DNA of 64,000 nucleotides from Sphingopyxis italica (GCF_011926545.1 NZ_JAATIT010000001.1:715969-779968), one strand, 5' to 3'. Counted from the first letter of the stretch, positions 1-64,000 are shown. The notes: generated from the sequence alone by a model not told the origin. Made by a program: numbers and translations.

Positions 1-403
1 CGGGCTCACCCGGGCAATCGACCCAGAGCTTGAGCCCCCGCTCGCCTATCTGTTCGGAGAGTTGCCGAAAGGTGACGCCTGGCTCGACGAGGCAGTAAGC
101 CAAGTTCTCATTGATCTCGAGAATCTCATTCATGCGGCCAAGATCGAGCAATATGATCTTGTCGCGTGCCGCCACCTCCTGACCTGCGACCGCGCGGCAC
201 ACAGGTTGAAGCGACGCTCCGGCCTCGCTCGCCACCGCGAGGACCTTGGCAAGTTGCTCGGTGTCGCGCGGCGCGATGATACCCAGGGGCAAGGCGACCC
301 CGGAATGGAAGGGTGCGAGCGCCGCCGGATCGCGTGTTACCCCATCGGCACCGACCAGTGCCTCTAGCGCGTCGAGCGCGGCGGCTTGGCGATTTGCGTC
401 CAT
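1..403 (-). CDS. VAO/4-cresol-dehydrogenase-family FAD-linked oxidase, N-terminal part (cut by window edge)
   Basis: Only the first 134 codons lie in the window. The translation resembles the N-terminal FAD domain of vanillyl-alcohol oxidase relatives: a segment reading MNEILEINENLAYCLVEPG aligns closely with the same region of the complete VAO-like gene at 3624-5177. Where the full gene has the FAD pyrophosphate-binding loop TIGTGRNFAYGG, this one reads QPVCRAVAGQEVAARD and lacks the Gly-rich pattern, so canonical FAD binding is doubtful. The ATG at 403 follows a GGGGGTGATCAAG ribosome site, 12 nt after the bsdD-like stop, so it is the last gene of that operon visible here. It may be a degenerate paralogue or a partner subunit. 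Confidence 0.75.
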   Translation of the reverse strand, partial: MDANRQAAALDALEALVGADGVTRDPAALAPFHSGVALPLGIIAPRDTEQLAKVLAVASEAGASLQPVCRAVAGQEVAARDKIILLDLGRMNEILEINENLAYCLVEPGVTFRQLSEQIGERGLKLWVDCPGEP

Positions 404-415
404 CTTGATCACCCC

Positions 416-655
416 CTATTTCCGCATGGTCGAAGGTTGCAGGACGATCGGAAAAAGATCCGGCTCCGAAACATCGATCGCGAACTCCTCGGCGCGCACG
501 CGCGGGTCGATCGCACTCGCCGGCTCGCTGTCGCGCCAAGAGAAACAGCAGGCCGTGCAGCGATGGATTGTCCAAATCGTTTTCTCGCCATCGACGCCGC
601 GGAAATCAGGGATCGAAGCGTCGGAGCCACATCGCGGGCAATGGGGTGCAGTCAT
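416..655 (-). CDS. bsdD: Non-oxidative hydroxyarylate decarboxylase subunit D (BsdD/VdcD-like)
   Basis: A 79-residue protein with a zinc-ribbon-like pair of Cys motifs, CPRC (6-9) and CTAC (33-36), followed by CFSWRDSEP, which is characteristic of the small D subunit of 4-hydroxybenzoate/vanillate decarboxylases. In known systems this subunit accompanies a UbiD-type catalytic subunit and a UbiX-type flavin prenyltransferase, and both are in this operon. The start codon overlaps the stop of the UbiD gene (ATGA), implying coupled translation. The Cys pattern and context make the assignment firm even though the protein is short. Confidence 0.85.
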   Translation of the reverse strand: MTAPHCPRCGSDASIPDFRGVDGEKTIWTIHRCTACCFSWRDSEPASAIDPRVRAEEFAIDVSEPDLFPIVLQPSTMRK

Positions 656-2130
656 AGCGTCTCGCCTCGTTGCATCGCCTGGATCCGTTTGCCGAGGTCA
701 TCGATAGTCTGGCCGGTGGGCGGGGTGACCAGATGTGCCTCGCCCACCGGATCGGGCGGGAGATAGCTTGTTGCGTCGATAATCAGATGGTGCCCCTTCC
801 CCGGCGTCACGGCAGCGGGGTCGATCGGGACCATCGCCATGTTCGGCAGGACGATGATGTCCTCCGCGCGCGTCCGGGTCGACAGGGCCCACATGACCTG
901 GTTGAGATCGAAGGGATCGATATCGCCATCGACCATGATCAGATTTTTCAGATACATGAGGCCATGGGGCGTACCAAGCGCGCGGAGCGCCACGGATTTT
1001 GCGAAGCCCGCCATCCGGTTCTTGACCGCGATGATCGCTGTCAGTCCGTGCTGGTACAGCGCATTCACCGCGGTGACTTCGGGGAAGGTCTGGCGCAACT
1101 GTGCATAGATGGGCGCCGACGTATGAAGACCGATCAGCGTGTCGTGCTCCGTCCAGCCACGACCGATGTAGATATTCTCGAATATAGGGTTCTTTCGGTG
1201 CGAGACGGCGGTCACCTTGAAGACAGGGGCGCGTCGCACGCCGCTGTAGGATCCTGGGAATTCACCGAACGGCCCCTCGAAGACTCGCTCGCCGAGCTGG
1301 AGCTCGGCTTCGATGACGATCTCGCTATCCGCGAGGATGTCGATACCGTTGCCGGAATTCGTCAGCCGGATCGGCGCTCCCATCATCGCCGAGGCATAAG
1401 CATATTCGGACTCGTCGTAGCCGATTGGTGTTGCTGCGAACAATGCGACGCCGGGATGATTGCCAAGCATGACGGCAATCTTGAGCGGCAACCCTTCGCG
1501 TTCCGCCGCTAGAATCTGGCGTCCCATGTCATGCGACGGGATCGTCATCAGGCTGAAGCGATCGGGACCCTGAATCTGAAGCCTGTAGATACCGACATTC
1601 TGCTTGCCGAAATTGTCGGGATCCAACGGATCGCGCGAAGCCACCGACGCCTTGGCCAGATAGAAGCCACCGTCAAACTCGTTGATGCGATACACGGGCA
1701 GCAGGTCGTAGAGATTGATATTCTCCTCGTGCCGGCACTCATGCACAGGCGCCTGCCCCTCGGAAACGCGGCTGATCTGGGCAGAGGCATCGCCCCAGCG
1801 CCCGGCTATGTCGAAGAACATATCCCGGATTGTGGTGCCTTTTGGCTGACCCAGGAGCAGCGCGATATTATCCCAAGAGCCGTGCACCCCGACAACCGTG
1901 CGTTTCCCGGGGTAGCCCGCTATATTGTCGAACAGGATCGCAGGAGCATGGTTGACATCGCGCGATGCGGCCACGGCAATGTTGCGCAGGTCGGGCTCGG
2001 GCATGATCCGGTCCGTCCAGGTGATGGCCTGCCCATATTCTTCGAGGAGCTCCAGAAAATCGCGCAGCGATCCGACGCCTCTTGCGCGATCGGCGAGGTT
2101 GGCGCGAATGGCTGACTTTCCTTGAGACAT
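652..2130 (-). CDS. ubiD: UbiD-family prenyl-FMN-dependent aromatic acid decarboxylase
   Basis: A 492-residue UbiD-family decarboxylase, probably removing CO2 from a hydroxybenzoate such as 4-hydroxybenzoate or vanillate, using prenylated FMN made by the adjacent UbiX. Supporting motifs are NVGIYRLQIQGPDR (178-191; Asn and Arg that hold prFMN and metal) and EGPFGEFPG (285-293; catalytic glutamates), matching the R/E/E set of UbiD. An open frame extends upstream, but the ATG at 2130 overlaps the aldehyde dehydrogenase stop as ATGA and is preferred. It lies between the aldehyde dehydrogenase and the BsdD gene. BsdC is the closest named homologue; substrate is inferred from context. Confidence 0.9.
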   Translation of the reverse strand: MSQGKSAIRANLADRARGVGSLRDFLELLEEYGQAITWTDRIMPEPDLRNIAVAASRDVNHAPAILFDNIAGYPGKRTVVGVHGSWDNIALLLGQPKGTTIRDMFFDIAGRWGDASAQISRVSEGQAPVHECRHEENINLYDLLPVYRINEFDGGFYLAKASVASRDPLDPDNFGKQNVGIYRLQIQGPDRFSLMTIPSHDMGRQILAAEREGLPLKIAVMLGNHPGVALFAATPIGYDESEYAYASAMMGAPIRLTNSGNGIDILADSEIVIEAELQLGERVFEGPFGEFPGSYSGVRRAPVFKVTAVSHRKNPIFENIYIGRGWTEHDTLIGLHTSAPIYAQLRQTFPEVTAVNALYQHGLTAIIAVKNRMAGFAKSVALRALGTPHGLMYLKNLIMVDGDIDPFDLNQVMWALSTRTRAEDIIVLPNMAMVPIDPAAVTPGKGHHLIIDATSYLPPDPVGEAHLVTPPTGQTIDDLGKRIQAMQRGETL

Positions 2131-3593
2131 CAGTGTGCTCCCCCAACGGCCGCGTCGGTCTGGATGCTCACCCATTTCCACTCGGTCATGATTTCAAGAT
2201 CGGCCTCGGTGCCCTCGCGGCCAAATCCGGAAGCCTTGGAACCGCCGAACGGCACGTGAGGCTCGTCGTGCAACGTGGGCGCGTTGACATGGACCATCCC
2301 GGACTCGATTTCGCGAGCGAACCGAAGCGCCTTGTCGATGTCGCGCGTGAAGATCGCGGCGCTCAGGCCATATTCGGTGTCGTTGGCAAGCCGGAGGGCT
2401 TCATCGAGGTCATCGAACGGATAGAGCGACGTGACCGGCCCGAAGGTTTCCTGGGCCGCTACCTCCATCCCGGGCTGGACACCGGAGAGGATGGTCGCAT
2501 GGCACACATGGCCCGTCCATTCGCCCCCGGCGAGTATTTCGGCTCCCTTGCCGCGGGCGTCATCGATATGCTGCCGCACGCGCGCGCGCTGACGCCCGGA
2601 AATGATAGGACCCAGCATCGTTGCGGGATCGCGCAGATCGCCGGATGAGAGTTTCGCAGCTGCAGCAGCGAAAGCCTTGGAGAACCGGTCGAAGATCGGA
2701 CGTTCGACATAGATACGCGACGCCCCCATGCACACCTGGCCCTGATACATGAAGATGCTGAAGATCGCGGCCGCCACGGCCTTTTCGATGTCGGCGTCGG
2801 CGCAGACGACGAGAGGACTCTTCCCGCCGAGTTCGAGGGTATATTTCTTGAAGCCTTCAGCTGCGATGCGCGCGATATGCCGCCCGACCCGGGACGAGCC
2901 CGTGAAGGTGATCGCGCGAACCTTGGGATGGCCAGTAAGCGCATCGCCGATTTTGGCGCCGTCCCCATATACAATGTTGAACAGGCCTTCGGGCACGCCT
3001 GCTTCCTCCCAGAGGCGCGCGAGTTGATCGGCCACGCGCGGTGCCGCTTCCGACGGAAGCAGGACGAAGGCATTGCCCGTCGCGAGCGCCATGGCCGACT
3101 GCTTGATCCCCTTGATCAGCGGGACGTTGAACGGCGTAATGCCGGCAACGACTCCGACCGGTTCGCGAAAACTCATGCTGACGCGGCCGGGCGCATCGGA
3201 TGGAATAGTCTCGCCGCGAATGCGCCGGGGAACGCCTGCGGCCGCGCGCAAGAAGCTCGTGGCGAACCGGGTCTCGAAACCGGCCTTTGCGATCGGCGAG
3301 CCGATTTCATCAACGAGCGTGTCGGCAAATTGCGATGCGTCACGCTCCATGAGAGCCGAAGCCTTTATCATCCATCCCTCGCGCGCGGCTGCGGAAAGGT
3401 CGCGGTTCCGGCGATAGGCCGTGTCGGCCGCCTCAACTGCTCGATCGACGTCGGCCGGAGTCCCGGCAGCCGCCCGGGAATAGAGACTGTCGTCAATCGG
3501 GTTCAGGCTTTCGAAATAAGCGCCGTCGCCAGGGGCAACCGGTGACCCGCCGATCCAGTGGTCAAGCCCCCTCACTTCGTCCTTACGCATCAT
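2130..3593 (-). CDS. Aldehyde dehydrogenase (benzaldehyde/vanillin dehydrogenase-like)
   Basis: A 487-residue NAD(P)+-dependent aldehyde dehydrogenase with catalytic Cys288 (YQGQVCMGAS), general-base Glu254 (LELGGKSP) and oxyanion Asn156 (GITPFNVPL). It follows the VAO-like oxidase gene by 30 nt and overlaps the UbiD start, so it likely oxidises the hydroxybenzaldehyde made by the flavoenzyme to the acid that UbiD decarboxylates. Two tandem ATG codons follow an AGGAG site; the second (3590) has slightly better spacing. Overall it most resembles the vanillin/benzaldehyde/salicylaldehyde dehydrogenase group, but substrate cannot be fixed from sequence. Confidence 0.9.
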   Translation of the reverse strand: MMRKDEVRGLDHWIGGSPVAPGDGAYFESLNPIDDSLYSRAAAGTPADVDRAVEAADTAYRRNRDLSAAAREGWMIKASALMERDASQFADTLVDEIGSPIAKAGFETRFATSFLRAAAGVPRRIRGETIPSDAPGRVSMSFREPVGVVAGITPFNVPLIKGIKQSAMALATGNAFVLLPSEAAPRVADQLARLWEEAGVPEGLFNIVYGDGAKIGDALTGHPKVRAITFTGSSRVGRHIARIAAEGFKKYTLELGGKSPLVVCADADIEKAVAAAIFSIFMYQGQVCMGASRIYVERPIFDRFSKAFAAAAAKLSSGDLRDPATMLGPIISGRQRARVRQHIDDARGKGAEILAGGEWTGHVCHATILSGVQPGMEVAAQETFGPVTSLYPFDDLDEALRLANDTEYGLSAAIFTRDIDKALRFAREIESGMVHVNAPTLHDEPHVPFGGSKASGFGREGTEADLEIMTEWKWVSIQTDAAVGGAH

Positions 3594-3623
3594 GAATCTC
3601 CTGGGAGCGTGGGTCGCGTGGCA

Positions 3624-5177
3624 TCAGGGACGCGCCGACTTCGGCCATATGCCCTGCTTTCCGGGCGAAAGAATGCCGTTGGGATCGAGAGCGTCCTTCA
3701 GGCGGTGATGGAGATCCCAAAGCGCCCCGTCGTTGTGACGATAGGTTCCAGCAATCTGGTCCATGAAGGCGAGATGGGTACGATATTCGCCGAACCCTGC
3801 CGCCGCGGCCTCGTCCACCAGGAGACTGAAGAGATCGTGGGCGCTCTTGCGCATCGTTTCATCGGCCCGATTGTACATGATCATCAAAATGTGATGCATG
3901 TCCCGCCAGCCGACCAGAAACTCACCGATGTAGTCGAAGCCGAATTCGTGGCAGCGTTTCTTGATCAGATTATATTGAGCCAAGGCTTCCGCCCCGTCGG
4001 GCGCGGAAATCGGGGAAAAGTTGACGTGTCCCCCTCCGCCGATCCAGTTCATGATGCTGAACTCGGTCATATTGGGTTCGCCGCGCATGAGCTTAACGCG
4101 ATAATCCCACGCAGGATCATTCTCGCGCGCGAAGTGGAACTTGGCGCCCGGAATGTTGCTGAATGCCTCCTCGATCAATTTCCAATTATTCTCGATCATG
4201 GGCGGTGGTCCGTAGAGGGCGCCGTAATAATTCCACATCCCGAGATTGAGGTCCGCGGCGATCTTCGTCCGGATCGACGGCGGGAGCGGCCCCTTGCCGT
4301 CATAATAATGTCGCCGCGTGGTCTTCGCCGAGGCCTCCCACAATAGGTCGACCGCGACCGCTGCGTTAGGGATCACCTGATTCACCTTGAGCGGGCGCGT
4401 GATCTCGAAAATCTGCTCGAGATCCTCTTCGCGTGGAAAGGTGATCATGAACGGCTTGTAACCGGGCGGCTCCGGCATCAGCCAGATGCCGAGTTTGGTG
4501 ACGACGCCGAAATTCGACTGGGTGAACATGCCATCGAACTGCGGTCCGAGCCCATGTTTGCTGATCTGCCAATGCTTGCTGTTAGAGATGCCTCCCTGGC
4601 CCGTGCGAACGACCTGGCCATCGGCAAGCACAACTTCCATCCCGCATTGCATAATGAAGTGATCGCCATAGGGCGTGTAGCCGGCGCCATGCTCGAGCGC
4701 GTTCCCCATGACGCCGCCCCAGGCGGGCGCTGCCGGATCGATCCACAATTTGCTGCCGATCCGCTGCAGGTGGCGATAAAGCTGCATGTAGGAAACGCCC
4801 GGCTCGACCAGCGCATATCCATATTTTTCGTTGACTTCGATGATCCGGTTCATCCGTTTCAGATCGAGGACAAGATATCCGGATTTGCGGGGTGCCGGCC
4901 CGCCATATGCGAAGTTCCGTCCAGTCCCGATGGTCCAGATCGGCAATCGGAAGCTGTTGGCGATGGCAAGGATCCGCTGCACCTGTTCGACGCTTTCCGG
5001 AGCGACGGCGGCAGAAGGAAGCAGAGTGCCATCGGCAAGCGGCGAATACGCGTCGCGGTAAGTCGACAGCGGAAGCTCGTCGACGAAAACCCAGGTTTTG
5101 CCGACGACGCCTGCGAGTTCATCGAGGGCCCGTGAAAAGTCGGCCGCCGCAATTCCCTCGGGCAGCGGCGGCCTCAC
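3624..5177 (-). CDS. Vanillyl-alcohol-oxidase-like flavoprotein (4-alkylphenol oxidase/dehydrogenase)
   Basis: A 517-residue member of the VAO/4-cresol methylhydroxylase family, with FAD domain motifs TIGTGRNFAYGG (82-93) and ALVEPGVSYMQLY (122-134). The segment GGGGHVNFSPIS places His384 where VAO has its covalent FAD-linking His422, whereas PchF uses a Tyr that is Met376 here. GEYRTHLAFMDQI (463-475) carries the Tyr-Arg pair that holds the phenolate. It is therefore predicted to be a covalent histidyl-FAD oxidase or dehydrogenase of 4-hydroxybenzylic or 4-alkylphenol substrates. No cytochrome c (CXXCH) subunit is next to it. The start overlaps the upstream stop (ATGA). Confidence 0.9.
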   Translation of the reverse strand: MRPPLPEGIAAADFSRALDELAGVVGKTWVFVDELPLSTYRDAYSPLADGTLLPSAAVAPESVEQVQRILAIANSFRLPIWTIGTGRNFAYGGPAPRKSGYLVLDLKRMNRIIEVNEKYGYALVEPGVSYMQLYRHLQRIGSKLWIDPAAPAWGGVMGNALEHGAGYTPYGDHFIMQCGMEVVLADGQVVRTGQGGISNSKHWQISKHGLGPQFDGMFTQSNFGVVTKLGIWLMPEPPGYKPFMITFPREEDLEQIFEITRPLKVNQVIPNAAVAVDLLWEASAKTTRRHYYDGKGPLPPSIRTKIAADLNLGMWNYYGALYGPPPMIENNWKLIEEAFSNIPGAKFHFARENDPAWDYRVKLMRGEPNMTEFSIMNWIGGGGHVNFSPISAPDGAEALAQYNLIKKRCHEFGFDYIGEFLVGWRDMHHILMIMYNRADETMRKSAHDLFSLLVDEAAAAGFGEYRTHLAFMDQIAGTYRHNDGALWDLHHRLKDALDPNGILSPGKQGIWPKSARP

Positions 5178-5749
5178 CGCGTTTCTCCGGCAAGCCGAAA
5201 GGCCCAGGTCACAAGTAGGCCGGGGCTATTCGAGGCGAGTGCACATTCCCCCGAAATGCACGCGGCCCGGCGCGGTGATGATTTGTGGCCGTCCAGCTCA
5301 TCGCGAACTTTCTGCGCAACGACGGCGGGCCAAGTATATTGCGGGAGCGCGCCCAAGCCGGGGGCGGCGCCGATGCGGTGTGTCCAGCGGCCCGCCTCAT
5401 AGGAATGTTCCCATCGAAGCAAAGGCTCCGCTCCACTCTCGATGAGCAACTGGGCCGCAATCATTGCAGCGGGGTCGGAGGTCAGGCCTGCAATCACCTG
5501 CGCGCCGCGGGGCCAGTCGCCAAGCAACTCATCCAGCCCGCTTCCGACATCCAGCGCGAGAGACTTTTTCGAAGACGATATGAGGGACGCGGCAAAACGC
5601 TCGCTTTCCTCAACCCTTGGCTGGCTGACGACGAGAACGGCCTCTTCGTCCGCCGCACTTCCTGACCGGAAGCGGGAGGCTCCAACCAGACCCGCGCAAA
5701 AAACCCCGGCGCCCAATAGCTCCCGGCGCATCAGCACTGCCGCCATCAA
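5174..5749 (-). CDS. Exported hypothetical protein between ubiX and the VAO-like gene
   Basis: A 191-residue protein of unknown function. The N-terminus MRRELLGAGVFCAGLVGA looks like a signal peptide or membrane anchor (basic residues then about 15 hydrophobic residues), so a periplasmic location is likely. The rest is soluble with no CXXCH haem motif, so it is not the cytochrome partner found in p-cresol methylhydroxylase operons. Its start overlaps the UbiX stop and its stop overlaps the VAO-like start (both ATGA), so it is tightly coupled to the oxidase and may help it function or deliver substrate. I do not recognise a family. Confidence 0.7.
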   Translation of the reverse strand: MMAAVLMRRELLGAGVFCAGLVGASRFRSGSAADEEAVLVVSQPRVEESERFAASLISSSKKSLALDVGSGLDELLGDWPRGAQVIAGLTSDPAAMIAAQLLIESGAEPLLRWEHSYEAGRWTHRIGAAPGLGALPQYTWPAVVAQKVRDELDGHKSSPRRAACISGECALASNSPGLLVTWAFRLAGETR

Positions 5750-6369
5750 ATTGTCCTTTCCGATTTATCCGCCTGCGCCAGAGGCATCACTTCTGCGCCC
5801 TTCAGTCCGGTCCATCGGCGATCGGCGGCCCGATGGATGCCGAACTGGTCGAGGACCCGGATGCAGCTATGGTCGACGATTTCGTCGATCGACGATGGCC
5901 GAGCGTAGAACGCCGGGACGGGTGGGAAAATTATCGCCCCCATTTCGGTACAGGCTGCCATGTTTCGAAGATGGGCAAGGTTCAGGGGCGTCTCTCGCAC
6001 CATGAGCGTTAATGGACGACGCTCCTTGAGCATGACGTCGGCAGCTCGGGTGATCAGATTGTCGGAGAGCCCATTGGCGATCGCCGCAAGGGTGCGCATG
6101 GAGCAGGGCGCGACAATCATGCCGTCACAGAGAAACGATCCGCTCGCGATACTGGCGCCGACATTCCGTATGTTATGAACCACGTCAGCCGACGCTTCAA
6201 ATTTTTTCAGCGTTAGCGGCAGTTCCTCGCGGATGTTGAGCACGGCTGCCTGGGAGACCACGAGGTGCGTTTCGCAGCTCGGATCTTCACGCAGCATTTC
6301 CAGCAGACGCAGACCGTAGATTGATCCTGTCGCGCCGGTGATCGCGATCACGATCTTTTGCAACGTCAT
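5746..6369 (-). CDS. ubiX: UbiX-family flavin prenyltransferase
   Basis: A 207-residue UbiX/BsdB-type enzyme that makes prenylated FMN for UbiD decarboxylases. Motifs visible are the flavin-binding GATGSIYG near the N-terminus, GMIVAPCSMRTLAAIA, DNLITRAADVMLKERRP and the RETPL signature, then the PPVPAFY segment that shapes the prenyl pocket. A longer open frame starts at 6453, but the ATG at 6369 begins the family consensus (TLQKIVIAITGA) and follows a purine-rich GGGGGCG. It is the first gene of the decarboxylase operon and has a plausible own promoter about 80 nt upstream (6449-6476). Confidence 0.93.
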   Translation of the reverse strand: MTLQKIVIAITGATGSIYGLRLLEMLREDPSCETHLVVSQAAVLNIREELPLTLKKFEASADVVHNIRNVGASIASGSFLCDGMIVAPCSMRTLAAIANGLSDNLITRAADVMLKERRPLTLMVRETPLNLAHLRNMAACTEMGAIIFPPVPAFYARPSSIDEIVDHSCIRVLDQFGIHRAADRRWTGLKGAEVMPLAQADKSERTI

Positions 6370-6448
6370 CGCCCCCGCCGGCGGAGGCCGCCTGTATCCG
6401 GTCGATTCGGCACTAGCATAGCCCGCTCCCGATTTCCTATTTGGACAC

Positions 6449-6476
6449 AGCATACAATCCGTTGCTTATTGTGCAA
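6449..6476 (-). promoter_or_regulatory. Predicted promoter of the ubiX-ubiD operon with overlapping operator-like half-site
   Basis: On the minus strand a TTGCAC (-35, 6471-6476) is separated by 16 nt from TATGCT (-10, 6449-6454). The ATTGTGCAA element overlaps the -35 box. The 28-nt block matches the predicted promoter at 27257-27284 at 22 positions by my alignment. Function is inferred from sequence alone. Confidence 0.5.
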
Positions 6477-6502
6477 GGCCAAAACCGGCGCGCGGATCGC
6501 GG

Positions 6503-7273
6503 TCACTGGCGGAATCGATCGAGCAGCCCGCGTGCCGCATCGGCGAGGGCGAACGCATCTATTCCGACAGCGACGAAGCTTGCGCCGCCGGCGAGATGTG
6601 CATCGAGAAGCGCGAGATCGCGCGACAGAATTCCCGCTGGCTTTCCCGCGGCAAGGATGCGGGACAACGCGCCCATCGTGAGCTCGCGCACCCGCTCCCG
6701 GTTGGCGCTTCCCAAGAGCCCGGCCGACGCTGCCAGATCGGCTGGACCGATGAACAGCGCGTCGATCCCGTCGACGCCGGCGATTGCTTCGATATTCTCG
6801 ACACCCTGAATCGTCTCGATTTGCGCAATCAGACAAAGCCGCTCGTTGGCATCGGCAACATGGGTCGCAATGCCGCCCCAGCGCGATGCCCTTGCACCGC
6901 CGATGCCTCGGCTGCCCGATGGGGGGTAGCGGCATGCTTCGACCAACCGGAAGGCCTGCTCAGCCGTTTCGACCATCGGAACCATGAGGGTCGTCGCTCC
7001 CAAGTCGAGGATTTGACGGATCGCGACGGGGTCTGATGAAGGCACGCGCACGACGGCAGCGCAGGGCGGGCAGGACGCTATTGCCCGCAATTGCTCGATT
7101 ATCCCGGGCAGAGTTTGCGGTCCGTGCTCGGCATCGACAAGGAGCCAGTCGAACCCCAGTCCGGCGCAGATTTCGGCGATGTCGGCGTTCGCCAGCGCCA
7201 GCCAGAATCCCATCTGCGTCCGCCCTTCGGCGAGCGCGACTTTGAAATGGTTGGGAGGATTTGCTGACGACAT
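6503..7273 (-). CDS. hpaI: HpcH/HpaI-family aldolase
   Basis: A 256-residue class II pyruvate aldolase of the HpcH/HpaI family, which cleaves 4-hydroxy-2-oxo acids to pyruvate (or oxaloacetate) and an aldehyde. The expected residues are present: base His50 (DAEHGP), Arg76 (VVRVPSSDP), and metal ligands Glu153 (QIET) and Asp179 (FIGPADLA). The ATG at 7273 is one nt after the hydratase stop. Its pairing with an HpaH-type hydratase mirrors the end of the homoprotocatechuate meta pathway, so this pair probably handles a dicarboxylate-type ring-fission product distinct from the DmpE/DmpG pair at 16.9-19.7 kb. Confidence 0.9.
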   Translation of the reverse strand: MSSANPPNHFKVALAEGRTQMGFWLALANADIAEICAGLGFDWLLVDAEHGPQTLPGIIEQLRAIASCPPCAAVVRVPSSDPVAIRQILDLGATTLMVPMVETAEQAFRLVEACRYPPSGSRGIGGARASRWGGIATHVADANERLCLIAQIETIQGVENIEAIAGVDGIDALFIGPADLAASAGLLGSANRERVRELTMGALSRILAAGKPAGILSRDLALLDAHLAGGASFVAVGIDAFALADAARGLLDRFRQ

Positions 7274-7274
7274 G

Positions 7275-8075
7275 TCAGACAAACCGCATCGCGATCGAGC
7301 CGAGCCTGCCATAATCCGCAGATATCACGTCGCCGCGCGACACAGGGACCGGGCGGGTAAAAGAACCGCCCAGCAGGATTTCGCCCGCCTGCAACTCTTC
7401 TCCCCACTGCGACAAGCGATTTGCCAACCACGCGACCCCTCGCGCTGGATGGTTTAGCACGCCAGCCGCAATTCCTGTTTCCTCGATGACGGCATTGCGA
7501 GATAATATGGCGCCGGCCCATCGCAGGTCGATGGCGTCCGGCCGGATGGGCCGGCCGCCGAGGACGATCCCGGCATTCGCCGCGTTGTCGGCAATCGTAT
7601 CCTGGATTTTCCGGGCGCTGCCGGTCTCCGCGTCGATCGGCTGAACGCGGCTGTCGATGATCTCCACGGCGGGCACTACATATTCAGTGGCAGCGAGAAC
7701 AGCCCGTGTCGTCACATCGGGACCACCCAGCGGCCGGGAGAGAATGAAGGCCAATTCGACTTCGACCTTCGGATTGATGAAGCGATCGATGGGAATTTCG
7801 CTCCCCTCCTCGAACGCCATGTCATCGAGCAACGTGCCATAGTCGGGCTCGGTGATACCAGCAGACGCCTGCATCGCACGCGATGTCAGACCAATCTTGC
7901 GGCCAATGGACCGACGTCCCGCCGCCTTCTTGAGCTCAACCCACGCGCGGGCGATGCGATATCCATCTTCTATCGTCATCTGAGGGAAGCGAAGCGACAG
8001 CTGCCGGACGGGTGTTTGGCTCGCCTCGGCGACATCCAGTTCACGCGCGAGCGATGCAACAGTCTCGTCGTCCAT
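7275..8075 (-). CDS. hpaH: 2-oxo-hept-3-ene-1,7-dioate hydratase-like (HpaH family)
   Basis: A 266-residue fumarylacetoacetase-fold hydratase of the HpaH/MhpD/DmpE group, adding water to a 2-oxo-4-enoate. The segments [13 protein letters not shown]-type motif [16 protein letters not shown] and DTIADNA are typical and include the acidic metal ligands. ATG 8075 has GGGGAG eight nt upstream and is preferred over a GTG at 8096. It is the first gene of a two-gene unit with the HpaI aldolase and is divergent from the hydrolase at 8244, with two copies of a palindromic element between them. Length is close to HpaH. Confidence 0.87.
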
Positions 8076-8116
8076 CTCGGCTACTCCCCGTCCCACAATT
8101 GCTTATCTGGCAAATG

Positions 8117-8128
8117 CATTGCACAATG
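8117..8128. promoter_or_regulatory. Operator-like element CATTGCACAATG in divergent hpaH/hydrolase promoter region
   Basis: A 12-nt near-palindrome located in the 168-nt gap between divergent hpaH (start 8075) and the hydrolase (start 8244). It is the exact reverse complement of the element at 8185-8196, and the same sequence recurs at 27275-27298. This distribution suggests an operator, though the cognate regulator is unknown. Confidence 0.55.
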
Positions 8129-8184
8129 AGATATGAGAGTCCAGTCGGCAGGTCGCTAGAGTTTACAATGGACAACACGATAGC

Positions 8185-8196
8185 CATTGTGCAATG
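8185..8196. promoter_or_regulatory. Operator-like element CATTGTGCAATG, second copy in the same divergent region
   Basis: The exact reverse complement of the 8117 element, 68 nt away and upstream of the hydrolase. Two oppositely oriented copies between divergent genes fit a shared control region. Confidence 0.55.
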
Positions 8197-8243
8197 TCCA
8201 GGTCGGATGGAATGCCATCGATAAGACGGAAGGGAGAGATTTC

Positions 8244-9110
8244 ATGGGTTCGGATGTCATCCGGGAAGAGAAAATCGAAGGACGCGGGCTTACGTCGCAC
8301 ACGATGATCGCCGGCGATCCCAAGAAGCCTGCCATATTACTTCTGCATGGCGCCGGGCCGGGTGCGCACGCCGCATCAAACTGGCGCCACCTAATGCCCG
8401 ATCTCGCCGAAAATTTCTTCGTGATCGCACCCGATCTGATCGGATTTGGCCAGTCCACCATACCGGATCCGTTCCCGGACAATGTCATGGCGTGGATCGG
8501 TGTCCGCGTCGAACAATGCCTCGGACTGATGGACGCGCTTGAGATCGACAGCGCCCATATCGTCGGAAATTCGATGGGCGGCGCGCTGACACTGCAGCTT
8601 CTGAGCGAAACGCCCGAACGATTCGATAAGGTCATTCTCATGGGGTCGATAGGTGCCCCGGCGCCGCGGACGCCGGAGTTGGTTCGGCTGCTCTCCTTTT
8701 ATTCCGATCCGCGCCCAGCGCGATATCGCCAGCTGATGCACAGCTTCGCCTATGACGCTGACAAGTTCGAAGGAATGGAAGAGATCGTATCGTCGCGCTA
8801 TCAAATTGCGACCGATCCCGCTGTCATGTCCATCGCGTCGAAGATGATCGATTCGATGAAGGTCGGGATCGAAACGCTTGCAATGCCGCCGTCGATCTTG
8901 GGCAAGCTTCCGCACGACGTGCTGATTTTTCACGGCAGGCAGGACCGGATCGTCCCTCTCGATACGAGCCTCTATCTGCTTGAGCATCTCCAGCATGCCG
9001 AACTCTATGTTCTCGATAGGTCGGGACACTGGAGCCAGCTTGAGCGATGGGACATCATGCGCCCGATGCTCGAACGCCATTTTGGCGCACGCGACTGGAC
9101 GACGGCCTGA
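8244..9110 (+). CDS. Alpha/beta hydrolase, meta-cleavage product hydrolase family
   Basis: A 288-residue hydrolase of the BphD/TodF/DmpD group that breaks the C-C bond of ring-fission products. The triad is Ser110 (VGNSMGG), Asp234 (GRQDRIVP) and His262 (SGHWSQLE), and the oxyanion region HGAGPGAHAASNW is typical of the family. The start at 8244 follows AGGGAGAG; an upstream TTG at 8187 lies inside the operator-like element and is unlikely. It is a paralogue of the hydrolase at 22552-23400. Its position opposite hpaH/hpaI suggests it acts on a different ring-fission product, perhaps from an extradiol enzyme elsewhere in the window. Confidence 0.88.
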   Translation: MGSDVIREEKIEGRGLTSHTMIAGDPKKPAILLLHGAGPGAHAASNWRHLMPDLAENFFVIAPDLIGFGQSTIPDPFPDNVMAWIGVRVEQCLGLMDALEIDSAHIVGNSMGGALTLQLLSETPERFDKVILMGSIGAPAPRTPELVRLLSFYSDPRPARYRQLMHSFAYDADKFEGMEEIVSSRYQIATDPAVMSIASKMIDSMKVGIETLAMPPSILGKLPHDVLIFHGRQDRIVPLDTSLYLLEHLQHAELYVLDRSGHWSQLERWDIMRPMLERHFGARDWTTA

Positions 9111-9178
9111 GGGCCGTTGTCACCCCGATGACGTACATATCCAAGGGCGCTGGCTCTCACCATCGCTCCCAGGTGTGA

Positions 9179-9676
9179 CTAGATCGGATAGACCAGATAG
9201 CGGGGTAGTACCGTCGTATCGAGGAGGGTGCGACGGGAAAGAAGCTTAAGATCTCCATCCGCGCCTTCTCGAACGAGATCCTCATATTGCCCCGTCGCGA
9301 GGACTTCGGACACGCCGCTGTCTTCGGGCGTCATGAACACGCTGAAGTTGGACCGCGCTTTCCAGGTGTTATCATCAATTCGGTCCGCCGCGACGCGCTG
9401 AACGAAATGCCGAGTTCGATAGTCCTGAAATGTCCCGGCCCATATCTTCGTGATATAGGTCACTCGGTCGAGCAGGCGCGCGTGGCAGTCGTCGTACATG
9501 AAGCCCAGCGCGAGCCCCTGTTCCTCATTTTCACGCGACAGACAGATATAGGATGCGTCGTCCTCTTCCACATAGTTGGATAGCCAGCGCTGCATATCCT
9601 TGCTGTCGAGTGCGTCCGCGTCCGCGACGAGCAAGTCGTCGAGCGCGCGATTAAAGTTTTCGGGCGCCAAGGTCAT
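9179..9676 (-). CDS. Rieske ring-hydroxylating oxygenase, beta subunit (pair A)
   Basis: A 165-residue small subunit with the SnoaL/NTF2-like fold of ring-hydroxylating oxygenases: a helical N-terminus with SYICLSREN, the DRVTYITKIW and DYRTRHFVQRV segments, and the C-terminal RYLVYPI end. Beta subunits assemble with alpha into hexamers and have no cofactor. The start overlaps the alpha stop (ATGA). It is closely related to the beta subunit at 45640-46134, so pairs A and E are paralogous. It ends 68 nt from the convergent hydrolase; I see no clear terminator hairpin there. Confidence 0.92.
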   Translation of the reverse strand: MTLAPENFNRALDDLLVADADALDSKDMQRWLSNYVEEDDASYICLSRENEEQGLALGFMYDDCHARLLDRVTYITKIWAGTFQDYRTRHFVQRVAADRIDDNTWKARSNFSVFMTPEDSGVSEVLATGQYEDLVREGADGDLKLLSRRTLLDTTVLPRYLVYPI

Positions 9677-10848
9677 GCTGCGCGCCTTTCGAAACCCATT
9701 ATTTCCCGATAATATTCCCATCTCGGAAGATTTCCGCTCTCGTCGTTCTGAAGGAACTCGTCCTCGATCTTCTCTTTGTCACGGACACCTTTTTGAAAGA
9801 TGGCCGCGCCGGGCGTGTGGTTCCCGATATGAATCCGGTGAAAAATCGACGCGTCTTCCATGCTGATCAGGCCGCTCGGACCCAAGAGGTTCGAACTTTG
9901 GCGCAAGCGGTGCCGCACCATCTCCTCATCGTCATCGGCATGCGCGAAATAAGCGTAATGCACTTCGACCCGCTCATGATCGATGGGCGTCGCGAACCGC
10001 AGGTTGATAACGTCCAAATGCTTCGTTGCAACGAAGGTCGGAAAGAGGCTGACGATCCGGGATCCGACGGAGGGGTCCTGCCCCTTGAACTCGATGATCG
10101 ACGGATCTTCGAGCATCGTATCGCCACGGGCAACCGACAGCTCGGATTCAAAGCCTATATGGCCCCGTTTCGTGCTGGTGAACTGGCGCCCCTTACCGCC
10201 CTGCCAGTTTAGGAGATTGAAGGCCTGGTGCAGGAGCGGTGCATGATAGCCGTCATTGTCGGTATAGGACTTCCAGTTCGTGTTGTACCGGACCTTCTGG
10301 TAGCCGAGCAGCTTGAGGCGGCCGTCCCCCCCCACGAGCTCGCGGAGCGTTTCCACGATCGATCCGAGGCATTCGAGAAGGGGTTCGGTTCGAGCGGACA
10401 TGGTGACGAACACGACGCCGTAGACGCTCTCCATCCGGGGTTGGGCCAAGGGATAGTCGGAGCGGTTGAAGCCAGGCACGAACTCGCGCTGGTTCGGACA
10501 CCCGACCAGGTCCCCCCGCGTGCTGAACAGCCAGCGATGATATGGGCATTCGAATTCCTGCTTGTTACCCATCGGAGCGGTTTCGAGCTGGTTCCCGCGG
10601 TGCGAGCAGGCGTTGAAGAAGGCGCGAACGATACCATCATCGCCGCGCGCGATCAGCAGGGGAATACCGGCGAGACGAAACGTCTTGAAATCCCCCCGTT
10701 CCGGGATCTCGCTCTCATGGCAAACCGGATGCCACTCCTCGCCATGAAAAATGCGCTGCAGTTCGGTGTCGTAAACGTCCTTGCGTACAAAAACTTCCTT
10801 CGGAATCTCATTGAAATTGTGAGGCCAGTCCAAATCTAGCTTCGTCAT
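9673..10848 (-). CDS. Rieske ring-hydroxylating oxygenase, alpha subunit (pair A)
   Basis: A 391-residue catalytic subunit. The Rieske cluster ligands are Cys81, His83, Cys101 and His104 (CSHRG and CPYHRW). The mononuclear iron site is in [17 protein letters not shown], with His202 and His207 and the bridging Asp199. About two thirds of the aligned residues I checked match the alpha subunit at 46131-47321. It does not look like BenA, NahAc or AndAc; the [14 protein letters not shown] start and GCPNQREF segment mark a separate group I cannot name. ATG 10848 overlaps the hydratase-aldolase stop, linking this oxygenase to the NahE-like step. Confidence 0.93.
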
Positions 10849-11864
10849 GGGATTGCCTCCAATGATAATGGCGTGGATTGCTCGCGTTCCAGCTCGCGTC
10901 CCAGATCGGCCCACATCGTGCCGGATTTGCGCGCCCCGGCCAGAAACGGCTCGGGTACGAGATGATAGGGCGGCCGAACTGGTCCCGCTTTCATCCACCC
11001 TGCAGCGTCCATTCGGGCCTTCTCGAGGCCGATGTTATACGTTGAAAATTCCTTGAAGCTCCCATTCGGGAACAGGGGCGCGGCGGTGGGGCCCAGACGC
11101 GCCTGCAGCGCCCGCGCGGCCGCCCAGTCGCCGCTTGCCCTCGCCTTCGCGACAATATCGCGCAAACTCGTCGTCACGAGCGGATGGCAAACGGCGCCAC
11201 TGGACCAGAAGGCATCGATCTCGTCGACCATCCGCGCCGCCGCATAATAATCGAAATCGATGGGGAGTAGCTTGATATTGCCCTTCACGGCCGCGAGATC
11301 GGCCAGCAGCGTACCGACCCCGATATATTTCGCGGTCACGACCTGGGGAATTTCCGCGACCTGCGCCCAGAATGCCCGCGGAAAATCGAACTTGAACGCT
11401 TCGGGGTTGGCGTAAATGGCGATATTCATTTCGGGGACGGCCTCGGCGACGTCGCGATAGAATTGCACGGAAACGTCGAGCGCGGGCGCGCACCACATCG
11501 GAATGCCAAGCATGGTCCCGTCGGCGCCAAGCGCAAGCGCTTCCCGGGTCAGGGCGATCGTATCGCGCGTGTTAAGGCAGGTCGTGCCCACGAACACGGG
11601 AACGCGGCCGCCGGCCGCATCGACAATCGCTCGCATATAATCGAGCTTTTCGCCGTGGGTGAGCGTTGCCGCCTCTCCCAAAGTTCCCATGCTGAGAATG
11701 CCGTCAATTCCAGCGTCGATCAGCCCGTTCACCACCCGCGCGGCTTCATCCAGGTCGACCGTGTTCTCTGAGCGCCAGTCCGAGGCGTTTTCGGTAGCGG
11801 GCGTCGGCACGATGGCCCAGGCGCCTTTGATATCATCGGGTCGGAGCAGCCGGCTGCGCATCAT
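10845..11864 (-). CDS. nahE: trans-o-Hydroxybenzylidenepyruvate hydratase-aldolase-like (NahE family)
   Basis: A 339-residue member of the dihydrodipicolinate synthase/NAL superfamily in the NahE/PhdJ branch, which hydrates and cleaves o-hydroxybenzylidenepyruvate to salicylaldehyde and pyruvate. The Schiff-base Lys179 lies in VTAKYIG and Tyr151 in [11 protein letters not shown], both as in NahE. Length is typical. The start follows AGGAGAGGG. As first gene of a three-gene operon with oxygenase pair A, it ties the oxygenase to a bicyclic substrate. The matching isomerase (NahD-type) is at 30450 and the extradiol dioxygenase at 27406. Confidence 0.9.
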
Positions 11865-12034
11865 CCCTCTCCTTTTGGACCTGCAGAATCACGGCCCTTT
11901 CGTTGTTCATAGTGTAATGCATTACTCCTTGTGTTTGCAAGCTGCGACATGTAATTCCTGAATCAACCATTGCGTAACAATTCTATCCAGTTGATATTTA
12001 TCAATTTTAGTTGCGCAATAATGGAGAGCTCACG
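11865..12034. promoter_or_regulatory. Divergent promoter region nahE-like / benD-like with palindromes
   Basis: This 170-nt AT-richer gap holds a perfect palindrome GTAATGCATTAC (11914-11925). It also holds CATTGCGTAACAAT (about 11969-11982) and GTTGCGCAAT (12010-12019), both resembling the ATTGYRCAAT element found at 8.1 and 27.3 kb. For benD a TTGCGT...GATATT pair with 17-nt spacing (about 11971-11999) is a possible promoter. Assignments are tentative. Confidence 0.4.
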
Positions 12035-12820
12035 ATGATTTCCTCCGGGCGATATGCCGATAAAATTGCCGTGGTTACGGGCGGAGCCCAAGGCATCGGA
12101 TTGGCGGTTGCGACCCGAATGGCCCGGGAAGGCGCGACAGTGACCATCGCTGACCGCGCCGAGGACGCCACGATGGCGGCCGTTGCGGGCCTTCGTTCCG
12201 ACGGGCTCGACGCTTATGGTGAAATTCACGACCTTGAGAAAAGAGACGGCGCCTGTTCGCTTTACGGGAATGTGATCGAGCGGCATGGGCGCGTCGATGT
12301 CGCGGTCCATAATGTCGGCGGCACGATCTGGGCCAAGCCCTTCTGGGACTATTGCGCGGAGGAGATAGAGGCTGAGATCAACCGTTCGCTCTGGCCTACG
12401 ATCTGGTGCTGTCATGCCGTGCTCCCGCATCTTTTGGCGGCGGGCCAGGGTGCGATCGTCAACGTCGGCTCGGTCGCGACGCGTGGGATCAACCGCTTGC
12501 CCTATGCCGCAGCGAAGGGCGGCGTTGCTGCGCTGACCGTGGCGCTTGCCCAGGATCTCGAAGACAGGCCCATTCGGGTCAATTGCGTGGCGCCAGGCGG
12601 CGTGAACGTCACGAGAGTCACACCCAGAAATCCGGCCGAGCCCACCGAGGCAGACAAGGCAGGGTTCGAGGCTGTCGTAAGGCAGACGCTGCGCGATACC
12701 CCGATGGCGCGCTTTGGCGAGGTCGACGAGATAGCTGCCGCCATCTGTTTTCTCGGCGCCCCCGAGGCCTCCTACATCACCGGACAGACGCTCTATGTTG
12801 CCGGAGGCGGGATAGGCTGA
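12035..12820 (+). CDS. benD: cis-Dihydrodiol carboxylate dehydrogenase (BenD/XylL-type SDR)
   Basis: A 261-residue short-chain dehydrogenase with TGGAQGIG (15-22) and catalytic Ser146, Tyr157 and Lys161. The stretch NVGSVATRGINRLPY and the following RVNCVAPGG closely match BenD/XylL, which oxidise 1,2-dihydroxycyclohexa-3,5-diene-1-carboxylates to catechols with release of CO2. Thus the product of a benzoate-type dioxygenation would be rearomatised here. ATG 12035 has GGAGA upstream; a TTG at 12011 is within the promoter palindrome. It stands alone on the plus strand, ending 11 nt before the convergent ferredoxin reductase. Confidence 0.9.
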   Translation: MISSGRYADKIAVVTGGAQGIGLAVATRMAREGATVTIADRAEDATMAAVAGLRSDGLDAYGEIHDLEKRDGACSLYGNVIERHGRVDVAVHNVGGTIWAKPFWDYCAEEIEAEINRSLWPTIWCCHAVLPHLLAAGQGAIVNVGSVATRGINRLPYAAAKGGVAALTVALAQDLEDRPIRVNCVAPGGVNVTRVTPRNPAEPTEADKAGFEAVVRQTLRDTPMARFGEVDEIAAAICFLGAPEASYITGQTLYVAGGGIG

Positions 12821-12831
12821 AGTTCGGGGAC

Positions 12832-14064
12832 CTAGGAAGCAGACTTCTTCAATATTTCGCGCAGCGGGACATCGACATCGGCCAACTCCGCCGGTCCGAC
12901 GCGCGCGCGGCGTTCGACAAGGCGCTTGGCGACTCCCATATCTGCCGACCGGTTCGCGGTCAGCGCGCCCATGACGAGATCTCCTGCGAGGAAGAATGCG
13001 CAAAAGGCATCATCCTCCACCCTCCCGCGCATGATGAGCTGCTGCTGCGCGTCGATGCGCCCGGTCACTTGTATGTTCAGATCATATTGGTCGCTCCAGA
13101 ACCAGCACGGGCGGCAATATTCGACGGGTTGACCGAGCATGGCGGCCGCTGCAGCTGCGCCCTGCTCGGCTGCATTCTGATAGGTCTCCATTCGCACGCG
13201 GCCGCCGAAGAAGTCGGGTTGCTCGGCGACGTCGCCCGCGGCGAAGATGACGGGATTGCTGGTACGGCATTGCGCGTCGACTACGATCCCATTGCCGACG
13301 ATCAGGCCGGCATCCGCTGCCAGTTCGACGGCCGGGACGATCCCGATACCCACAACAACTGCGTCGCAGGCAAGTTCTTCGCCATCATCGAGCTCGACGG
13401 CGCAGACTTTCGCGCCGCTCAGGCGAAGACCTTTGACCGATCGGCCGTAGAGCGCACGAACGCCCTGCATCCGGTGATGCTCGCCGAGCCAAGCTCCAAA
13501 ATGGTCCCCGAGTGCCCGGATCATCGGCGAAGCGAACGGCTCAACAGCGGTAACATTGCAGCCCATTCGCCGCGCGCTGGCAGCAACCTCGGCGCCGATG
13601 ACGCCCATTCCGATGATCACGATCTGCGCGCCGGGCCGCAGATCGGCGGCAAGGCCGGCGGCGTCGCCAAGGGTGCGAAGATGGTGCACATTGGCAGCCT
13701 CGGCCCCTGGCAAAGGCAGGCGGCGAGCGGCGCCGCCCGTTGCCAGGAGAATGCGGTCCGCCTGAACCGCTTCGCCGGACGCGAGCCTCAGCGCGCCGGC
13801 GCGCAGGTCGATCGCCGTTGTTCGCACGCCCAGGCGGAGCTCGACCTTGTTCGAGGCGTACCAATGCTCGTCATGAAGATAGAAGCTTCCAGAAGGCGTT
13901 CCGCCTTCCCACAGAAACTCCTTCGAAAGCGGCGGCCGTTCGTAAGGGCGCCACGGCTCCTCGCCGATGAGATGAATATGGCCGTCATAACCTGCGCTGC
14001 GCAGTGATTCCGCCGCCCTTGCGCCGGCCATGTTTGCGCCGACGACCGCAATGCTATTGATCAC
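12832..14064 (-). CDS. Ferredoxin-NAD(P)+ reductase of Rieske oxygenase systems
   Basis: A 410-residue pyridine-nucleotide-disulphide-oxidoreductase-like flavoprotein of the BphA4/rubredoxin reductase type. It has an FAD-binding VVGANMAGARAAESLR near the N-terminus, an NAD-binding VIIGMGVIGAEVAAS in the middle, and TSNPVIFAAGDVAE near residue 270 contacting FAD. It passes electrons from NADH to a ferredoxin that feeds oxygenase alpha subunits. It is the only such reductase in the window, so it may serve all five alpha/beta pairs. It starts with GTG preceded by GGTGA, 11 nt after the aldehyde dehydrogenase stop, at the end of the meta-pathway operon. Confidence 0.92.
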   Translation of the reverse strand: MINSIAVVGANMAGARAAESLRSAGYDGHIHLIGEEPWRPYERPPLSKEFLWEGGTPSGSFYLHDEHWYASNKVELRLGVRTTAIDLRAGALRLASGEAVQADRILLATGGAARRLPLPGAEAANVHHLRTLGDAAGLAADLRPGAQIVIIGMGVIGAEVAASARRMGCNVTAVEPFASPMIRALGDHFGAWLGEHHRMQGVRALYGRSVKGLRLSGAKVCAVELDDGEELACDAVVVGIGIVPAVELAADAGLIVGNGIVVDAQCRTSNPVIFAAGDVAEQPDFFGGRVRMETYQNAAEQGAAAAAAMLGQPVEYCRPCWFWSDQYDLNIQVTGRIDAQQQLIMRGRVEDDAFCAFFLAGDLVMGALTANRSADMGVAKRLVERRARVGPAELADVDVPLREILKKSAS

Positions 14065-14075
14065 TATTGGTCACC

Positions 14076-15581
14076 CTATTGATCGAACATTCCAAGCTTG
14101 CCCTCGTCGAGGTTCACGATCACCGACTTCGTCTGGGTATAGTGGTTGAGCACCTCGTGACTAAACTCCCGGCCAAACCCGCTCTGCTTGTATCCGCCGA
14201 GCGGCATGTTTGGTTTGAGGTTATAATATCGGTTGATCCATACCGTCCCGGTTTCAAGCTTCCTTGCAATGCGATGCGCGCGCGCGAGGTCGCGGGTCCA
14301 CACGCCGCCGGCGAGGCCGAAGCTCGTGTCATTGGCACGCGCCATCATCTCGTCCTCGTCGCGCCAGCTTTGCACTGTGGTAACAGGACCGAAGATCTCT
14401 TCTTGCGCAATTCGCATGTCGTTTGCGACCTTGGTGAAGATTGTCGGCTGGACGAAATGCCCTTTCGCGAGCCCGGCATCCGCCGAACGCGCGCCGCCGG
14501 CAAAGACCGTCGCCCCTTCCTCGATCGCGAGCGCGAGGTAGGATTCGATCTTCTCCATTTGCATAGTCGAAGCCTGCGCTCCGAGCTGCGTGGCAGGGTC
14601 CAGCGGATCGCCCTGCCTGATGTTGCCGAGCGCATCACGAAATTTCTCGAGAAACTCTTCCTCTATTGCCTCGTGAAGGAAGAGGCGCGACCCGGCGAGG
14701 CACACCTCGCCCTTGTTAAGGACGGTCGACATCGTTGCGCTCTCGACAGCCGCGTCGATATCGGCATCGGCACAAATGATGTGCGCCGATTTTCCGCCGA
14801 GTTCGAGCGTCTGCGGAATGATATTCGCCGAGGCATATTGGATCACGCGGCGCGCGGTCGCGACCGATCCCGTGAAAGCGACTTTGCGCACGTCGGGATG
14901 GGTTACGAGCGCCTCTCCGACGTCGGCCCCATAACCCGTGACGACATTCACCACACCCGGCGGCAGAATATCGGCCATCTCCACGAAAAATTCGAGCACC
15001 GAGAGGCATACCGTTTCGGCCGGCTTCAATACCACCGTATTGCCCGCCGCCAGAGCCGGCGCGATTTTGCACGCCATCATGAGCAGGGGAACATTCCACG
15101 GTATGATCTGGGCGCAGACGCCCAGCGGCTCGCGGTGCACGATGCCGATCGCATCGGGAAAGTCCAGCGTCTGGCCATGCAGGCCGTAGGCGGCACCCGC
15201 GAAGAGTTCGAACTGGCCGATCGCGTTGGGCAGGTCGAAATACAGCGACTCGCGGATGGGCTTACCGTTGTTCAGCGTTTCGAGGACGGCATATTCTTCA
15301 AGGCGCGCCTTGAGGCGGCGCGCAATTTCGTAAAGAAGGTCCTGCCGCTCCGCCGCGCTGCTCTGGGACCATGCGGGAAAGGCCGCTTTTGCCGCCGCCA
15401 CGGCCCGACCAACATCGGCGGCGTTCCCAGCTTGAATTCGGGCGAGCGTCTCACCCGTAGCAGGGTTGAGCAGCGCGATTGTCTTGCCGCTGGCGCCCCC
15501 GACCCATTCTCCGCCAATCAGATGGCCATATTCGTCGCGAATGCCATAGTTGCTTTCAATCGCCTTCAGATTTGTCGACAT
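14076..15581 (-). CDS. Aldehyde dehydrogenase within the meta-pathway operon
   Basis: A 501-residue NAD+-dependent aldehyde dehydrogenase with Cys294 (NKGEVCLAGS), Glu260 (LELGGKS) and Asn163 (IIPWNVPLL). ATG 15581 has GGAG seven nt upstream; the longer open frame runs through the ferredoxin gene in another frame and is not real. It is distinct from the semialdehyde dehydrogenase at 19662 and from the enzymes at 2130 and 41870. Salicylaldehyde (NahF-like role) or another aromatic aldehyde from the NahE-type cleavage is a reasonable substrate, but this is inferred from neighbours only. Confidence 0.9.
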   Translation of the reverse strand: MSTNLKAIESNYGIRDEYGHLIGGEWVGGASGKTIALLNPATGETLARIQAGNAADVGRAVAAAKAAFPAWSQSSAAERQDLLYEIARRLKARLEEYAVLETLNNGKPIRESLYFDLPNAIGQFELFAGAAYGLHGQTLDFPDAIGIVHREPLGVCAQIIPWNVPLLMMACKIAPALAAGNTVVLKPAETVCLSVLEFFVEMADILPPGVVNVVTGYGADVGEALVTHPDVRKVAFTGSVATARRVIQYASANIIPQTLELGGKSAHIICADADIDAAVESATMSTVLNKGEVCLAGSRLFLHEAIEEEFLEKFRDALGNIRQGDPLDPATQLGAQASTMQMEKIESYLALAIEEGATVFAGGARSADAGLAKGHFVQPTIFTKVANDMRIAQEEIFGPVTTVQSWRDEDEMMARANDTSFGLAGGVWTRDLARAHRIARKLETGTVWINRYYNLKPNMPLGGYKQSGFGREFSHEVLNHYTQTKSVIVNLDEGKLGMFDQ

Positions 15582-15595
15582 GTCGCTTCTCCACC

Positions 15596-15874
15596 TTATT
15601 CCACAACTTCGATCGTCAGACGACCGAGAGGATAGAGCCGGCAAGCAAGGGCATAACCCGCCTGGAGCTCCGCGTCCGATACATGCGCCTTGCTCATCTT
15701 GCCGAGCCGATGCGCGCCTTCGATAACCCGTACCCGGCAGATTCCGCAGCCGCCGCCCCGGCATCCGACGCCGATGTCGCTCGCTCCGCTGCGCTCCATG
15801 GCAACGAGCACGCGCTCCCCGTCCGGGCATGGAAAGGCGCTGCCTCCCACGATTTCCACGAGATGCGGGCGCAT
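15596..15874 (-). CDS. xylT: Plant-type [2Fe-2S] ferredoxin (XylT/DmpQ-like)
   Basis: A 92-residue ferredoxin with cluster ligands Cys38, Cys43, Cys46 and Cys78 in the CRGGGCGIC...ACR arrangement typical of XylT/DmpQ/NahT. In known meta pathways this protein re-reduces the iron of catechol 2,3-dioxygenase after oxidative inactivation, which fits its place in the operon with that enzyme at 21609. It follows the tautomerase by five nt. It is unlike the Rieske-type ferredoxin at 28328, which is the more likely electron donor to oxygenases. Confidence 0.9.
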   Translation of the reverse strand: MRPHLVEIVGGSAFPCPDGERVLVAMERSGASDIGVGCRGGGCGICRVRVIEGAHRLGKMSKAHVSDAELQAGYALACRLYPLGRLTIEVVE

Positions 15875-15879
15875 AGCGA

Positions 15880-16086
15880 CTATCCCCCGGACTCGCGCGC
15901 GCGCCGCGCGGCGAACGACTGGCCGCCAACTGCGAAATGTGCTGCGGGAACCTCACGCAGGATGACGCGAACCGACTCGATCGGCGCCCCGACGGCGGAT
16001 ACGGCGGCGTCGGTCAGCGCCGCGACGAGAGCTTCCTTCGCCTCCGGCGTTCGTCCCTCGAGCAAGGTGACCTCGATAATCGGCAT
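15880..16086 (-). CDS. dmpI: 4-Oxalocrotonate tautomerase
   Basis: A 68-residue 4-OT family enzyme converting 2-hydroxymuconate to 4-oxalocrotonate. After Met removal the N-terminal Pro1 is the catalytic base. Arg11 (LEGR), Arg39 (SVRV) and Phe50 (AHFAVGG) match the active site of XylH/DmpI. Its ATG overlaps the stop of the decarboxylase gene (ATGA), so it is translationally coupled to the next enzyme of the same branch. It is slightly longer than classical 62-residue 4-OTs, with a basic C-terminal tail. Confidence 0.93.
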   Translation of the reverse strand: MPIIEVTLLEGRTPEAKEALVAALTDAAVSAVGAPIESVRVILREVPAAHFAVGGQSFAARRARESGG

Positions 16087-16856
16087 CAGGCATCAACCCT
16101 GATCGAAACTGATCCGAGATTCTGGACAGTCGTGCGGATCGACTGACCCTTGGCAAGGGTCGGAGCAGCTGTGATCCCGCCCGCCAGGACGATATCCCCG
16201 GCCTCGATGCGCTCGCCGCCCTCCGACACCATGCGCGCGGCCGCAACGAGCGATCGTAGCGGATGCCCCAATATGGCGGCGCTGGACCCCACTTCGACGA
16301 CTTCGCCGTCGATTTCGAGAATGACCCCGAGATTCGAGATATCCTGGTGCGGGTCGTTCCAGCTTCCGACGACAAAGCCCGAGGAAGAACTGTTGTCAGC
16401 GATGACATCGGCGAGCGCGAACTTGAAATTCTCGTATCGGCTGTCGATCACCTCCATCGCAGGCGCCACCGCGGCAACCGCGGCGAGCGCCTGGGCCATC
16501 GTAACCCTACCGGCGAGGGGAGCCGACATCAGGAAGGCGATTTCCGGCTCGATGCGTGGGTGGACGAAGTTAGCGAGCGCAAGGCTGCCCCCTTCCTCGA
16601 TCAGCATCTTGTCGGTGAGTCGGCCCCAAGCCATCTGGTCGACGCCCACTTGTTGCATCTTGGCCCGGCTCGTGAGACCCATTTTGACGCCGACACGCCG
16701 CTCGCCGCGCTGGAGGCGACGATCGATGGACAGTCGCTGGATTTCATAAGCGTCCTCAACCGTCAGCTCGGGTCGGGCATGGGTCAACTGCGGCGTAGCC
16801 ACGCGTTCGTGCGCGGCCCGGTCCAGGATTTCGGCCAGACTTGCCAAATCGCTCAT
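16086..16856 (-). CDS. dmpH: 4-Oxalocrotonate decarboxylase
   Basis: A 256-residue decarboxylase of the XylI/DmpH type (fumarylacetoacetase-like fold), producing 2-oxopent-4-enoate from 4-oxalocrotonate. Characteristic segments are [34 protein letters not shown] and [15 protein letters not shown]; the YENFKF stretch separates it from the hydratases at 7275 and 18856. ATG 16856 overlaps the aldolase stop (ATGA). A longer open frame running to 17549 is an artefact of an open frame opposite the aldolase reading frame. Confidence 0.92.
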
Positions 16857-17896
16857 TGCGACACCGCCAGTTCCTGGTCCCGAACGAGGTCGAGGGCGAC
16901 ATCGACGATCATATCTTCCTGGCCGCCGACCATCCGCCGCCTGCCGAGCTCGACCAGGATCTGGCGGGTATCGAGACCATATTGTTCGGCCGCCTTTTCG
17001 GCATGGCGCAGGAAACTGGAATAAACGCCTGCATAGCCCAAGCTGAGAGTCTCGCGATCGACGCGCACCGGGCGGTCCTGCAGTGGCCGCACAATATCTT
17101 CCGCGGCGTCCATCAAGCCCATCACGTCGCACCCGTGCTTCCAGCCCTTGCGATCGGCGGCGGCGATGAAAACCTCGAGGGGGGCATTGCCCGCCCCGGC
17201 ACCCATGCCGGCGAGACTGGCGTCGATGCGCACCGCGCCGGCCTGCGCCGCGACGATCGAGTTTGCGACGCCGAGCGAGAGATTGTGATGCGCATGCATC
17301 CCGCGCTGCGTTTCGGGCTTGAGGACCCGATCGTAAGCTTCGAAGCGGGTCCGGACGCCGTCCATGTCGAGGGCTCCGCCGCTGTCGGTTACATAGATGC
17401 AATGGGCGCCATATCCCTCCATGAGCAAGGCTTGCTGCGCGAGCGCTTCGGGATCGATCATATGGCTCATCATCAGGAAGCCAGAGACGTCCATGCCGAG
17501 GTCCCGCGCAATCCCGATATGCTGCTTTGCAACGTCGGCTTCGGTGCAATGGGTAGCGACGCGCACCGAGCGGACGCCGAGACTGTGCGCGCGCCTCAGT
17601 TCCTCGACCGTTCCGATGCCCGGAACCAGAAGCGTCGTCAGCACCGCATGTTCGATGACATCAGCCGCTGCCTCGATCCACTCCCAATCGGTGTGGGCCC
17701 CAAACCCGTAATTAAAGGATGTCCCGTTGAGGCCGTCGCCATGCGAGACTTCGATGGCATCGACCCCGGCTGCGTCGAGCGCCTTTGCAATGGCTCGCAC
17801 GCTGTCGGTGCCATACATGTGAAGGATGGCATGCATCCCGTCGCGGAGCGTTACATCCTGGATGTAAAGCGACTGGCTGGATGGATCGAAGGTCAT
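16853..17896 (-). CDS. dmpG: 4-Hydroxy-2-oxovalerate aldolase
   Basis: A 347-residue DmpG/BphI aldolase cleaving 4-hydroxy-2-oxovalerate to pyruvate and acetaldehyde. The catalytic Arg18-Asp19 and His22 lie in TLRDGMHA and the Mn-binding His201 and His203 in MHAHHN, and the C-terminal communication domain is full length. In this family it forms a channelling complex with the acylating acetaldehyde dehydrogenase, whose gene is directly upstream with an ATGA overlap. Confidence 0.95.
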
Positions 17897-18828
17897 GCTG
17901 CGATTCTCCCCGTCTGACGCACGAGGACTTCGGCGGCAGCCTTTGCCGCAGCGGTCATGATATCGAGGTTGCCGGCATATTTTGGCAAATAGTCGCCGGC
18001 GCCTTCGACCTCGAGGAAGACGCTGGTCTTCATTCCTTCGAATTCGCCATAGCCCGGGATCTTTAGCGGCCGGTTCGATCCGAACCGTTCGAACTGAATG
18101 TCCTGCTTCAATCGATACCCTGGCACATAACGCTGGACCTCGGCGACCATCGCCTTGACGGCATCGCAGACCAAGCTCTCGTCAACCAAGTCGGTCAGGG
18201 TGAAGATCGTGTCGCGCATGATCATCGGCGGGTCGGCCGGATTGAGAATGATGATCGCGCGGCCTTTGGCCGCTCCCCCAACAACCTCGATGCCCTTGGC
18301 CGTGGTGCGCGTGAACTCGTCGATATTGGCCCTTGTACCGGGTCCGGCCGACCGGGACGAAACCGACGCGACGATTTCCGCATAATGGACCGGCGTGACG
18401 CTCGACACCGCAGCGACAATCGGGATCGTCGCCTGTCCGCCGCACGTGACCATATTGATATTGCGAGCGCCCGAGGAGACCGCTGCGTTGACCGGCGGTA
18501 CCACGAAAGGGCCGAGCGCGGCGGGCGTCAGATCGACGACAAGCTTTCCATCCGCTGCGAGGGCCTTGGCATGTTCGACATGCGCATAGGCTGAGGTCGC
18601 GTCGAAAACGAGCTCGATGTCAGGGTAATTCGTAAGCGCGCGCAGTCCATCGATACCTTCGTGGGTCGTGGTTACGCCGCGCGCGCGCGCCATCGCAAGG
18701 CCTTCGGAGGCGGGATCTATTCCTACCACAACGGCAAGTTCGAGTTCGCTCGAGCCCCGCAATATCTTGACCATGAGATCGGTGCCGATGTTGCCCGATC
18801 CGATGATCGCGCATTTCGTCTTCGCCAT
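17893..18828 (-). CDS. dmpF: Acetaldehyde dehydrogenase (acetylating)
   Basis: A 311-residue DmpF/BphJ enzyme turning acetaldehyde, NAD+ and CoA into acetyl-CoA. The NAD-binding [11 protein letters not shown] is at the N-terminus and the nucleophile is Cys129 in [12 protein letters not shown]. It overlaps the aldolase gene as expected for the channelling pair, and follows the hydratase gene by 27 nt. Length and motifs are entirely standard for the meta pathway. Confidence 0.95.
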
Positions 18829-18855
18829 CTCTTTATCCCTTTCCGGTTGATCGCC

Positions 18856-19665
18856 TCAGCTTGCAAACGCCGCTTTGACGGTCCCGACTCCATTGATTCT
18901 GGCCTCGACGACGTCGCCGGCCGCGACGGTTGCCATGGGTCCGAGAGCGCCCGACAGAAGAACATCTCCGGCAAGAAGCGGACGGCCTTCGCGTGCCATG
19001 ACGCGCGCCAGCCACAAGGAGGCACTGATCGGGCTGCCAAGACAGGCGACGCCCGCGCCGACAGAAACAGGCTCGCCGCGGCATTCCATCACCATCCCGC
19101 ACGCGCGTAGGTCGAGCCCGTCGAGCTTGCGCGGAACGGCGCCAAGCACGAACAGACCGCTCGAAGCATTATCGGCGATGGTGTCCAAGATCCGGATGTC
19201 CCAATTGGCGATGCGGCTGTCCACGACCTCGATCGCGGGCACGACATATTCGACCGCCCGGATCAGTTCGGCGATCGTAAGGTCGGGCTGAAGGAGGTCG
19301 CGCCCGACCACGATCGCGATTTCCGCTTCGACCTTTGGCTGGATGACCCGCCCGAGCCCGATCGGCTCGCCCTCGGGCACATCCATATCAGCGAAGAGCA
19401 TGCCATAGTCGGGCTGGTCCACGCCGAGCTGCTTCTGGACCGCCCGCGAGGTAAGCCCGATCTTGCGTCCGACGAGACGGCGCCCCGAGGAGAGTGCGTG
19501 GCGGGTGTTCAATTCCTGCACCGCATAGGCCGCCGCGACGCCACCGCCGCTGAGGCTTTCGCGAAGCGGGGGGATCGGCGAGCGCTTTTCGGCCGCCGTT
19601 CGCAGGGCGATCGCTGCTTCTTCAATGATGTCAGGGTCAAGTGTATTTTGTTCGGACATGATCAT
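18856..19665 (-). CDS. dmpE: 2-Oxopent-4-enoate hydratase
   Basis: A 269-residue hydratase of the DmpE/XylJ/BphH type adding water to 2-hydroxypenta-2,4-dienoate. It carries [31 protein letters not shown] and DTIADNASSGLFVLG. The ATG at 19665 overlaps the dehydrogenase stop (ATGA); an in-frame ATG at 19659 (MSEQ) is the alternative. It feeds the DmpG/DmpF pair downstream. It is one of three fumarylacetoacetase-fold enzymes in the window, with the HpaH-like and 4-oxalocrotonate decarboxylase proteins. Confidence 0.92.
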   Translation of the reverse strand: MIMSEQNTLDPDIIEEAAIALRTAAEKRSPIPPLRESLSGGGVAAAYAVQELNTRHALSSGRRLVGRKIGLTSRAVQKQLGVDQPDYGMLFADMDVPEGEPIGLGRVIQPKVEAEIAIVVGRDLLQPDLTIAELIRAVEYVVPAIEVVDSRIANWDIRILDTIADNASSGLFVLGAVPRKLDGLDLRACGMVMECRGEPVSVGAGVACLGSPISASLWLARVMAREGRPLLAGDVLLSGALGPMATVAAGDVVEARINGVGTVKAAFAS

Positions 19666-21173
19666 ATCTTCACGCAGATGTTTTCGAGCTCGGTGTAGAA
19701 TTCGAGGCTGTGCGCTCCGCCCTCGCGGCCTATTCCCGATTGCCCCGAACCGCCGAATGCCGTGCGCAGGTCGCGCAGGAACCAGCAGTTCACCCAGCAC
19801 ACGCCGACGGACATTGCCGCCGCGACGCGATGAGCTCGAGAGAGATTTTCTGTCCAGACGGTAGCGCACAGGCCATAATCCGTGTCGTTCGCCCAACTTA
19901 TCGCGTCGTCTTCGGTGTCGAAGGGAATGATCCCGCAGCAAGGACCGAAAATCTCCTCCCGCATGACGGTCGAATCATGAGCGAGGCCGGTCCAGATTGT
20001 GGGTTCGACCCAGAACCCGCCCGCCGCCGCGGCATCGACGTTGGGTACCCCGCCGCCCGTAACGGCGATTGCCCCTTCGGCGATCGCCCGCTCATAATAT
20101 CCGAGCACTTTCTGCCGATGTTCTTCGCTGATCATCGGCCCGAGGTAATGCGGATCACCCTTGTCCCCGGGTTTCAGTGCGCGAGCGGCAGCGGCAAGCT
20201 TGGCTACGAAAGGTTCGAAGACGGATTGCTCGACGTAGACACGCTCGGTCCCCAGGCACACTTGCCCGCTATTCAGAAAGGCGGCGCGCGAAATGCCTTC
20301 GGCTGCTTTCTCAAGATCGGCATCGGCGAAGACGATCGCTGGATTTTTGCCGCCGAGTTCGAAGCTGATGTCGCGAACGCCGACGGCAGCCTGCTTCATG
20401 ATGGCTTGCCCGGTGCCGGTTTCGCCTGTGAAGGTGATGGCATCGACGTCCGGATGGGCGGTGAGGAACTCGCCTGCTGCGCCGGGGCCGAAGCCGTGGA
20501 CGACGTTGTAGACCCCCGTGGGCATTCCGACCGCGTCCATCACTTCGCCGAGAAGGGCTGCCGTCCGCGGCGTCTCTTCGGACGGCTTGACGATCACGGT
20601 GTTCCCGCAGGCCAGCGCCGGGCCGACTTTCCAGGTCATCAGCAAGAGCGGGAAATTCCACGGGCAGACGACCGCGATGACACCCTTCGGTTTACGCACA
20701 GCGTAATTGATCGCACCGCTCCCGTCAGGCGTCGGGGTACCGAACGATTCTGTCGGGAGGGTCGTGACGATGTCGGCGAACATCCGGAAGTTCGACGCGC
20801 CGCGCGGAACATCGATGTGCGCCGCGACCGCTCTCGGCTTGCCCGTATCGGCCACTTCTGCATCGAGAAAGTCTTCCGAGCGCCGTTCGATCTCATCCGC
20901 AACAGCAGCGATGAGCCGAATGCGCTCGGCTGTTGTCATTTTGCCCCAAGGTCCTGTGAGCGCACGCTTGGCCGCCGCTACAGCGCGATCCACATCCTCA
21001 CGGGTCGCCTCATGAACGCGCCCCGTCTCCCGACCGGTGGCGGGGTCGATGTTGGGGAACGTCGCCCCCGAGCCGCCCTTTACGAACCGTCCGTCGATAA
21101 AGTTCAAGATATCCGCAGCGACAGGTCGGTTTCTCTCTTCCGGTTCGACCGCAAGCTGTTGAACCTGTACCAT
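19662..21173 (-). CDS. dmpC: 2-Hydroxymuconic semialdehyde dehydrogenase
   Basis: A 503-residue aldehyde dehydrogenase of the XylG/DmpC type oxidising 2-hydroxymuconate semialdehyde to 2-hydroxymuconate in the oxalocrotonate branch. Cys306 lies in NSGQVCLGTERVYV, Glu272 in FELGGKNP and Asn173 in CPWNFPLLL. The GTERVYVE segment and the operon order (between GlcG-like protein and hydratase) support the assignment over other aldehyde dehydrogenases here. About 15 N-terminal residues before the conserved region are extra compared with DmpC. Confidence 0.93.
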   Translation of the reverse strand: MVQVQQLAVEPEERNRPVAADILNFIDGRFVKGGSGATFPNIDPATGRETGRVHEATREDVDRAVAAAKRALTGPWGKMTTAERIRLIAAVADEIERRSEDFLDAEVADTGKPRAVAAHIDVPRGASNFRMFADIVTTLPTESFGTPTPDGSGAINYAVRKPKGVIAVVCPWNFPLLLMTWKVGPALACGNTVIVKPSEETPRTAALLGEVMDAVGMPTGVYNVVHGFGPGAAGEFLTAHPDVDAITFTGETGTGQAIMKQAAVGVRDISFELGGKNPAIVFADADLEKAAEGISRAAFLNSGQVCLGTERVYVEQSVFEPFVAKLAAAARALKPGDKGDPHYLGPMISEEHRQKVLGYYERAIAEGAIAVTGGGVPNVDAAAAGGFWVEPTIWTGLAHDSTVMREEIFGPCCGIIPFDTEDDAISWANDTDYGLCATVWTENLSRAHRVAAAMSVGVCWVNCWFLRDLRTAFGGSGQSGIGREGGAHSLEFYTELENICVKI

Positions 21174-21599
21174 TCAGAACTCCTTCGCACCAATCGAGGC
21201 GGCGGCTGCCCGGGCGCAGGCGATGTCGAACTCCTCGGAGCCGCCCGAGACTCCAATTCCCCCGATGCAATTCCCATCGACTATGATCGGGACACCGCCG
21301 CCGAACATCACGACCCGCGGCTGATGCGCGATGCCGTTGCATAAGGCTTCGGAGCCCGAGACCAGTTCGTAGACCGCTGCCGTCGGCACTTTGAAACTTG
21401 CGGCCGTGAAGGCTTTGTCCTGAGCGATCTTTTCGGAGTGAAAGGGAGCCGCGCCGCCTTTCAGGAACGCGACCAGTTCCCCCGACGCGCCCACGACCGC
21501 AGCGACCACGGGCGTTCCGCCGGCGGTGCCATGCCCTACGGCAGCGGCGACCGCCTCCAAGGCGGACCCGTGTGCAATCGTGTGGTAGTTTTCGACCAT
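21174..21599 (-). CDS. GlcG/HbpS-family (DUF336) protein
   Basis: A 141-residue GlcG/HbpS-like protein. The family signature is seen in GGTPVVAAVVGASGELVAFLK, KAFTAASFK and the C-terminal GGGVPIIVDGNCIGGIGVSGG. Members are often found in aromatic meta-cleavage operons, where their job is not settled; haem or cofactor binding and protection of the dioxygenase are suggested. Here it sits directly between catechol 2,3-dioxygenase and the semialdehyde dehydrogenase. Confidence 0.85.
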   Translation of the reverse strand: MVENYHTIAHGSALEAVAAAVGHGTAGGTPVVAAVVGASGELVAFLKGGAAPFHSEKIAQDKAFTAASFKVPTAAVYELVSGSEALCNGIAHQPRVVMFGGGVPIIVDGNCIGGIGVSGGSEEFDIACARAAAASIGAKEF

Positions 21600-21608
21600 C
21601 GCAGGAAG

Positions 21609-22532
21609 TCAGGTATTGACGGTCATGAAGCGGTCGTTGAGCGCCTTTTCATAATAGAAAATCGCCTTGCCCGCCTGTTCGACGCCCCACGACCGGCGAG
21701 GATTATCGGGGTAATAATCATAACCGCCGGCAAAGGTCTCGTTCCGATTTCCCGAAGGGTCGAAGAAATATATGGTCTGACCACGCGTGATACCGTGGCG
21801 CGTCGGGCCGATATCGAGTGAGATATCATAGCGACTGATGATATCGGCAGCATTTCCGACGTCGTTCCAGGATTCCAGGCGGAACGATGTATGGTGGATT
21901 TTCGCATCCTCGGGGCCTGCAAGGAACGCGATATCGTGAGCCTTATTGCTACAGCTCAGGAAGATGCCGAGCCGAGTGCCGCTCGCTTCGTCGACGAGTT
22001 CCTCGGTAACGGAAAAATCGAGCGCTTCGACGAAGATTCGCGCCGATCCCGCGACATCGATGCCGTTGAGCGCCGAGTGATCATATCGCATAGCGCGCAT
22101 GCCGCGCGGCTCACTGTGCCAGACGTCCGGGTTCTTTGTGGGAGGACCGTCTGCCGATAATTCCATGTCGGCGTAAAGGTCGAAGATATGCCCGGTAGGA
22201 ACCGCGAAGCGCAGCTTGCGTCCGACGCCCTCTTCCTCGCCCGCGGTGATCCATTCGACGTCGACGCCGGTGGCTTGCAAACGGTCTGCGAATATTTCGA
22301 GGTCGCTGTCGCGGCAAACCTTGAAGCCGATCCGATCAAGACCGGGCATATCCGCCTCGCGCAGGATGACGCTGTGTCGATCGAATTCGTCGAACCCGCG
22401 GAAAAATGCCCGGTCACCCGAACGACCGACGAGTTCCAGCCCGATCCGGTCGCGATAATGGGGGATGGCCTCCTCGAGATCGAGGACGCGCATCTGGACA
22501 AAGCCTGGTCGCATCACGCCTGTAATTGCCAT
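21609..22532 (-). CDS. dmpB: Catechol 2,3-dioxygenase (type I extradiol)
   Basis: A 307-residue two-domain extradiol dioxygenase of exactly the XylE/DmpB length. Iron ligands are His152 (RYDHSALNG), His213 or His214 (KIHHTSF) and Glu265 (GNRNETFAGGY). It opens catechols between C2 and C3 to 2-hydroxymuconate semialdehyde, which is then taken by the dehydrogenase or hydrolase in the same operon. The ATG at 22532 has GGAG seven nt upstream; a GTG precedes it. The hydrolase gene ends 19 nt upstream. Confidence 0.95.
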   Translation of the reverse strand: MAITGVMRPGFVQMRVLDLEEAIPHYRDRIGLELVGRSGDRAFFRGFDEFDRHSVILREADMPGLDRIGFKVCRDSDLEIFADRLQATGVDVEWITAGEEEGVGRKLRFAVPTGHIFDLYADMELSADGPPTKNPDVWHSEPRGMRAMRYDHSALNGIDVAGSARIFVEALDFSVTEELVDEASGTRLGIFLSCSNKAHDIAFLAGPEDAKIHHTSFRLESWNDVGNAADIISRYDISLDIGPTRHGITRGQTIYFFDPSGNRNETFAGGYDYYPDNPRRSWGVEQAGKAIFYYEKALNDRFMTVNT

Positions 22533-22551
22533 CACCGCTCTCCCGGGAAAT

Positions 22552-23400
22552 TTAAAATTTTAGGCCGTGACTGAAAAATTCGATCACGGCGCGATTGAAA
22601 CTGGCCATCCGCTCGATCTGTACCCAATGGCCACACTCTCCAAAGAAGCGGACGTCTGAGTGTGTGATCAGGTTTCCGAGGCGCAGCGACACCTCTTGCG
22701 GAATGACTTGGTCGGCCTTGCCGTGCAGGACGAGCACTTCATGGGGAAGCGCGGCGATATCTTCCTCGCGGCTCGACAGCATAGCAATATTGGCCTGCCG
22801 GTCGGAACCGCCGAACGTCGCATGATAGGGCTCATGCGCTCCTGGGCGGATGCTCGCGTGATAACGGGAGTCGATCAGATCGTCGGTCAGCCGGCTCTGG
22901 TCCCATGCGAGCATCTTCAGCGACTCATGCATCATTTCGCGGGATGGCTCATAACCCCAGACGAAATCGAGCGCCGGCGTGAGCGGGAATTCAAGTCCAG
23001 CCGCTCCCATCAAAACGGCACGATCGACCCTGTCGGGATGGGCGATCATGAAGGCGAGCGTCACGCCGCCGCCGAAGGAATTTCCGACCATCGAGACCTG
23101 GTCGATTTCCAGGTCGTCGAGAAGACGGACCAGTTGATTGGTCCAGATGGCCTTGTCGGTGATCCGACCCACCGAGTCGCTGTAGCCGAAGCCAATCATG
23201 TCGGGAGCAATGACCCGGAATTCCTTAGCAATCTCGGGCATATTAAGCCGCCAGTTCGCCCATGCCGTGACCCCGGGGCCCGAACCGTGGACGAGGAGGA
23301 CCGGCCTGCCCTCGCCGGTGTCATGATAGTTGGTTTTGATCCCGTCAGCGACGAATGTCTTGCCGATTTCGGGCCGGACCATGTCGGGCGCCGAACTCAT
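22552..23400 (-). CDS. dmpD: 2-Hydroxymuconic semialdehyde hydrolase
   Basis: A 282-residue DmpD/XylF-type alpha/beta hydrolase. Catalytic Ser108 (VGNSFGGG), Asp230 (HGKADQVIP) and His258 (GECGHWVQIE) are in place, with the oxyanion segment HGSGPGVTAWANW. It hydrolyses the ring-fission product (particularly ketone-type products from substituted catechols) and is the first gene of the long minus-strand meta-pathway operon. It is paralogous to the hydrolase at 8244. A weak operator-like site lies upstream at 23511-23523. Confidence 0.93.
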   Translation of the reverse strand: MSSAPDMVRPEIGKTFVADGIKTNYHDTGEGRPVLLVHGSGPGVTAWANWRLNMPEIAKEFRVIAPDMIGFGYSDSVGRITDKAIWTNQLVRLLDDLEIDQVSMVGNSFGGGVTLAFMIAHPDRVDRAVLMGAAGLEFPLTPALDFVWGYEPSREMMHESLKMLAWDQSRLTDDLIDSRYHASIRPGAHEPYHATFGGSDRQANIAMLSSREEDIAALPHEVLVLHGKADQVIPQEVSLRLGNLITHSDVRFFGECGHWVQIERMASFNRAVIEFFSHGLKF

Positions 23401-23510
23401 TGGCCAGCAACCATGTAATCATCATGTCGGGCGACCTGCCCCCAAACGGCTTCAAGCATCACTCAATCTCCGTTCCACGGGCCATCATGTCGCAGCCCTC
23501 TTGGGACAAT

Positions 23511-23523
23511 GGTTTGCACCATG
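23511..23523. promoter_or_regulatory. Degenerate operator-like site upstream of dmpD-like gene
   Basis: The minus strand reads CATGGTGCAAACC, resembling CATTGTGCAATG found at 8.2 and 27.3 kb, in the 170-nt gap upstream of the meta-pathway operon. I see no convincing -35/-10 pair beside it, so confidence is low. Confidence 0.25.
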
Positions 23524-23570
23524 AGAAACGCGTTTGCAACCGGTAAATGAAACCGGCGCCTCTGATGCGG

Positions 23571-24176
23571 TCACTTCAGGCTCTCGGCTCGCACGGCTTC
23601 GAGGACACCGGGCTCCTCTTCCATGCGGGCGCGGTAGCGCGTCAAAGCGGGGAAGCCCGCGAGACCGATCTCCACTCGAGAGGGCCACCCGAGGATGCAA
23701 TAGAGATAGGCGTCGGCCACGGTGAAGGCGTCCCCGAAGCAATAATCCTTGTCGGTCAATTCCAGGTCGAGCGCTTGGAGATGGTGCATGACGTCCCGCT
23801 TTGCCTCAGCGCGGATCTCCGGCCCCGCGGTTTTGGAGAAGAGCGGCACGAAGCTCTTGTGCAGCTCGGAGGCGATGAAGCTCAGGCTGTCCGTCAGCGT
23901 GTAGCGAGCGATTGTTCCGGCCGGCGGGGCGAGCCCCGCGCGCGGTGCCAAGTCGGCAACATAGAGAAGGATCGCTATCGTCTCTGTGAGAAGCTCGCCC
24001 GAATCCAGAAGGAGAGCAGGGATTTTTCCCGAAGGCTTTATCGACCGGAAGTCGGCCCCATGCTCGGTTCTGCGCGTGGGCATGTCGACTTTTTCAATAT
24101 CGAACGCTGCCCCTATCCGGCGCAGCGCGATGTGCGGTGCCAGCGAGCAAAGGCCAGGCGCATAGTAAAGGAGCAT
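23571..24176 (-). CDS. bphK: Glutathione S-transferase, BphK-like
   Basis: A 201-residue beta/BphK-type GST: N-terminal thioredoxin fold MLLYYAPGLCSLAPHIALR with Cys10, KIPALLLDSGELLTETIAI for glutathione contacts, then an all-helical domain. BphK-like enzymes accompany biphenyl and PAH gene sets and may dechlorinate or detoxify ring-fission products. An AAGGA site precedes the ATG. It is the last gene of the unit containing oxygenase pair B and the PdxA-like dehydrogenase. Confidence 0.88.
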   Translation of the reverse strand: MLLYYAPGLCSLAPHIALRRIGAAFDIEKVDMPTRRTEHGADFRSIKPSGKIPALLLDSGELLTETIAILLYVADLAPRAGLAPPAGTIARYTLTDSLSFIASELHKSFVPLFSKTAGPEIRAEAKRDVMHHLQALDLELTDKDYCFGDAFTVADAYLYCILGWPSRVEIGLAGFPALTRYRARMEEEPGVLEAVRAESLK

Positions 24177-24249
24177 CTCATTTCCTTATGGACGACTTGG
24201 AGCACAGCGCGCGAATGGCCGTGCTTCACGCCGGAGTTGGGCCGGCGCG

Positions 24250-25272
24250 TCAGCGATCAACCTCGGAAAAGCCCTTTCCCGCGGTCAGCACCCCACAAGT
24301 CCGCATGGCACTCAGCATCATCGATGGATCGGCTTTGCCCGTTCCCACAATGTCATATGCCGTGCCGTGTGCGACCGACATATGGAGATAGGGCGGCCCC
24401 ATCATGATCACGCAGTTTCCCGAGAATCCCCATGTCTTGACGGCTATGTGGCCTTGGTCGTGAAACATCGCTAGCACGAGATCGTATCGGCCTTCGATAC
24501 ATTGGCGAAAGACGGTATCGGGCGCGGATGGTCCATCGACATTGATGCCGCGCGCGCGCGCGCGCGCGACTCCTGGACCGATGGCACGATCTTCCTCATC
24601 GCCGATGGCATGAGGATTGAGACCCGCGACCACGATCCTGGGGTTGGCGACGCCCCAGCTTCGAAGCGCCGCGTCGATTTGCTGTAGGGCGGTATCGATC
24701 AACTCGGGCGTGATGAGGTCGCAGACCGCCCGAATCGACATATGATCGGTGAGGTGGGCGACACGGAGCGGTCCGGTGAGGAGGAGCAGATAACTCTCGC
24801 CCGGCGTCGGGCTGATCACCATATCCAGCTTTCCCGCCAGTTTAAGCGATCCGGTGCTGATCGGACCCATCACTGTGCCGGCGAAGACCCCGTCGCGCGC
24901 GAGCGCATCGAGTTCGGCTAGCCACTTGGCGGTCGCAATGCCCGATTCGAGCGTATCTTTCGCGAAGGGGAGCGCGCGGTCGTCCAGCGCACCTGTATCC
25001 AGGATATCGATGACTGCCGGGTCGTCGCTGAGCGGCTCGAGCGAACGCATGACACGCAGGCGGGCCGACACTTTAGTCAGGTCAAGCGCTCGTTCGACCG
25101 AGGCCGCCGACCCCACTAATAGGGGAACCGACACCTCATGCACGCGGCCTGACGCCCAGGCGCGAACGGTAACCTCGGGTCCGATGCCTGCCGGCTCGCC
25201 GACCATGGTACCGATGCAGGGCCGGAATCCGGCCTGCTGCGACGCTACGCCGACCTCAAATGCTGTAGACAT
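24250..25272 (-). CDS. PdxA/TphB-family dehydrogenase (probable cis-diol carboxylate dehydrogenase)
   Basis: A 340-residue protein of the PdxA family. It keeps the divalent-metal histidines His177 (LTDHMS), His221 (GLNPHAIG) and His271 (FHDQGH). In terephthalate catabolism TphB, a PdxA homologue, oxidatively decarboxylates a cis-dihydrodiol dicarboxylate. Because this gene overlaps the oxygenase beta subunit by 17 nt, the same role here is more likely than pyridoxal biosynthesis. A second copy with the same arrangement is at 37461. Codons around residues 236-242 contain a perfect (CG)10 run. Confidence 0.8.
   Translation of the reverse strand: MSTAFEVGVASQQAGFRPCIGTMVGEPAGIGPEVTVRAWASGRVHEVSVPLLVGSAASVERALDLTKVSARLRVMRSLEPLSDDPAVIDILDTGALDDRALPFAKDTLESGIATAKWLAELDALARDGVFAGTVMGPISTGSLKLAGKLDMVISPTPGESYLLLLTGPLRVAHLTDHMSIRAVCDLITPELIDTALQQIDAALRSWGVANPRIVVAGLNPHAIGDEEDRAIGPGVARARARGINVDGPSAPDTVFRQCIEGRYDLVLAMFHDQGHIAVKTWGFSGNCVIMMGPPYLHMSVAHGTAYDIVGTGKADPSMMLSAMRTCGVLTAGKGFSEVDR
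24549..24568. repeat. (CG)10 dinucleotide run inside the PdxA-like gene
   Basis: Ten perfect CG repeats encode alternating Ala-Arg in the PdxA-like protein. A gain or loss of one unit would shift the frame. It may simply reflect high GC content. Confidence 0.8.
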
Positions 25273-25750
25273 CGAGCATCGTCTGCGCGAGGTCGTTGAT
25301 GACGACGGTATATTTGCGTTTTATCACAAAGGCGTCGCCCATCGGTTCGAGATCGTAAATGGCCGACCCACTGTAGACGGTCGGCCGATCCTCCAAGACC
25401 GAGGTCACCGACCAATTCGTCCGCGCCCGAATGACGTCGTCCTCATGGTCGACCGCGAGCAGGCAAAAGATATGGGAAGTGCGCGGGGCCGGCGAACTGG
25501 CCGACGACCGGCCCGTCCGAATGCGATAGACGCGGTCCTCGAGCCCTGCCCGGGTCGGATAATAGATCAGCGAAATCTCGCGCCTTGGGTCCTCGGTCAA
25601 TCGGCCGCTGTCATCCCACGCGGGGACCCAATATTCGGCATCGGGATGATATAGATCGATCCAGCTATCCCAATCCTTGGCATCGAGAGCGGCCGCTTCG
25701 CGCCCGAGAAATCGCTGGATCGCGGTCCATTGCGCAACTTCGCTGCTCAT
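25256..25750 (-). CDS. Rieske oxygenase beta subunit, benzoate type (pair B)
   Basis: A 164-residue BenB/XylY-like small subunit: FLGREAAALDAKDWDSWIDLY, AEYWVPAWDD and the conserved EISLIYYPTRAGLEDRVYRIRT segment typical of benzoate-type oxygenases. The ATG at 25750 overlaps the alpha stop (ATGA); a longer open frame upstream is not used. Its stop overlaps the start of the PdxA-like gene, so the three proteins are probably made together. Confidence 0.92.
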   Translation of the reverse strand: MSSEVAQWTAIQRFLGREAAALDAKDWDSWIDLYHPDAEYWVPAWDDSGRLTEDPRREISLIYYPTRAGLEDRVYRIRTGRSSASSPAPRTSHIFCLLAVDHEDDVIRARTNWSVTSVLEDRPTVYSGSAIYDLEPMGDAFVIKRKYTVVINDLAQTMLDVYSI

Positions 25751-27159
25751 TTCGCCATCTCCGGCTTCGGGGGTAACGCGCGCTCGGCCTCTTCGCTCGC
25801 AATGGCTCCGCGCATGCGCAATATCCATTCGTCGTGGATCGCGACGTAAAGCCCCTCGTCGGCCACCGCCGTGCCGCTAAGGATGGCGTCGACGCCCAGG
25901 GCTTCGCCGTGGCTGCTGACGCCTTGCACCCACCGTGTCGATCCCCGCGACATGTCGTTCATCCGGCCAGCCCCGCCACCGAAACCGACCTGGCAATTGT
26001 TGAACTCGGTCAGGTCGTCCGGCGTAGCCATGCCGCTTGCATTGAAGAAATCTTCATACTGGCGGATGCGCAAGGCGCGGGCGTCGTCACTCTCACCCAC
26101 CGGAGCTATGCAGTAGGTTGTCACCTCGGTCTCATCCACCGAGATGGGCCGGATGATACGGATCTGGGTGCTCGTCTGGTCCATGAGGAAGACGTTAGGG
26201 AACAGCTCCAGATTGCGTATCCGGCCGTTCATCCAGGTAGCGCGCTCTTCGCCGCGCTCGCGCTTCAACCAGTCCAGGATTTCGTAATTCGGCCGGTCCT
26301 GATAGTTTGCATAGTCATTCCAGAGCACGCAATGGCCGTTGTCGAAGGAGAAAGAGCCGCCCTCGAGCTGAGCCCAGCGACCGAAATCGAACGCCCTGGT
26401 ATCGTTCTTCGATGTCCCGTCGACCCGGCGTGCGACCGTCATGAAGTAATTCGCGTGCACCGTGCCGATATGATAGCCGTCGAGGCCATTTTCGACCTGC
26501 AGCTTCCAGTTCCCTCGATAGCGGTAGCGCGTAGCGCCTGGAAGAACTTCGAGCTTCTCTTCGACCGACTGATCAACCATGAGATCGATGAATGTCTTCG
26601 CGCCCGCGAGATAGTCCTCAAGAGGAACGACCTCGGGGTTGAGACTGGCGAAAATGAAGCCCCGGTAAATCTCGATGCGCGCAACATGTTCTAGACCATA
26701 GTCTTCCCGCTTGAAGCCCGGCGCGTAGCCACCCCCAGCCTCATCTGTCACGTCGAGGAGTTGGCCCGCGGGATTATAGGTCCAACCGTGGAAGGGGCAG
26801 GTGAAGTTGCGGCGGTTTCCGCTCTTCTCGCGGCAAACGCGCGCGCCGCGGTGCGCGCAGGCATTGATCAGACAATGCAATTCCCCGGCCCGGTCGCGGG
26901 TCAGGATGACGGGCTGGCGGCCGATAAAAGTCGTGAGAAAGTCGTTCGGCTTTGCGACTTGGCTCTCGTGCGCAATGAAGACCCAGTTGCGCTCGAAGAT
27001 ATATTTCAGCTCGAGAGCGAACACGTCCGCGTCGGTAAAGGCCTCCCGGTCGATCTGAAAGCGGCCGCTTCCCTCGTCTTTTACGAGCCATGCATCGATA
27101 CGCGAACGCAGTGATTCAAGCTCTGCCACGGCTGCGCCGTTTCCGTCAGGTTGCAACAT
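25747..27159 (-). CDS. Rieske oxygenase alpha subunit, BenA/XylX type (pair B)
   Basis: A 470-residue large subunit. Rieske ligands are Cys101, His103, Cys121 and His124 (CAHRG, CPFHGW); mononuclear iron ligands are His230 and His235 with Asp228 in ENGLDGYHIGTVH. The stretch IFERNWVFIAHESQV and GRQPVILTRD match the benzoate/toluate 1,2-dioxygenase branch, which dihydroxylates at the carboxyl-bearing carbon. ATG 27159 follows GGAGGAGAGG; the frame extends to 27198 without that signal. A predicted promoter with two operator-like elements lies about 100-130 nt upstream. Confidence 0.93.
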   Translation of the reverse strand: MLQPDGNGAAVAELESLRSRIDAWLVKDEGSGRFQIDREAFTDADVFALELKYIFERNWVFIAHESQVAKPNDFLTTFIGRQPVILTRDRAGELHCLINACAHRGARVCREKSGNRRNFTCPFHGWTYNPAGQLLDVTDEAGGGYAPGFKREDYGLEHVARIEIYRGFIFASLNPEVVPLEDYLAGAKTFIDLMVDQSVEEKLEVLPGATRYRYRGNWKLQVENGLDGYHIGTVHANYFMTVARRVDGTSKNDTRAFDFGRWAQLEGGSFSFDNGHCVLWNDYANYQDRPNYEILDWLKRERGEERATWMNGRIRNLELFPNVFLMDQTSTQIRIIRPISVDETEVTTYCIAPVGESDDARALRIRQYEDFFNASGMATPDDLTEFNNCQVGFGGGAGRMNDMSRGSTRWVQGVSSHGEALGVDAILSGTAVADEGLYVAIHDEWILRMRGAIASEEAERALPPKPEMAK

Positions 27160-27256
27160 CCTCTCCTCCATTTCCGGCCACCGAGATTCGAAGGTCAACT
27201 ATTGGATCAACGATTTTCGGCTCAACTCTTTGGACTCTTCCGATCCCGATTGACCC

Positions 27257-27284
27257 AACATAGCATGCGTGGCTCATTGTGCAA
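27257..27284 (-). promoter_or_regulatory. Predicted promoter of the pair B operon
   Basis: Minus strand TTGCAC (27279-27284), 16-nt spacer, TATGTT (27257-27262). The block is almost the same as that upstream of ubiX (6449-6476), including AAT.AGC.ACG.AT in the spacer. The -35 box lies inside operator-like element CATTGTGCAATG (27275-27286). Confidence 0.5.
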
Positions 27285-27298
27285 TGGGTTGCACAATG
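27275..27298. promoter_or_regulatory. Tandem inverted operator-like elements in the pair B / extradiol divergent region
   Basis: CATTGTGCAATG (27275-27286) is followed after two nt by TTGCACAATG (27289-27298), giving a 24-nt inverted arrangement between the divergent BenA-type operon and the plus-strand NahC-like operon. The same 12-mer occurs at 8185 and its reverse complement at 8117. The second copy also offers TTGCAC for a plus-strand promoter (possible TATTCG 17 nt downstream). Confidence 0.6.
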
Positions 27299-27405
27299 AT
27301 CTGAATTGCCCTATTCGAATCGCGTTGCATCATGTGCGACACGTCAACCAGGCTGGTTCAGGCGTATAAAAGCCAAAAATGGCTTGAGATTTGGGAGTGC
27401 GAAAT

Positions 27406-28305
27406 ATGGTGGGCGTGACCGAGCTGGGTTATCTAGGCTTGTCGGTATCTGATCTGGATGCATGGAAGAGCTTCGCGTGCGGCGTCGGCGGCATGGAATA
27501 TGTCGATGAAGGCGAAGGCGACCGCGCGTATCTGCGAATGGACAAATGGCATCACCGCATCACGCTGCATGCTGATGGCGGTGACGATCTTGCCTATCTT
27601 GGCTGGCGCGTTGCGGGTCCGGTAGAGTTCGACGAAATTGTCGAGAAGCTGACAGTCCAGAATATCGAAGTCGAAATAGCGAGCGACGAAGCGGCGCGCG
27701 AGCGCCGGGTCCTCGGCTTGGCCAAGCTCAAGGATCCGGGCGGTAATCCCACCGAAATCTTCTTCGGCCCCCAGGTCGACAATTACCGCCCTTTTCATCC
27801 CGGCCGCCCGATGTTCGGTCGTTTTGTTACCGGCGCCGAAGGGATCGGCCATTGCATCCTGCGTCAAGATGATGTGGCCGCAGCGGTTCGCTTTTATCAG
27901 CTGCTCGGGCTGCGGGGCTCGGTCGAGTACCACCTCGCTTTGCCGAACGGTGAGGTCGCTGCCCCCTATTTCATGCATTGCAACGACCGGCAACATTCCG
28001 TGGCTTTCGGCCTCGGTCCGATGGACAAGCGGATCAACCATTTGATGCTCGAGTACAGCGAGCTCGATGATCTCGGCCTTGCCCACGACTCGGTGCGCGA
28101 ACGAGAGATCGATGTCGCACTCCAGCTCGGAAAGCACGCGAACGACGAAGCGCTGACATTCTACTGCGCAAATCCGTCAGGGTGGCTGTGGGAATTTGGC
28201 TGGGGAGCGAAAAAGGCGGGCCCGCAGCAGGAACATTATCTGCGCGACCTCTTCGGCCATGGAAATGAAGCCGAGGGCTACGGAATGGACATCCCCCTCG
28301 GCTGA
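27406..28305 (+). CDS. nahC: Extradiol dioxygenase, NahC/BphC type
   Basis: A 299-residue type I extradiol dioxygenase with the length and layout of 1,2-dihydroxynaphthalene and 2,3-dihydroxybiphenyl dioxygenases. Iron ligands are His149 (GIGHCILRQDD), His212 (INHLMLEYSELDDLG) and Glu263 (SGWLWEFGWG). It is the first gene of the plus-strand operon carrying the Rieske ferredoxin, oxygenase pair C and NahD isomerase, which favours a bicyclic dihydroxy substrate. ATG 27406 has GGGAG eight nt before it. Confidence 0.9.
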   Translation: MVGVTELGYLGLSVSDLDAWKSFACGVGGMEYVDEGEGDRAYLRMDKWHHRITLHADGGDDLAYLGWRVAGPVEFDEIVEKLTVQNIEVEIASDEAARERRVLGLAKLKDPGGNPTEIFFGPQVDNYRPFHPGRPMFGRFVTGAEGIGHCILRQDDVAAAVRFYQLLGLRGSVEYHLALPNGEVAAPYFMHCNDRQHSVAFGLGPMDKRINHLMLEYSELDDLGLAHDSVREREIDVALQLGKHANDEALTFYCANPSGWLWEFGWGAKKAGPQQEHYLRDLFGHGNEAEGYGMDIPLG

Positions 28306-28327
28306 CCACCTTAGGATATTTCAAGAG

Positions 28328-28669
28328 ATGGATGTGATTGAAATGGAGAGACTTCGCCTGTGCCCAATTGACGCCCCCCAGGACGGCGAGCCGGTTGCGA
28401 TACCGGCAGGCGCCTTCCCGGCGCTCGCGGTCTATAACGTCGATGGCCAGATTTATGTCACGGCCAACACATGTACGCACGGCAACGCGCAGCTTACCGA
28501 TGGCTATCAGGACGGTGCGACGATCGAATGCCCCTATCATGGCGGCGCCTTCGACATTCCGAGCGGAGCCGCGACAACTTATCCCTGCCAGATCCCGCTT
28601 AAGACCTATGAAGTGACGATCGAGGACGGCTGGGTGACGATCGACGCTCCCGGTGCGCCGGAGAGCTGA
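28328..28669 (+). CDS. Rieske-type [2Fe-2S] ferredoxin
   Basis: A 113-residue ferredoxin with Rieske ligands Cys49, His51, Cys68 and His71 (CTHGNAQL, CPYHGGAFD), resembling BphA3/CarAc/NdoC-type donors. It passes electrons from a flavoprotein reductase to the oxygenase alpha subunits. It is the only Rieske ferredoxin in the window while there are five oxygenases. Start at 28328 or 28343 (MERLRL); the first is chosen because it lies closer to the upstream AGGA, but the choice is uncertain. Ring-hydroxylating subunits follow directly. Confidence 0.9.
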   Translation: MDVIEMERLRLCPIDAPQDGEPVAIPAGAFPALAVYNVDGQIYVTANTCTHGNAQLTDGYQDGATIECPYHGGAFDIPSGAATTYPCQIPLKTYEVTIEDGWVTIDAPGAPES

Positions 28670-28673
28670 GGCT

Positions 28674-29162
28674 ATGGACCTTTCCACTCTGCCTCGCACC
28701 GAGCTCCTCCGGGAAGTGACGGACCTTATTGCCCTGCACGCCGAGCTGATTGACGACGATCAGCTCGAAGCGTGGCCCGATCTGTTCGTCGAGGACTGCC
28801 ATTATTCCGTATTGCCGCGAGAGAATGCCGACCGCGGATTGCCGGTTGCGACGATCTTCTGTGACAGCAGGGGCATGCTTGTAGACCGCATCGTCTCGCT
28901 CCGGCGCGCCAACATTTTTCCGGTCCATCACTACCGACACATCATCAGCACCAGCCGAATTCACGAGGTTCGTTCAGATGCGATTGTGGCCCATACAAAC
29001 TATCTGGTGCTCCAGACAAGAAACACCGGCCGGTCATTTGTGTATAATGCTGGTAAATATGTCGATGAAATAGTGTTTTCGTCCGGGAAATTTCTTTTTC
29101 GGTCAAAGAAGGCGATTTTCGACACGGACCTGATCGACACTTTGATGGTCCGCCCCATTTAG
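28674..29162 (+). CDS. Rieske oxygenase beta subunit (pair C)
   Basis: A 162-residue small subunit with LIALHAELIDDDQLEAWPDLF, HYSVLPREN and the conserved MLVDRIVSLRRANIFPVHHYRH segment, typical of the anthranilate/salicylate group of beta subunits. The ATG at 28674 is five nt after the ferredoxin stop. The order ferredoxin, beta, alpha is the reverse of pairs A, B, D and E (alpha first). Confidence 0.9.
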   Translation: MDLSTLPRTELLREVTDLIALHAELIDDDQLEAWPDLFVEDCHYSVLPRENADRGLPVATIFCDSRGMLVDRIVSLRRANIFPVHHYRHIISTSRIHEVRSDAIVAHTNYLVLQTRNTGRSFVYNAGKYVDEIVFSSGKFLFRSKKAIFDTDLIDTLMVRPI

Positions 29163-29181
29163 CCCATTTCGAGGTTGCGAT

Positions 29182-30453
29182 ATGCTCAATGTTCAAGATA
29201 CGGCCGTAGGTAAAGTGTCGACCGACACCGAGGAGCCCATTGGCTGCCGGATACCATATTCCGTGTTCACGGATGATGCCTTTTACAAGGCCGAACAGGA
29301 GCATCTCTTCCGCGGCCCCACCTGGAACTTCGTTGCGCTCGAGGCCGAAGTCCCGAACCCCGGTGATTTCAAATCGACCTTCATCGGCGACACGCCGGTC
29401 GTTGTGACGCGGGACAAGGACCAGAGCCTCCATGTCGTTGTGAACCGCTGCGCGCATCGCGGCGCGACGGTATGCCGCGCACGCCAAGGCAATGTGCCGC
29501 ATCTCGAATGCGTTTATCATCAATGGGCTTATGAATTGAACGGAGACCTCATGGGCGTCCCGTTCCGCCGCGGGATCAAGGGCAAGGGGGGGATGCCGGC
29601 GGATTTCGATCTCAAGCAACATGGCTTGGTCAAGCTGCGCGTCGAAGCGTTGAATGGGCTGGTTTTCGCGACATTCTCGCAAGAAGTGGAGCCGCTGACG
29701 GACTATCTCGGTCCGCTCATCACCAAGCATGTCGAGCGGATCATGTGCCGCCCGATCAAGATATTGGGCAATCAACGCCAGTTCATCCACGGCAACTGGA
29801 AGCTATACGCCGAAAATACGCGCGACCCCTATCACGCAAGCCTCCTCCATCTGTTTCACAATACTTTCGGCCTCTATCGTTCGACGCAAACGGGCGAATG
29901 CCTGATGGACGAGAGCAAGCGGCATTCGTTTCTTTATTCGAAGGCAGGCAGCAACGACGCGGCGCGCGATAGCGAAGTCTATCAGGACTCGCGCAGCTTC
30001 GACACGAGCTTCTCGCTCCAGGATCCTTCGCTGCTCGCGGGCCGGAGTGAGTTTCCGGACGGCATCACCCTCGTCATCCTGGCCCTTTATCCCAACCTGA
30101 TTTTGCAGCAGATCTCGAACACGCTCGCGGTTCGCCAGATCGTCACCCACGGACCGGATTCGTTCGAGCTCGTGTGGACCCAATTTGGCTATGCGGACGA
30201 TGATGCGGAGATGGACGCGATCCGCCTCAAGCAATCGAACCTCATCGGACCGGCGGGCATGATCTCGATGGAGGATGGCGAGGCGGTCGAGATCGTGCAG
30301 CAGGCGGTCAGCTCGGACAGAAAGGCAAGATCCTATATCGCGATGGGCGGCGGCGGCGCCGATGATGCGGATCATCTTGTCACGGAAGGGGCCATCATCG
30401 GCTTCTGGCAAAATTACCGCGAGATGGTGGGAATCGAAGAGAGGGTCTCATGA
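29182..30453 (+). CDS. Rieske oxygenase alpha subunit, salicylate/anthranilate hydroxylase type (pair C)
   Basis: A 423-residue large subunit in the AndAc/NagG/AhdA1 branch. Rieske ligands are Cys90, His92, Cys110 and His113; note CVYH rather than CPYH. The iron site NTRDPYHASLLHLFHNTF holds His218, His223 and Asp215, and that phrase is very like sphingomonad salicylate 1-hydroxylases and anthranilate dioxygenases. Converting salicylate to catechol would link NahC/D/E chemistry to the meta pathway here. A GAGG site precedes the ATG; the isomerase start overlaps the stop. Confidence 0.9.
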   Translation: MLNVQDTAVGKVSTDTEEPIGCRIPYSVFTDDAFYKAEQEHLFRGPTWNFVALEAEVPNPGDFKSTFIGDTPVVVTRDKDQSLHVVVNRCAHRGATVCRARQGNVPHLECVYHQWAYELNGDLMGVPFRRGIKGKGGMPADFDLKQHGLVKLRVEALNGLVFATFSQEVEPLTDYLGPLITKHVERIMCRPIKILGNQRQFIHGNWKLYAENTRDPYHASLLHLFHNTFGLYRSTQTGECLMDESKRHSFLYSKAGSNDAARDSEVYQDSRSFDTSFSLQDPSLLAGRSEFPDGITLVILALYPNLILQQISNTLAVRQIVTHGPDSFELVWTQFGYADDDAEMDAIRLKQSNLIGPAGMISMEDGEAVEIVQQAVSSDRKARSYIAMGGGGADDADHLVTEGAIIGFWQNYREMVGIEERVS

Positions 30454-31040
30454 CCGCCACCATTGATTTCTACTTCGATTTCATCAGCCCGTTCAGCTAT
30501 CTCGCACAGTTGCGTCTGCCGGAGATTGCGCGTCGGCACGGCCGGGCGCTCGCCTATCATCCCATCGACATCCCCGAAGCAAAGATTGCGGCGGGCAATT
30601 ACGGCCCGTCCAACCGCGAGGTGCCGGCGAAGATAAAGGTTCTGACCGCGGATCTGCAGCGTTGGGCTCGGCGGTACGACGTGCCGCTTACCTTTCCATC
30701 GAGCTTCGAGTGCGGAGGCTGGAACACAGCCGCAATCTTCGCGGCCCGTCACGGTGCCGCCGAAGGCTTCGTGCGGGATGCCTATCGGCGCATCTGGGGC
30801 CTCGGAATCGATCCGCGAGACCGGGACGAATTGCGCGCCTCGGCGGCAACGGCGGGTCTCGAAGCCGATGCCGTCATGGCCTTCGTGGATTCGAAAGAGG
30901 GCAAGCGCGACTATCGCGAAGCGCGGTCGAAAGCTTACGCCCGTGGCGTATTCGGCGCGCCCCTTATGTTTGTCGACGACCAGATATTCTGGGGAAACGA
31001 TCGGCTGGATTTTCTTGAAGAGCATGTGCGGACGAATTGA
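30450..31040 (+). CDS. nahD: 2-Hydroxychromene-2-carboxylate isomerase (NahD-like)
   Basis: A 196-residue DsbA/kappa-GST-fold protein. FYFDFISPFSYLA at the N-terminus has Ser13 and Ser16 where the glutathione-activating Ser lies, and the cis-Pro region GVFGAPLMFVDDQIFWGNDRLDFLE is characteristic of NahD. It interconverts the cyclic ring-fission hemiketal and trans-o-hydroxybenzylidenepyruvate, the substrate of the NahE-like enzyme at 10845. ATGA overlap with the alpha subunit. Confidence 0.9.
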   Translation: MTATIDFYFDFISPFSYLAQLRLPEIARRHGRALAYHPIDIPEAKIAAGNYGPSNREVPAKIKVLTADLQRWARRYDVPLTFPSSFECGGWNTAAIFAARHGAAEGFVRDAYRRIWGLGIDPRDRDELRASAATAGLEADAVMAFVDSKEGKRDYREARSKAYARGVFGAPLMFVDDQIFWGNDRLDFLEEHVRTN

Positions 31041-31063
31041 AAAAAGAATCAGGGAGAGGGAGA

Positions 31064-33253
31064 ATGGACATGACGACCAACAGAAATAATAGCGGGCGCG
31101 CCCTCGCAGGCGGTATCGCACTTTTCGCACTGGCCTGGAGCGCGGCCGGCCAAGCCCAGGACACGGTCCCGGCTGCCGAACCCGAGCCCGAGGCGCAGTC
31201 GAGTTCGGGCATCTCCGACATCATCGTGACGGCTACGCGCCGCGAGGAACGACTTCAGGACGTTGCTGTCGCCGTCACGGCGATCACCGGCGATTCGCTC
31301 TCGGCTGCAGATGTTTCGACGGTGCGCTCGTTGACTCAGGTGGTTCCCGGATTCATCGGAAGCCGCAACATGGGCGTGTTCCAGCCCGTCATTCGCGGTG
31401 TCGGTTCGACCGGCATCTCGATCGGCGACGAGCCAAACATCGCGACCTATGTCGATGGCGTTTACCAGCCAGAGTCGGCTGCCAACTGGATCGATCTCGT
31501 CGAGGTCGAGCGCGTGGAAGTGCTGCGCGGACCGCAAGGCACGACATTTGGCCGCAACGCCACCGGCGGCCTCATCAACGTGATTACCCCTGACCCCAGT
31601 TTCGACCTGCGCGGCAAGGCGTCGCTGCGTTACGGCCGCATGCGCAGGGACGCGGGCGATTATGACGCCCGCTTCTATATCACCGGCGGCCTTAGCGATA
31701 AATTGGCTGCCGACTTTGCCGCCCTCTATCGCAAGAATGACGGCTATATCGACGATCTGGTGCGCGGCGGCACGCTCGGCGACCAGCAAGTGATCAACTT
31801 TCGCAGCAAGCTGCTGTGGCAGCCTTCCGACAATGCCAAGGTCATCCTGACCGGCGAATTCTTCGACCAGAACAGCACGACCAATTCGCCCCAGCCGGTC
31901 AATGGGAATACGGCGGGCCGTCGCTTCCCGGGCGTCATTCTCCCGACCGACGCCTGGCAGGCGTCATTGACCAGCATTCCGACGTTGGACTTACGGCGCT
32001 GGAGTGCGGCGCTGCATGTAAAACTCGAGTTCGACGGCTTCAACCTCGAGGCGACGAGCGGCTTCATGAATCTGCGCTGGTACCAGGAAACCGATTCGGA
32101 TGCCTCGAACATCTTCCTCGGTAATTTCCCTGCAACATTTGCGACGGAATCGGGGAGCCAGGAAATCAAGTTCACGTCTGCCGACCCCGGCCGATTCCAG
32201 TGGCTCCTGGGCGGCTATTTCTACCAGTTCGGCGGCCATTCTGGGTTGGATCTCGTCACGTCGCCGGGACCCGGCGTCCCTCCGACCACGCTAAATCTCG
32301 ATCCTGCACTGTCGGGTCGCTCGTTCGCGGGCTTCGCCGAAGGGACATATGAGATCGTCGACAATTTGTTCGTCACGGTGGGAGCGCGCTATACGACCGA
32401 ACGGCGGACCTTCGAACAGGTCGTGAACGGAAACCTGGTCGTTCCAAAGACCGCAAAGTCCTTCAACAAGTTCAACTACCGCGGCGCGATCCGCTACCAG
32501 TTCGCACCCGACGGTAGCATTTACGCAAGCTATGGCACCGCGTTCAAGAGCGGCGTCTACAATATGGCCGGTACGTCGCCGAACCCGGTCAACCCGGAAA
32601 ATATCAAGGCATGGGAAGCAGGCATCAAGGTTGATCCCGTCGATTGGCTACGAACAAACTTGGCTGTTTACCATTACACCTACGACGATCTGCAAGTTCA
32701 GGCGAAAGACGCGTCGGGTCCGAGCTACGTCCTGCAGAACGCAGCGAGCGCCAAAATCTATGGTGGCGAGTTCGAGGCGATTATCCAACCGATTGACGAT
32801 CTCAACATCCGCGGCTCGGCGGCCTACAGCCACGCGCGCTATCGTGATTTTCCGCTCGCGCAGAGCTTTTTCCCGCGCCCCGACGGAGGCAACACTGTTG
32901 CCCCGGCGGACGCGTCGGGTAACGTGATGACCCGCGCCCCGAAGTGGACGTTCAACCTGGGGGTCGATTGGGGCCATGAGCTCGATGCAGGGCGCCTTGG
33001 GGTCTCGGTCAACACCTTCTACTCGACCCGGCTCTATTATGACTTCCAGAATATTTTCTCCCAGCCGAGCTATACCCTTACCAATGCGTCGATATCCTTT
33101 GCCCCAACTGGTGATCGCTGGAAGTTCAGCCTCTGGGCGACCAACCTCACCAACGAAAAGGTCTTCCAGACCATTCGTGTCGGGGCGCAGGCGACTGACG
33201 GCTTTTACGAACAACCAAGAAAAGTGGGCGTCAGCGCCGAACTCCGGTTCTGA
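31064..33253 (+). CDS. TonB-dependent outer-membrane receptor
   Basis: A roughly 730-residue receptor. A signal peptide (ALAGGIALFALAWSAAGQAQ) is followed by a TonB-box-like SDIIVTATRREERLQDV, a plug domain with RGVGSTGISIGDEPNIATYVDG and VEVLRGPQGTTFGRNATGG, and a barrel ending in an aromatic-terminated strand (SAELRF). The GGGAGAGGGAGA site points to ATG 31064 or 31070. It closely resembles the receptor at 43378. Its operon position suggests uptake of the aromatic substrate across the outer membrane; ligand unknown. Confidence 0.92.
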   Translation: MDMTTNRNNSGRALAGGIALFALAWSAAGQAQDTVPAAEPEPEAQSSSGISDIIVTATRREERLQDVAVAVTAITGDSLSAADVSTVRSLTQVVPGFIGSRNMGVFQPVIRGVGSTGISIGDEPNIATYVDGVYQPESAANWIDLVEVERVEVLRGPQGTTFGRNATGGLINVITPDPSFDLRGKASLRYGRMRRDAGDYDARFYITGGLSDKLAADFAALYRKNDGYIDDLVRGGTLGDQQVINFRSKLLWQPSDNAKVILTGEFFDQNSTTNSPQPVNGNTAGRRFPGVILPTDAWQASLTSIPTLDLRRWSAALHVKLEFDGFNLEATSGFMNLRWYQETDSDASNIFLGNFPATFATESGSQEIKFTSADPGRFQWLLGGYFYQFGGHSGLDLVTSPGPGVPPTTLNLDPALSGRSFAGFAEGTYEIVDNLFVTVGARYTTERRTFEQVVNGNLVVPKTAKSFNKFNYRGAIRYQFAPDGSIYASYGTAFKSGVYNMAGTSPNPVNPENIKAWEAGIKVDPVDWLRTNLAVYHYTYDDLQVQAKDASGPSYVLQNAASAKIYGGEFEAIIQPIDDLNIRGSAAYSHARYRDFPLAQSFFPRPDGGNTVAPADASGNVMTRAPKWTFNLGVDWGHELDAGRLGVSVNTFYSTRLYYDFQNIFSQPSYTLTNASISFAPTGDRWKFSLWATNLTNEKVFQTIRVGAQATDGFYEQPRKVGVSAELRF

Positions 33254-33315
33254 CGCGCCCAAACGCGGTCCAAGGGCTTGTTCCCAAGGATCGCGTGCGG
33301 CCGGGCTGCCGCCGT

Positions 33316-33361
33316 GTCCGCCAGCATGAGCCTCGGTGGCTTGTGCTGGCGGACTTTGTTT
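33316..33361 (+). terminator. Rho-independent terminator after the TonB receptor gene
   Basis: GTCCGCCAGCA (33316-33326) pairs perfectly with TGCTGGCGGAC (33344-33354), with a further AGCC/GGCT pairing inside the loop, followed by TTTGTTT. It separates the plus-strand oxygenase operon from the acyl-CoA ligase gene. Confidence 0.8.
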
Positions 33362-33413
33362 GCTGTCGCGCAAAGACGGGCCGTTCAACCGAAACTGGTC
33401 GAAGGATGGATGG

Positions 33414-35039
33414 ATGACGATCACGGGACAAATGCAGCCTGCGCAGCTGGCGATCGGCACGATCCTGACATATGCCGCCGCCGCGCACGCAACCCGGGAA
33501 GTGGTGTCGCGCGAGATCGGCAGCGATCGGTTGTGGCGTTATGATTATGCAGCGCTCGCCCGCCGCGTAGCGCAGGCTGCCAACATGTTCACCCTTGCCG
33601 GGATTGGGAGCGGTGACCGGGTATCGTCGCTCGCCTGGAACACGCACCGGCATCTGGAACTCTTCTACGCGGTCCCGGGCCTTGGGGCAGTGCTTCACAC
33701 GGCCAACCCCCGGCTCCCCGACGATCAGCTGATCTTCACCTTGAACCATGCCGAGAGTCGCATATTGGCGTTCGAGCCCAACCTCGCCGCGCTCGTCGAG
33801 CGGATTGCGCCCAACCTCCCGCACATCGAAAAATTCATCGTACTTTCCGACGAGGGCGTCGGCATCGGCGAGAGGTTCGAGGCGCTGGCCTATGAGGCCT
33901 TGCTCGCGGCGGCACCGGTCTCGATCACCTGGTCCGAAATCGATGAAAATTCCGGGGCGTTTCTTTGTTACACCTCGGGGACCACAGGCGATCCCAAGGG
34001 GGTGCTCTACAGCCACCGGGCAGTCGTTCTGCATGCGATGGGAGCGGGCTTGGCGAGCGCGTTCGGCCTCACGTCGTTCGATTGCGTGATGCCTTGCTCC
34101 TCGCTCTATCACGCCACCGCCTGGGGCCTTCCGTTCGTGGCGCCGCTCTGCGGCGCCAAGCTCGTTCTTCCTGGCGACCGCATGGACGGTCCTAGCCTCC
34201 AGGCCCTAATCCGAGGGGAGGCGGTTTCTTTTACCGGTGGGGTGCCCACGATCTGGACCATGTATCTCGCCCACCTCGAGGCAACCGGCGGCGACACGGG
34301 AACGCTCAAGCGGATTATGATCGGGGGCTCCGCCGTACCTCGCGCGATGGCAGAAAGCTTCAAGGCCGACCATGATGTCGATGTCCTTCAGCTCTGGGGA
34401 ATGACCGAGACCTGCCCGCTCGGTGTGATCGCAACACCGACGCCGGCCGTCGCGGACCTCGGCGAGGCAGCGATGCAGGATATATTGTGGACGCGGCAGG
34501 GACGGCTCCAGTTCGGCGTCGAGATGCGCATCTTGGGCGAAGACGGGCGCCCCTGCCCCCACGATGGGGCGACGGCAGGCGCGCTACAGGTGCGGGGTCC
34601 GTGGGTGGTTCAGCGCTATTTTCGTCAGCCGGCGGATTGCACCGATGTCGGCGGGTGGTTCGATACCGGCGACGTTGCGACACTCGACGCCCAGGGGTTC
34701 ATGCGAATCACAGACCGCACCAAAGATGTCATCAAGTCGGGAGGAGAGTGGATCAGCTCAATCGACCTTGAGAATGTTGCCGCTGGGTGCAGCGGGGTCA
34801 AAATCGCCGCGGTCGTCGGCATTCCGCACCCTAAATGGGAAGAGCGCCCGCTCTTGATCGTCGAGCCTCATGATGGAATCCTTCCCGACGAAAAGGAAAT
34901 TCTATCAACCCTATCCGCGGAATTCGCGAAATGGCAGCTGCCCGATCGCATCCTCGTCGGCGCGGTGCCACTTACGGCAACAGGGAAAATCGACAAGAAG
35001 CAACTGCGCGAACGCTATGGTAATGTCTACGCGGCTTGA
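33414..35039 (+). CDS. Acyl-CoA synthetase / AMP-dependent ligase
   Basis: A 541-residue ANL-superfamily ligase. The P-loop [11 protein letters not shown] is at 186-196, the LWGMTE A5 motif follows mid-protein, then [10 protein letters not shown] and the C-terminal [13 protein letters not shown] with the adenylation Lys. It resembles medium/long-chain fatty-acid or aryl-alkanoate CoA ligases. AAGGA lies seven nt before the ATG. A close paralogue with a frameshift is at 60839-62454. It is separated from the upstream operon by a terminator and converges on a TetR gene. Confidence 0.9.
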
Positions 35040-35082
35040 GGGAACGGGACCCCATGGTTGGGCAGCGATCACTGCGCGGCGA

Positions 35083-35104
35083 GAAGCTTGTCATCGCAAG
35101 CTTC
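35083..35104. terminator. Hairpin between convergent ligase and tetR genes
   Basis: GAAGCTTG (35083-35090), a six-nt loop, then CAAGCTTC (35097-35104) make a perfect eight-bp stem. It overlaps the tetR stop. There is no T tract, so it may be a weak bidirectional terminator. Confidence 0.4.
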
Positions 35105-35804
35105 AACCAATAGCGTCTGGGCCGCCCGTCCCGTCGTTCCGCTCCCGCAGCGACTGCGCATAGCCGGACAGCAAGGCAATTGTCAGCTCGGTGACGCGCC
35201 TTGCCCGCTCGGGGTCCTTTCCGATTTGGGCTCGCACCGCCAATCCGCGGAGCACGCTCCACAGCAGCCACAATATGTCTTCGGCGTCAGACGGAGACAG
35301 GCCGGTCTTGGCAAAACGGCTGACCCAGACTTGCTCGGCCCCGACGCGTCGTTGCTGCGACATACCGCGAACATCGTCGGCGAGGGCCCGAAGCTTGTTT
35401 CCCGAGATGACGAGGTCGAGCGCGATCAAAAAATCTTCACCGTAGAAGAATGCCTCTGCATCGTCGCATGCAGCCTCGAGGAGGCCGTCATCTTCGATAG
35501 CCTTACCCGCGGCAGCGGTCGCCTTCTCCAGGGCTGCCGAAAAAACCTGCTCCAGGCAGGCGGCGACTAGTTGGTCCTTTGTCGGAAAATGGTGAAGCTG
35601 CGCTCCGCGAGAGACGCCTGCGCTTTCGGCAACGTCCGCGACGCGAAACGCCGAATAACCTTTCTCGCGCAACAGATTGATAGCGGCCGAAAGGATTCGA
35701 GCCCGCATCTTTCTACTGCGTTCGCCTTGTGGCTTGTGCGAATTGTCGTGAGCTGGGGAAATGTCCGCCACTGCGTCTGCTACACCTCTTGCCGAGACCC
35801 TCAT
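35103..35804 (-). CDS. TetR/AcrR-family transcriptional regulator
   Basis: A 233-residue repressor-type regulator: an N-terminal helix-turn-helix (RILSAAINLLREKGYSAFRV then VAESAGVSRGAQLHHFPTK) around residues 37-80 and a helical ligand-binding C-terminal domain. It lies downstream of the SDR on the same strand, 121 nt apart, and convergent to the ligase. It could control the ligase or the neighbouring operons; no operator was identified next to it. The first 25 residues before the HTH look unstructured, and a later start is possible. Confidence 0.88.
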   Translation of the reverse strand: MRVSARGVADAVADISPAHDNSHKPQGERSRKMRARILSAAINLLREKGYSAFRVADVAESAGVSRGAQLHHFPTKDQLVAACLEQVFSAALEKATAAAGKAIEDDGLLEAACDDAEAFFYGEDFLIALDLVISGNKLRALADDVRGMSQQRRVGAEQVWVSRFAKTGLSPSDAEDILWLLWSVLRGLAVRAQIGKDPERARRVTELTIALLSGYAQSLRERNDGTGGPDAIG

Positions 35805-35925
35805 GCGGCCGAACGTACAGATGGCATAGCTTTCCTATCGGGCTTGTCAAAGTCATAGCTGCGAGATGCAACAGGATGCCGTCCGCACCCGGCTGGCCAT
35901 TCCGCCCGCCTCGTTGCGGGCCTGT

Positions 35926-36708
35926 TCAGCGAAACGTCGTACCGCCATCGACGGCTATCGACTGGCCCGTCACAAATTCTGCGCCGTCGGACGCGAGGTA
36001 AAGCGCTGCGGCGAGCAAGTCGTCTGCGGTCTCGTGGCGCTTGATGCACTGCATGTTCAATATCTGGGTCTTTTGCGCGGGCGTCACCGTCTCGCGCTCG
36101 ATCTCCGTGAAGGTTGCGCCCGGAAGCAGCGCATTCACCGTGATCCCGTCGGCGCCGAGTTCACGCGCCATGGCGCGCGTCATACCGACCACCGCCGCTT
36201 TGGAAGCCACATAATGTAAATAGTGCGGTCGGCCCATAGTCACCACCCCGGACGAGATGTTGATGATGCGCCCATGACGATTACCTCGCATTACCGGCGC
36301 GCACGCCTTGGACACCAGCATTACGCCATCGACGTTCACGCGCATGACCTGTCTCCACTCGTCAAACGGGATTTCCTCGAAGGGCCGCATTTTCAGCGTC
36401 GAGAAGATCGCCGCATTGTTGATGGCGATGTCAATGCGGCCAAAGGCCTCCAATGTCTCCGCTATGGCGGCGTCGACGGCTGCCGGATCGGCCACATCGG
36501 CCCGAATGGCGATAACGGTGCCGGCGCCACATTCCGCTTCGACCTCGGCCGCTACCGACCGTCCGCTGTCTTCGTTCAGTTCGACGATGGCGATTTTCGC
36601 ACCGGCGCGCGCGAAGCCTTTGGCGAAAACCCGCCCGATTCCTTGTCCCGCGCCCGTGATGAGCGCGACGCGCCCCGCGAAGGTGTCTGTCTTGGTCATG
36701 TCGGTCAT
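35926..36708 (-). CDS. Short-chain dehydrogenase/reductase
   Basis: A 260-residue classical SDR with TGAGQGIG (18-25), INNAA (96-100), catalytic Ser153, Tyr166 and Lys170 (YVASK). It resembles diol or 3-hydroxyacyl/cyclohexanol dehydrogenases and is not specifically BenD-like. GAGG precedes the ATG by seven nt. It is the last metabolic gene of the long 49-36 kb minus-strand array, following the class II aldolase-like gene by 67 nt. Substrate is unknown. Confidence 0.88.
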   Translation of the reverse strand: MTDMTKTDTFAGRVALITGAGQGIGRVFAKGFARAGAKIAIVELNEDSGRSVAAEVEAECGAGTVIAIRADVADPAAVDAAIAETLEAFGRIDIAINNAAIFSTLKMRPFEEIPFDEWRQVMRVNVDGVMLVSKACAPVMRGNRHGRIINISSGVVTMGRPHYLHYVASKAAVVGMTRAMARELGADGITVNALLPGATFTEIERETVTPAQKTQILNMQCIKRHETADDLLAAALYLASDGAEFVTGQSIAVDGGTTFR

Positions 36709-36775
36709 ATCGTTTCCTCTTTCTTGCTGGTATTTGGGCGAGGCAACGGCGCATATGCGAGCACCGCGCCTGACG

Positions 36776-37477
36776 TCATCCGCCGCTTGCTCCTCGACCT
36801 TCGGTCACGTCCATCGCCGTCAGCCAACTCCACATCCGCTCAACGACGCCGCCGGCCAGGGTCTGGCGCGCGCGTATCTCGTCTTCATCGAGAAGCCCGT
36901 GTTGAGGGCCGAACCCCATCGAGCGCACGTCGCGCTCTACCCGCGCGGCGTCTTCGAGGAAGAAGGCAAAAGTCGCAGCTTCCTTCAGATCTTGCCCGAC
37001 CGTAATCGCTCCATTTCCTCGCATGACGATCGCACGAGCCTCGCCAAGGGCAATTGCAAGATTTCTCGCTGAAGCGTCGTCGCGCAGGAGCCTGGGATCG
37101 TCCCAAAGCGGCGGCCGGGGAGCGAAATAGGCGCCTAGGCCGTGCCGCGCCGCCGGTGTGATCCCGAGCGTCGACAACGACATGGTGGCGGCGGGCATGA
37201 TGCGACAAATGCCGCCGACATCGGACCGCGCGGCATAAATCGCCTGGTGCGCGCGCACTTCGCCAAGCACTTTTTGGGGAAGGGCGCCATCGACCGAGAC
37301 AATAGTACCGGGTTCGTCCTTGATAAGCCCCATGGGCATTGCGGCACAGACAAGAAAGTGCCGCGCATCGATGCGCGCACTGCAATGGCCGAACGCGTGC
37401 ACGAGCCCGGCGTGCGCCAGGCCGCGCGCCGCCATGCGCACCTGCATCTGAAGTCCGGGGTCAATCGTCGCCGGCAT
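36776..37477 (-). CDS. Class II aldolase/adducin-fold protein lacking the zinc histidines
   Basis: A 233-residue member of the fuculose-phosphate-aldolase/adducin-like family. Aligning with FucA, Glu73 is kept (GEVRAHQAIY) but the zinc ligands His92, His94 and His155 correspond to Arg92, Met94 and Asn155 (ICRIMP, RGNGAITVG). A metal-dependent aldolase mechanism is therefore unlikely, or another metal site is used. Relatives include decarboxylases of dihydroxyphthalates. Its 17-nt overlap with the PdxA-like gene suggests a role right after diol dehydrogenation, perhaps in decarboxylation. Confidence 0.75.
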   Translation of the reverse strand: MPATIDPGLQMQVRMAARGLAHAGLVHAFGHCSARIDARHFLVCAAMPMGLIKDEPGTIVSVDGALPQKVLGEVRAHQAIYAARSDVGGICRIMPAATMSLSTLGITPAARHGLGAYFAPRPPLWDDPRLLRDDASARNLAIALGEARAIVMRGNGAITVGQDLKEAATFAFFLEDAARVERDVRSMGFGPQHGLLDEDEIRARQTLAGGVVERMWSWLTAMDVTEGRGASGG

Positions 37478-38471
37478 AAAACCCTCTCCCGAAGCAGAGT
37501 GATTCGGCCATCTTCATCGCGGAGGCCATGCTGGCGTGCTGGGCGATGCCCTGTCCCGCAATTTCCATGGCAGATCCGTGCGGTACGGTCAGATGAACAT
37601 AATCGAGGCCGATATAGATGGTGCACGCGCCTTCGAAGGCAGCCGTCTTGAGCGCAATCTGGCCCTGGTCATGATACATTGAGACAACAACGTCGTATCG
37701 TCCCTCCATGGCAAGACGAAATATCGAATCGGGCGACACCGGCCCCTCGACGCGGCGCCCCGCCGCGCGCTCCCGTTCGACCGCCGGCGCGATCTCGCGC
37801 ACTTCTTCAGTTCCCATCGCGTGCGGATTCAGGCCGGCGACGCCGATCCTGGGGGCATTGACGCCCCAACGCCTGAAAGTCTCGTCAACGAGACCGATCA
37901 GCGACGACACCGCCGCGGCAGAGACAGTGCCCGGGACCTCGGCGATGCTGATATGCTCGGTGATTGGGACGATCCGCAACGAGGGGCTGACTCGCAATAG
38001 ATAGGTTCCAGCCGGCTGAAGATCGTCGATGGACGATATTTCGCCAGACGCCTTGAGTGATTGCGAGTCGACCGGGGCCATGATCCAGCCATCGATCTCT
38101 CCATTGCGAGCCAATTGCTCGGCCAAGCGGATCCATTCTATCACCGCCCGGCCCGAAGCGGCGCCCGACTGTCCGATATCCCATGCCCCCCTCGCCAGCG
38201 AGCCGTGGTCGAGAACGGCGATTTCGCCAACCGCACCGGACACCTCATCCGGCGTTTCCACCTGGTAGATGGGAGGGCTAATCCCGCTCGCCGCGGCCGC
38301 GAACCGGACAGCGTCGATGCTTCCGATCAATAGGTGCCGCGCCGCGTGGTTGCCGGCGGCGAGTGCCTTGACACAGACCTCTGGACCGATACCCGCCGGA
38401 TCGCCAATGACGGTAGCGATGAGTGGCTGCTCACGGCGCGGCTTGCCCGCTCCTTCGCCTGCACCTCTCAT
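37461..38471 (-). CDS. PdxA/TphB-family dehydrogenase, second copy
   Basis: A 336-residue PdxA-like protein with metal histidines His173 (ITEHIS), His217 (GLNPHAMG) and His267 (YHDQGQ). As at 24250, it directly follows a BenA/BenB-type oxygenase pair with a start that overlaps the beta stop (ATGA). By analogy with TphB it probably rearomatises a carboxylated cis-dihydrodiol. The two copies are clearly divergent, so they likely serve different substrates. Confidence 0.8.
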   Translation of the reverse strand: MRGAGEGAGKPRREQPLIATVIGDPAGIGPEVCVKALAAGNHAARHLLIGSIDAVRFAAAASGISPPIYQVETPDEVSGAVGEIAVLDHGSLARGAWDIGQSGAASGRAVIEWIRLAEQLARNGEIDGWIMAPVDSQSLKASGEISSIDDLQPAGTYLLRVSPSLRIVPITEHISIAEVPGTVSAAAVSSLIGLVDETFRRWGVNAPRIGVAGLNPHAMGTEEVREIAPAVERERAAGRRVEGPVSPDSIFRLAMEGRYDVVVSMYHDQGQIALKTAAFEGACTIYIGLDYVHLTVPHGSAMEIAGQGIAQHASMASAMKMAESLCFGRGFYAGDD

Positions 38472-39016
38472 AGCAGGAAGGTCACATTGCGCATGGGCGC
38501 ATCATTGTTGATCAGATAGACCTTCTTGCCCAAGATTTTGAAGCCATCGGCCCCCTGTTTCAGGAGGTGGGTCGCGCGCGCGAACAAGGATTGATGCTGA
38601 CCGGAGCGCGCCTCGCCCAGGATGAAGTTTGAACTGACAAGGACATCGGATCCGCCGGATGCGGCGACCGTAATGTTCGAGACGATGCGGATCAGACGCG
38701 ACTTCGGACTTTGCGAATGCATCCGCTTATCCTTCAGGCGGAATATTCGATCCGAGATCTGGTCATAATGCTCGTAGATGATCGAGACGGACCGATCGGG
38801 GTCGAGGTCGGCCTGATTGGAGGGAACCCAGTAGAGGCCGCCCGGCTCCCAGAGCGCGAGCCAATCGTCATAGGCGTGGCTGTCCATCAATTCGGCCTCA
38901 AAATACAAAAATGCTTCGATTTTGCCGAAAATGTCGCTCCCGGGCAGGATTGCCCGGCTCTCCTTCAATTCCGAGAAGACGGTGAAATCGCAAAGATCTG
39001 CTGCTACCATGTTCAT
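38468..39016 (-). CDS. Rieske oxygenase beta subunit (pair D)
   Basis: A 182-residue small subunit with FLYFEAELMDSHAYDDWLALW, GLYWVPSNQ, SVSIIYEHYDQISDRIFRLKD and a C-terminal LINNDAPMRNVTFLL. The GGGAGG site places the start at 39016, one nt after the alpha stop. It is longer at the N-terminus than the other beta subunits here. The sequence sits in the benzoate-type group, as does its alpha partner. Confidence 0.9.
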   Translation of the reverse strand: MNMVAADLCDFTVFSELKESRAILPGSDIFGKIEAFLYFEAELMDSHAYDDWLALWEPGGLYWVPSNQADLDPDRSVSIIYEHYDQISDRIFRLKDKRMHSQSPKSRLIRIVSNITVAASGGSDVLVSSNFILGEARSGQHQSLFARATHLLKQGADGFKILGKKVYLINNDAPMRNVTFLL

Positions 39017-39017
39017 C

Positions 39018-40442
39018 CTAACGCCTCCCATCGGGCGATTCTTCGGCCATCATCGCCAGCCATTGCCGGATCTGAGCGCGCTGCGGAACCTCGTCGGAAA
39101 CATGGCCGACGATCGTCCCATCTTCATCAACCCACTCGCGCTCCATCCCGCGCGATATATTGATCCACGGATCGAGATTAGCCTCCAGGCCGAGTTGCAC
39201 CCGCTCGAAAATCTCGGCGTCGTCTGTCGATCCGGATCCTGCGGGTCCATAAAAGGATTCATGCTGGCGAAGTCGCAGCGCATTGATTTCGGTGCTGACG
39301 TTGGAGAACAGCACAGGGAACATCACGACCTCGGTCTCGTCGACAGACAGGGGATTAACGATCCGGATCTGGTTGTTGATCAGTTGCAGGTTTGGAAAAA
39401 CGCCGACGTGAGGATCGCCCGCCATGGCAAGCAGCATGTCCGCCCAGGCAACATCATGCTCTGCATAGAGCGCGTCGATATAGTCTGCCCCTCCCGGCGT
39501 GTTTTCCAGAAGCGCGCGATATTTTCCCGAGTGCTTGAGCCGATGCTTACGGAAATCGAGCATCGTGTGGCCATGACCGAAGTCGCGCGTTTCCGAGATT
39601 CCGTCGAAGTCGAAGGGGTTCGCACTGTGCGTGGCACCGAGGCTGTGACCCGAATCGGTGTGTCGTTCCCATGTCGCCAGCACCGAGGCATGGACGAACA
39701 ACGGATGATATCCATCCATCCCGACCTGCTTCCAATTTCCTTTATAGATCGTCCGGTTGGATCCGGCTCGCACGCTCAACTCTCCGCCCGGTGCCGCGTC
39801 GACCAGGATGTCGATCACCTTGGCTGCGTTGCCGAGATAGTCCTCGAGCGGAAGGACCTTTTCGCTCAAAGCCGCGAATATGAAGCCGCGATAATCTTCG
39901 ACCCGCGGCACCGGCGTGAGACCGTTTTCGCTCGCGTCGAAACTCGGCCCATAGCCGTCGGGCCCGGAAACGCTGACCAGTTCGCCAGCATTGGAATAGG
40001 TCCAGCCGTGATACCAGCAGCGGAAAAAGCTGTCCCTGCCTTCGTCCACCTCGCAGACGATTGCGCCCCTGTGTCGGCAGCGGTTCAGGAAAACGCGGAT
40101 CTCGCCATCCTGGCCGCGAACAAAAATGACCGGTTGACGGCCCATCTGCCGACGCTTGAACTCGCCCGTTTTTGCAATCTCGCTCTCATGGCCGATGAAC
40201 AGCCAACCGGTGTGGAAAATCCGCTCGAGTTCAAGATCGAAAATCTTCGCGTCGGTATACACCGCCGAATGAATCCAGCCCGGTGCCACAAGCGATCGCA
40301 GGCCTGCCGCGTCATAGTCGCGGCCGCGTATGTCGAGGCGGTCCGGCATGCGGTGCGGTCCTGACGGCGCGCGATCGCCCTTGCCGGCCGGCAAGGTGCC
40401 GCCGGCGCCCATTGCTAGATGATTTTCCGCTGACAATTTCAT
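39018..40442 (-). CDS. Rieske oxygenase alpha subunit (pair D, BenA-like)
   Basis: A 474-residue large subunit. Rieske ligands are Cys122, His124, Cys142 and His145, with CWYHGW in place of the usual CPYH/CPFH. The iron site KQVGMDGYHPLFVH holds Asp243, His246 and His251. It belongs near the benzoate-type subunits, with IFHTGWLFIGHESEIA and GRQPVIFVRG, but is divergent. The first 45 residues are poorly conserved and start choice is weak: GGAG is only a few nt before ATG 40442. It follows the MFS transporter gene by 30 nt. Confidence 0.88.
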   Translation of the reverse strand: MKLSAENHLAMGAGGTLPAGKGDRAPSGPHRMPDRLDIRGRDYDAAGLRSLVAPGWIHSAVYTDAKIFDLELERIFHTGWLFIGHESEIAKTGEFKRRQMGRQPVIFVRGQDGEIRVFLNRCRHRGAIVCEVDEGRDSFFRCWYHGWTYSNAGELVSVSGPDGYGPSFDASENGLTPVPRVEDYRGFIFAALSEKVLPLEDYLGNAAKVIDILVDAAPGGELSVRAGSNRTIYKGNWKQVGMDGYHPLFVHASVLATWERHTDSGHSLGATHSANPFDFDGISETRDFGHGHTMLDFRKHRLKHSGKYRALLENTPGGADYIDALYAEHDVAWADMLLAMAGDPHVGVFPNLQLINNQIRIVNPLSVDETEVVMFPVLFSNVSTEINALRLRQHESFYGPAGSGSTDDAEIFERVQLGLEANLDPWINISRGMEREWVDEDGTIVGHVSDEVPQRAQIRQWLAMMAEESPDGRR

Positions 40443-40472
40443 TCTCCAGACAATGATGATGAACAATTTGTG

Positions 40473-41873
40473 TCACACTGGATTGACGGCCTTCCACCTG
40501 GTCATGTCGCGCCCGATCGACGACCGCGCGCGCCAGAAAAGAAATGCGGAGAATGGTGCGACCAGGCTTGTAAGGATGAGGGCGGCACGCAAACTCCTGC
40601 CGGAATCTTGATCGAACTGCCACGAGATCGCGTCGCTGGCCGTCCCGACGAACAGCGGTCCCAAACCCACGCCGACCAGGTTCAAGACCAGAAGGAAGAG
40701 GGCGGTCGCGCCGCCACGGATCTCCGGCGGTGAGACGCTTTGCTGGGTACTGTGGACCGGGCCCATCCACATGGCCCCTAGCATGTTGGGAAGCGCAAGG
40801 CCCGCAAGCGCCAGCGCGCCACTGTCGATGCTGAAGATGACGGCATAACAGGGAAGGGCCGCCAGCGACGCAAACGCAGGGATGGTTACATAGGCTCGGA
40901 CGTCGCTCCGGCCGAACCGATCGGCCAGCAACCCACCGAGCCACACGCCGGCGGCGCCTGCGAGACCTGTGGAAAGACCGAGCGTCAGGCCCAGGAACCC
41001 CGAAACCCCCATCCCGGCCTGGGTGGCCATGGCGACGATCTCCGGGCCATGATTGCGGATAAAAAAAGATGCGATGAAAGGTCCGAAGCCATATCCTACC
41101 GCGGCTTGCAGCGCAGTCGCGATCACGATGAGCCGGTAGGTGCGAACCGCCCAAAGCGTCTTTACCGCCGCGAGAGCGCCCGGCGGCGCCGTTCGCAACA
41201 GAGCGGCGTGCGCCTTGCGCGGTTCGCGCAAAACCAGCAGCAAAAAGGGGGCAAGGACGACACCTGGTATGCCGGCCACCAGAAAGGCGGTGCGCCAGCC
41301 ATAGGCATCGGCAACCAGCCCTCCCAATGCCATCCCCGCCAACGTTCCCAACGGCACGCCAAGATAGTAGAGCGAAAGCGCCGACGCGCGCCGCTCGGGT
41401 GGGTAATAATCGACGATGAGCGAATTTGCGGCAGGTGTCAGGCCGGCCTCGCCAATCCCCACTCCGACACGCCCCACCAAAAGTTGGGGAAAGCTTCGCG
41501 CGAGGCTGCAGGCGATGGTGAACCCGCTCCAGACGAGAACGGAAAATGCCATGATCTTTGGCCGGTTGCCGCGATCCGCCCAGCGCGCGAGCGGGATTCC
41601 GGCGACGCTATAAAGCAAGGCAAAGGCAAGGCCCGACATCAGCCCGATTTGCCAGTCCGCCAGCTGCAACTCTTCCCGGATCGGTTCGGCTAGAATGTTG
41701 ACGATCTGCCGGTCAACAAAGTTGAGTGTGAGAGCAAAGGTCAGGAAAAACATGGCGATGCGGCGGCGGAAAGCCGCCCCCGCCACAGCCAGCGCGGCTT
41801 CGCCCTCGCCAGGCGGCGTGCGTGCTGTGCCGAGCGCCGGTTGCAGCACAGGAGGCGCGCCCCCGCCCGTCAC
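40473..41873 (-). CDS. MFS transporter (aromatic acid or related organic anion)
   Basis: A 466-residue major facilitator with about 12 hydrophobic segments. FFLTFALTLNFVDRQIVNILAE at TM1 and GRVGVGIGEAGLTPAANSLI at TM4-5 are typical of the sphingomonad spinster-like/ACS-like transporters found in aromatic clusters. The chosen GTG start at 41873 overlaps the aldehyde dehydrogenase stop (GTGA). It probably moves a carboxylated aromatic across the inner membrane after TonB-dependent entry. Confidence 0.88.
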   Translation of the reverse strand: MTGGGAPPVLQPALGTARTPPGEGEAALAVAGAAFRRRIAMFFLTFALTLNFVDRQIVNILAEPIREELQLADWQIGLMSGLAFALLYSVAGIPLARWADRGNRPKIMAFSVLVWSGFTIACSLARSFPQLLVGRVGVGIGEAGLTPAANSLIVDYYPPERRASALSLYYLGVPLGTLAGMALGGLVADAYGWRTAFLVAGIPGVVLAPFLLLVLREPRKAHAALLRTAPPGALAAVKTLWAVRTYRLIVIATALQAAVGYGFGPFIASFFIRNHGPEIVAMATQAGMGVSGFLGLTLGLSTGLAGAAGVWLGGLLADRFGRSDVRAYVTIPAFASLAALPCYAVIFSIDSGALALAGLALPNMLGAMWMGPVHSTQQSVSPPEIRGGATALFLLVLNLVGVGLGPLFVGTASDAISWQFDQDSGRSLRAALILTSLVAPFSAFLFWRARSSIGRDMTRWKAVNPV

Positions 41874-43327
41874 CGGTTGCCCGATCCCAACGAGATGAAG
41901 ATATTTTTCTCCTGGGTGAACGCCAGCAGTTCGCCGAGGCATTCCTCACGGCCGATGCCCGACTGTTTCATTCCGCCGAAGGGGGCTCCAAGAATGTGGC
42001 GTGAGGTCTCGTTGATCCAGACATAGCCTACGTCGACGGCCATGGCGGTGCGGTGCGCGCGTTCGAGATCTCGTGTCCAGATTGAGCAGGTCAATCCATA
42101 CTCCAGTTCGTTGACGACCTCGATCATCGTCGGCTCGTCGGACCATCGCAGGATTCCGAGCACCGGCCCGAAAACCTCTTCGCGGGCCAAGCGCATGTCA
42201 GGGGTAACGTCGGCAAACACTGTCGGCTCGATGTACAGGCCGCGCGCAAGAGCTTGGTCGGCCGGTGGCCCCCCGCCGCATATCAGTCGAGCGCCTTCCG
42301 CCTGGGCGCTATCGATGAATCCGACTATGCGCTCATGCTGTTTCGCGCTGATGATCGCGCCCATCGAAGTCGCCTCGTTGGACGGATCGCCCGGCTGAAA
42401 CCGCTGGGCTTCCTCCTCGATACGAGCCAGAACCGCGTCGTAGATGTCCTCATGTATGAACGCCCGGCTCGTCGACCCGCATGATTGGCCGCACCACGCA
42501 AAATTCATGCCCTGGATCAAGGCTTTTGCTACTTCGGCGGGATCGGCATCGCCATAGGCTATCAGGGCATTCTTGCCGCCAAGTTCGAGCAAGACTGGCT
42601 TGAGCGTTGGACTGGCCTCGCGCATCAGAGCGCGACCTGCAGCCGCGCTCCCCACCAAGCTGATCATCGCCACCTTGGGGTGGGCCGCTAACGCCGCCCC
42701 CGTTTCGGCTCCTCCCGTAAGGACGCTGAACGTACCCGACGGCAACAAGCCGTCGATCAGCTCGGCGAAGCGGAGTGCTGACAGGGGAGCCTGTTCGGAT
42801 GGCTTGACGATTACCGCATTGCCGGCTGCAAGGGGAGCGGCAACCTTGCCGGCGCAGAACAGAAACGGATGATTGAAGGCCAGAATGCGGGCGACGACGC
42901 CAAATGGCTGCCTGACGGAGAAGTTGACCGCATCTGGTCCGACGGGGACCGAAGCACCTTTCATCTCCGTCACCAGCCCGGAGAAATAGTCGATGAGCGC
43001 GGCTGCCACATGGGAGTCGGCCGCCAGTTCACGGACCGGGTTGCCGCAATCGAGAGCATCGAGTTGCGCCAATTCCTTTGCATTCTGGCGAATGACTGCC
43101 GCTACTTCGCGCAGCAGCCGGGCACGTTCGAGGGGTGGCACATCGCGCCAGACCCTGGATCCGACGGCGGCAGCGAGGACTGCCCGGTCGACATCCTCGC
43201 TTTCTGCCTGCGCGACATGTGCGATGAGCGAGCCGTTGGCCGGATTGTGCGAGGGACTGTACCCGCCCGCCGTCGGTGCATGCCACCCGCCATCATAGTA
43301 AAGGTCGTACTGATCTGGAATTGCCAT
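41870..43327 (-). CDS. Aldehyde dehydrogenase
   Basis: A 485-residue aldehyde dehydrogenase with Cys283 (WCGQSCGSTSR), Glu248 (LELGGKN) and Asn152 (AFNHPFLF). The FNHP and GQSCGS motifs set it apart from the other three aldehyde dehydrogenases and recall betaine-aldehyde/carotenal-type relatives. It lies between a TonB receptor and the MFS transporter in the same direction. Its aldehyde could be a salicylaldehyde or formyl-benzoate from NahE-type cleavage; this is speculation from context. Confidence 0.88.
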   Translation of the reverse strand: MAIPDQYDLYYDGGWHAPTAGGYSPSHNPANGSLIAHVAQAESEDVDRAVLAAAVGSRVWRDVPPLERARLLREVAAVIRQNAKELAQLDALDCGNPVRELAADSHVAAALIDYFSGLVTEMKGASVPVGPDAVNFSVRQPFGVVARILAFNHPFLFCAGKVAAPLAAGNAVIVKPSEQAPLSALRFAELIDGLLPSGTFSVLTGGAETGAALAAHPKVAMISLVGSAAAGRALMREASPTLKPVLLELGGKNALIAYGDADPAEVAKALIQGMNFAWCGQSCGSTSRAFIHEDIYDAVLARIEEEAQRFQPGDPSNEATSMGAIISAKQHERIVGFIDSAQAEGARLICGGGPPADQALARGLYIEPTVFADVTPDMRLAREEVFGPVLGILRWSDEPTMIEVVNELEYGLTCSIWTRDLERAHRTAMAVDVGYVWINETSRHILGAPFGGMKQSGIGREECLGELLAFTQEKNIFISLGSGNR

Positions 43328-43377
43328 CTATGCTCTCAATCCTTGAGGGGCGAGCCAGCCTATGACCGGCGATCGCA

Positions 43378-45582
43378 TCAGAATTTCACTTCGACGCCGG
43401 CGCCGATACGCCGGGGCAGCTCGTACCTGAGATCGGTGCCAAGCGCGCCGGGCCGAACTTCCTGGATGATCTTCTCATTGGTCAAATTCGTCGCCCAGAT
43501 CGAGAACCGAAACTTTTCGTCATCCGTTCGCCACGAAATTTCGCTGTTGATCGCCGTATAGGGATCCTGCTTCACGGAATTCAGGAAGTCGAAATAGACG
43601 ACCGAACTGCGGAACAGGGTGCCGTTGATGTTCAACATTCCCGATGCGAGCGGTACGTCGAGACTTGGAGCGATGTTAAAGGTCCAGCGAGGTGCCCGCG
43701 GTAGGCGGTTGCCCGACACATCCGCTTGCGACACGATATTGCCTCCCGTTGGCCGGGGAATGAAAACTTGCGCGAGCGGAAAATCGTCATATTCCGCATG
43801 GGCGTAGGCGACCGCCGCGTTGACCCGGAAATGATCGGTTGGCGCCAAAGTGGTTTCGAGTTCGCCGCCGTAAAGAGTGGCGTTCGCGGCGTTCTGCAGG
43901 ACATAACCGGGACCCAACGGATCGCGGGCAGTGACCTGCAAATCCTTATAATCATAACGATACAAGGCGAGATTGGCGCGCAGCCAGGGCGTGATGTCAG
44001 ACTTGATACCGCCTTCGAGGGCTTTGAGCGTCTCGGGATCGACCGCGAGAGGCGACACGCCAGTCATGTTGAACACACCGCTTTTGAAGCCGGTGCTGTA
44101 GGTCGCGTAGATATTCGTGTCCGGTCCGATTTCGAACCGGACCGTGCCTTTATACGTGACCCTGTTAAAGGATTTTTCCGCTGTCTGCGGAAAAAGGGCG
44201 ACGCCGTTTACGATCTGATCGAAACTTCTTTTCTCATGGGTGTAGCGAATGCCGCCCGTCACGAACAGGCGCGGGACGACCTCAAGCGTCGCCTCGGCGA
44301 ATCCGGCATAGGAGGTCGTCTTCAGGACGGGGTCGAATGTGCGCACGAGCAGTGGCTGGCTCGGATCAGCGCGACTGCTCAGAATGAAGTTGGCGTCGCC
44401 GGAGAGGTGGAAGGCATATAAACCAGCGATCCATTGAAGCGGCCCGGAGCCGGACGAGAGCAGGCGCACTTCCTGACTATAATATTCCGATGCGATTTTG
44501 GGGGCCACAAAAGTCGCGAGCAAGATATTCGACGAATCCGAATCCGTCGCCTGAGAGGTTCGGTTGGAGGCATATGCCCCGGTCGTCTCCAGATTGACCC
44601 CGCCTAGATCGAAGCGTGTCTGCAAGGCGACACTGTATCGCCGGGTGGCGAGCGAGGGGCGCAGATCGGCGGACAGCTGCCAGGGTTTCAACGGGAGGAT
44701 CGCGCCGGGAAAGGCTCGACCTGCCGTGTTATTCTCATAGGGCTGGTAGACATTCTCCGAGCCCTTGCGATCGAAATATTCTCCCGTGAGGACGATCTTG
44801 TTTCCGTTCTCGCCGCGGTACATCAGCTTGCTGCGGACATCGACAACCTGATAGCCGCCAGCTTTCCCACCGCGCACGAGATCGTCGACAAAACTGTCCG
44901 TTTTGCGGTAAATTCCGGCGATATCGGCTGCAATCGTATCGGACAGGCCACCAGTCAGATAGCCGCGCACATTATAGTCTCCGTCGCCCGTCTCGAGGGC
45001 GGCCGCGCGCGCCGAAACCATGCCGCTGAAGTCGAAACTGGGATCAGGCGTAATGACATTGATCAACCCGCCCGTCGCGTTCCGACCGAATATTGTCCCC
45101 TGCGGCCCGCGCAGGACCTCGACGCGGTCGACCTTGACGAGATCGGTCCAGGTGGAAAATGGGTCTCCCTGGTAGATTCCATCGACATAGGTTGCTACGT
45201 TTGACTCGTCCCCGACCGAAATACTGCTCGACCCCACCCCGCGGATAACGGGCAGGAACACGCCCGCAGCGCGGCCACCGAAGAAGCCGGGCACGACCTG
45301 AGTGAGATTCCGGATGTCGGCCGCACCCGAACGGCCAAGCGATTCCGAAGTCACGGCGGTCACCGCGACCGGCACATCCTGCAACTTCTGTTCCCGGCGC
45401 GTCGCGGTCACGACGATATCTACGAGGCCGCTCTGCGTCGAGGTTTGATCCTGATCCTCGGCTGGGGCCGACGGGCTGGGCGCGGACAAACCGCCAACGG
45501 GCGCCGTTTGCGCCATGGATGGCGCGGCGGTCACGGCTGCCGTCATCATCAGCAGCGCTTTGGATGCAAAAAGGCCTTTCAT
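43378..45582 (-). CDS. TonB-dependent outer-membrane receptor
   Basis: A 734-residue receptor with signal peptide LMMTAAVTAAPSMAQ, TonB-box-like VDIVVTATRREQKLQDV, plug segments RGVGSSSISVGDESNVATYVDG and VEVLRGPQGTIFGRNATGG, and a beta-barrel. It is evidently paralogous to the receptor at 31064 across its whole length. GGAG is seven nt before the ATG. It lies within the minus-strand array between oxygenase pair E and an aldehyde dehydrogenase. Confidence 0.92.
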   Translation of the reverse strand: MKGLFASKALLMMTAAVTAAPSMAQTAPVGGLSAPSPSAPAEDQDQTSTQSGLVDIVVTATRREQKLQDVPVAVTAVTSESLGRSGAADIRNLTQVVPGFFGGRAAGVFLPVIRGVGSSSISVGDESNVATYVDGIYQGDPFSTWTDLVKVDRVEVLRGPQGTIFGRNATGGLINVITPDPSFDFSGMVSARAAALETGDGDYNVRGYLTGGLSDTIAADIAGIYRKTDSFVDDLVRGGKAGGYQVVDVRSKLMYRGENGNKIVLTGEYFDRKGSENVYQPYENNTAGRAFPGAILPLKPWQLSADLRPSLATRRYSVALQTRFDLGGVNLETTGAYASNRTSQATDSDSSNILLATFVAPKIASEYYSQEVRLLSSGSGPLQWIAGLYAFHLSGDANFILSSRADPSQPLLVRTFDPVLKTTSYAGFAEATLEVVPRLFVTGGIRYTHEKRSFDQIVNGVALFPQTAEKSFNRVTYKGTVRFEIGPDTNIYATYSTGFKSGVFNMTGVSPLAVDPETLKALEGGIKSDITPWLRANLALYRYDYKDLQVTARDPLGPGYVLQNAANATLYGGELETTLAPTDHFRVNAAVAYAHAEYDDFPLAQVFIPRPTGGNIVSQADVSGNRLPRAPRWTFNIAPSLDVPLASGMLNINGTLFRSSVVYFDFLNSVKQDPYTAINSEISWRTDDEKFRFSIWATNLTNEKIIQEVRPGALGTDLRYELPRRIGAGVEVKF

Positions 45583-45639
45583 TTTCGGTCTCCCTCCCGA
45601 TTATTTAGTAATTGATTTATAAGGTTATTCTGTCACCGC

Positions 45640-46134
45640 TCACAAAGGAAACACCAGATACCGCGGCACGACCGCGTTGTCGGTCACCGCGTTCCGCGAC
45701 AGAAAGCGACATTGATCGTCTTCCATTCGAATAATGTCCTCGTAGGTCCCGGCGGCCAGCTGCTGCGGCAGCCCGGTATCGTCGGGGGTAAAGATCACGG
45801 AGAAGTTCGAGACCATGTCGACGAGACCATCCGCGCGGCGGCTGGCGTGCACGCGCTGAACGAAATGCCGGGTACGATAGTCCTGGAATGTACCCGCCCA
45901 TATGTCTTCGATGAAGGTGCAGCGATCGATTAACCTGTCGCGGCAGTCGTCGAGCATCATCGCCACGCGCAGGCCGCTCTCGACATCGTTGCGCGCGATG
46001 CAGATGTAACTCGCGCTCGGATCATCTTCGAACGTGTCGAGCCACGACCGCATTTTCTTCCCGTCCAGTGCCGACATATATGCCGACTGGAGTTCATCGA
46101 GCCGCGCGAGCTCGTCGAGCGTCAAGCGCGTCAT
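45640..46134 (-). CDS. Rieske oxygenase beta subunit (pair E)
   Basis: A 164-residue small subunit closely matching the beta subunit of pair A: SYICIARND, DRCTFIEDIWAGTFQDYRTRHFVQRV and the terminal VVPRYLVFPL. The start overlaps the alpha stop (ATGA). It lies upstream of the TonB receptor with a 57-nt AT-rich gap. Confidence 0.92.
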   Translation of the reverse strand: MTRLTLDELARLDELQSAYMSALDGKKMRSWLDTFEDDPSASYICIARNDVESGLRVAMMLDDCRDRLIDRCTFIEDIWAGTFQDYRTRHFVQRVHASRRADGLVDMVSNFSVIFTPDDTGLPQQLAAGTYEDIIRMEDDQCRFLSRNAVTDNAVVPRYLVFPL

Positions 46135-47321
46135 GCCTCCCTCCTCCGGAAGCCCATGGCGGCGCGATAATATTCCCAGTGCGGAAGATTGCCGCTCTCG
46201 TCGTTCTGACGGAATTCGAACCCGAGCCGGGATGGATCGGTGACGCCTTTTTGGAAGATGGCCTTGCCGGGGGTGCGATTGCCGATCTGGACCCGGTGGA
46301 AAACCGAGGCGTCTTCCATACTGATCAGGCCGGACGGGCCGATCGCGTTGGAGCTTTGCCTTATTCGGTGCAAGACCATCGCGTCATCGTCGTCCTGATG
46401 CGCGAAATAGGCGTAGGTGACTTCCACCTCGTCGATTGCGACAGGCGTAGCGAAACGGATGCTGATGACGTTCAGGTAATTTGAGGCGACGAGCATCGGA
46501 AAGAGAGCGAGCACGCTGGCGTTTTTCGGCCGCCCCTCGTCGCGAAACTCGATGACCGAAGCATCGCGGATTACGCTCGTGGGCTGGGGAACGGTCAACT
46601 CGGTTTCGATGCAATAATGGCCACGTCCGGTAGTCGCATACTGGCGGCCTGCGCCGCCCTGCCAGTTGAGCATCGTGAACGCCTGGTGCAGGAGCGGCGG
46701 ATGATAGCCGTCGTTGTCGCTATAGGCTTTCCAGTTGGTCAGATACCGGACCCGATGATAGCCAATCAGCTTGAGGCGTCCGTCACCGGCCATGATGTCC
46801 AGCAACGACCCTTTCGCTTCCTGCAGGAAGTCGTCGAGGCTTTCGGTGTCCGGCGACAGCGTCACGAACAGGAGGCCGCCGACCGATTCCTGCCGCGGCT
46901 GGGTCAGCGGATAGTCTTTCTTGTCGAAACCGGGGATGAATTCGCGCTGATTGGGGCAGCCGACCAACTCGCCCTCTTTGTTGAACAGCCACCGATGATA
47001 GGGGCATTCGAATTCGGCTCGATTGCCCGAAGGCTTTACCTCGATCTGGGTGCTGCGATGTGAGCAGGCGTTGAAGAATGCCCTGACCCGTCCGTCGTCG
47101 CCGCGGATGATGAGCAGGGGGACGTCCGCAAGATTGCAGGTTTTGAAGTCCCCCGGGTGCGGCACTTCGCTTTCGTGCGCAACGGGATGCCACTCGGCTC
47201 CACGGAAAATCCGGTCGATCTCGGCTTGGTAGAGGTCTTGCCGGACGAAAATCTCCTTGGGGATTTCGTTAAAATTTGCCGGCCAGACAATGTCTTGAAG
47301 ATAAGCCTCCGGAACCGTCAT
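46131..47321 (-). CDS. Rieske oxygenase alpha subunit (pair E)
   Basis: A 396-residue large subunit paralogous to pair A. Rieske ligands are Cys86, His88, Cys106 and His109 (CSHRS, CPYHRW); the iron site SDNDGYHPPLLHQ holds His207 and His212. One visible change from pair A is CSHRS for CSHRG. AAGGA precedes the ATG. It follows two extradiol-dioxygenase-like genes, so the ring dihydroxylated by this enzyme may be cleaved by them. Confidence 0.93.
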   Translation of the reverse strand: MTVPEAYLQDIVWPANFNEIPKEIFVRQDLYQAEIDRIFRGAEWHPVAHESEVPHPGDFKTCNLADVPLLIIRGDDGRVRAFFNACSHRSTQIEVKPSGNRAEFECPYHRWLFNKEGELVGCPNQREFIPGFDKKDYPLTQPRQESVGGLLFVTLSPDTESLDDFLQEAKGSLLDIMAGDGRLKLIGYHRVRYLTNWKAYSDNDGYHPPLLHQAFTMLNWQGGAGRQYATTGRGHYCIETELTVPQPTSVIRDASVIEFRDEGRPKNASVLALFPMLVASNYLNVISIRFATPVAIDEVEVTYAYFAHQDDDDAMVLHRIRQSSNAIGPSGLISMEDASVFHRVQIGNRTPGKAIFQKGVTDPSRLGFEFRQNDESGNLPHWEYYRAAMGFRRREA

Positions 47322-47413
47322 CTCCCATCCTTTCTCTTTGCTATTTCGCCGCCCGCGTCACCTCGCGATGCGGTCACATTCATCCCATGCCCGCTGCCCA
47401 CCGGGGCCCAAGT

Positions 47414-48271
47414 CTATGTGGACAACTCCTTGATTTTCGGGGTTGCGCCCCACATGCAGAAGCTCTTCGGTTCAAAGCCGAACTGGCGTTCCCTGTAGGT
47501 CTCTTCGTCGACCTCGCGCACGCCGACGGAATATTCAAAGACCATCCCGTCGGGACCCTCGAAATATACGAACCGCGCGCCCGAAGTCGGATGCCGGCCG
47601 GGTCCGAAGACGATGGGAACCTTATGCTGGCTAAGCAGCGCGTAGCTGCGCTGCACATCGTCGATCGACTGAACCTGGTGGTTGATGTGCTGGATACCGC
47701 ACCGGTCTGCGGGGACGAGCGCGATGCTGTGGTGAATCTGGCTCAGACGGAGCAGCGGGAGCTCGCCTACCCGGTCACTGACGCGTGCATTGCATATTTG
47801 GGTCCAGAAATGCTCATCGCGATCGGGATCCCGGCTGAACAGACCGACGTGACTGAAACCCGTAATTCCCGCGTCGCGAGACAGCTGCGCGCCATTGCCA
47901 CCGATCTGCGGCGAAACCGCGAATTCGATGCGTCCCCCGCTGGGGTCACGAAAGGCTATGAATTCGGAAACGTGCCGCTGCTCGCGTTCCTCATGCGAAC
48001 CGTAGCACACCTCATACCCTAATGCTTCGAGCGTTTTCGCCGCATTGAGGAGATCCTCCCCATTCGCCAATTCGAAGCCGACAATCGTTTCGGATGGGTC
48101 GCCGATCTCGTAGCTCATCGTGCTCATGCGACTATCGGAGCGAAACGACAGGCGATCAACCGCGCGATCGACAGGCTCCAGGCCAAGTATTCGCGTGGCG
48201 AAATCGGTAGCGGCCGCGACATCCGGTGTCTTGAGACGAGTATAAGCGATGTCAATGATGTTGATGGTCAT
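47414..48271 (-). CDS. Type I extradiol dioxygenase
   Basis: A 285-residue two-domain vicinal-oxygen-chelate extradiol dioxygenase. Complete metal ligands are His141 (GFSHVGLFSRD), His198 (QHINHQVQSID) and Glu246 (GMVFEYSVG). It is neither XylE nor NahC-like in detail and may be specialised for a carboxylated or bulky catechol. ATG 48271 overlaps the upstream gene (ATGA). It forms a pair with the paralogue at 48268-49128, which lacks two of the three ligands. Confidence 0.88.
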   Translation of the reverse strand: MTINIIDIAYTRLKTPDVAAATDFATRILGLEPVDRAVDRLSFRSDSRMSTMSYEIGDPSETIVGFELANGEDLLNAAKTLEALGYEVCYGSHEEREQRHVSEFIAFRDPSGGRIEFAVSPQIGGNGAQLSRDAGITGFSHVGLFSRDPDRDEHFWTQICNARVSDRVGELPLLRLSQIHHSIALVPADRCGIQHINHQVQSIDDVQRSYALLSQHKVPIVFGPGRHPTSGARFVYFEGPDGMVFEYSVGVREVDEETYRERQFGFEPKSFCMWGATPKIKELST

Positions 48272-49128
48272 GGCAACGTTCCTCCCAATTCTTCGAGGTT
48301 GGAGGTCGAACCCCAACTGCATAGCGAGGCGGGAGAATCGGCAAACTGCCGTGGCCGGCGTCCGACGGGCGACGGATCCGATCGGGTCGAATAGGTGAAA
48401 TAGCTGTCGGGCGAGGGCCCGCTGAAGGTCAGAAACACTTCACCGCTCGCGGGTTCCTTGCCTGGGCCGCGGACAATGCCGACCTGCCGGTCAAGGAGAA
48501 AATATTTCGACTGCATCACGGCGTCGATGCTCTCGACCTCAAACCCCACGACGAGGAAGCTCTCGCGCTTGCTCGGCACAATCATGATCCTGTGATGCTG
48601 ATCGTCCCAGCCGAGGTAGATTGCGTCGCCCACCCGATCGGTGATCCGCGCTCCGAGGATGTCCACCCACACAGCGGCGTCAGACGCCGGGTCCCGGCTG
48701 CCGAGGATCACGTGTGACAGGCCGACAATTCCCGCATCGCGCGATGGAAAATATCGCTCGCCGCTCTCCTCGGCCCGAACGACCAGCTCGATGAGATTGC
48801 CGCTTAGGTCGCGACAGGCGAGCCCCGCGTGATAGCGGCGGCTTCGACACAGATCGTGAGGGATCGCCTCGACATCCCAATTTCGCTCCCTGAGTTTCCC
48901 GGAGACTTCCTGCAGCTGCTCGACGGTTCTCAGCGACACCGCCACGCTGGGCCGGAGGCTGCTCCCGGAACCGTCGAACTCCAGGCAATAGGACCGAGAG
49001 TCAGAACGGAACCGTTCGGCTTCCGGCAACCGTTCGCTGTGCTGCAGGCCGACGGTATCAACGGCGAGCCGCGTGGCTTCGCTAAGCGACTGAACCGGGA
49101 TCCGTACGAACCGTAGCTGCTCCAGCAT
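48268..49128 (-). CDS. Extradiol-dioxygenase-like protein lacking metal ligands
   Basis: A 286-residue protein aligned end to end with its neighbour. The first ligand His139 remains (GLSHVILGSRD), but the second His aligns with Phe196 (LVVGFEVESID) and the Glu with Thr245 (YFTYSTR). It should not bind catalytic iron in the normal way. Such a partner could be a structural subunit of a heteromeric enzyme, a binding protein, or a decayed duplicate; the intact frame and ATGA overlap favour a retained role. GAGG lies six nt before ATG 49128. It is the first gene of the minus-strand array. Confidence 0.8.
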   Translation of the reverse strand: MLEQLRFVRIPVQSLSEATRLAVDTVGLQHSERLPEAERFRSDSRSYCLEFDGSGSSLRPSVAVSLRTVEQLQEVSGKLRERNWDVEAIPHDLCRSRRYHAGLACRDLSGNLIELVVRAEESGERYFPSRDAGIVGLSHVILGSRDPASDAAVWVDILGARITDRVGDAIYLGWDDQHHRIMIVPSKRESFLVVGFEVESIDAVMQSKYFLLDRQVGIVRGPGKEPASGEVFLTFSGPSPDSYFTYSTRSDPSPVGRRPRQFADSPASLCSWGSTSNLEELGGTLP

Positions 49129-49378
49129 TTGCCACCTCAAATCCAATGATCAGTCAGTCTGTACTGTTTGTTTTGATTCGGGGCAAGCCTTATCGCGAGT
49201 CCCGAGAGGGGTGTCGTCATGACCGGGGCGATGTGCTGAGCGGCACCTGGCAGCATAGGGTTGTTATCGCCCGCTCGTCGCGAACGTTCGATCCTTCAAC
49301 GCGCAGGGCCCGAGGCAAAGAGCGGCCGGCTTCGGCGAGCCCGTCGAGAGCGATCTGGTAGTCCCCGCTGCCCCGATA
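49129..49378. other. Non-coding gap upstream of the extradiol array
   Basis: This is 250 nt between the first gene of the minus-strand array and the end of the small gene at 49379. It must carry the array promoter, but I could not pick a convincing -35/-10 pair or operator in it. Confidence 0.4.
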
Positions 49379-49600
49379 TCAGACGTGTCGTGTCGGGCGA
49401 TCCGCCGAAAGGGGAAGCACTAGCTTGTTCGGTACCCGACCGCGTGCGAGCCTCTTCAGGATTGGAAGCGCGTTGGGATAGGCGTCGGCGAATGCCAGAG
49501 GCTGACCGTCGGCGCCCAGCCTCACTTCAAAGACCGGCCCGTCGCCACAAGCGCAGCCACCGGCACTCTGTCCTCGCATGAAGCGCTCGGGTTGAGCCAT
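49379..49600 (-). CDS. Small protein of unknown function
   Basis: A 73-residue protein starting MAQPERF, with ATG 49600 preceded by GGAG at good spacing. It contains a short Cys motif GCACG near residue 16 and a conserved-looking PNALPILKRLARGR stretch. I do not recognise the family. A GTTGCACAAAATG element (49643-49655), similar to the operator-like sequences at 8 and 27 kb, lies just upstream. It could be a small accessory protein; it could also be a chance frame. Confidence 0.45.
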   Translation of the reverse strand: MAQPERFMRGQSAGGCACGDGPVFEVRLGADGQPLAFADAYPNALPILKRLARGRVPNKLVLPLSADRPTRHV

Positions 49601-49946
49601 GTCGGTCTCCAAGCAGAGATTCGTTTCCTAGTAGACAACACGTTGCACAAAATGGCTCGTCGGTCAATTGGCGTTGGCATGCGAAGCCAAGAGCGGTCTG
49701 CCTCGAGGAAGAGCCCTCACCGCCGAAAGATCGCCGGCTCGGTCGGACGATTTTGCTGACACGACAAGAGGTTAGGTAGGGCTCCCTGCCGCCATATTCG
49801 CAATTCGTTAGTCGTCAGTGCTGGCGATTTGGTGCAGAGGGGGCAGAACGGCGGCGGTGCGCCGCCGCAAACGCGAGCGGCGCCAATTGGGGAAATCGGC
49901 TTGCTGACGATGAATGGCGTCGGCCATTTCAAATCTTTCAATGCTT
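49601..49946. other. Non-coding gap between small gene and marR remnant
   Basis: About 346 nt with no supported gene on either strand. The only feature noted is GTTGCACAAAATG at 49643-49655, resembling the recurrent operator-like element. Confidence 0.4.
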
Positions 49947-50470
49947 CTATCGAGGAGGCATGTCTTCCGATCCGCTTTCGAGATTGCCTGACATTTTCGT
50001 CAGCAATGCGCGGACCGCGCGTATTTCAGTCGGTGAAATCATATGGAGCAGCCGCGCGTAGATCATGTCGGCTTCGGCGCGCAGCTGGGGCAGGATTTCG
50101 ATCGCTCGGGGTAAGAGATGAAGCTCCCAGACGCGCCGGTCGCCCTTGGCAGCGCGCCGTTCCGCGAGCGTCATTCTTTCCAGCTGGTCGACAACATGGC
50201 CAACGCTGGCACGCTCCAGTTCGAGCATTTGGCGAGATCGGTCTGGGTAATGCCCGGGGTCCGATAAATATAGACGAGCGCGCGCCACTGGGTTCGGGTC
50301 AATCCGAAGCGCGCCATTGAGGCGTCGAACAAGCGGCGAAGTTTGCGTGGCACTTCTTCGATGACAAAGACAAACTCGTCTGAGTCCGTCAGAAGACTTT
50401 TCCCGAGAGAAGCATCGCTGGTGCTGCGAAAGTCGACCATCGGCTGAAACTGTAAAGCCACTATCGGCAT
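49947..50470 (-). pseudogene. MarR-family regulator interrupted by a frameshift
   Basis: Two overlapping frames together give a full MarR protein. The N-terminal frame (from ATG 50470 or 50440) reads RFGLTRTQWRALVYIYRTPG and ITQTDLAK, and the other frame continues MLELERASVGHVVDQLE, then RRAAKGDRRVWELHLLPRA (wing) to the stop at 49947. The junction is near 50228-50233, where GCCAAATG appears to lack one nt of an expected GCCAAxATG. It is either a natural frameshift or a sequence error. A divergent hydrolase operon and an inverted repeat lie directly upstream, so a working MarR would likely control that. Confidence 0.75.
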
Positions 50471-50482
50471 ATGAACATGCTT

Positions 50483-50504
50483 TACTGTAAGATATGATAC
50501 AGTA
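50483..50504. promoter_or_regulatory. Inverted repeat between marR and hydrolase genes
   Basis: TACTGTA (50483-50489), eight nt, then TACAGTA (50498-50504) form a perfect inverted repeat in the 44-nt gap between divergent genes. It is a good candidate MarR operator overlapping both promoters. Confidence 0.6.
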
Positions 50505-50514
50505 TGATGCCTGA

Positions 50515-51390
50515 ATGTATGATCGGACGATCACGCTTGCGGGAAAAGCGGGCCATGCAATCGCGGCGTCGATCGATGGACCGGAACTGGGCTTTCCGGT
50601 GATTTTGGCGCACGGCGGCGGCCAGACCCGCCGGGCGTGGAAGTCGGTGACCCGTCAACTCGCGAGCCACGGTTTTCGGACGATCGCCGTCGATATGCGC
50701 GGGCACGGCGAGAGCGCTTGGGCCAGTGATGGGGCTTATGACATTTCCGATTTCGCGGCCGATCTCGTTGAGATCGCTGCGGCGATGCGAAGAAAGCCGG
50801 CGATGATCGGCGCATCGCTTGGGGGGCTGGCTGGGATCATTGCGGAGGGAAACCGCGCACCGGGGAGTTTTGGATCGCTTACCTTGGTCGACGTCACGCC
50901 GCAGATGGAACCGAGCGGCGTTGCCCGCGTGGTCGGTTTCATGGCGGCCCATGCGCGCGAAGGGTTTGCGTCGGTGGAGGAGGCCGCTGAGGTCATTTCC
51001 GACTATCTGCCCCATCGGCCTAGCCGGAAGGCCTCGCCTGGGCTCGCCCACTATCTGCGCCGCAAGGACGATGGGCGCTTCTATTGGCATTGGGACCCGA
51101 CCTTCATCGAAGGAGTTACGCGGCAAGGCGGTGTCTCAAGCGACAATGGCCGCAGCGAACTGAGCGCCGCCGCTGCCAGTTTAGCCTTGCCTGTGCATCT
51201 GATCCGCGGTGGGTCGAGCGACCTAGTTTCGCTGGAAGCCGTCAAGCATTTCCGAAGATTGGTCCCGCATATGGCATATAGCGACATCGCGAATGCGACC
51301 CATATGGTGGTGGGCGACGAGAATGACGCGTTTGGCAAGTCAATTGTGGAGTTTTTGCTCAGCACCCATGAAATGGAGATGAAGTCATGA
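50515..51390 (+). CDS. Alpha/beta hydrolase
   Basis: A 291-residue alpha/beta hydrolase with HGGGQTRRAW oxyanion region, nucleophile Ser101 (GASLGG) and a late catalytic His in NATHMVVGDEND. The family also includes epoxide hydrolases, haloperoxidases and lactonases, so the reaction cannot be fixed. It overlaps the thioesterase gene (ATGA), making a two-gene unit divergent from the marR remnant. The ATG at 50515 lies 11 nt after the inverted repeat, so the leader is very short. Confidence 0.85.
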   Translation: MYDRTITLAGKAGHAIAASIDGPELGFPVILAHGGGQTRRAWKSVTRQLASHGFRTIAVDMRGHGESAWASDGAYDISDFAADLVEIAAAMRRKPAMIGASLGGLAGIIAEGNRAPGSFGSLTLVDVTPQMEPSGVARVVGFMAAHAREGFASVEEAAEVISDYLPHRPSRKASPGLAHYLRRKDDGRFYWHWDPTFIEGVTRQGGVSSDNGRSELSAAAASLALPVHLIRGGSSDLVSLEAVKHFRRLVPHMAYSDIANATHMVVGDENDAFGKSIVEFLLSTHEMEMKS

Positions 51391-51800
51391 ACGCCCCACG
51401 GGTCGCCCCTGGGCTTGAGGAACTGGGGGAGCTGCTGTTGCTTGCGCCTTTCCACCGCTGGCTCGGGCTCAGGATCGCCGAGGTCGGCACCGACGAGTTG
51501 GTGATCTCAATGCCCTGGCGAGACGAAATAATCTCAAATCCGACGGTCGGCGCAGCGCATGGTGGCATTTTATCGGCGCTGATCGATCTTACCGGCCTTT
51601 ACACGGTCATTGCCATGGGAGGGTCTGCGCGGGCTACGGCAAACTTGCACGTCGATTTTCACCGACCGGCCTTGCCAGGGCTGATGCGGGCGATCGGCAG
51701 GCCGGTCAAACTGGGTCGGCAGATAAGCATAGCCGGGACGCGGATTGTGTCTGCAGACGGAACCTTGATAGCGAGTGGTAGAGGTGCTTACGTCGCCTGA
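51387..51800 (+). CDS. PaaI-type hotdog-fold thioesterase
   Basis: A 137-residue hotdog thioesterase. The HGG motif at 58-60 and Asp67 (AAHGGILSALID) are the family's catalytic region, followed by LHVDFHRPA and a C-terminal RGAYVA strand. PaaI relatives hydrolyse aryl-acyl-CoA thioesters, which would fit the CoA ligases in the window. It overlaps the hydrolase gene upstream. Confidence 0.88.
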   Translation: MNAPRVAPGLEELGELLLLAPFHRWLGLRIAEVGTDELVISMPWRDEIISNPTVGAAHGGILSALIDLTGLYTVIAMGGSARATANLHVDFHRPALPGLMRAIGRPVKLGRQISIAGTRIVSADGTLIASGRGAYVA

Positions 51801-52189
51801 CCATCGCGCAAGAGTCGTGGCACTTCTCGCAGCCATCGTGCTGGTGCGGTCCTGCCTCGGCGACCTTTTGATCATCGCTGATCGGCTGCGGCGAGTTATC
51901 GAGCGGAACTAAGTCTTAGGGCATAGTTGCGGCACCGCGTTTGGCGCTGTCATGCGTCGCGCCGAACGCTCGAGCAAGATGCGCAGGGCGAGATGGTCCG
52001 CCTTCGGTTCTACTTGCTCTACTCGCGTTCGTATTGAACCGCTCCATGATCGAGAAAGCGGTCCTTCATGCCCTTCGAAAGCCGGCTGTCAGCACAACCA
52101 CGCGGTGTCCAGCCCCCTCCGTTGAGCCAGACCGCTACCTCACGGCGCGGCCTGGCCCAGGCACCATAGGCGAAGTTTTGCCGATCGGG
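51801..52189. other. Non-coding gap between convergent genes
   Basis: About 389 nt between the thioesterase and the convergent serine hydrolase. No supported gene; open frames here are parts of longer shadow frames. No clear terminator with a T tract was seen. Confidence 0.5.
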
Positions 52190-53428
52190 TCAGGGCGCCG
52201 GAGTGCGGTTCGCAATCGCATCCTCGATCAGATCCTGCATGACCTGCTCGAGCTCGACGCCCTTGCGGTCGCCTCCGCTCGATATTTCGGTCGCGATCAG
52301 GGCATAATAGCCGGTCTCGCGATCGATCCAGCCGGTCCAGCCATAGGCGCCGGGCGAAGAGTTGATCTTCGACGTCGCGCACGCCGAGGGCGTGTCGCAT
52401 TCGACGAAGGAGCCGAGCGCATATTCCCAGTTCACTGTGCTCGCCGGAACGAAAACACGCGGCAGTCCGATCGTGCGCGGCTGCGTGAAGGCCGTCATGT
52501 TGGTGATGAAGCTGCCGCCGAGGAACGCGCGCAGCAGTTTCGCATAGTCGCGCGGCGTGGAGAAGGCGCCGCCGGCCACCCACGGATTGGTTGGGACGGT
52601 CGCGGGGGGGTGGGGATCGTACCACGTGGTGCTTGACATCCCGAGCGGGATGGTGACGTGCTGCGCAAACAGTTCGTGGAAGTTCCGCTCGCGTGCTGGC
52701 GACGTTCCTGGTTCTATGCTTGTATCCTTGGCCTCCAAATACGCCCCTGCGACCTGAATGCCGTGAGGACCGTAGCTATATTGAGCACCAGGCGCATTGC
52801 CCGGGCGCAGGATGTCGTAGCGCAGGTCGTGGATGCTCTTGGCGCAGTTATAGAGACCAAAAGTCGGGAGAAGCTGGCAGCCGCCGACGAGCGGGCTCGC
52901 ATTAAAGCCCGATGTCATCGACAGCGTATGCTTGAGTTTGACATCCTTCTTCGTTCCGCTCGTCGTCCAGAAGGCGAGTGGTGGCCGCATCGGATCGTCG
53001 AGCGTGGCAATGCCCGCCTGCACCATGCGCATGCCGAGCGCGCCAGCAAACCATTTGGAAGCCGAGGCGAGCGGTGTCACCCGGTCGATGCCAAAACTGC
53101 CCTTGTCGAATTCGAAAAGATAAGTGGGATCGGACGCGTTCCCGACAATGAAATAGCCACTAGCGACTTCGGTGTCAGCGACGATCGCGGCCTTCAGCGC
53201 TGTCCAGTCATAGGTGTAACCGCCGACGGTCGTTGTGAGGCTTGCGGTCGCGAGCGCCGACGCAGCGGATGCCGTCGCCTTGGCGGCGGACGGCGCGGGT
53301 GGCAGTTGGACCATCGGACGCGTTTCGCCGCCGTCGCTGCTCCCGAAGCCACTTTGCGCCGCAAAAACCGCTACGCCGACCAATGCGGCGCCGGCGGCAA
53401 GCCATATCGATTTCCGTCGTCCAGACAT
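52190..53428 (-). CDS. Exported serine hydrolase, beta-lactamase/penicillin-binding-protein fold
   Basis: A 412-residue protein with an N-terminal membrane/signal segment (SIWLAAGAALVGVAVFA), an Ala/Ser-rich linker, and a class C beta-lactamase-like domain. The SxxK motif is Ser122-Ala-Ser-Lys125 (ASASKW), and a YSYGPHG segment supplies the Tyr motif. Four or more Cys residues fit a periplasmic location. Such enzymes are often esterases. It is one of three hydrolases in the 52-60 kb island. Confidence 0.85.
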   Translation of the reverse strand: MSGRRKSIWLAAGAALVGVAVFAAQSGFGSSDGGETRPMVQLPPAPSAAKATASAASALATASLTTTVGGYTYDWTALKAAIVADTEVASGYFIVGNASDPTYLFEFDKGSFGIDRVTPLASASKWFAGALGMRMVQAGIATLDDPMRPPLAFWTTSGTKKDVKLKHTLSMTSGFNASPLVGGCQLLPTFGLYNCAKSIHDLRYDILRPGNAPGAQYSYGPHGIQVAGAYLEAKDTSIEPGTSPARERNFHELFAQHVTIPLGMSSTTWYDPHPPATVPTNPWVAGGAFSTPRDYAKLLRAFLGGSFITNMTAFTQPRTIGLPRVFVPASTVNWEYALGSFVECDTPSACATSKINSSPGAYGWTGWIDRETGYYALIATEISSGGDRKGVELEQVMQDLIEDAIANRTPAP

Positions 53429-53487
53429 TTTATCTCTCCCAGCTTCGTTGCACGTTTCGAAACGGTGGGCCTGTTTGGCCGAGCGGG

Positions 53488-55035
53488 CTAAGGCCTGGGT
53501 TGGCCTGCCGCGAAATGGATTTTCAGCAGGTGGTCGAGTTGCGCCTTGCGAAAACCGGCGACGACGGCTGACCGGGGCGCGAGATGTGCGAGACGGTCGT
53601 CAGTCGGCTGGTACCGGGGCCAGTCAGGCACCAGCGCGCAGTCGGGTACGCCATTCTTCGCGAAAGCGACCCAGCAGGCGGACACGCCTTCGCCGAAGCG
53701 GCGATCCTCGTCGTCGACGGGGCCGGCGAGCGAAGCGAAATAGCCCAGCGTCCCGAAAATATAGGGAATTTCGGAGCCATGCCCGGCGCCCTTCGCCCGA
53801 TCGCGGCGCGCTGCTGCAACATAGTCGAAATGATAGAGGTAGGACGGCGCGCCGGCGGACGTCCGCGCCGCGAGCCATCGCGACGGTGCGACGAACCAGG
53901 CGTCGCCCAGAATTTGGCGGGCCAGTTCGTCATCGGCGAGCCCGGTGCCATAGGCGGCGCGGCCCGCCGCCTGGTCGGGCCCGAGATAGGTGAGCGCGGC
54001 CGCCGGCGGCACGCCCATGGCGAGGATTACGCTGGCTTCGTTGCTGTTAGCGCCGACGAGGAGCGGCACGTCGATCGGCTCACTGCGCGCAAAAACGCGC
54101 CATGGCGCTTCGCGCACCAGCTCGCCGTCGAGAATGGGGCCGACCATCGCGCCCGGCGTCCGGACATCGCCGGCCGCGACGAGCGCGTCGGCCGAAAGCG
54201 CCCGGAGCGCGTCGATCGTCGCCGAAGGCGGCGCGCCGGCGCGAGCCGCCAATGCCGTGCCTAGCGCTTCCTGCTCGATAAGCGGGCGCGGGTCGAGTAG
54301 GCCGACGCCCGACTGTACGATGGCGCGCGCGAACAGGCCCTTGGCTTCGGAGTGGGCGAGGATCGTCGTCACGCCGATTGCCCCCGCGGACTCGCCGAAC
54401 AAAGTGACCTTCCCCGGATCGCCACCAAAGGCTGCGATATTTTTCTGGACCCAGCGAAGGGCGGCCATCTGGTCCATGAGGCCATAATTGGCGAGCGCCT
54501 CGCGACGCGGCTTGGCTGCGCTCAGAGCCGGGTGGGCAAAATAGCCGAGTGCGCCGAGCCGGTAGTTGATCGTGACAAGAATGACCCCTTGCCTTGCGAA
54601 GGCTGTACCGTCGAAAGCCGGGAACGTACCCGACCCGATGACATGCGCACCGCCATGGATCCAGACCATGACGGGAAGTTTCCGCGCGCCGGCCGGGCGC
54701 CAGATATTGAGCTGTAGGCAGTCTTCGGATTGATCATCCGCTACTCCACCGGCGACGAGCGCAGGCCGCACCATCTGCGGGCAAGCGGGTCCGAACTTCG
54801 CGGCATTGCGAATACCCGCCCAGCGCGGCGGAGCCTGCGGCGCGCGCCAGCGGAGCGCGCCTACGGGAGGCGCAGCGAAGGGAATATCGAAAAAACGCTC
54901 GACTCCTGCCTCTGCAGCGCCCGTTAGTCGCCCCTGCGCCAGCGTCGCTTGCGGAGGGGCAACCGCCGCCGCGGCGGATGCTGAAGCGAGCAGCGTCGCG
55001 GCTCCAGCACATGCTGCCATGACCCATTGCCGCAT
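53488..55035 (-). CDS. Type B carboxylesterase, secreted
   Basis: A 515-residue carboxylesterase/lipase-family enzyme with a clear signal peptide (VMAACAGAATLLASASAAAA). It has an HGGA oxyanion hole (127-130), nucleophile Ser216 (FGESAGA), an acidic residue in NSNEAS and His in GHGSEIPY. EDCLQLNIW is the second signature of the family. It probably hydrolyses an ester in the periplasm before or after transport by the TonB receptor encoded upstream. Confidence 0.92.
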   Translation of the reverse strand: MRQWVMAACAGAATLLASASAAAAVAPPQATLAQGRLTGAAEAGVERFFDIPFAAPPVGALRWRAPQAPPRWAGIRNAAKFGPACPQMVRPALVAGGVADDQSEDCLQLNIWRPAGARKLPVMVWIHGGAHVIGSGTFPAFDGTAFARQGVILVTINYRLGALGYFAHPALSAAKPRREALANYGLMDQMAALRWVQKNIAAFGGDPGKVTLFGESAGAIGVTTILAHSEAKGLFARAIVQSGVGLLDPRPLIEQEALGTALAARAGAPPSATIDALRALSADALVAAGDVRTPGAMVGPILDGELVREAPWRVFARSEPIDVPLLVGANSNEASVILAMGVPPAAALTYLGPDQAAGRAAYGTGLADDELARQILGDAWFVAPSRWLAARTSAGAPSYLYHFDYVAAARRDRAKGAGHGSEIPYIFGTLGYFASLAGPVDDEDRRFGEGVSACWVAFAKNGVPDCALVPDWPRYQPTDDRLAHLAPRSAVVAGFRKAQLDHLLKIHFAAGQPRP

Positions 55036-55090
55036 TTCGCCGTCCCTTTCGTCTCGGCTGGCGGCCGCAGGCCGCGGGCAAGCATATCCC

Positions 55091-57328
55091 CTAGAAAGAA
55101 ATGCGGCCCTCGACGCCTATCACCCGGGGTTGGCTGTAACGGTTGATCGTCGGCGCCTGGGCAACATAGTAGAGCTTGTCGAAGAGGTTGTTCGCGAAGG
55201 CGCTCACATTGACCTTTCCGAAGTCGACGCCGATGCGAAGATTGACGAGGACATAATTGTCGAGGTCGACCGACGTTGCGGTCAGCTCCTGCTTGCCACC
55301 CCATTGTCCGCTGACAAGCACATTGCTCGTCAAGGCAACGTCGCCGGTGACCGGATAGCGAAGATTGAGGTTCGCCGAGGCGAGCCAGTCGGGAACCTGC
55401 GCGAGATCGAGACCGTCGTATCGGCCCGTCTTGACCTTGCCGCCCTGCCGCGAGCCGCTGAGCGCGAGGCGGCCGTCGCCTTCTCCAAGGTCGAATCCGT
55501 GGCTATATTCTGCCTCGATACCCCAGCTCTTCGCATTACCGGCATTAGTGAGATAGGCGACCGCGGCGACCGGGCAGGCCGCGTTGGTCAGCGCGCATCC
55601 ATCGTCGACCTGCGCGATCAGATCCTTGAGCTCGGTATAATATCCCGCGATTGCGAAATAGCCGCGCCGCACCGGGCTGCCCTTGATGCCGACCTCATAG
55701 GAGGTGCTGCTTTCGTTGCCGAACAGTACCTGTACCGGGCTCGGAGCGCGGGGATCGGACAGGCGCGTGTTGAAACCGCCGGCGCGGTAGCTGCTGCCGA
55801 CCTTGCCATAGGCGAGAATATTTGGAGTAAGTTTGTACGAAAGCGTCGCATTGTAGGAGAGATTGTCGGCGCTGATGTTGTCGTCGATAATCCGCGATGA
55901 CCCGCCTGTTGGCAGGCCTGTCGCGAGATCATAGAGCCGCGCGCTGATGCTCCGGCTGTCGCGTGTATAGCGGAGCTCGCCGGTCAAGTTGAGGCTGTCG
56001 GTGATATCGAAACCGAGCGAACCATAAGCCGCATAGCTTTCGAAATGGAGCCGGGCGGGGGCGATGTTGCCCGGAGAAGGATTGGCAAGCGTCGGCGTGC
56101 GCGTCGTCGTCACGGAGAAATCGCTGTCGAGCAGCAGCATCTCGGCGCCCACGAGCCAGGTCAGACGGTCGCTCGCGCCCGTCACATGGATGTCCTGCGA
56201 GAAATTGTCGGTGGTGTCGACGACATAGGAGGCGCCGCTCGGGTCGAGCGGGGTTAGCGCCCCGATCTGACCTGCAGCGCGCGCGCGCGCAAGTTCGGCC
56301 GGGCTCACCGCGTCATTGTCAAGGTCATATTCCGAGTGGCGCTTGCGAAAGGATGTTGTCGAGGTGAGGTCGGCGCCGCCCAAGTCCACGCGGATAATCG
56401 CCTGCAGTCCATCGACATCCTGGCTGGCACGGGGCGCCGTGTTCCAGGGATAGCGGAAGCGATCCTGGGTATATCCCCCCGGGAAGCCTGGCGTGCCGGC
56501 GGGGATGGAAATCTGATAATGAACCGCCGGGGTCGTCAGCCGCTGGGTCTCGGCCATGATGATCGCGTCGACGGGTCCGCGTTTGAGACGGATCTGGCCG
56601 CGCAGACCATGACCCTTCTGTTGGTCGAAATAGACGTCGTTGTCCGGATTGTAGAAGAAGCCCTTGTCCTGCTCGACGAGATCGCCGCTGAGACGGATCG
56701 CAAGACCTTCGGCAAGCGGAACATTGATCGCGCCTTGCGTCTGGAAGCTGTTATTCTCGAAGCCGTAGCGCGCACTCGCCCAGCCTGAGAGATCGAATTC
56801 GGGCTCGGCCGAAATGATATTGATCGCGCCGCCGACCGCGTTGCGGCCATAGAGTGCGCCCTGTGTCCCCCGCAGCACCTCGACCCGGCCGATATCGAGG
56901 AGATCGAGGCGGGTGAAGTTTCGCCCGCCCACGGGACCACCGGCGATATAGGCACCGTTGCGATACAGGCCGACGCTGGGATCGCCATTGGTCGCGCGCG
57001 CGGTCGACGAGGCGCGGATCGAAATCTCGGAAGTGATCGATGAGCTGAGATTGTTGAACCTGACGCTCGGCTGGTCTGCTAGCAATTCGCCGCTGCCGCT
57101 TGCGCCGCCGCGATCGGTGAGTGAGGTGATATCGATGACAGAAGCGGCTGTAGGAACGTCGGCGAGCCGCTCCTCGCGGCGCCGCGCCGTCACGACGATC
57201 GCGCCGTCATCGTTCGCTTCCGCCGCGTCCGGAAGAGCTTCGGGCGGTCTGTCTTGCGCGAAAGCAGGCGGAGCGACGGCTACCCAAATTGCGGCCGTGC
57301 AGAAAAGAAGGTTCGCCCTGCGTCCCAT
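55091..57328 (-). CDS. TonB-dependent outer-membrane receptor (third)
   Basis: A 745-residue receptor with signal peptide (ANLLFCTAAIWVAVAPPAFA), TonB-box-like GAIVVTARRREERLADV, plug motifs VEVLRGTQGALYGRNAVGG, and a barrel ending in VEGRISF. It is less similar to the other two receptors than they are to each other. GGAG is seven nt before ATG 57328. A perfect palindrome ATTATCGATAAT lies 30 nt upstream and recurs upstream of the gntR gene, implying GntR control. Confidence 0.92.
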   Translation of the reverse strand: MGRRANLLFCTAAIWVAVAPPAFAQDRPPEALPDAAEANDDGAIVVTARRREERLADVPTAASVIDITSLTDRGGASGSGELLADQPSVRFNNLSSSITSEISIRASSTARATNGDPSVGLYRNGAYIAGGPVGGRNFTRLDLLDIGRVEVLRGTQGALYGRNAVGGAINIISAEPEFDLSGWASARYGFENNSFQTQGAINVPLAEGLAIRLSGDLVEQDKGFFYNPDNDVYFDQQKGHGLRGQIRLKRGPVDAIIMAETQRLTTPAVHYQISIPAGTPGFPGGYTQDRFRYPWNTAPRASQDVDGLQAIIRVDLGGADLTSTTSFRKRHSEYDLDNDAVSPAELARARAAGQIGALTPLDPSGASYVVDTTDNFSQDIHVTGASDRLTWLVGAEMLLLDSDFSVTTTRTPTLANPSPGNIAPARLHFESYAAYGSLGFDITDSLNLTGELRYTRDSRSISARLYDLATGLPTGGSSRIIDDNISADNLSYNATLSYKLTPNILAYGKVGSSYRAGGFNTRLSDPRAPSPVQVLFGNESSTSYEVGIKGSPVRRGYFAIAGYYTELKDLIAQVDDGCALTNAACPVAAVAYLTNAGNAKSWGIEAEYSHGFDLGEGDGRLALSGSRQGGKVKTGRYDGLDLAQVPDWLASANLNLRYPVTGDVALTSNVLVSGQWGGKQELTATSVDLDNYVLVNLRIGVDFGKVNVSAFANNLFDKLYYVAQAPTINRYSQPRVIGVEGRISF

Positions 57329-57358
57329 GGTCACTCTCCCCATTTTGTTATCGCAATT

Positions 57359-57370
57359 ATTATCGATAAT
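57359..57370. promoter_or_regulatory. ATTATCGATAAT palindrome, probable GntR operator (TonB receptor)
   Basis: A perfect 12-nt palindrome in the gap between the M28-like gene and the TonB receptor. It is identical to 59561-59572, with four more matching bases (AATT) on the left. Confidence 0.65.
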
Positions 57371-57435
57371 TTTGTGCAGAAAACGCGAGCGAGTCAAGCC
57401 GGAAAGCGCAATGTCATTGCACGTGGGTCACGGGT

Positions 57436-58740
57436 TTAGGAGACGACGGCGCTCAGCAGGTCGCGGACGCCCCGCGCCGTAGCGGCAAGCGGGTCAGGTG
57501 TGACGGTAGATAAATCGTCGGTCACAGCGTGGTGATGACGGTGTGCGCCAAAGATGCCAGCATGACGTGTGTAGCCGGCCTTTATCACTTCCGAGAGTTC
57601 GCCCGCTGTGCCTTCCGCCGAAGGATAGGCCATTTCCAACCCTGGCTGGCCTTTGAATATCTCGCGCGCACGCGCAACGAATTCGGGCGATGTCATGAGA
57701 AAACGATAGGGATCGGCACTCGGCAGCGGCAGCAAGCGCCCCGGCATTTCCTGATAGTCACGTGCTGCGGCATTGGCGCCGAGATGCAACCAGAAAGCCG
57801 TCTCGCTGGGGGCTGGACCAAACTTGTCGGCGATATGGCTCGCACCGAGATTCTCATATTCATGCCCGCTGTTGCACAGAAAGAGCAGGCTGTGCTGGGG
57901 AAACGCTCGGGGCATCCAGTCGGCGAGCGCGAGCCACATCGCGATGCCCGGCCCCCGCTCGCCGGCGCAATCGGTCCAGCCTGAACGCGGCGTCGAGACG
58001 ACGAGCCAAGGGCGGCCGGAGCGAACGAGTCGCCCGATTATATTCTGAGCTGCCCGAGCCCCACCGCGCCCGCGCAGCGCTAATTTCGCCGCGGCACCGT
58101 GGCGCGCGGCTTCAATCACCGGGGCGGCGAGTCGCGGCGCGAGCAAGGCAAGTGGCTTTTCCGATACGGGATGACCGGCCGGGACATTGAGGAGCAAGGC
58201 CTCGCCCGTCGGCCCGGTCGTAATGAGAATGACCCCGCTCGCACCGCGCGCAAGCGCATCGGCGAGCGGCTCGCGCGCTGCACGATCTACGAGGCTCGAC
58301 CAGCGGCGGAAAGGCAGGCGCACTACGGCGATCGCGCCGTCGAGGCGTTCAGGAATTTCTGCGAGGCGCAGCGGCGCAGCGAGTCCAGCCTCGCCGGTTT
58401 CGATGGCGAGCGGTTGTGCGACGAGCGGTATCGTGATGTCGCCGAGCCTGAGGTCGCAGCGCGAGGCCTCGAACCAAGGCACGTCAAACGTCTGGCGTTC
58501 GACTTCGAATCCGGCACTGGACAGCCGCTTCGCTGTCCAGTCGGCGGTCCAACGATCGCCCTCGCCGCCCGACTGCTTGTTGCCGGCCTCGGTATAGCTT
58601 TGGACGTCGGTGAAGAGGCGTTCGGAGCCGAACATGGTCAAATCCCGAGATACAGCGGCAGCGGAGTTAACCTGCAATGCGATCGGCGCCGCGAGGCCCG
58701 CCTTAAGCAACGTGCGGCGGTCGGTCGGGAGGCGGCTCAT
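57436..58740 (-). CDS. Tat-exported M28-like peptidase with altered metal site
   Basis: A 434-residue protein with a Tat signal (DRRTLLKAGLAAPIAL) and the overall layout of M28 aminopeptidases, including an inserted PA-like domain. Usual metal motifs are changed: the GAHxD site reads STPRSGW and the ANDNASG site reads CAGERGPG, while GHEYENLGAS retains the Glu pair region and HHAVTDD retains the last His. It may have lost peptidase activity or use another chemistry. It overlaps gntR by ATGA. Confidence 0.75.
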   Translation of the reverse strand: MSRLPTDRRTLLKAGLAAPIALQVNSAAAVSRDLTMFGSERLFTDVQSYTEAGNKQSGGEGDRWTADWTAKRLSSAGFEVERQTFDVPWFEASRCDLRLGDITIPLVAQPLAIETGEAGLAAPLRLAEIPERLDGAIAVVRLPFRRWSSLVDRAAREPLADALARGASGVILITTGPTGEALLLNVPAGHPVSEKPLALLAPRLAAPVIEAARHGAAAKLALRGRGGARAAQNIIGRLVRSGRPWLVVSTPRSGWTDCAGERGPGIAMWLALADWMPRAFPQHSLLFLCNSGHEYENLGASHIADKFGPAPSETAFWLHLGANAAARDYQEMPGRLLPLPSADPYRFLMTSPEFVARAREIFKGQPGLEMAYPSAEGTAGELSEVIKAGYTRHAGIFGAHRHHHAVTDDLSTVTPDPLAATARGVRDLLSAVVS

Positions 58741-59477
58741 GTCACTTTTGCGCGGCGGCGGCTGGGCTTAGTCTTTGCGTGCCGGGCCTTATATTCCTCG
58801 AGTGCGCGCCCGAAACTATTCTGAGTAACGCCGATCAGATCGCGCGCCACCGCATCGGCGGCATCGCCATCGCGCGTGACGATATGGCGGCAAAGCGCGT
58901 CGTAGAGGATGGCCGATCGCTTCGCGGCGTCATTGCCATGCGTCTCGATATAGCTGTCGGTATAGACATTGTGCTGCCAGCGCGCGAGCAGCGCGACCCG
59001 GTCGAGGAGCTCCAGCGCGAGCGGCGCATTGCTCCGCTTGGCGATGAAGCGGCCGATGCGGTTCGAGACTTTGATATGCTCGAACGTATTTTCGGTGCGC
59101 TGGGTGACATCCTTATATTCGACCAGACGGTGCATCAGTTCGCGCCCGTCGCGATCCGTCATCTCGACCGCAGCCAGGCGGCAAACTACACCGAACAGGG
59201 ATTTCCACAGCTCATAGACCTCGTTCGCGGCATGCTCGTCGATATCGATCACATAGGTTCCGCGCCACGGGACCACCTTCACGAGACCGATCCGCGCAAG
59301 ATGACGGAATGCTTCGCGCACGGGCGCATGGCTCACCCCGAAGCGCGCGGCGATTTCGCGCTCGCGCAGCCACGATCCCGGCTGGATGCGCCATTCGACG
59401 ATGTCGTCAGTCAAGAGACGCGCAATGACGCGGTCTTGAGTCGGTGCACTGTCGTCTTCGGTCTTCGTCGCGCCCAT
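58737..59477 (-). CDS. GntR-family transcriptional regulator (FadR/FCD type)
   Basis: A 246-residue regulator with an N-terminal winged helix (ITT-like WRIQPGSWLREREIAARFGVSH then APVREAFRHLARIGLV) and a C-terminal all-helical FCD-type ligand domain with metal-binding histidines likely. The ATG at 59477 follows GGAGAGAA. It is co-transcribed with the M28-like gene and divergent from the hydrolase at 59611. The palindrome ATTATCGATAAT between them, and again before the TonB receptor, is the probable binding site. Confidence 0.9.
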   Translation of the reverse strand: MGATKTEDDSAPTQDRVIARLLTDDIVEWRIQPGSWLREREIAARFGVSHAPVREAFRHLARIGLVKVVPWRGTYVIDIDEHAANEVYELWKSLFGVVCRLAAVEMTDRDGRELMHRLVEYKDVTQRTENTFEHIKVSNRIGRFIAKRSNAPLALELLDRVALLARWQHNVYTDSYIETHGNDAAKRSAILYDALCRHIVTRDGDAADAVARDLIGVTQNSFGRALEEYKARHAKTKPSRRRAKVT

Positions 59478-59560
59478 TTCTCTCCGTTCGGCTTTCCCTG
59501 CTACCGGCACCATCCTAATCGGACAGTGCACGCGAGCAATCGATGATTGCGAATGAAATT

Positions 59561-59572
59561 ATTATCGATAAT
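59561..59572. promoter_or_regulatory. ATTATCGATAAT palindrome between gntR and hydrolase genes
   Basis: Second perfect copy of the 12-nt palindrome, in the 133-nt divergent gap. Shared 16-nt core AATTATTATCGATAAT with the copy at 57.36 kb. Confidence 0.65.
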
Positions 59573-59610
59573 ATCGAGAATGACAAGCACCAGAAAATGG
59601 GAGTCGGAAC

Positions 59611-60624
59611 TTGAAGCGCACCATCCTCTTTTTCGCAGCAGCCGTTGCGGCACAGCCGGCCACGGCAGGCGAACCCGCTCCTCTTCCCGGCTGTGCCGCG
59701 GCGATCGCCTATTCCGAGGCAAACTCTGGCGTGGCGCTGCTGATCCTTGAGGATGGCGAGGTTCGATGCCGTTCTGCAGATATTGCGACACCGCAGGAAC
59801 TCTGGTCGGGCACCAAGAGTCTTGTCGGGCTGATGGCGGCGGCGGCCGTACAGGACGGGCTTTTGACGCTCGACGAGCGGGCATCAGAGACGCTCGCTGA
59901 GTGGAAGGGCGACGCCGAAAAGGAACAGATCACGCTTCGCCAACTGCTGTCGATGACAGGTGGTCAGGCCTCAACCGTCGGGAGACCCCAAGGGTATTTG
60001 GACTCGGTCAAGGCACCGCTCGCGGCGGCACCGGGCGGGAAATTCCAGTATGGCCCTGCTCCGATGCAAGTCGTCGGCGAAATCATGCGCCGAAAGCTCG
60101 TCGCCAAAGGCGAGGACGGCAACCCTCGCCATTATATCGAGCGTCGCATTCTAATGCCGCTAGGCGTAACGGTCGGCGATTGGCGCAGCGGCCCCGATGG
60201 CGCACCGCTCATGCCGCAGGGCCTAGTGCTGGCCGCATCCGAGTGGGCGAAGATCGGCGAGTTCGTCCGCGGGGGCGGAAAGCTCGAAGGCAGGCCACTT
60301 GTCGACGAAGCGACATTCGGCGAGATGTTCCAGGGTAGCCAGGTCAATCCTGCCTACGGTCTCACTTGGTGGCTACCCCGTAGCACGCCGGCTGTCGATA
60401 TTGTTACTCGGTCCACCGATATCACCAGTCATGCCGCCGAACTACCGGCGGATATGGTCGTCGCCGCCGGCGCGGGCGATCAACGCCTCTATATCATTCC
60501 GTCGCTTCGGCTTACGATCGTGAGGCAGGCGAAACTCGACATTGCCGCCTTAGCGGCGGGGAAAAAAGGTGATTGGTCCGATTGGCGGTTCCTGTCGCTG
60601 TTGCTGAAACCAGCGAGTGAATAA
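59611..60624 (+). CDS. Serine hydrolase, beta-lactamase fold, secreted
   Basis: A 337-residue protein with signal peptide (TILFFAAAVAAQPATAG) and a class C-like hydrolase domain: Ser66-Gly-Thr-Lys69 (LWSGTKSL) is the SxxK motif and FQYGPAPM the Tyr motif. The start codon is TTG, with GGAG seven nt upstream and no closer ATG. It is divergent from gntR and shares the palindrome, so it belongs to the same regulon as the TonB receptor. It is distantly related to the hydrolase at 52190. Confidence 0.85.
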   Translation: MKRTILFFAAAVAAQPATAGEPAPLPGCAAAIAYSEANSGVALLILEDGEVRCRSADIATPQELWSGTKSLVGLMAAAAVQDGLLTLDERASETLAEWKGDAEKEQITLRQLLSMTGGQASTVGRPQGYLDSVKAPLAAAPGGKFQYGPAPMQVVGEIMRRKLVAKGEDGNPRHYIERRILMPLGVTVGDWRSGPDGAPLMPQGLVLAASEWAKIGEFVRGGGKLEGRPLVDEATFGEMFQGSQVNPAYGLTWWLPRSTPAVDIVTRSTDITSHAAELPADMVVAAGAGDQRLYIIPSLRLTIVRQAKLDIAALAAGKKGDWSDWRFLSLLLKPASE

Positions 60625-60838
60625 TTTGAAACGCGGGCGAGAACATCTCGGGGGCGATCGAACCTAAGCCGTGCCGCTGCAATATGATCATTGAGAATTG
60701 CTGGCTGAATGCAATCGCGGCCCGTGGAGTTTGCCCATGGGCCAGCATGATGACGGTCATTGACAGCCAGCGCGGCGATCGGAACCGAGAGGCGGAACCG
60801 TGCGCGCGACGGCGCAGTGGGGCGAAGAAGGATGCAGC

Positions 60839-62454
60839 ATGTTGCGGGGATTGATGCAGGACGCGCCGCTGCTGATCAGCGGAATATTGGAATATGCAGC
60901 GCGCGCGCACGGCAAGAGGGAGATCGTCTCGAAGGCTGTCGTGGAGCCGGTTTGGCGGTATGACTGGCACCGCTGCGATCAGCGTGCGCGTCAGGCTGCG
61001 CAGGCCCTTGGCGTCCTCGGGATTGCGACGGGCGACGGCGTCTCCTCGCTCGCCTGGAACACTCCCACCGCCACCTCGAACTCTTCTATGCGGCGCCGGG
61101 CATGGGCGCCGTATTGCACACCGCCAACCCGCGTCTCAGCGACAAGCAGATCGCCTTCACTATCGCTCATGCAGGGAGCCGCATTCTCTTCTTCGAGCCC
61201 AATCTAGCCGAGCTCGTCGCACGGCTGCGTCCTCTCCTTCCGGGTATCGAGCGCTATGTCCTTCTCGCGGAGCGCGGAACGATCGCGCCAGATGTTGCCG
61301 ACACGTTGAACTACGAAGCGTTGCTGGCAAGCGAGGACGGAGCCCTCACCTGGATGAGCTTCGATGAAAAGGCAGCCGCATTTCTTTGCTACACTTCGGG
61401 GACGACGGGCGACCCCAAGGGCGTCCTATACAGCCACCGCTCAATCGTTCTTCACGGGATGGCGGCCGGTCTAAGCAGTGCCTTCGGGTTCAGCGCTTTT
61501 GATGTCATCATGCCCTGCTCGTCCATGTATCATGCAACGGCATGGGGACTTCCCTTCACGGCAGCGATCAACGGCTGCAAGCTAGTGCTTCCTTGTGACA
61601 GGATGGACGGTGCCAGTCTTGCCGACCTGATCAACGAAGAGGGCGTCACCTTTTCGGGTGGTGTGCCGACGATCTGGACCTTGTACCTCGCTCATCTCGA
61701 CACTACGGGGACGGGGGTCGGCAATCTCAAGCGCCTCGTGATTGGGGGCTCGGCCGTCCCCCGGGCGATGGCCGAGACATTCCGAGCCAAATATGGTGTC
61801 ACTGTGCTGCAGCTCTGGGGCATGACCGAAACCAATCCGCTCGGCGTGATTTCGACGCCCTCCCCGCTCCTGATGGCCGAAGGCGAGGATTTCGCGAACG
61901 ACCTCCCGCTGACGAAGCAGGGTCGCATGCAATTTGGCATCGAACTGCGCATTATCGACGGCGATGGCACGCCGCTCCCCTGGGACGGTGAGCAGGCGGG
62001 TGCGCTCCAGGTCCGCGGACCGTGGGTCGTCGATCGCTATTTCCCCGATATTGAGGGCGCCGGGAGCGATGGCTGGTACGACACCGGGGACATCGGTACG
62101 ATCGATCGCTTCGGCTTTCTCCGGCTGACCGACCGCGAGAAAGATGTGATCAAGTCCGGGGGCGAATGGATCAGCTCGATTGATATCGAGAATGCGGCGG
62201 TTGGGTACCCCGGCGTCCGGGTCCCGGCGGTCGTTGGCGTATATCATCCAAAATGGGAAGAGCGCCCCCTTCTCGTGATCGAAACGCATGAAGGTCAAGC
62301 CGTCACAGCCGACGCAATTCGCGCGCATCTGGAGACGAAGGTTGTTCGTTGGTGGCTGCCGGACGACATCCTGTTCGCGACAGTACCGCTCACTGCAACG
62401 GGAAAGATCGACAAAAAGGCCTTACGCGAAGCGTATCGTAACCAACTCGCCTAG
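60839..62454 (+). pseudogene. Acyl-CoA synthetase paralogue interrupted by a frameshift
   Basis: A close relative of the ligase at 33414. The first frame starts at ATG 60839 (AAGGA upstream) and runs to SSLAWNT; then the sequence AACACTCCCACCGC carries two extra bases relative to the AACACGCACCGGC of the intact copy, near 61061-61066. The other frame resumes with [19 protein letters not shown] and continues to the end, with intact [17 protein letters not shown] and TGKIDKKALREAY motifs. It is either a recent frameshift or a sequence error, since the remainder is well preserved. Confidence 0.8.
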
Positions 62455-62621
62455 ATGAGATCACACTGCGTCCATTCCGTGCGAATGGCAGCGATCCTTT
62501 CAGGCGGGATAATTTCAGCGGGCCTCGTGAGTCTTGCATAAGCCCGGGCAATCTCGGTCGGGCTGTCCAAGGCAAAGCGCTCTACGCTTGCAGCGCGGTC
62601 AAGGTATGGCCAAGATGAGGC

Positions 62622-63299
62622 ATGGCGTCGACCCAAAAAACCAAAGAACCAGCTTCCGGACGAACAGGGAGGCCCACTCGACAAGCCTCGCAAGCACTTT
62701 CGAGGAAAATTCTCCGTGTCGCCCGCGATGTCTTCTTTGCCGACGGATTCGGTCGTTCAACGGCTGAACGGATTGCTGCAAAAGCAGGCATCTCCAAGCG
62801 CACGTTGTACGCCCGTTACGGGGACAAAAAGCTGCTTTTCGAAGCGGCAATACTCATGGAAATCGAGGATCGGCTCTCCTTCCTTGAACAGCACGTTCCC
62901 GAACATGGCGACGTTCGGCTCGAGCTTGAAGAGCTGTCCGATGAACTGCTATCCTGGATGCTTACCGACATTCACGTCGCGTTGGAACGCGTTGTAATGG
63001 CTGAGGCTGCACGTTTTCCCGCTTTAGCGCGAAACCTTTACGAATTCGGCGTAGGACGCACGACGAGATTGGTGGCAGAGGTCTTGCGCAAAGCCGAGGA
63101 GAGGGGAGAAATCAGGGTGTCAGACGCGAATTTTGCTGCGGAGCAGTTTATCTCCAGCGTCATTTTGTCACCTTTTCGTCGGGCCGCTCTTGGAGTGGGA
63201 GTGACCAGTCACAATGAAACCTCTTCAGCCCGAATGAGGCAAGCTGTCGATCTATTTGTGTACGGCTGCCGCCCCTCCCTGAAGGGGAGCCACCCATAA
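62622..63299 (+). CDS. TetR/AcrR-family transcriptional regulator
   Basis: A 225-residue regulator with an HTH around residues 28-75 (KILRVARDVFFADGFGRST, then AAKAGISKRTLYARYGDK) and a C-terminal domain of the TetR_C_AefR-like kind. It lies 167 nt downstream of the ligase paralogue on the same strand. Targets unknown. The start follows a GATGAGGC sequence. Confidence 0.88.
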   Translation: MASTQKTKEPASGRTGRPTRQASQALSRKILRVARDVFFADGFGRSTAERIAAKAGISKRTLYARYGDKKLLFEAAILMEIEDRLSFLEQHVPEHGDVRLELEELSDELLSWMLTDIHVALERVVMAEAARFPALARNLYEFGVGRTTRLVAEVLRKAEERGEIRVSDANFAAEQFISSVILSPFRRAALGVGVTSHNETSSARMRQAVDLFVYGCRPSLKGSHP

Positions 63300-63358
63300 C
63301 ATTCCCGCTTCATCTTGGGCTGGGCCGTTGTCCCGACTAAGTTTCCATTGGCTTCACG

Positions 63359-63970
63359 CTAGTTGATCGCCGCAGCCGTCCAACTCGCGATTTCGTCGGC
63401 CATTTCAAGGCTCGCGCGATCAAAGGCTTCGACGATACTCGAAACGCTATTTGCACTTGCTGACCTATCAAGGACGATGCGCGTGACTGCCAGTGGTTCC
63501 GATTCTTTGGATCGGCTTAGTTCCACTTGCGCGGCGATGCGAATGATCGGGGCCGCGTCGGGCCCCTGGTCGTAATAGGCTGCAAAAGAAGAAAGCCGTG
63601 CGGATAGGACGTAATGATCGGAAGCAACGCTCTGGACAGGGATATATGCGTGATCGATTTTGCGCGCTACGCTTCCGGCAATAGCCTCGCGGATCATCTC
63701 GGGCGCAGGCCTCATCCACCGTGCTTTGGCCAGATACGTGACTTCGCGATTCTCGATCGTGAGGATCCTGTCTCCATCGGCCCCAGGCGGAAGCGTCGGT
63801 CGCGTAATATACACCGGAATCCACTGTCGTGCAATTTCACGCTCCGGTACGGGCGTGCTACTGATCCGGTACAACGTCGATTTGCCGCCAGTTCCCAGAA
63901 TATTCCCGCAACCAGAAAGGCAAATTAGCGCGCCCATCAGCAAAAACATTCTTGCAGAGATCGTTTTCAT
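63359..63970 (-). CDS. ABC-type transport auxiliary lipoprotein (PqiC-like)
   Basis: A 203-residue lipoprotein with signal peptide and lipobox LSGC (residues 18-21). The body (STLYRISSTPVP, RWMRPAPEMIREAI, and an alternating-strand C-terminal domain) matches the ABC-type transport auxiliary lipoprotein family that accompanies MlaE/MCE lipid transporters. Other subunits would lie beyond the window edge upstream. It is unrelated to the aromatic genes and probably marks the boundary of the catabolic region. Confidence 0.8.
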   Translation of the reverse strand: MKTISARMFLLMGALICLSGCGNILGTGGKSTLYRISSTPVPEREIARQWIPVYITRPTLPPGADGDRILTIENREVTYLAKARWMRPAPEMIREAIAGSVARKIDHAYIPVQSVASDHYVLSARLSSFAAYYDQGPDAAPIIRIAAQVELSRSKESEPLAVTRIVLDRSASANSVSSIVEAFDRASLEMADEIASWTAAAIN

Positions 63971-64000
63971 TGGGGGAGCTTCCTTTCACGAGGGGTCCGT

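Follow-up and report, generated by a model that had tools for sequence, protein, structure and literature searches.

Gene organisation of the locus

The window, a stretch of 64,000 nucleotides of Sphingopyxis italica located on a 1.65 Mb contig, was compared by synteny with the catabolic region of plasmid pNL1 of N. aromaticivorans F199. The match extends over 9179-33253 in gene order and content, missing genes aside, with protein identities to pNL1 of 53-90% across the shared cluster genes (Table 1). It comprises the conserved row xylC-xylT-4OT-dmpHGFE-xylG-hbpS-xylE-xylF-gst ... pdxA-xylY-xylX, continued on the other strand by bphC-A3-A2c-A1c-nahD, together with the A2e-A1e-nahE-xylL-A4 segment of pNL1-type clusters; the meta pathway spans 14076-23400. 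This order is common to pNL1 and, in its main part, to Novosphingobium ES2-1 p4, and the pNL1-type system also includes pLA1 of US6-1 and Sphingobium PNB. Judged by gene order and content, a copy of the pNL1-type sphingomonad aromatic cluster resides here on the chromosome; the BenA/BenB-type and PdxA genes at 24250-27171 are, by homology, its XylX/XylY and its PdxA-like gene. Homologues of the left neighbour block (652-8096) flank both clusters, but in pNL1 they lie at the opposite (nahD) end. A second block, module D, occupies 35103-49146 and is absent from pNL1. Five oxygenase alpha subunits are encoded in the window (at 9673, 25747, 29182, 39018 and 46131), and by homology all five are assigned to families acting on aromatic carboxylates.

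Every gene named in the initial annotation was recovered with an open frame: the NahC/D/E-like genes, two BenA/BenB-type pairs (pair B, 25747/25256, and pair D, 39018/38468, both alpha subunits scoring below the curated BenA cut-off), a BenD-like gene, two PdxA-family genes (24250 and 37461), a salicylate-hydroxylase-type pair (28653/29182) and the meta pathway. Beyond that list, the 35103-49146 block also holds two extradiol-type (VOC) proteins (47414 and 48268), a class II aldolase (36776), the beta subunit (45640) that goes with alpha 46131, MFS and TonB transporters and an aldehyde dehydrogenase. Gene content, gene order, the missing block, enzyme families and intact frames were read from the sequence; the substrate routes discussed below are inferred.

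Table 1 Features of the window, with protein identity to the pNL1 counterpart where given
Feature	Position	Strand	Remarks
Left neighbour block: UbiD/VdcC-type decarboxylase, aldehyde dehydrogenase, FAD-binding oxidoreductase, UbiX/VdcB-type, HpcH aldolase, hydratase-like	652..8096	-	
A2e, beta subunit	9179..9676	-	64%
A1e, alpha subunit, predicted salicylate-1-hydroxylase type	9673..10848	-	75% (A1e); DNDGYHxxLLH iron motif; tree
NahE, hydratase-aldolase	10845..11864	-	DHDPS family; 77% to gene at equivalent position
XylL/BenD-type dihydrodiol dehydrogenase, SDR	12011..12820	+	73%; probably the gene first annotated as BenD-like
A4, ferredoxin reductase	12832..14064	-	63%
Junction, 11 bp between genes	14064..14076	.	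Site of the missing block
Aldehyde dehydrogenase (XylC/NahF position)	14076..15581	-	80%
XylT-like 2Fe-2S ferredoxin (matched part)	15605..15868	-	67%
4-Oxalocrotonate tautomerase (matched part)	15898..16086	-	75%
4-Oxalocrotonate decarboxylase-like	16086..16856	-	FAA hydrolase family
DmpG, 4-hydroxy-2-oxovalerate aldolase	16853..17896	-	
DmpF, acetaldehyde dehydrogenase	17893..18828	-	
DmpE, 2-oxopentenoate hydratase	18856..19665	-	
XylG, 2-hydroxymuconic semialdehyde dehydrogenase	19662..21107	-	829 bits, above cut-off
HbpS-like protein	21174..21599	-	
XylE, catechol 2,3-dioxygenase	21609..22535	-	Above cut-off
XylF, ring-fission product hydrolase	22552..23400	-	
Glutathione S-transferase (BphK position)	23571..24176	-	
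PdxA1, PdxA/TphB-family dehydrogenase of the pNL1-type cluster	24250..25272	-	73%
XylY, beta subunit	25256..25828	-	Longest frame, true start probably lower
XylX, benzoate/toluate dioxygenase alpha (pair B)	25747..27171	-	66% (XylX); tree
NahC/BphC, 1,2-dihydroxynaphthalene / 2,3-dihydroxybiphenyl dioxygenase	27406..28305	+	77%; extradiol signature present
A3, Rieske ferredoxin (matched part)	28349..28651	+	64%
A2c, beta subunit	28653..29162	+	Likely start 28674
A1c, predicted salicylate 1-hydroxylase alpha	29182..30453	+	73%; tree
NahD, 2-hydroxychromene-2-carboxylate isomerase	30450..31040	+	DSBA fold; 71% to gene so annotated
TonB-dependent receptor	31064..33253	+	68%
Acyl-CoA ligase	33360..35039	+	Unmatched in the pNL1 stretches compared
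TetR-type regulator, edge of module D	35103..35804	-	
SDR dehydrogenase	35926..36708	-	
Class II aldolase family, proposed decarboxylase (DhbB-type role)	36776..37477	-	56% to Caballeronia operon gene
PdxA2, PdxA/TphB family, proposed dihydrodiol dehydrogenase	37461..38471	-	
D beta subunit	38468..39016	-	
D alpha subunit (pair D)	39018..40412	-	Sister to opa-type o-phthalate 2,3-dioxygenases; tree
MFS transporter	40473..41873	-	
Aldehyde dehydrogenase	41870..43327	-	
TonB-dependent receptor	43378..45582	-	
Beta subunit adjoining A1e2	45640..46134	-	
A1e2, second A1e-type alpha	46131..47321	-	63.5% (A1e); DNDGYHxxLLH
VOC extradiol dioxygenase, proposed 2,3-dihydroxybenzoate 3,4-dioxygenase type	47414..48271	-	Metal ligands present by alignment
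VOC2, paralogue	48268..49146	-	Full metal-ligand set lacking (alignment)

The missing hydrocarbon block

Between A4 and the aldehyde dehydrogenase, pNL1, the genomes G041 and G002 and N. marinum carry a contiguous block made of an NtrC-type regulator, two hydrocarbon dioxygenase pairs, XylM, XylA and BphB. In G002 the block sits in a gap of 19.5 kb, and in the other three in one of 9.6-11.6 kb. The gap is 11 bp in the window and the two genes are adjacent in genome G028, both of which lack the block. XylM, XylA and the NtrC-type regulator are absent from the window by synteny, and so are A1d/A2d at their pNL1 place beside the gene in the BphK position. The absence of a NahAc-type oxygenase and of a NahB-type dehydrogenase, already pointed out in the initial annotation, extends to the 4.04 Mb genome: no close NahAc-type or hydrocarbon dioxygenase alpha subunit was found in it (the best match to a pNL1 hydrocarbon-dioxygenase alpha being XylX, at 32%), nor any BphB/NahB-type orthologue (the best match to pNL1 BphB reaching 37%, on a different contig). 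A naphthalene (nah) upper pathway was rejected on this basis. Since the hydrocarbon pairs, XylMA, BphB and the regulator are all absent, the cluster was classed as a variant of the pNL1 type. The gene combination, for which the initial annotation knew no precedent, corresponds by its gene content for the most part to the pNL1-type cluster already published, less a single block.

NahC, NahD and NahE and their possible feed

The NahC-like protein narrowly passed the curated cut-off of the biphenyl-2,3-diol 1,2-dioxygenase model (371 against 366 bits). Between the window and G028, dN/dS amounted to 0.044 for NahC, 0.101 for NahD and 0.045 for NahE, like the other cluster genes, with dS near saturation. 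The three genes are intact and constrained in these two lineages devoid of the hydrocarbon block. They could nevertheless act on other substrates here or be carried unused, the cluster serving to degrade benzoate, salicylate and alkylbenzoates: XylXY, XylL, A1cA2c and the meta pathway would suffice for this, and BphC-type enzymes cleave other catechols too. Against this, the three genes show intact frames and constraint across the window and G028, where decay would be anticipated for genes out of use, and we regard this reading as unlikely.

By homology and by analogy with characterized enzymes, we propose as the simplest feed 1-hydroxy-2-naphthoate, an acid from phenanthrene breakdown, which A1cA2c (28674-30453) would decarboxylate to 1,2-dihydroxynaphthalene. 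The PNB counterparts of A1cA2c have shown activities (PMC4048848), and a passage of PMC11705938 cites salicylate-1-hydroxylase activity on 1-hydroxy-2-naphthoate, one source being the three-component enzyme of S. yanoikuyae B1. NahC, NahD and NahE with the aldehyde dehydrogenase would then lead to salicylate, and A1cA2c from salicylate to catechol. The original proposal that a carboxylated bicyclic compound enters NahC/D/E is retained only in this altered form; entry through pairs B and D is not supported.

Pair B and the proposed benzoate branch

The XylX alpha subunit clusters with BenA/XylX in an 8-row clade (SH-aLRT 99; 81 for an inner fork of five rows), although its 589 bits fall short of the 781 bits set as the curated cut-off of the BenA model. 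The XylL/BenD-type SDR passed one NCBIfam dihydrodiol-carboxylate dehydrogenase model (339 against 322 bits) and stayed below the BenD model (302 against 380 bits). In Sphingobium PNB, the XylX/XylY counterpart is a shown benzoate/p-toluate dioxygenase (PMC4048848). XylXY and XylL would convert benzoate and toluate to catechol.

Module D

The D alpha subunit belongs to a 23-row clade with the opa-type alphas (SH-aLRT 100), apart from the BenA/XylX, HcaE and salicylate types, and is sister to nine opa-type rows, outside of them. The opa cluster of Pseudomonas PTH10 encodes an o-phthalate 2,3-dioxygenase and 2,3-dihydroxybenzoate meta-cleavage (PMC6362003). Compared with the nine opa-like loci (L026-L034), the D alpha subunit is 49-52%, the beta subunit 40-44% and VOC 47414 45-49% identical; this OpaC-like VOC protein has 285 aa and, as read from the alignment, His, His and Glu metal ligands. 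Locus L033 was tied to published opa by its gene-set families and seven product lengths rather than by OpaAa sequence comparison, its longest OpaAb- and OpaB-like frames (176 and 275) exceeding the published 171 and 269.

Module D differs from opa by a PdxA-like dehydrogenase in place of the SDR OpaB, by a class II aldolase in place of the amidohydrolase OpaD, and by the addition of A1e2, VOC2 and a TonB receptor. No OpaB-type SDR or OpaD-type decarboxylase is linked to pair D, an OpaB-like SDR (12011) being located elsewhere in the cluster. Module D was accordingly rejected as an opa cluster, PdxA2 and the class II aldolase replacing these two enzymes. The aldolase matches the PhtC decarboxylase model weakly (42 bits for a cut-off of 200); in the MT1 version of the opa-type route the decarboxylase is DhbB, a class II aldolase. 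The D core genes are conserved side by side in Caballeronia zhejiangensis p3 (L065; alpha 57%, beta 50%, PdxA 55%, VOC 50%, class II aldolase 56%), where neither nahD nor nahE is annotated within the 31 kb shown. This gene row differs from module D in including a ferredoxin, reductase, hydrolase, DmpEFG, MHS transporter and porin of its own. We infer that pair D (39018/38468) and PdxA2 would yield a 2,3-dihydroxybenzoate-type product, which 47414 would cleave before decarboxylation by 36776 and completion through the meta pathway. At no more than 49-52% identity to opa types, and with a PdxA-like dehydrogenase at its side where opa has an SDR, the D alpha may act on a substrate other than o-phthalate.

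Distribution in relatives and possible naphthoate routes

NahE was detected in 15 of 80 genomes of the genus. At a threshold of E<=1e-50, no alpha of the hydrocarbon type was found in the twelve of these that carry D as well; the three without D all have one within ~6 kb of NahE. As this 12-versus-3 pattern stems from two D lineages in the genus (100% and 85%), it does not represent 12 independent events. NahE was not detected in G055, the thirteenth genome with D, whose hydrocarbon-type alphas are located on a different contig. N. marinum has all three of D, NahE and the complete hydrocarbon block.

The co-occurrence of D with NahE (12/13 D-carrying genomes, plus N. marinum) and the retention of NahC/D/E while hydrocarbon entry is absent are consistent with a route in which 1- or 2-naphthoate, or a naphthalene dicarboxylate, undergoes oxidative decarboxylation by pair B, pair D or both, together with a PdxA-like dehydrogenase, and the resulting dihydroxynaphthalene is passed to NahC/D/E. 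The initial annotation had favoured such a production of dihydroxynaphthalenes and proposed an alpha-subunit phylogeny; the tree groups pair B with benzoate/toluate enzymes, one half of what was named there as counting against it, and places pair D as sister to opa types. Moreover, D has its own ring-cleavage enzyme and class II aldolase, so that it need not feed NahC/D/E; D and nah genes of N. marinum lie on different contigs; and relatives of pair D occur in two genomes that give no NahE match at E<=1e-20, namely Caballeronia dw_19, where a PdxA accompanies an alpha of 61% identity, and Paracoccus subflavus, where an alpha of 56% is found with both VOC proteins and no PdxA was seen in the vicinity. 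This route seems to us improbable.

The linkage of A1e2, the aldehyde dehydrogenase, the 2,3-dihydroxybenzoate-type VOC and the class II aldolase with D and NahC/D/E would be explained by an integrated naphthoate route in which NahC/D/E act while the second ring still bears the carboxyl group. The product would be 3-formylsalicylate; aldehyde dehydrogenase 41870 would convert it to 2-hydroxyisophthalate and A1e2 the latter to 2,3-dihydroxybenzoate, which 47414 would cleave before decarboxylation by 36776. According to the summary of the 1-naphthoate route of CSV89 in PMC8006333, the carboxyl group does stay on the second ring, but 2-hydroxyisophthalate is sent to salicylate and not to 2,3-dihydroxybenzoate. 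This scheme also requires a ring oxygenase that attacks the unsubstituted ring, a role in which pair D would be unusual, and each of its steps is conjectural; we consider it very doubtful. Equally doubtful is that the whole 9-49 kb, having exchanged a pNL1-type hydrocarbon block for module D, forms a single route for carboxylated naphthalenes. In it, a dihydroxylated naphthoate would yield a carboxysalicylaldehyde through NahC/D/E and then 2,3-dihydroxybenzoate through aldehyde dehydrogenase and A1e2; a VOC dioxygenase working with a catalytically inactive VOC partner, and after it a class II aldolase, would pass this on to the meta pathway.

A proposed aromatic-acid consumer

The best explanation, to which we give slightly better than even chances, combines a pNL1-type cluster minus its hydrocarbon block with a separate module D for a benzoate- or phthalate-type acid. 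The benzoate/toluate, salicylate and hydroxynaphthoate branches would all converge on the meta pathway. Given the acid routes proposed for the cluster and module D, the cell would consume aromatic acids rather than hydrocarbons. PAH breakdown by mixed communities leaks hydroxynaphthoates, phthalate and salicylate, and what other microbes leave behind in the form of acids may sustain the strain.

What is new here, as far as gene content tells, is a pNL1-type cluster variant without the hydrocarbon block and with an extra aromatic-acid set. Module D gains a testable substrate range, its oxygenase group being related to o-phthalate 2,3-dioxygenases and paired with PdxA-type dehydrogenases. The acid half of the classic PAH pathway without the hydrocarbon half, on a chromosome, would be the genetic signature of a cross-feeder; with such acid-only clusters, nahE, bphC and xylE used as markers would over-count true PAH degraders.

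Gene content of the window

The window (contig C1, 715969-779968; the genome totals 4.04 Mb in 12 contigs) holds every gene named in the initial annotation, all with open frames, and five ring-hydroxylating alpha subunits; two further alpha subunits of the same genome lie outside it, on contigs C3 and C4. The lack of a NahAc-type oxygenase and a NahB-type dehydrogenase, first noticed from the sequence, was borne out by whole-genome searches. The hydrocarbon dioxygenase alpha subunit taken as query from plasmid pNL1 (N. aromaticivorans F199) had no close counterpart, its best match being XylX at 32%, and the best match to pNL1 BphB reached 37% on a contig different from that of the window.

A second oxygenase cluster of this genome, at about 3400-11800 of C3:80000-96000, comprises VOC, SDR, hydrolase, class II aldolase (63% to that of module D) and DmpEFG genes; a plasmid of Sphingopyxis macrogoltabida encodes a near-identical version of its alpha subunit. 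In another of the collected loci, L004, a 613-residue open frame (5824-7665) has its Rieske and catalytic oxygenase domains starting only at residue 261, so that the N-terminal stretch is long unless translation starts further downstream; a FAD-dependent hydroxylase gene comes next.

Features of the window
Feature	Window position	Content or counterpart
Left flank	652-8096	UbiD/UbiX (Vdc-type) decarboxylase genes, FAD-binding oxidoreductase and aldehyde dehydrogenase, beside the cluster
First collinear segment	9179-14064	pNL1 128947-133831
Alpha subunit	9673	
Second collinear segment	14076-33253	pNL1 145458-166363 (xylC to nahD and TonB receptor), A1dA2d excepted
Pair B	25747/25256	XylX/XylY
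A1cA2c	29182/28653	Salicylate-1-hydroxylase pair
Module D	35103-49146	
Class II aldolase	36776	
PdxA2	37461	
Pair D	39018/38468	Oxygenase of module D; alpha subunit at 39018
A1e2	46131	Alpha subunit
Active-type VOC protein	47414-48271	
Second VOC protein	48268-49146	Directly upstream of the active-type VOC protein; lacks the full metal-ligand set
Right flank	50515-62454	Right of module D: alpha/beta hydrolase, carboxylesterase, two beta-lactamase-fold proteins, TonB receptor, GntR-type regulator, AMP-dependent ligase

Comparison with pNL1-type clusters

Two segments of the window are collinear with pNL1, with identities of 64, 75, 77, 73 and 63% for A2e, A1e, NahE, XylL and A4, respectively. 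Homologues of the left flank also adjoin the pNL1 cluster, but at the opposite end, beyond nahD; the flank block as a whole possibly serves a p-cresol-like compound. The main part of the cluster has the same order in Novosphingobium ES2-1 p4, and the pLA1 proteome table, in the available part of PMC3946609, lists bphC, xylX, xylY, the PdxA-like gene, bphA1d, bphA2d, bphK, xylF and xylE. Novelty of the gene combination as such was rejected, because pNL1 and others have nearly all of it.

The interval between A4 and the aldehyde dehydrogenase gene measures 11.6 kb in pNL1, 9.6 kb in G041 and 19.5 kb in G002, both congeneric with the window's genome, and 11.6 kb in N. marinum. All four contain an NtrC-type regulator, two hydrocarbon dioxygenase pairs, XylM, XylA and BphB (the hydrocarbon block), with additional genes in G002; the pNL1 alpha subunits lie at 135798 and 137696 (A1a, A1b or A1f). 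Only 11 bp separate A4 and the aldehyde dehydrogenase in the window, and both genes are likewise adjacent in the divergent lineage G028. Neither the window nor G028 has A1dA2d in the interval from the GST gene to the PdxA gene.

Pair B belongs to the collinear part. In the available text of PMC4048848, the Sphingobium PNB counterpart of XylXY acts on benzoate and p-toluate, salicylate and anthranilate are the substrates of A1cA2c, and no role is given for the PdxA-like gene. The XylXY activity argues that pair B is, by homology, an ordinary toluate/benzoate dioxygenase, despite a score of XylX against the curated BenA model (589 bits) below the cut-off of 781.

Distribution of module D and NahE

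The D alpha subunit has an orthologue in 13 of 80 genomes from the genus (10 at 100%, 3 at 85%), and NahE was detected in 15. Both occur together in 12 genomes, which represent two lineages and not twelve events, and of which one (G048) is only 77% complete; none has a hydrocarbon-type alpha subunit at E<=1e-50. The three genomes with NahE and without D (G002, G035, G041) all carry such a subunit within about 6 kb of NahE. Genome G055 has D and two hydrocarbon-type alpha subunits on another contig, with NahE not detected. The NahE matches of G048, G002 and N. marinum each read through one stop codon. Strict mutual exclusion of D and the hydrocarbon block was rejected because N. marinum has both, D on contig C15 and a nah cluster with the block on C2. 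From this distribution, D is therefore an independent module, a frequent but not constant companion of the reduced cluster. A NahE search at E<=1e-20 in five genomes reached through the loci came up empty in three, those of Caballeronia dw_19, Paracoccus subflavus and a 2.0 Mb MAG.

Among named organisms, Sphingopyxis strains have the oxygenases closest to that of D: the isolates H053 and LC363 carry D at 100% and H050 at 84%. Its 100%-identical copies could indicate recent spread between species; this was rejected, as an alignment of 90.7 kb, flanks included, gives 99.2% between the window's genome and G062. This comparison covers a single copy out of the nine others at 100%, the remaining ones being only presumed close relatives.

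Module D and the opa clusters

The alpha subunit tree (62 rows; built by a quick method with SH-aLRT as the sole support measure, the program flagging long branches) took 42 of the 58 loci, L006-L012, L014, L015 and L057-L063 being omitted as near-copies or weak matches. The D alpha subunit falls in a 23-row clade (SH-aLRT 100) apart from the XylX/BenA clade, its neighbours being nine alpha subunits from Pseudomonas, Alcanivorax-type, Marinobacter and Pseudoxanthomonas loci. The PDB search placed it near cinnamate- and other dioxygenases.

Locus L033 has products of the lengths tabulated, in the available part of PMC6362003, for the o-phthalate 2,3-dioxygenase (opa) cluster of Pseudomonas PTH10: OpaJ 345, H 276, Aa 433, C 285, O 300, D 327 and Ad 337 residues; the longest OpaAb- and OpaB-like frames have 176 and 275 residues against 171 and 269 published. 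The comparison of ORF lengths alone suffers from noise, since all start codons were accepted, and L033 alone counts, read from the ORF list and checked by Pfam, whose families fit opa (that part of the paper gives none for OpaO). The opa-like status of the remaining loci rests on similarity to L033 and, for L027, also on its own check.

According to the same source, PTH10 degrades o-phthalate via 2,3-dihydroxybenzoate, and the decarboxylase of strain MT1 is DhbB, a class II aldolase. The active-type VOC protein of module D shares 45-49% identity with the OpaC-type proteins of the opa-like loci and keeps the metal ligands, and the class II aldolase would act as a DhbB-type decarboxylase; the latter matches family models weakly and PDB entries only distantly. 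Caballeronia zhejiangensis p3 encodes alpha, beta, PdxA, VOC and class II aldolase proteins at 50-57% to D in one row, which also holds a hydrolase and DmpEFG, with no nahD or nahE annotated within the 31 kb examined. This core row points to module D as a putative self-contained route for a monocyclic acid. The p-cumate (cmt) system was dropped as a named identity, being drawn from the literature only, with no cmt reference sequence compared. The available part of PMC9836352 names no substrate for the relative of D in Sphingobium AntQ-1 (51%).

We take the VOC metal-ligand positions from BphC enzymes. All three ligands are present in the seven active-type proteins aligned; in the five copies of the second VOC protein (window, L013, L016, L019, L069), every copy has lost the second His as well as the Glu, and three have a replaced first His too. 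Could this protein be a conserved dead partner of the extradiol dioxygenase? A narrow open-access literature search for a paired inactive VOC extradiol subunit matched one unrelated paper.

Possible feeding of NahC/D/E

Between the window and G028, dN is 0.080, 0.153 and 0.071 for NahC, NahD and NahE, respectively, and dN/dS 0.044, 0.101 and 0.045, within a range of 0.023 to 0.124 for all genes with a value; these ratios are rough because dS exceeds 1 throughout, and dS was not computable for A2c and the class II aldolase, two of the 23 genes. On this basis, NahC/D/E are kept in two lineages without a detected hydrocarbon dioxygenase.

The boldest reading of how they are fed would integrate module D: naphthoate via NahC/D/E, then aldehyde dehydrogenase and A1e2 to 2,3-dihydroxybenzoate, followed by the VOC protein, the class II aldolase and the meta pathway. 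A1e2, a TonB receptor, an aldehyde dehydrogenase and an MFS transporter also lie in the D block of the window, of the 84-85% Sphingopyxis lineage and of N. marinum. Among the open-access matches listed, titles and abstract openings showed no Sphingopyxis naphthoate pathway, and no comparable naphthoate dioxygenase gene was found. We retain the integrated route as a distinctly improbable one.

The idea of a carboxylated bicyclic entry, put forward in the initial annotation, is retained with a different enzyme, A1cA2c. A salicylate 1-hydroxylase has been characterised as converting 1-hydroxy-2-naphthoate to 1,2-dihydroxynaphthalene (PMC11705938, in its available part, crediting Balashova 2001 and, for the S. 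yanoikuyae B1 three-component enzyme, Cho 2005). The window pair is of the three-component type, at 73 and 58% to pNL1. Judged from homology, NahC/D/E may thus be fed from 1-hydroxy-2-naphthoate via A1cA2c, an entry that would need neither a dioxygenase nor NahB.
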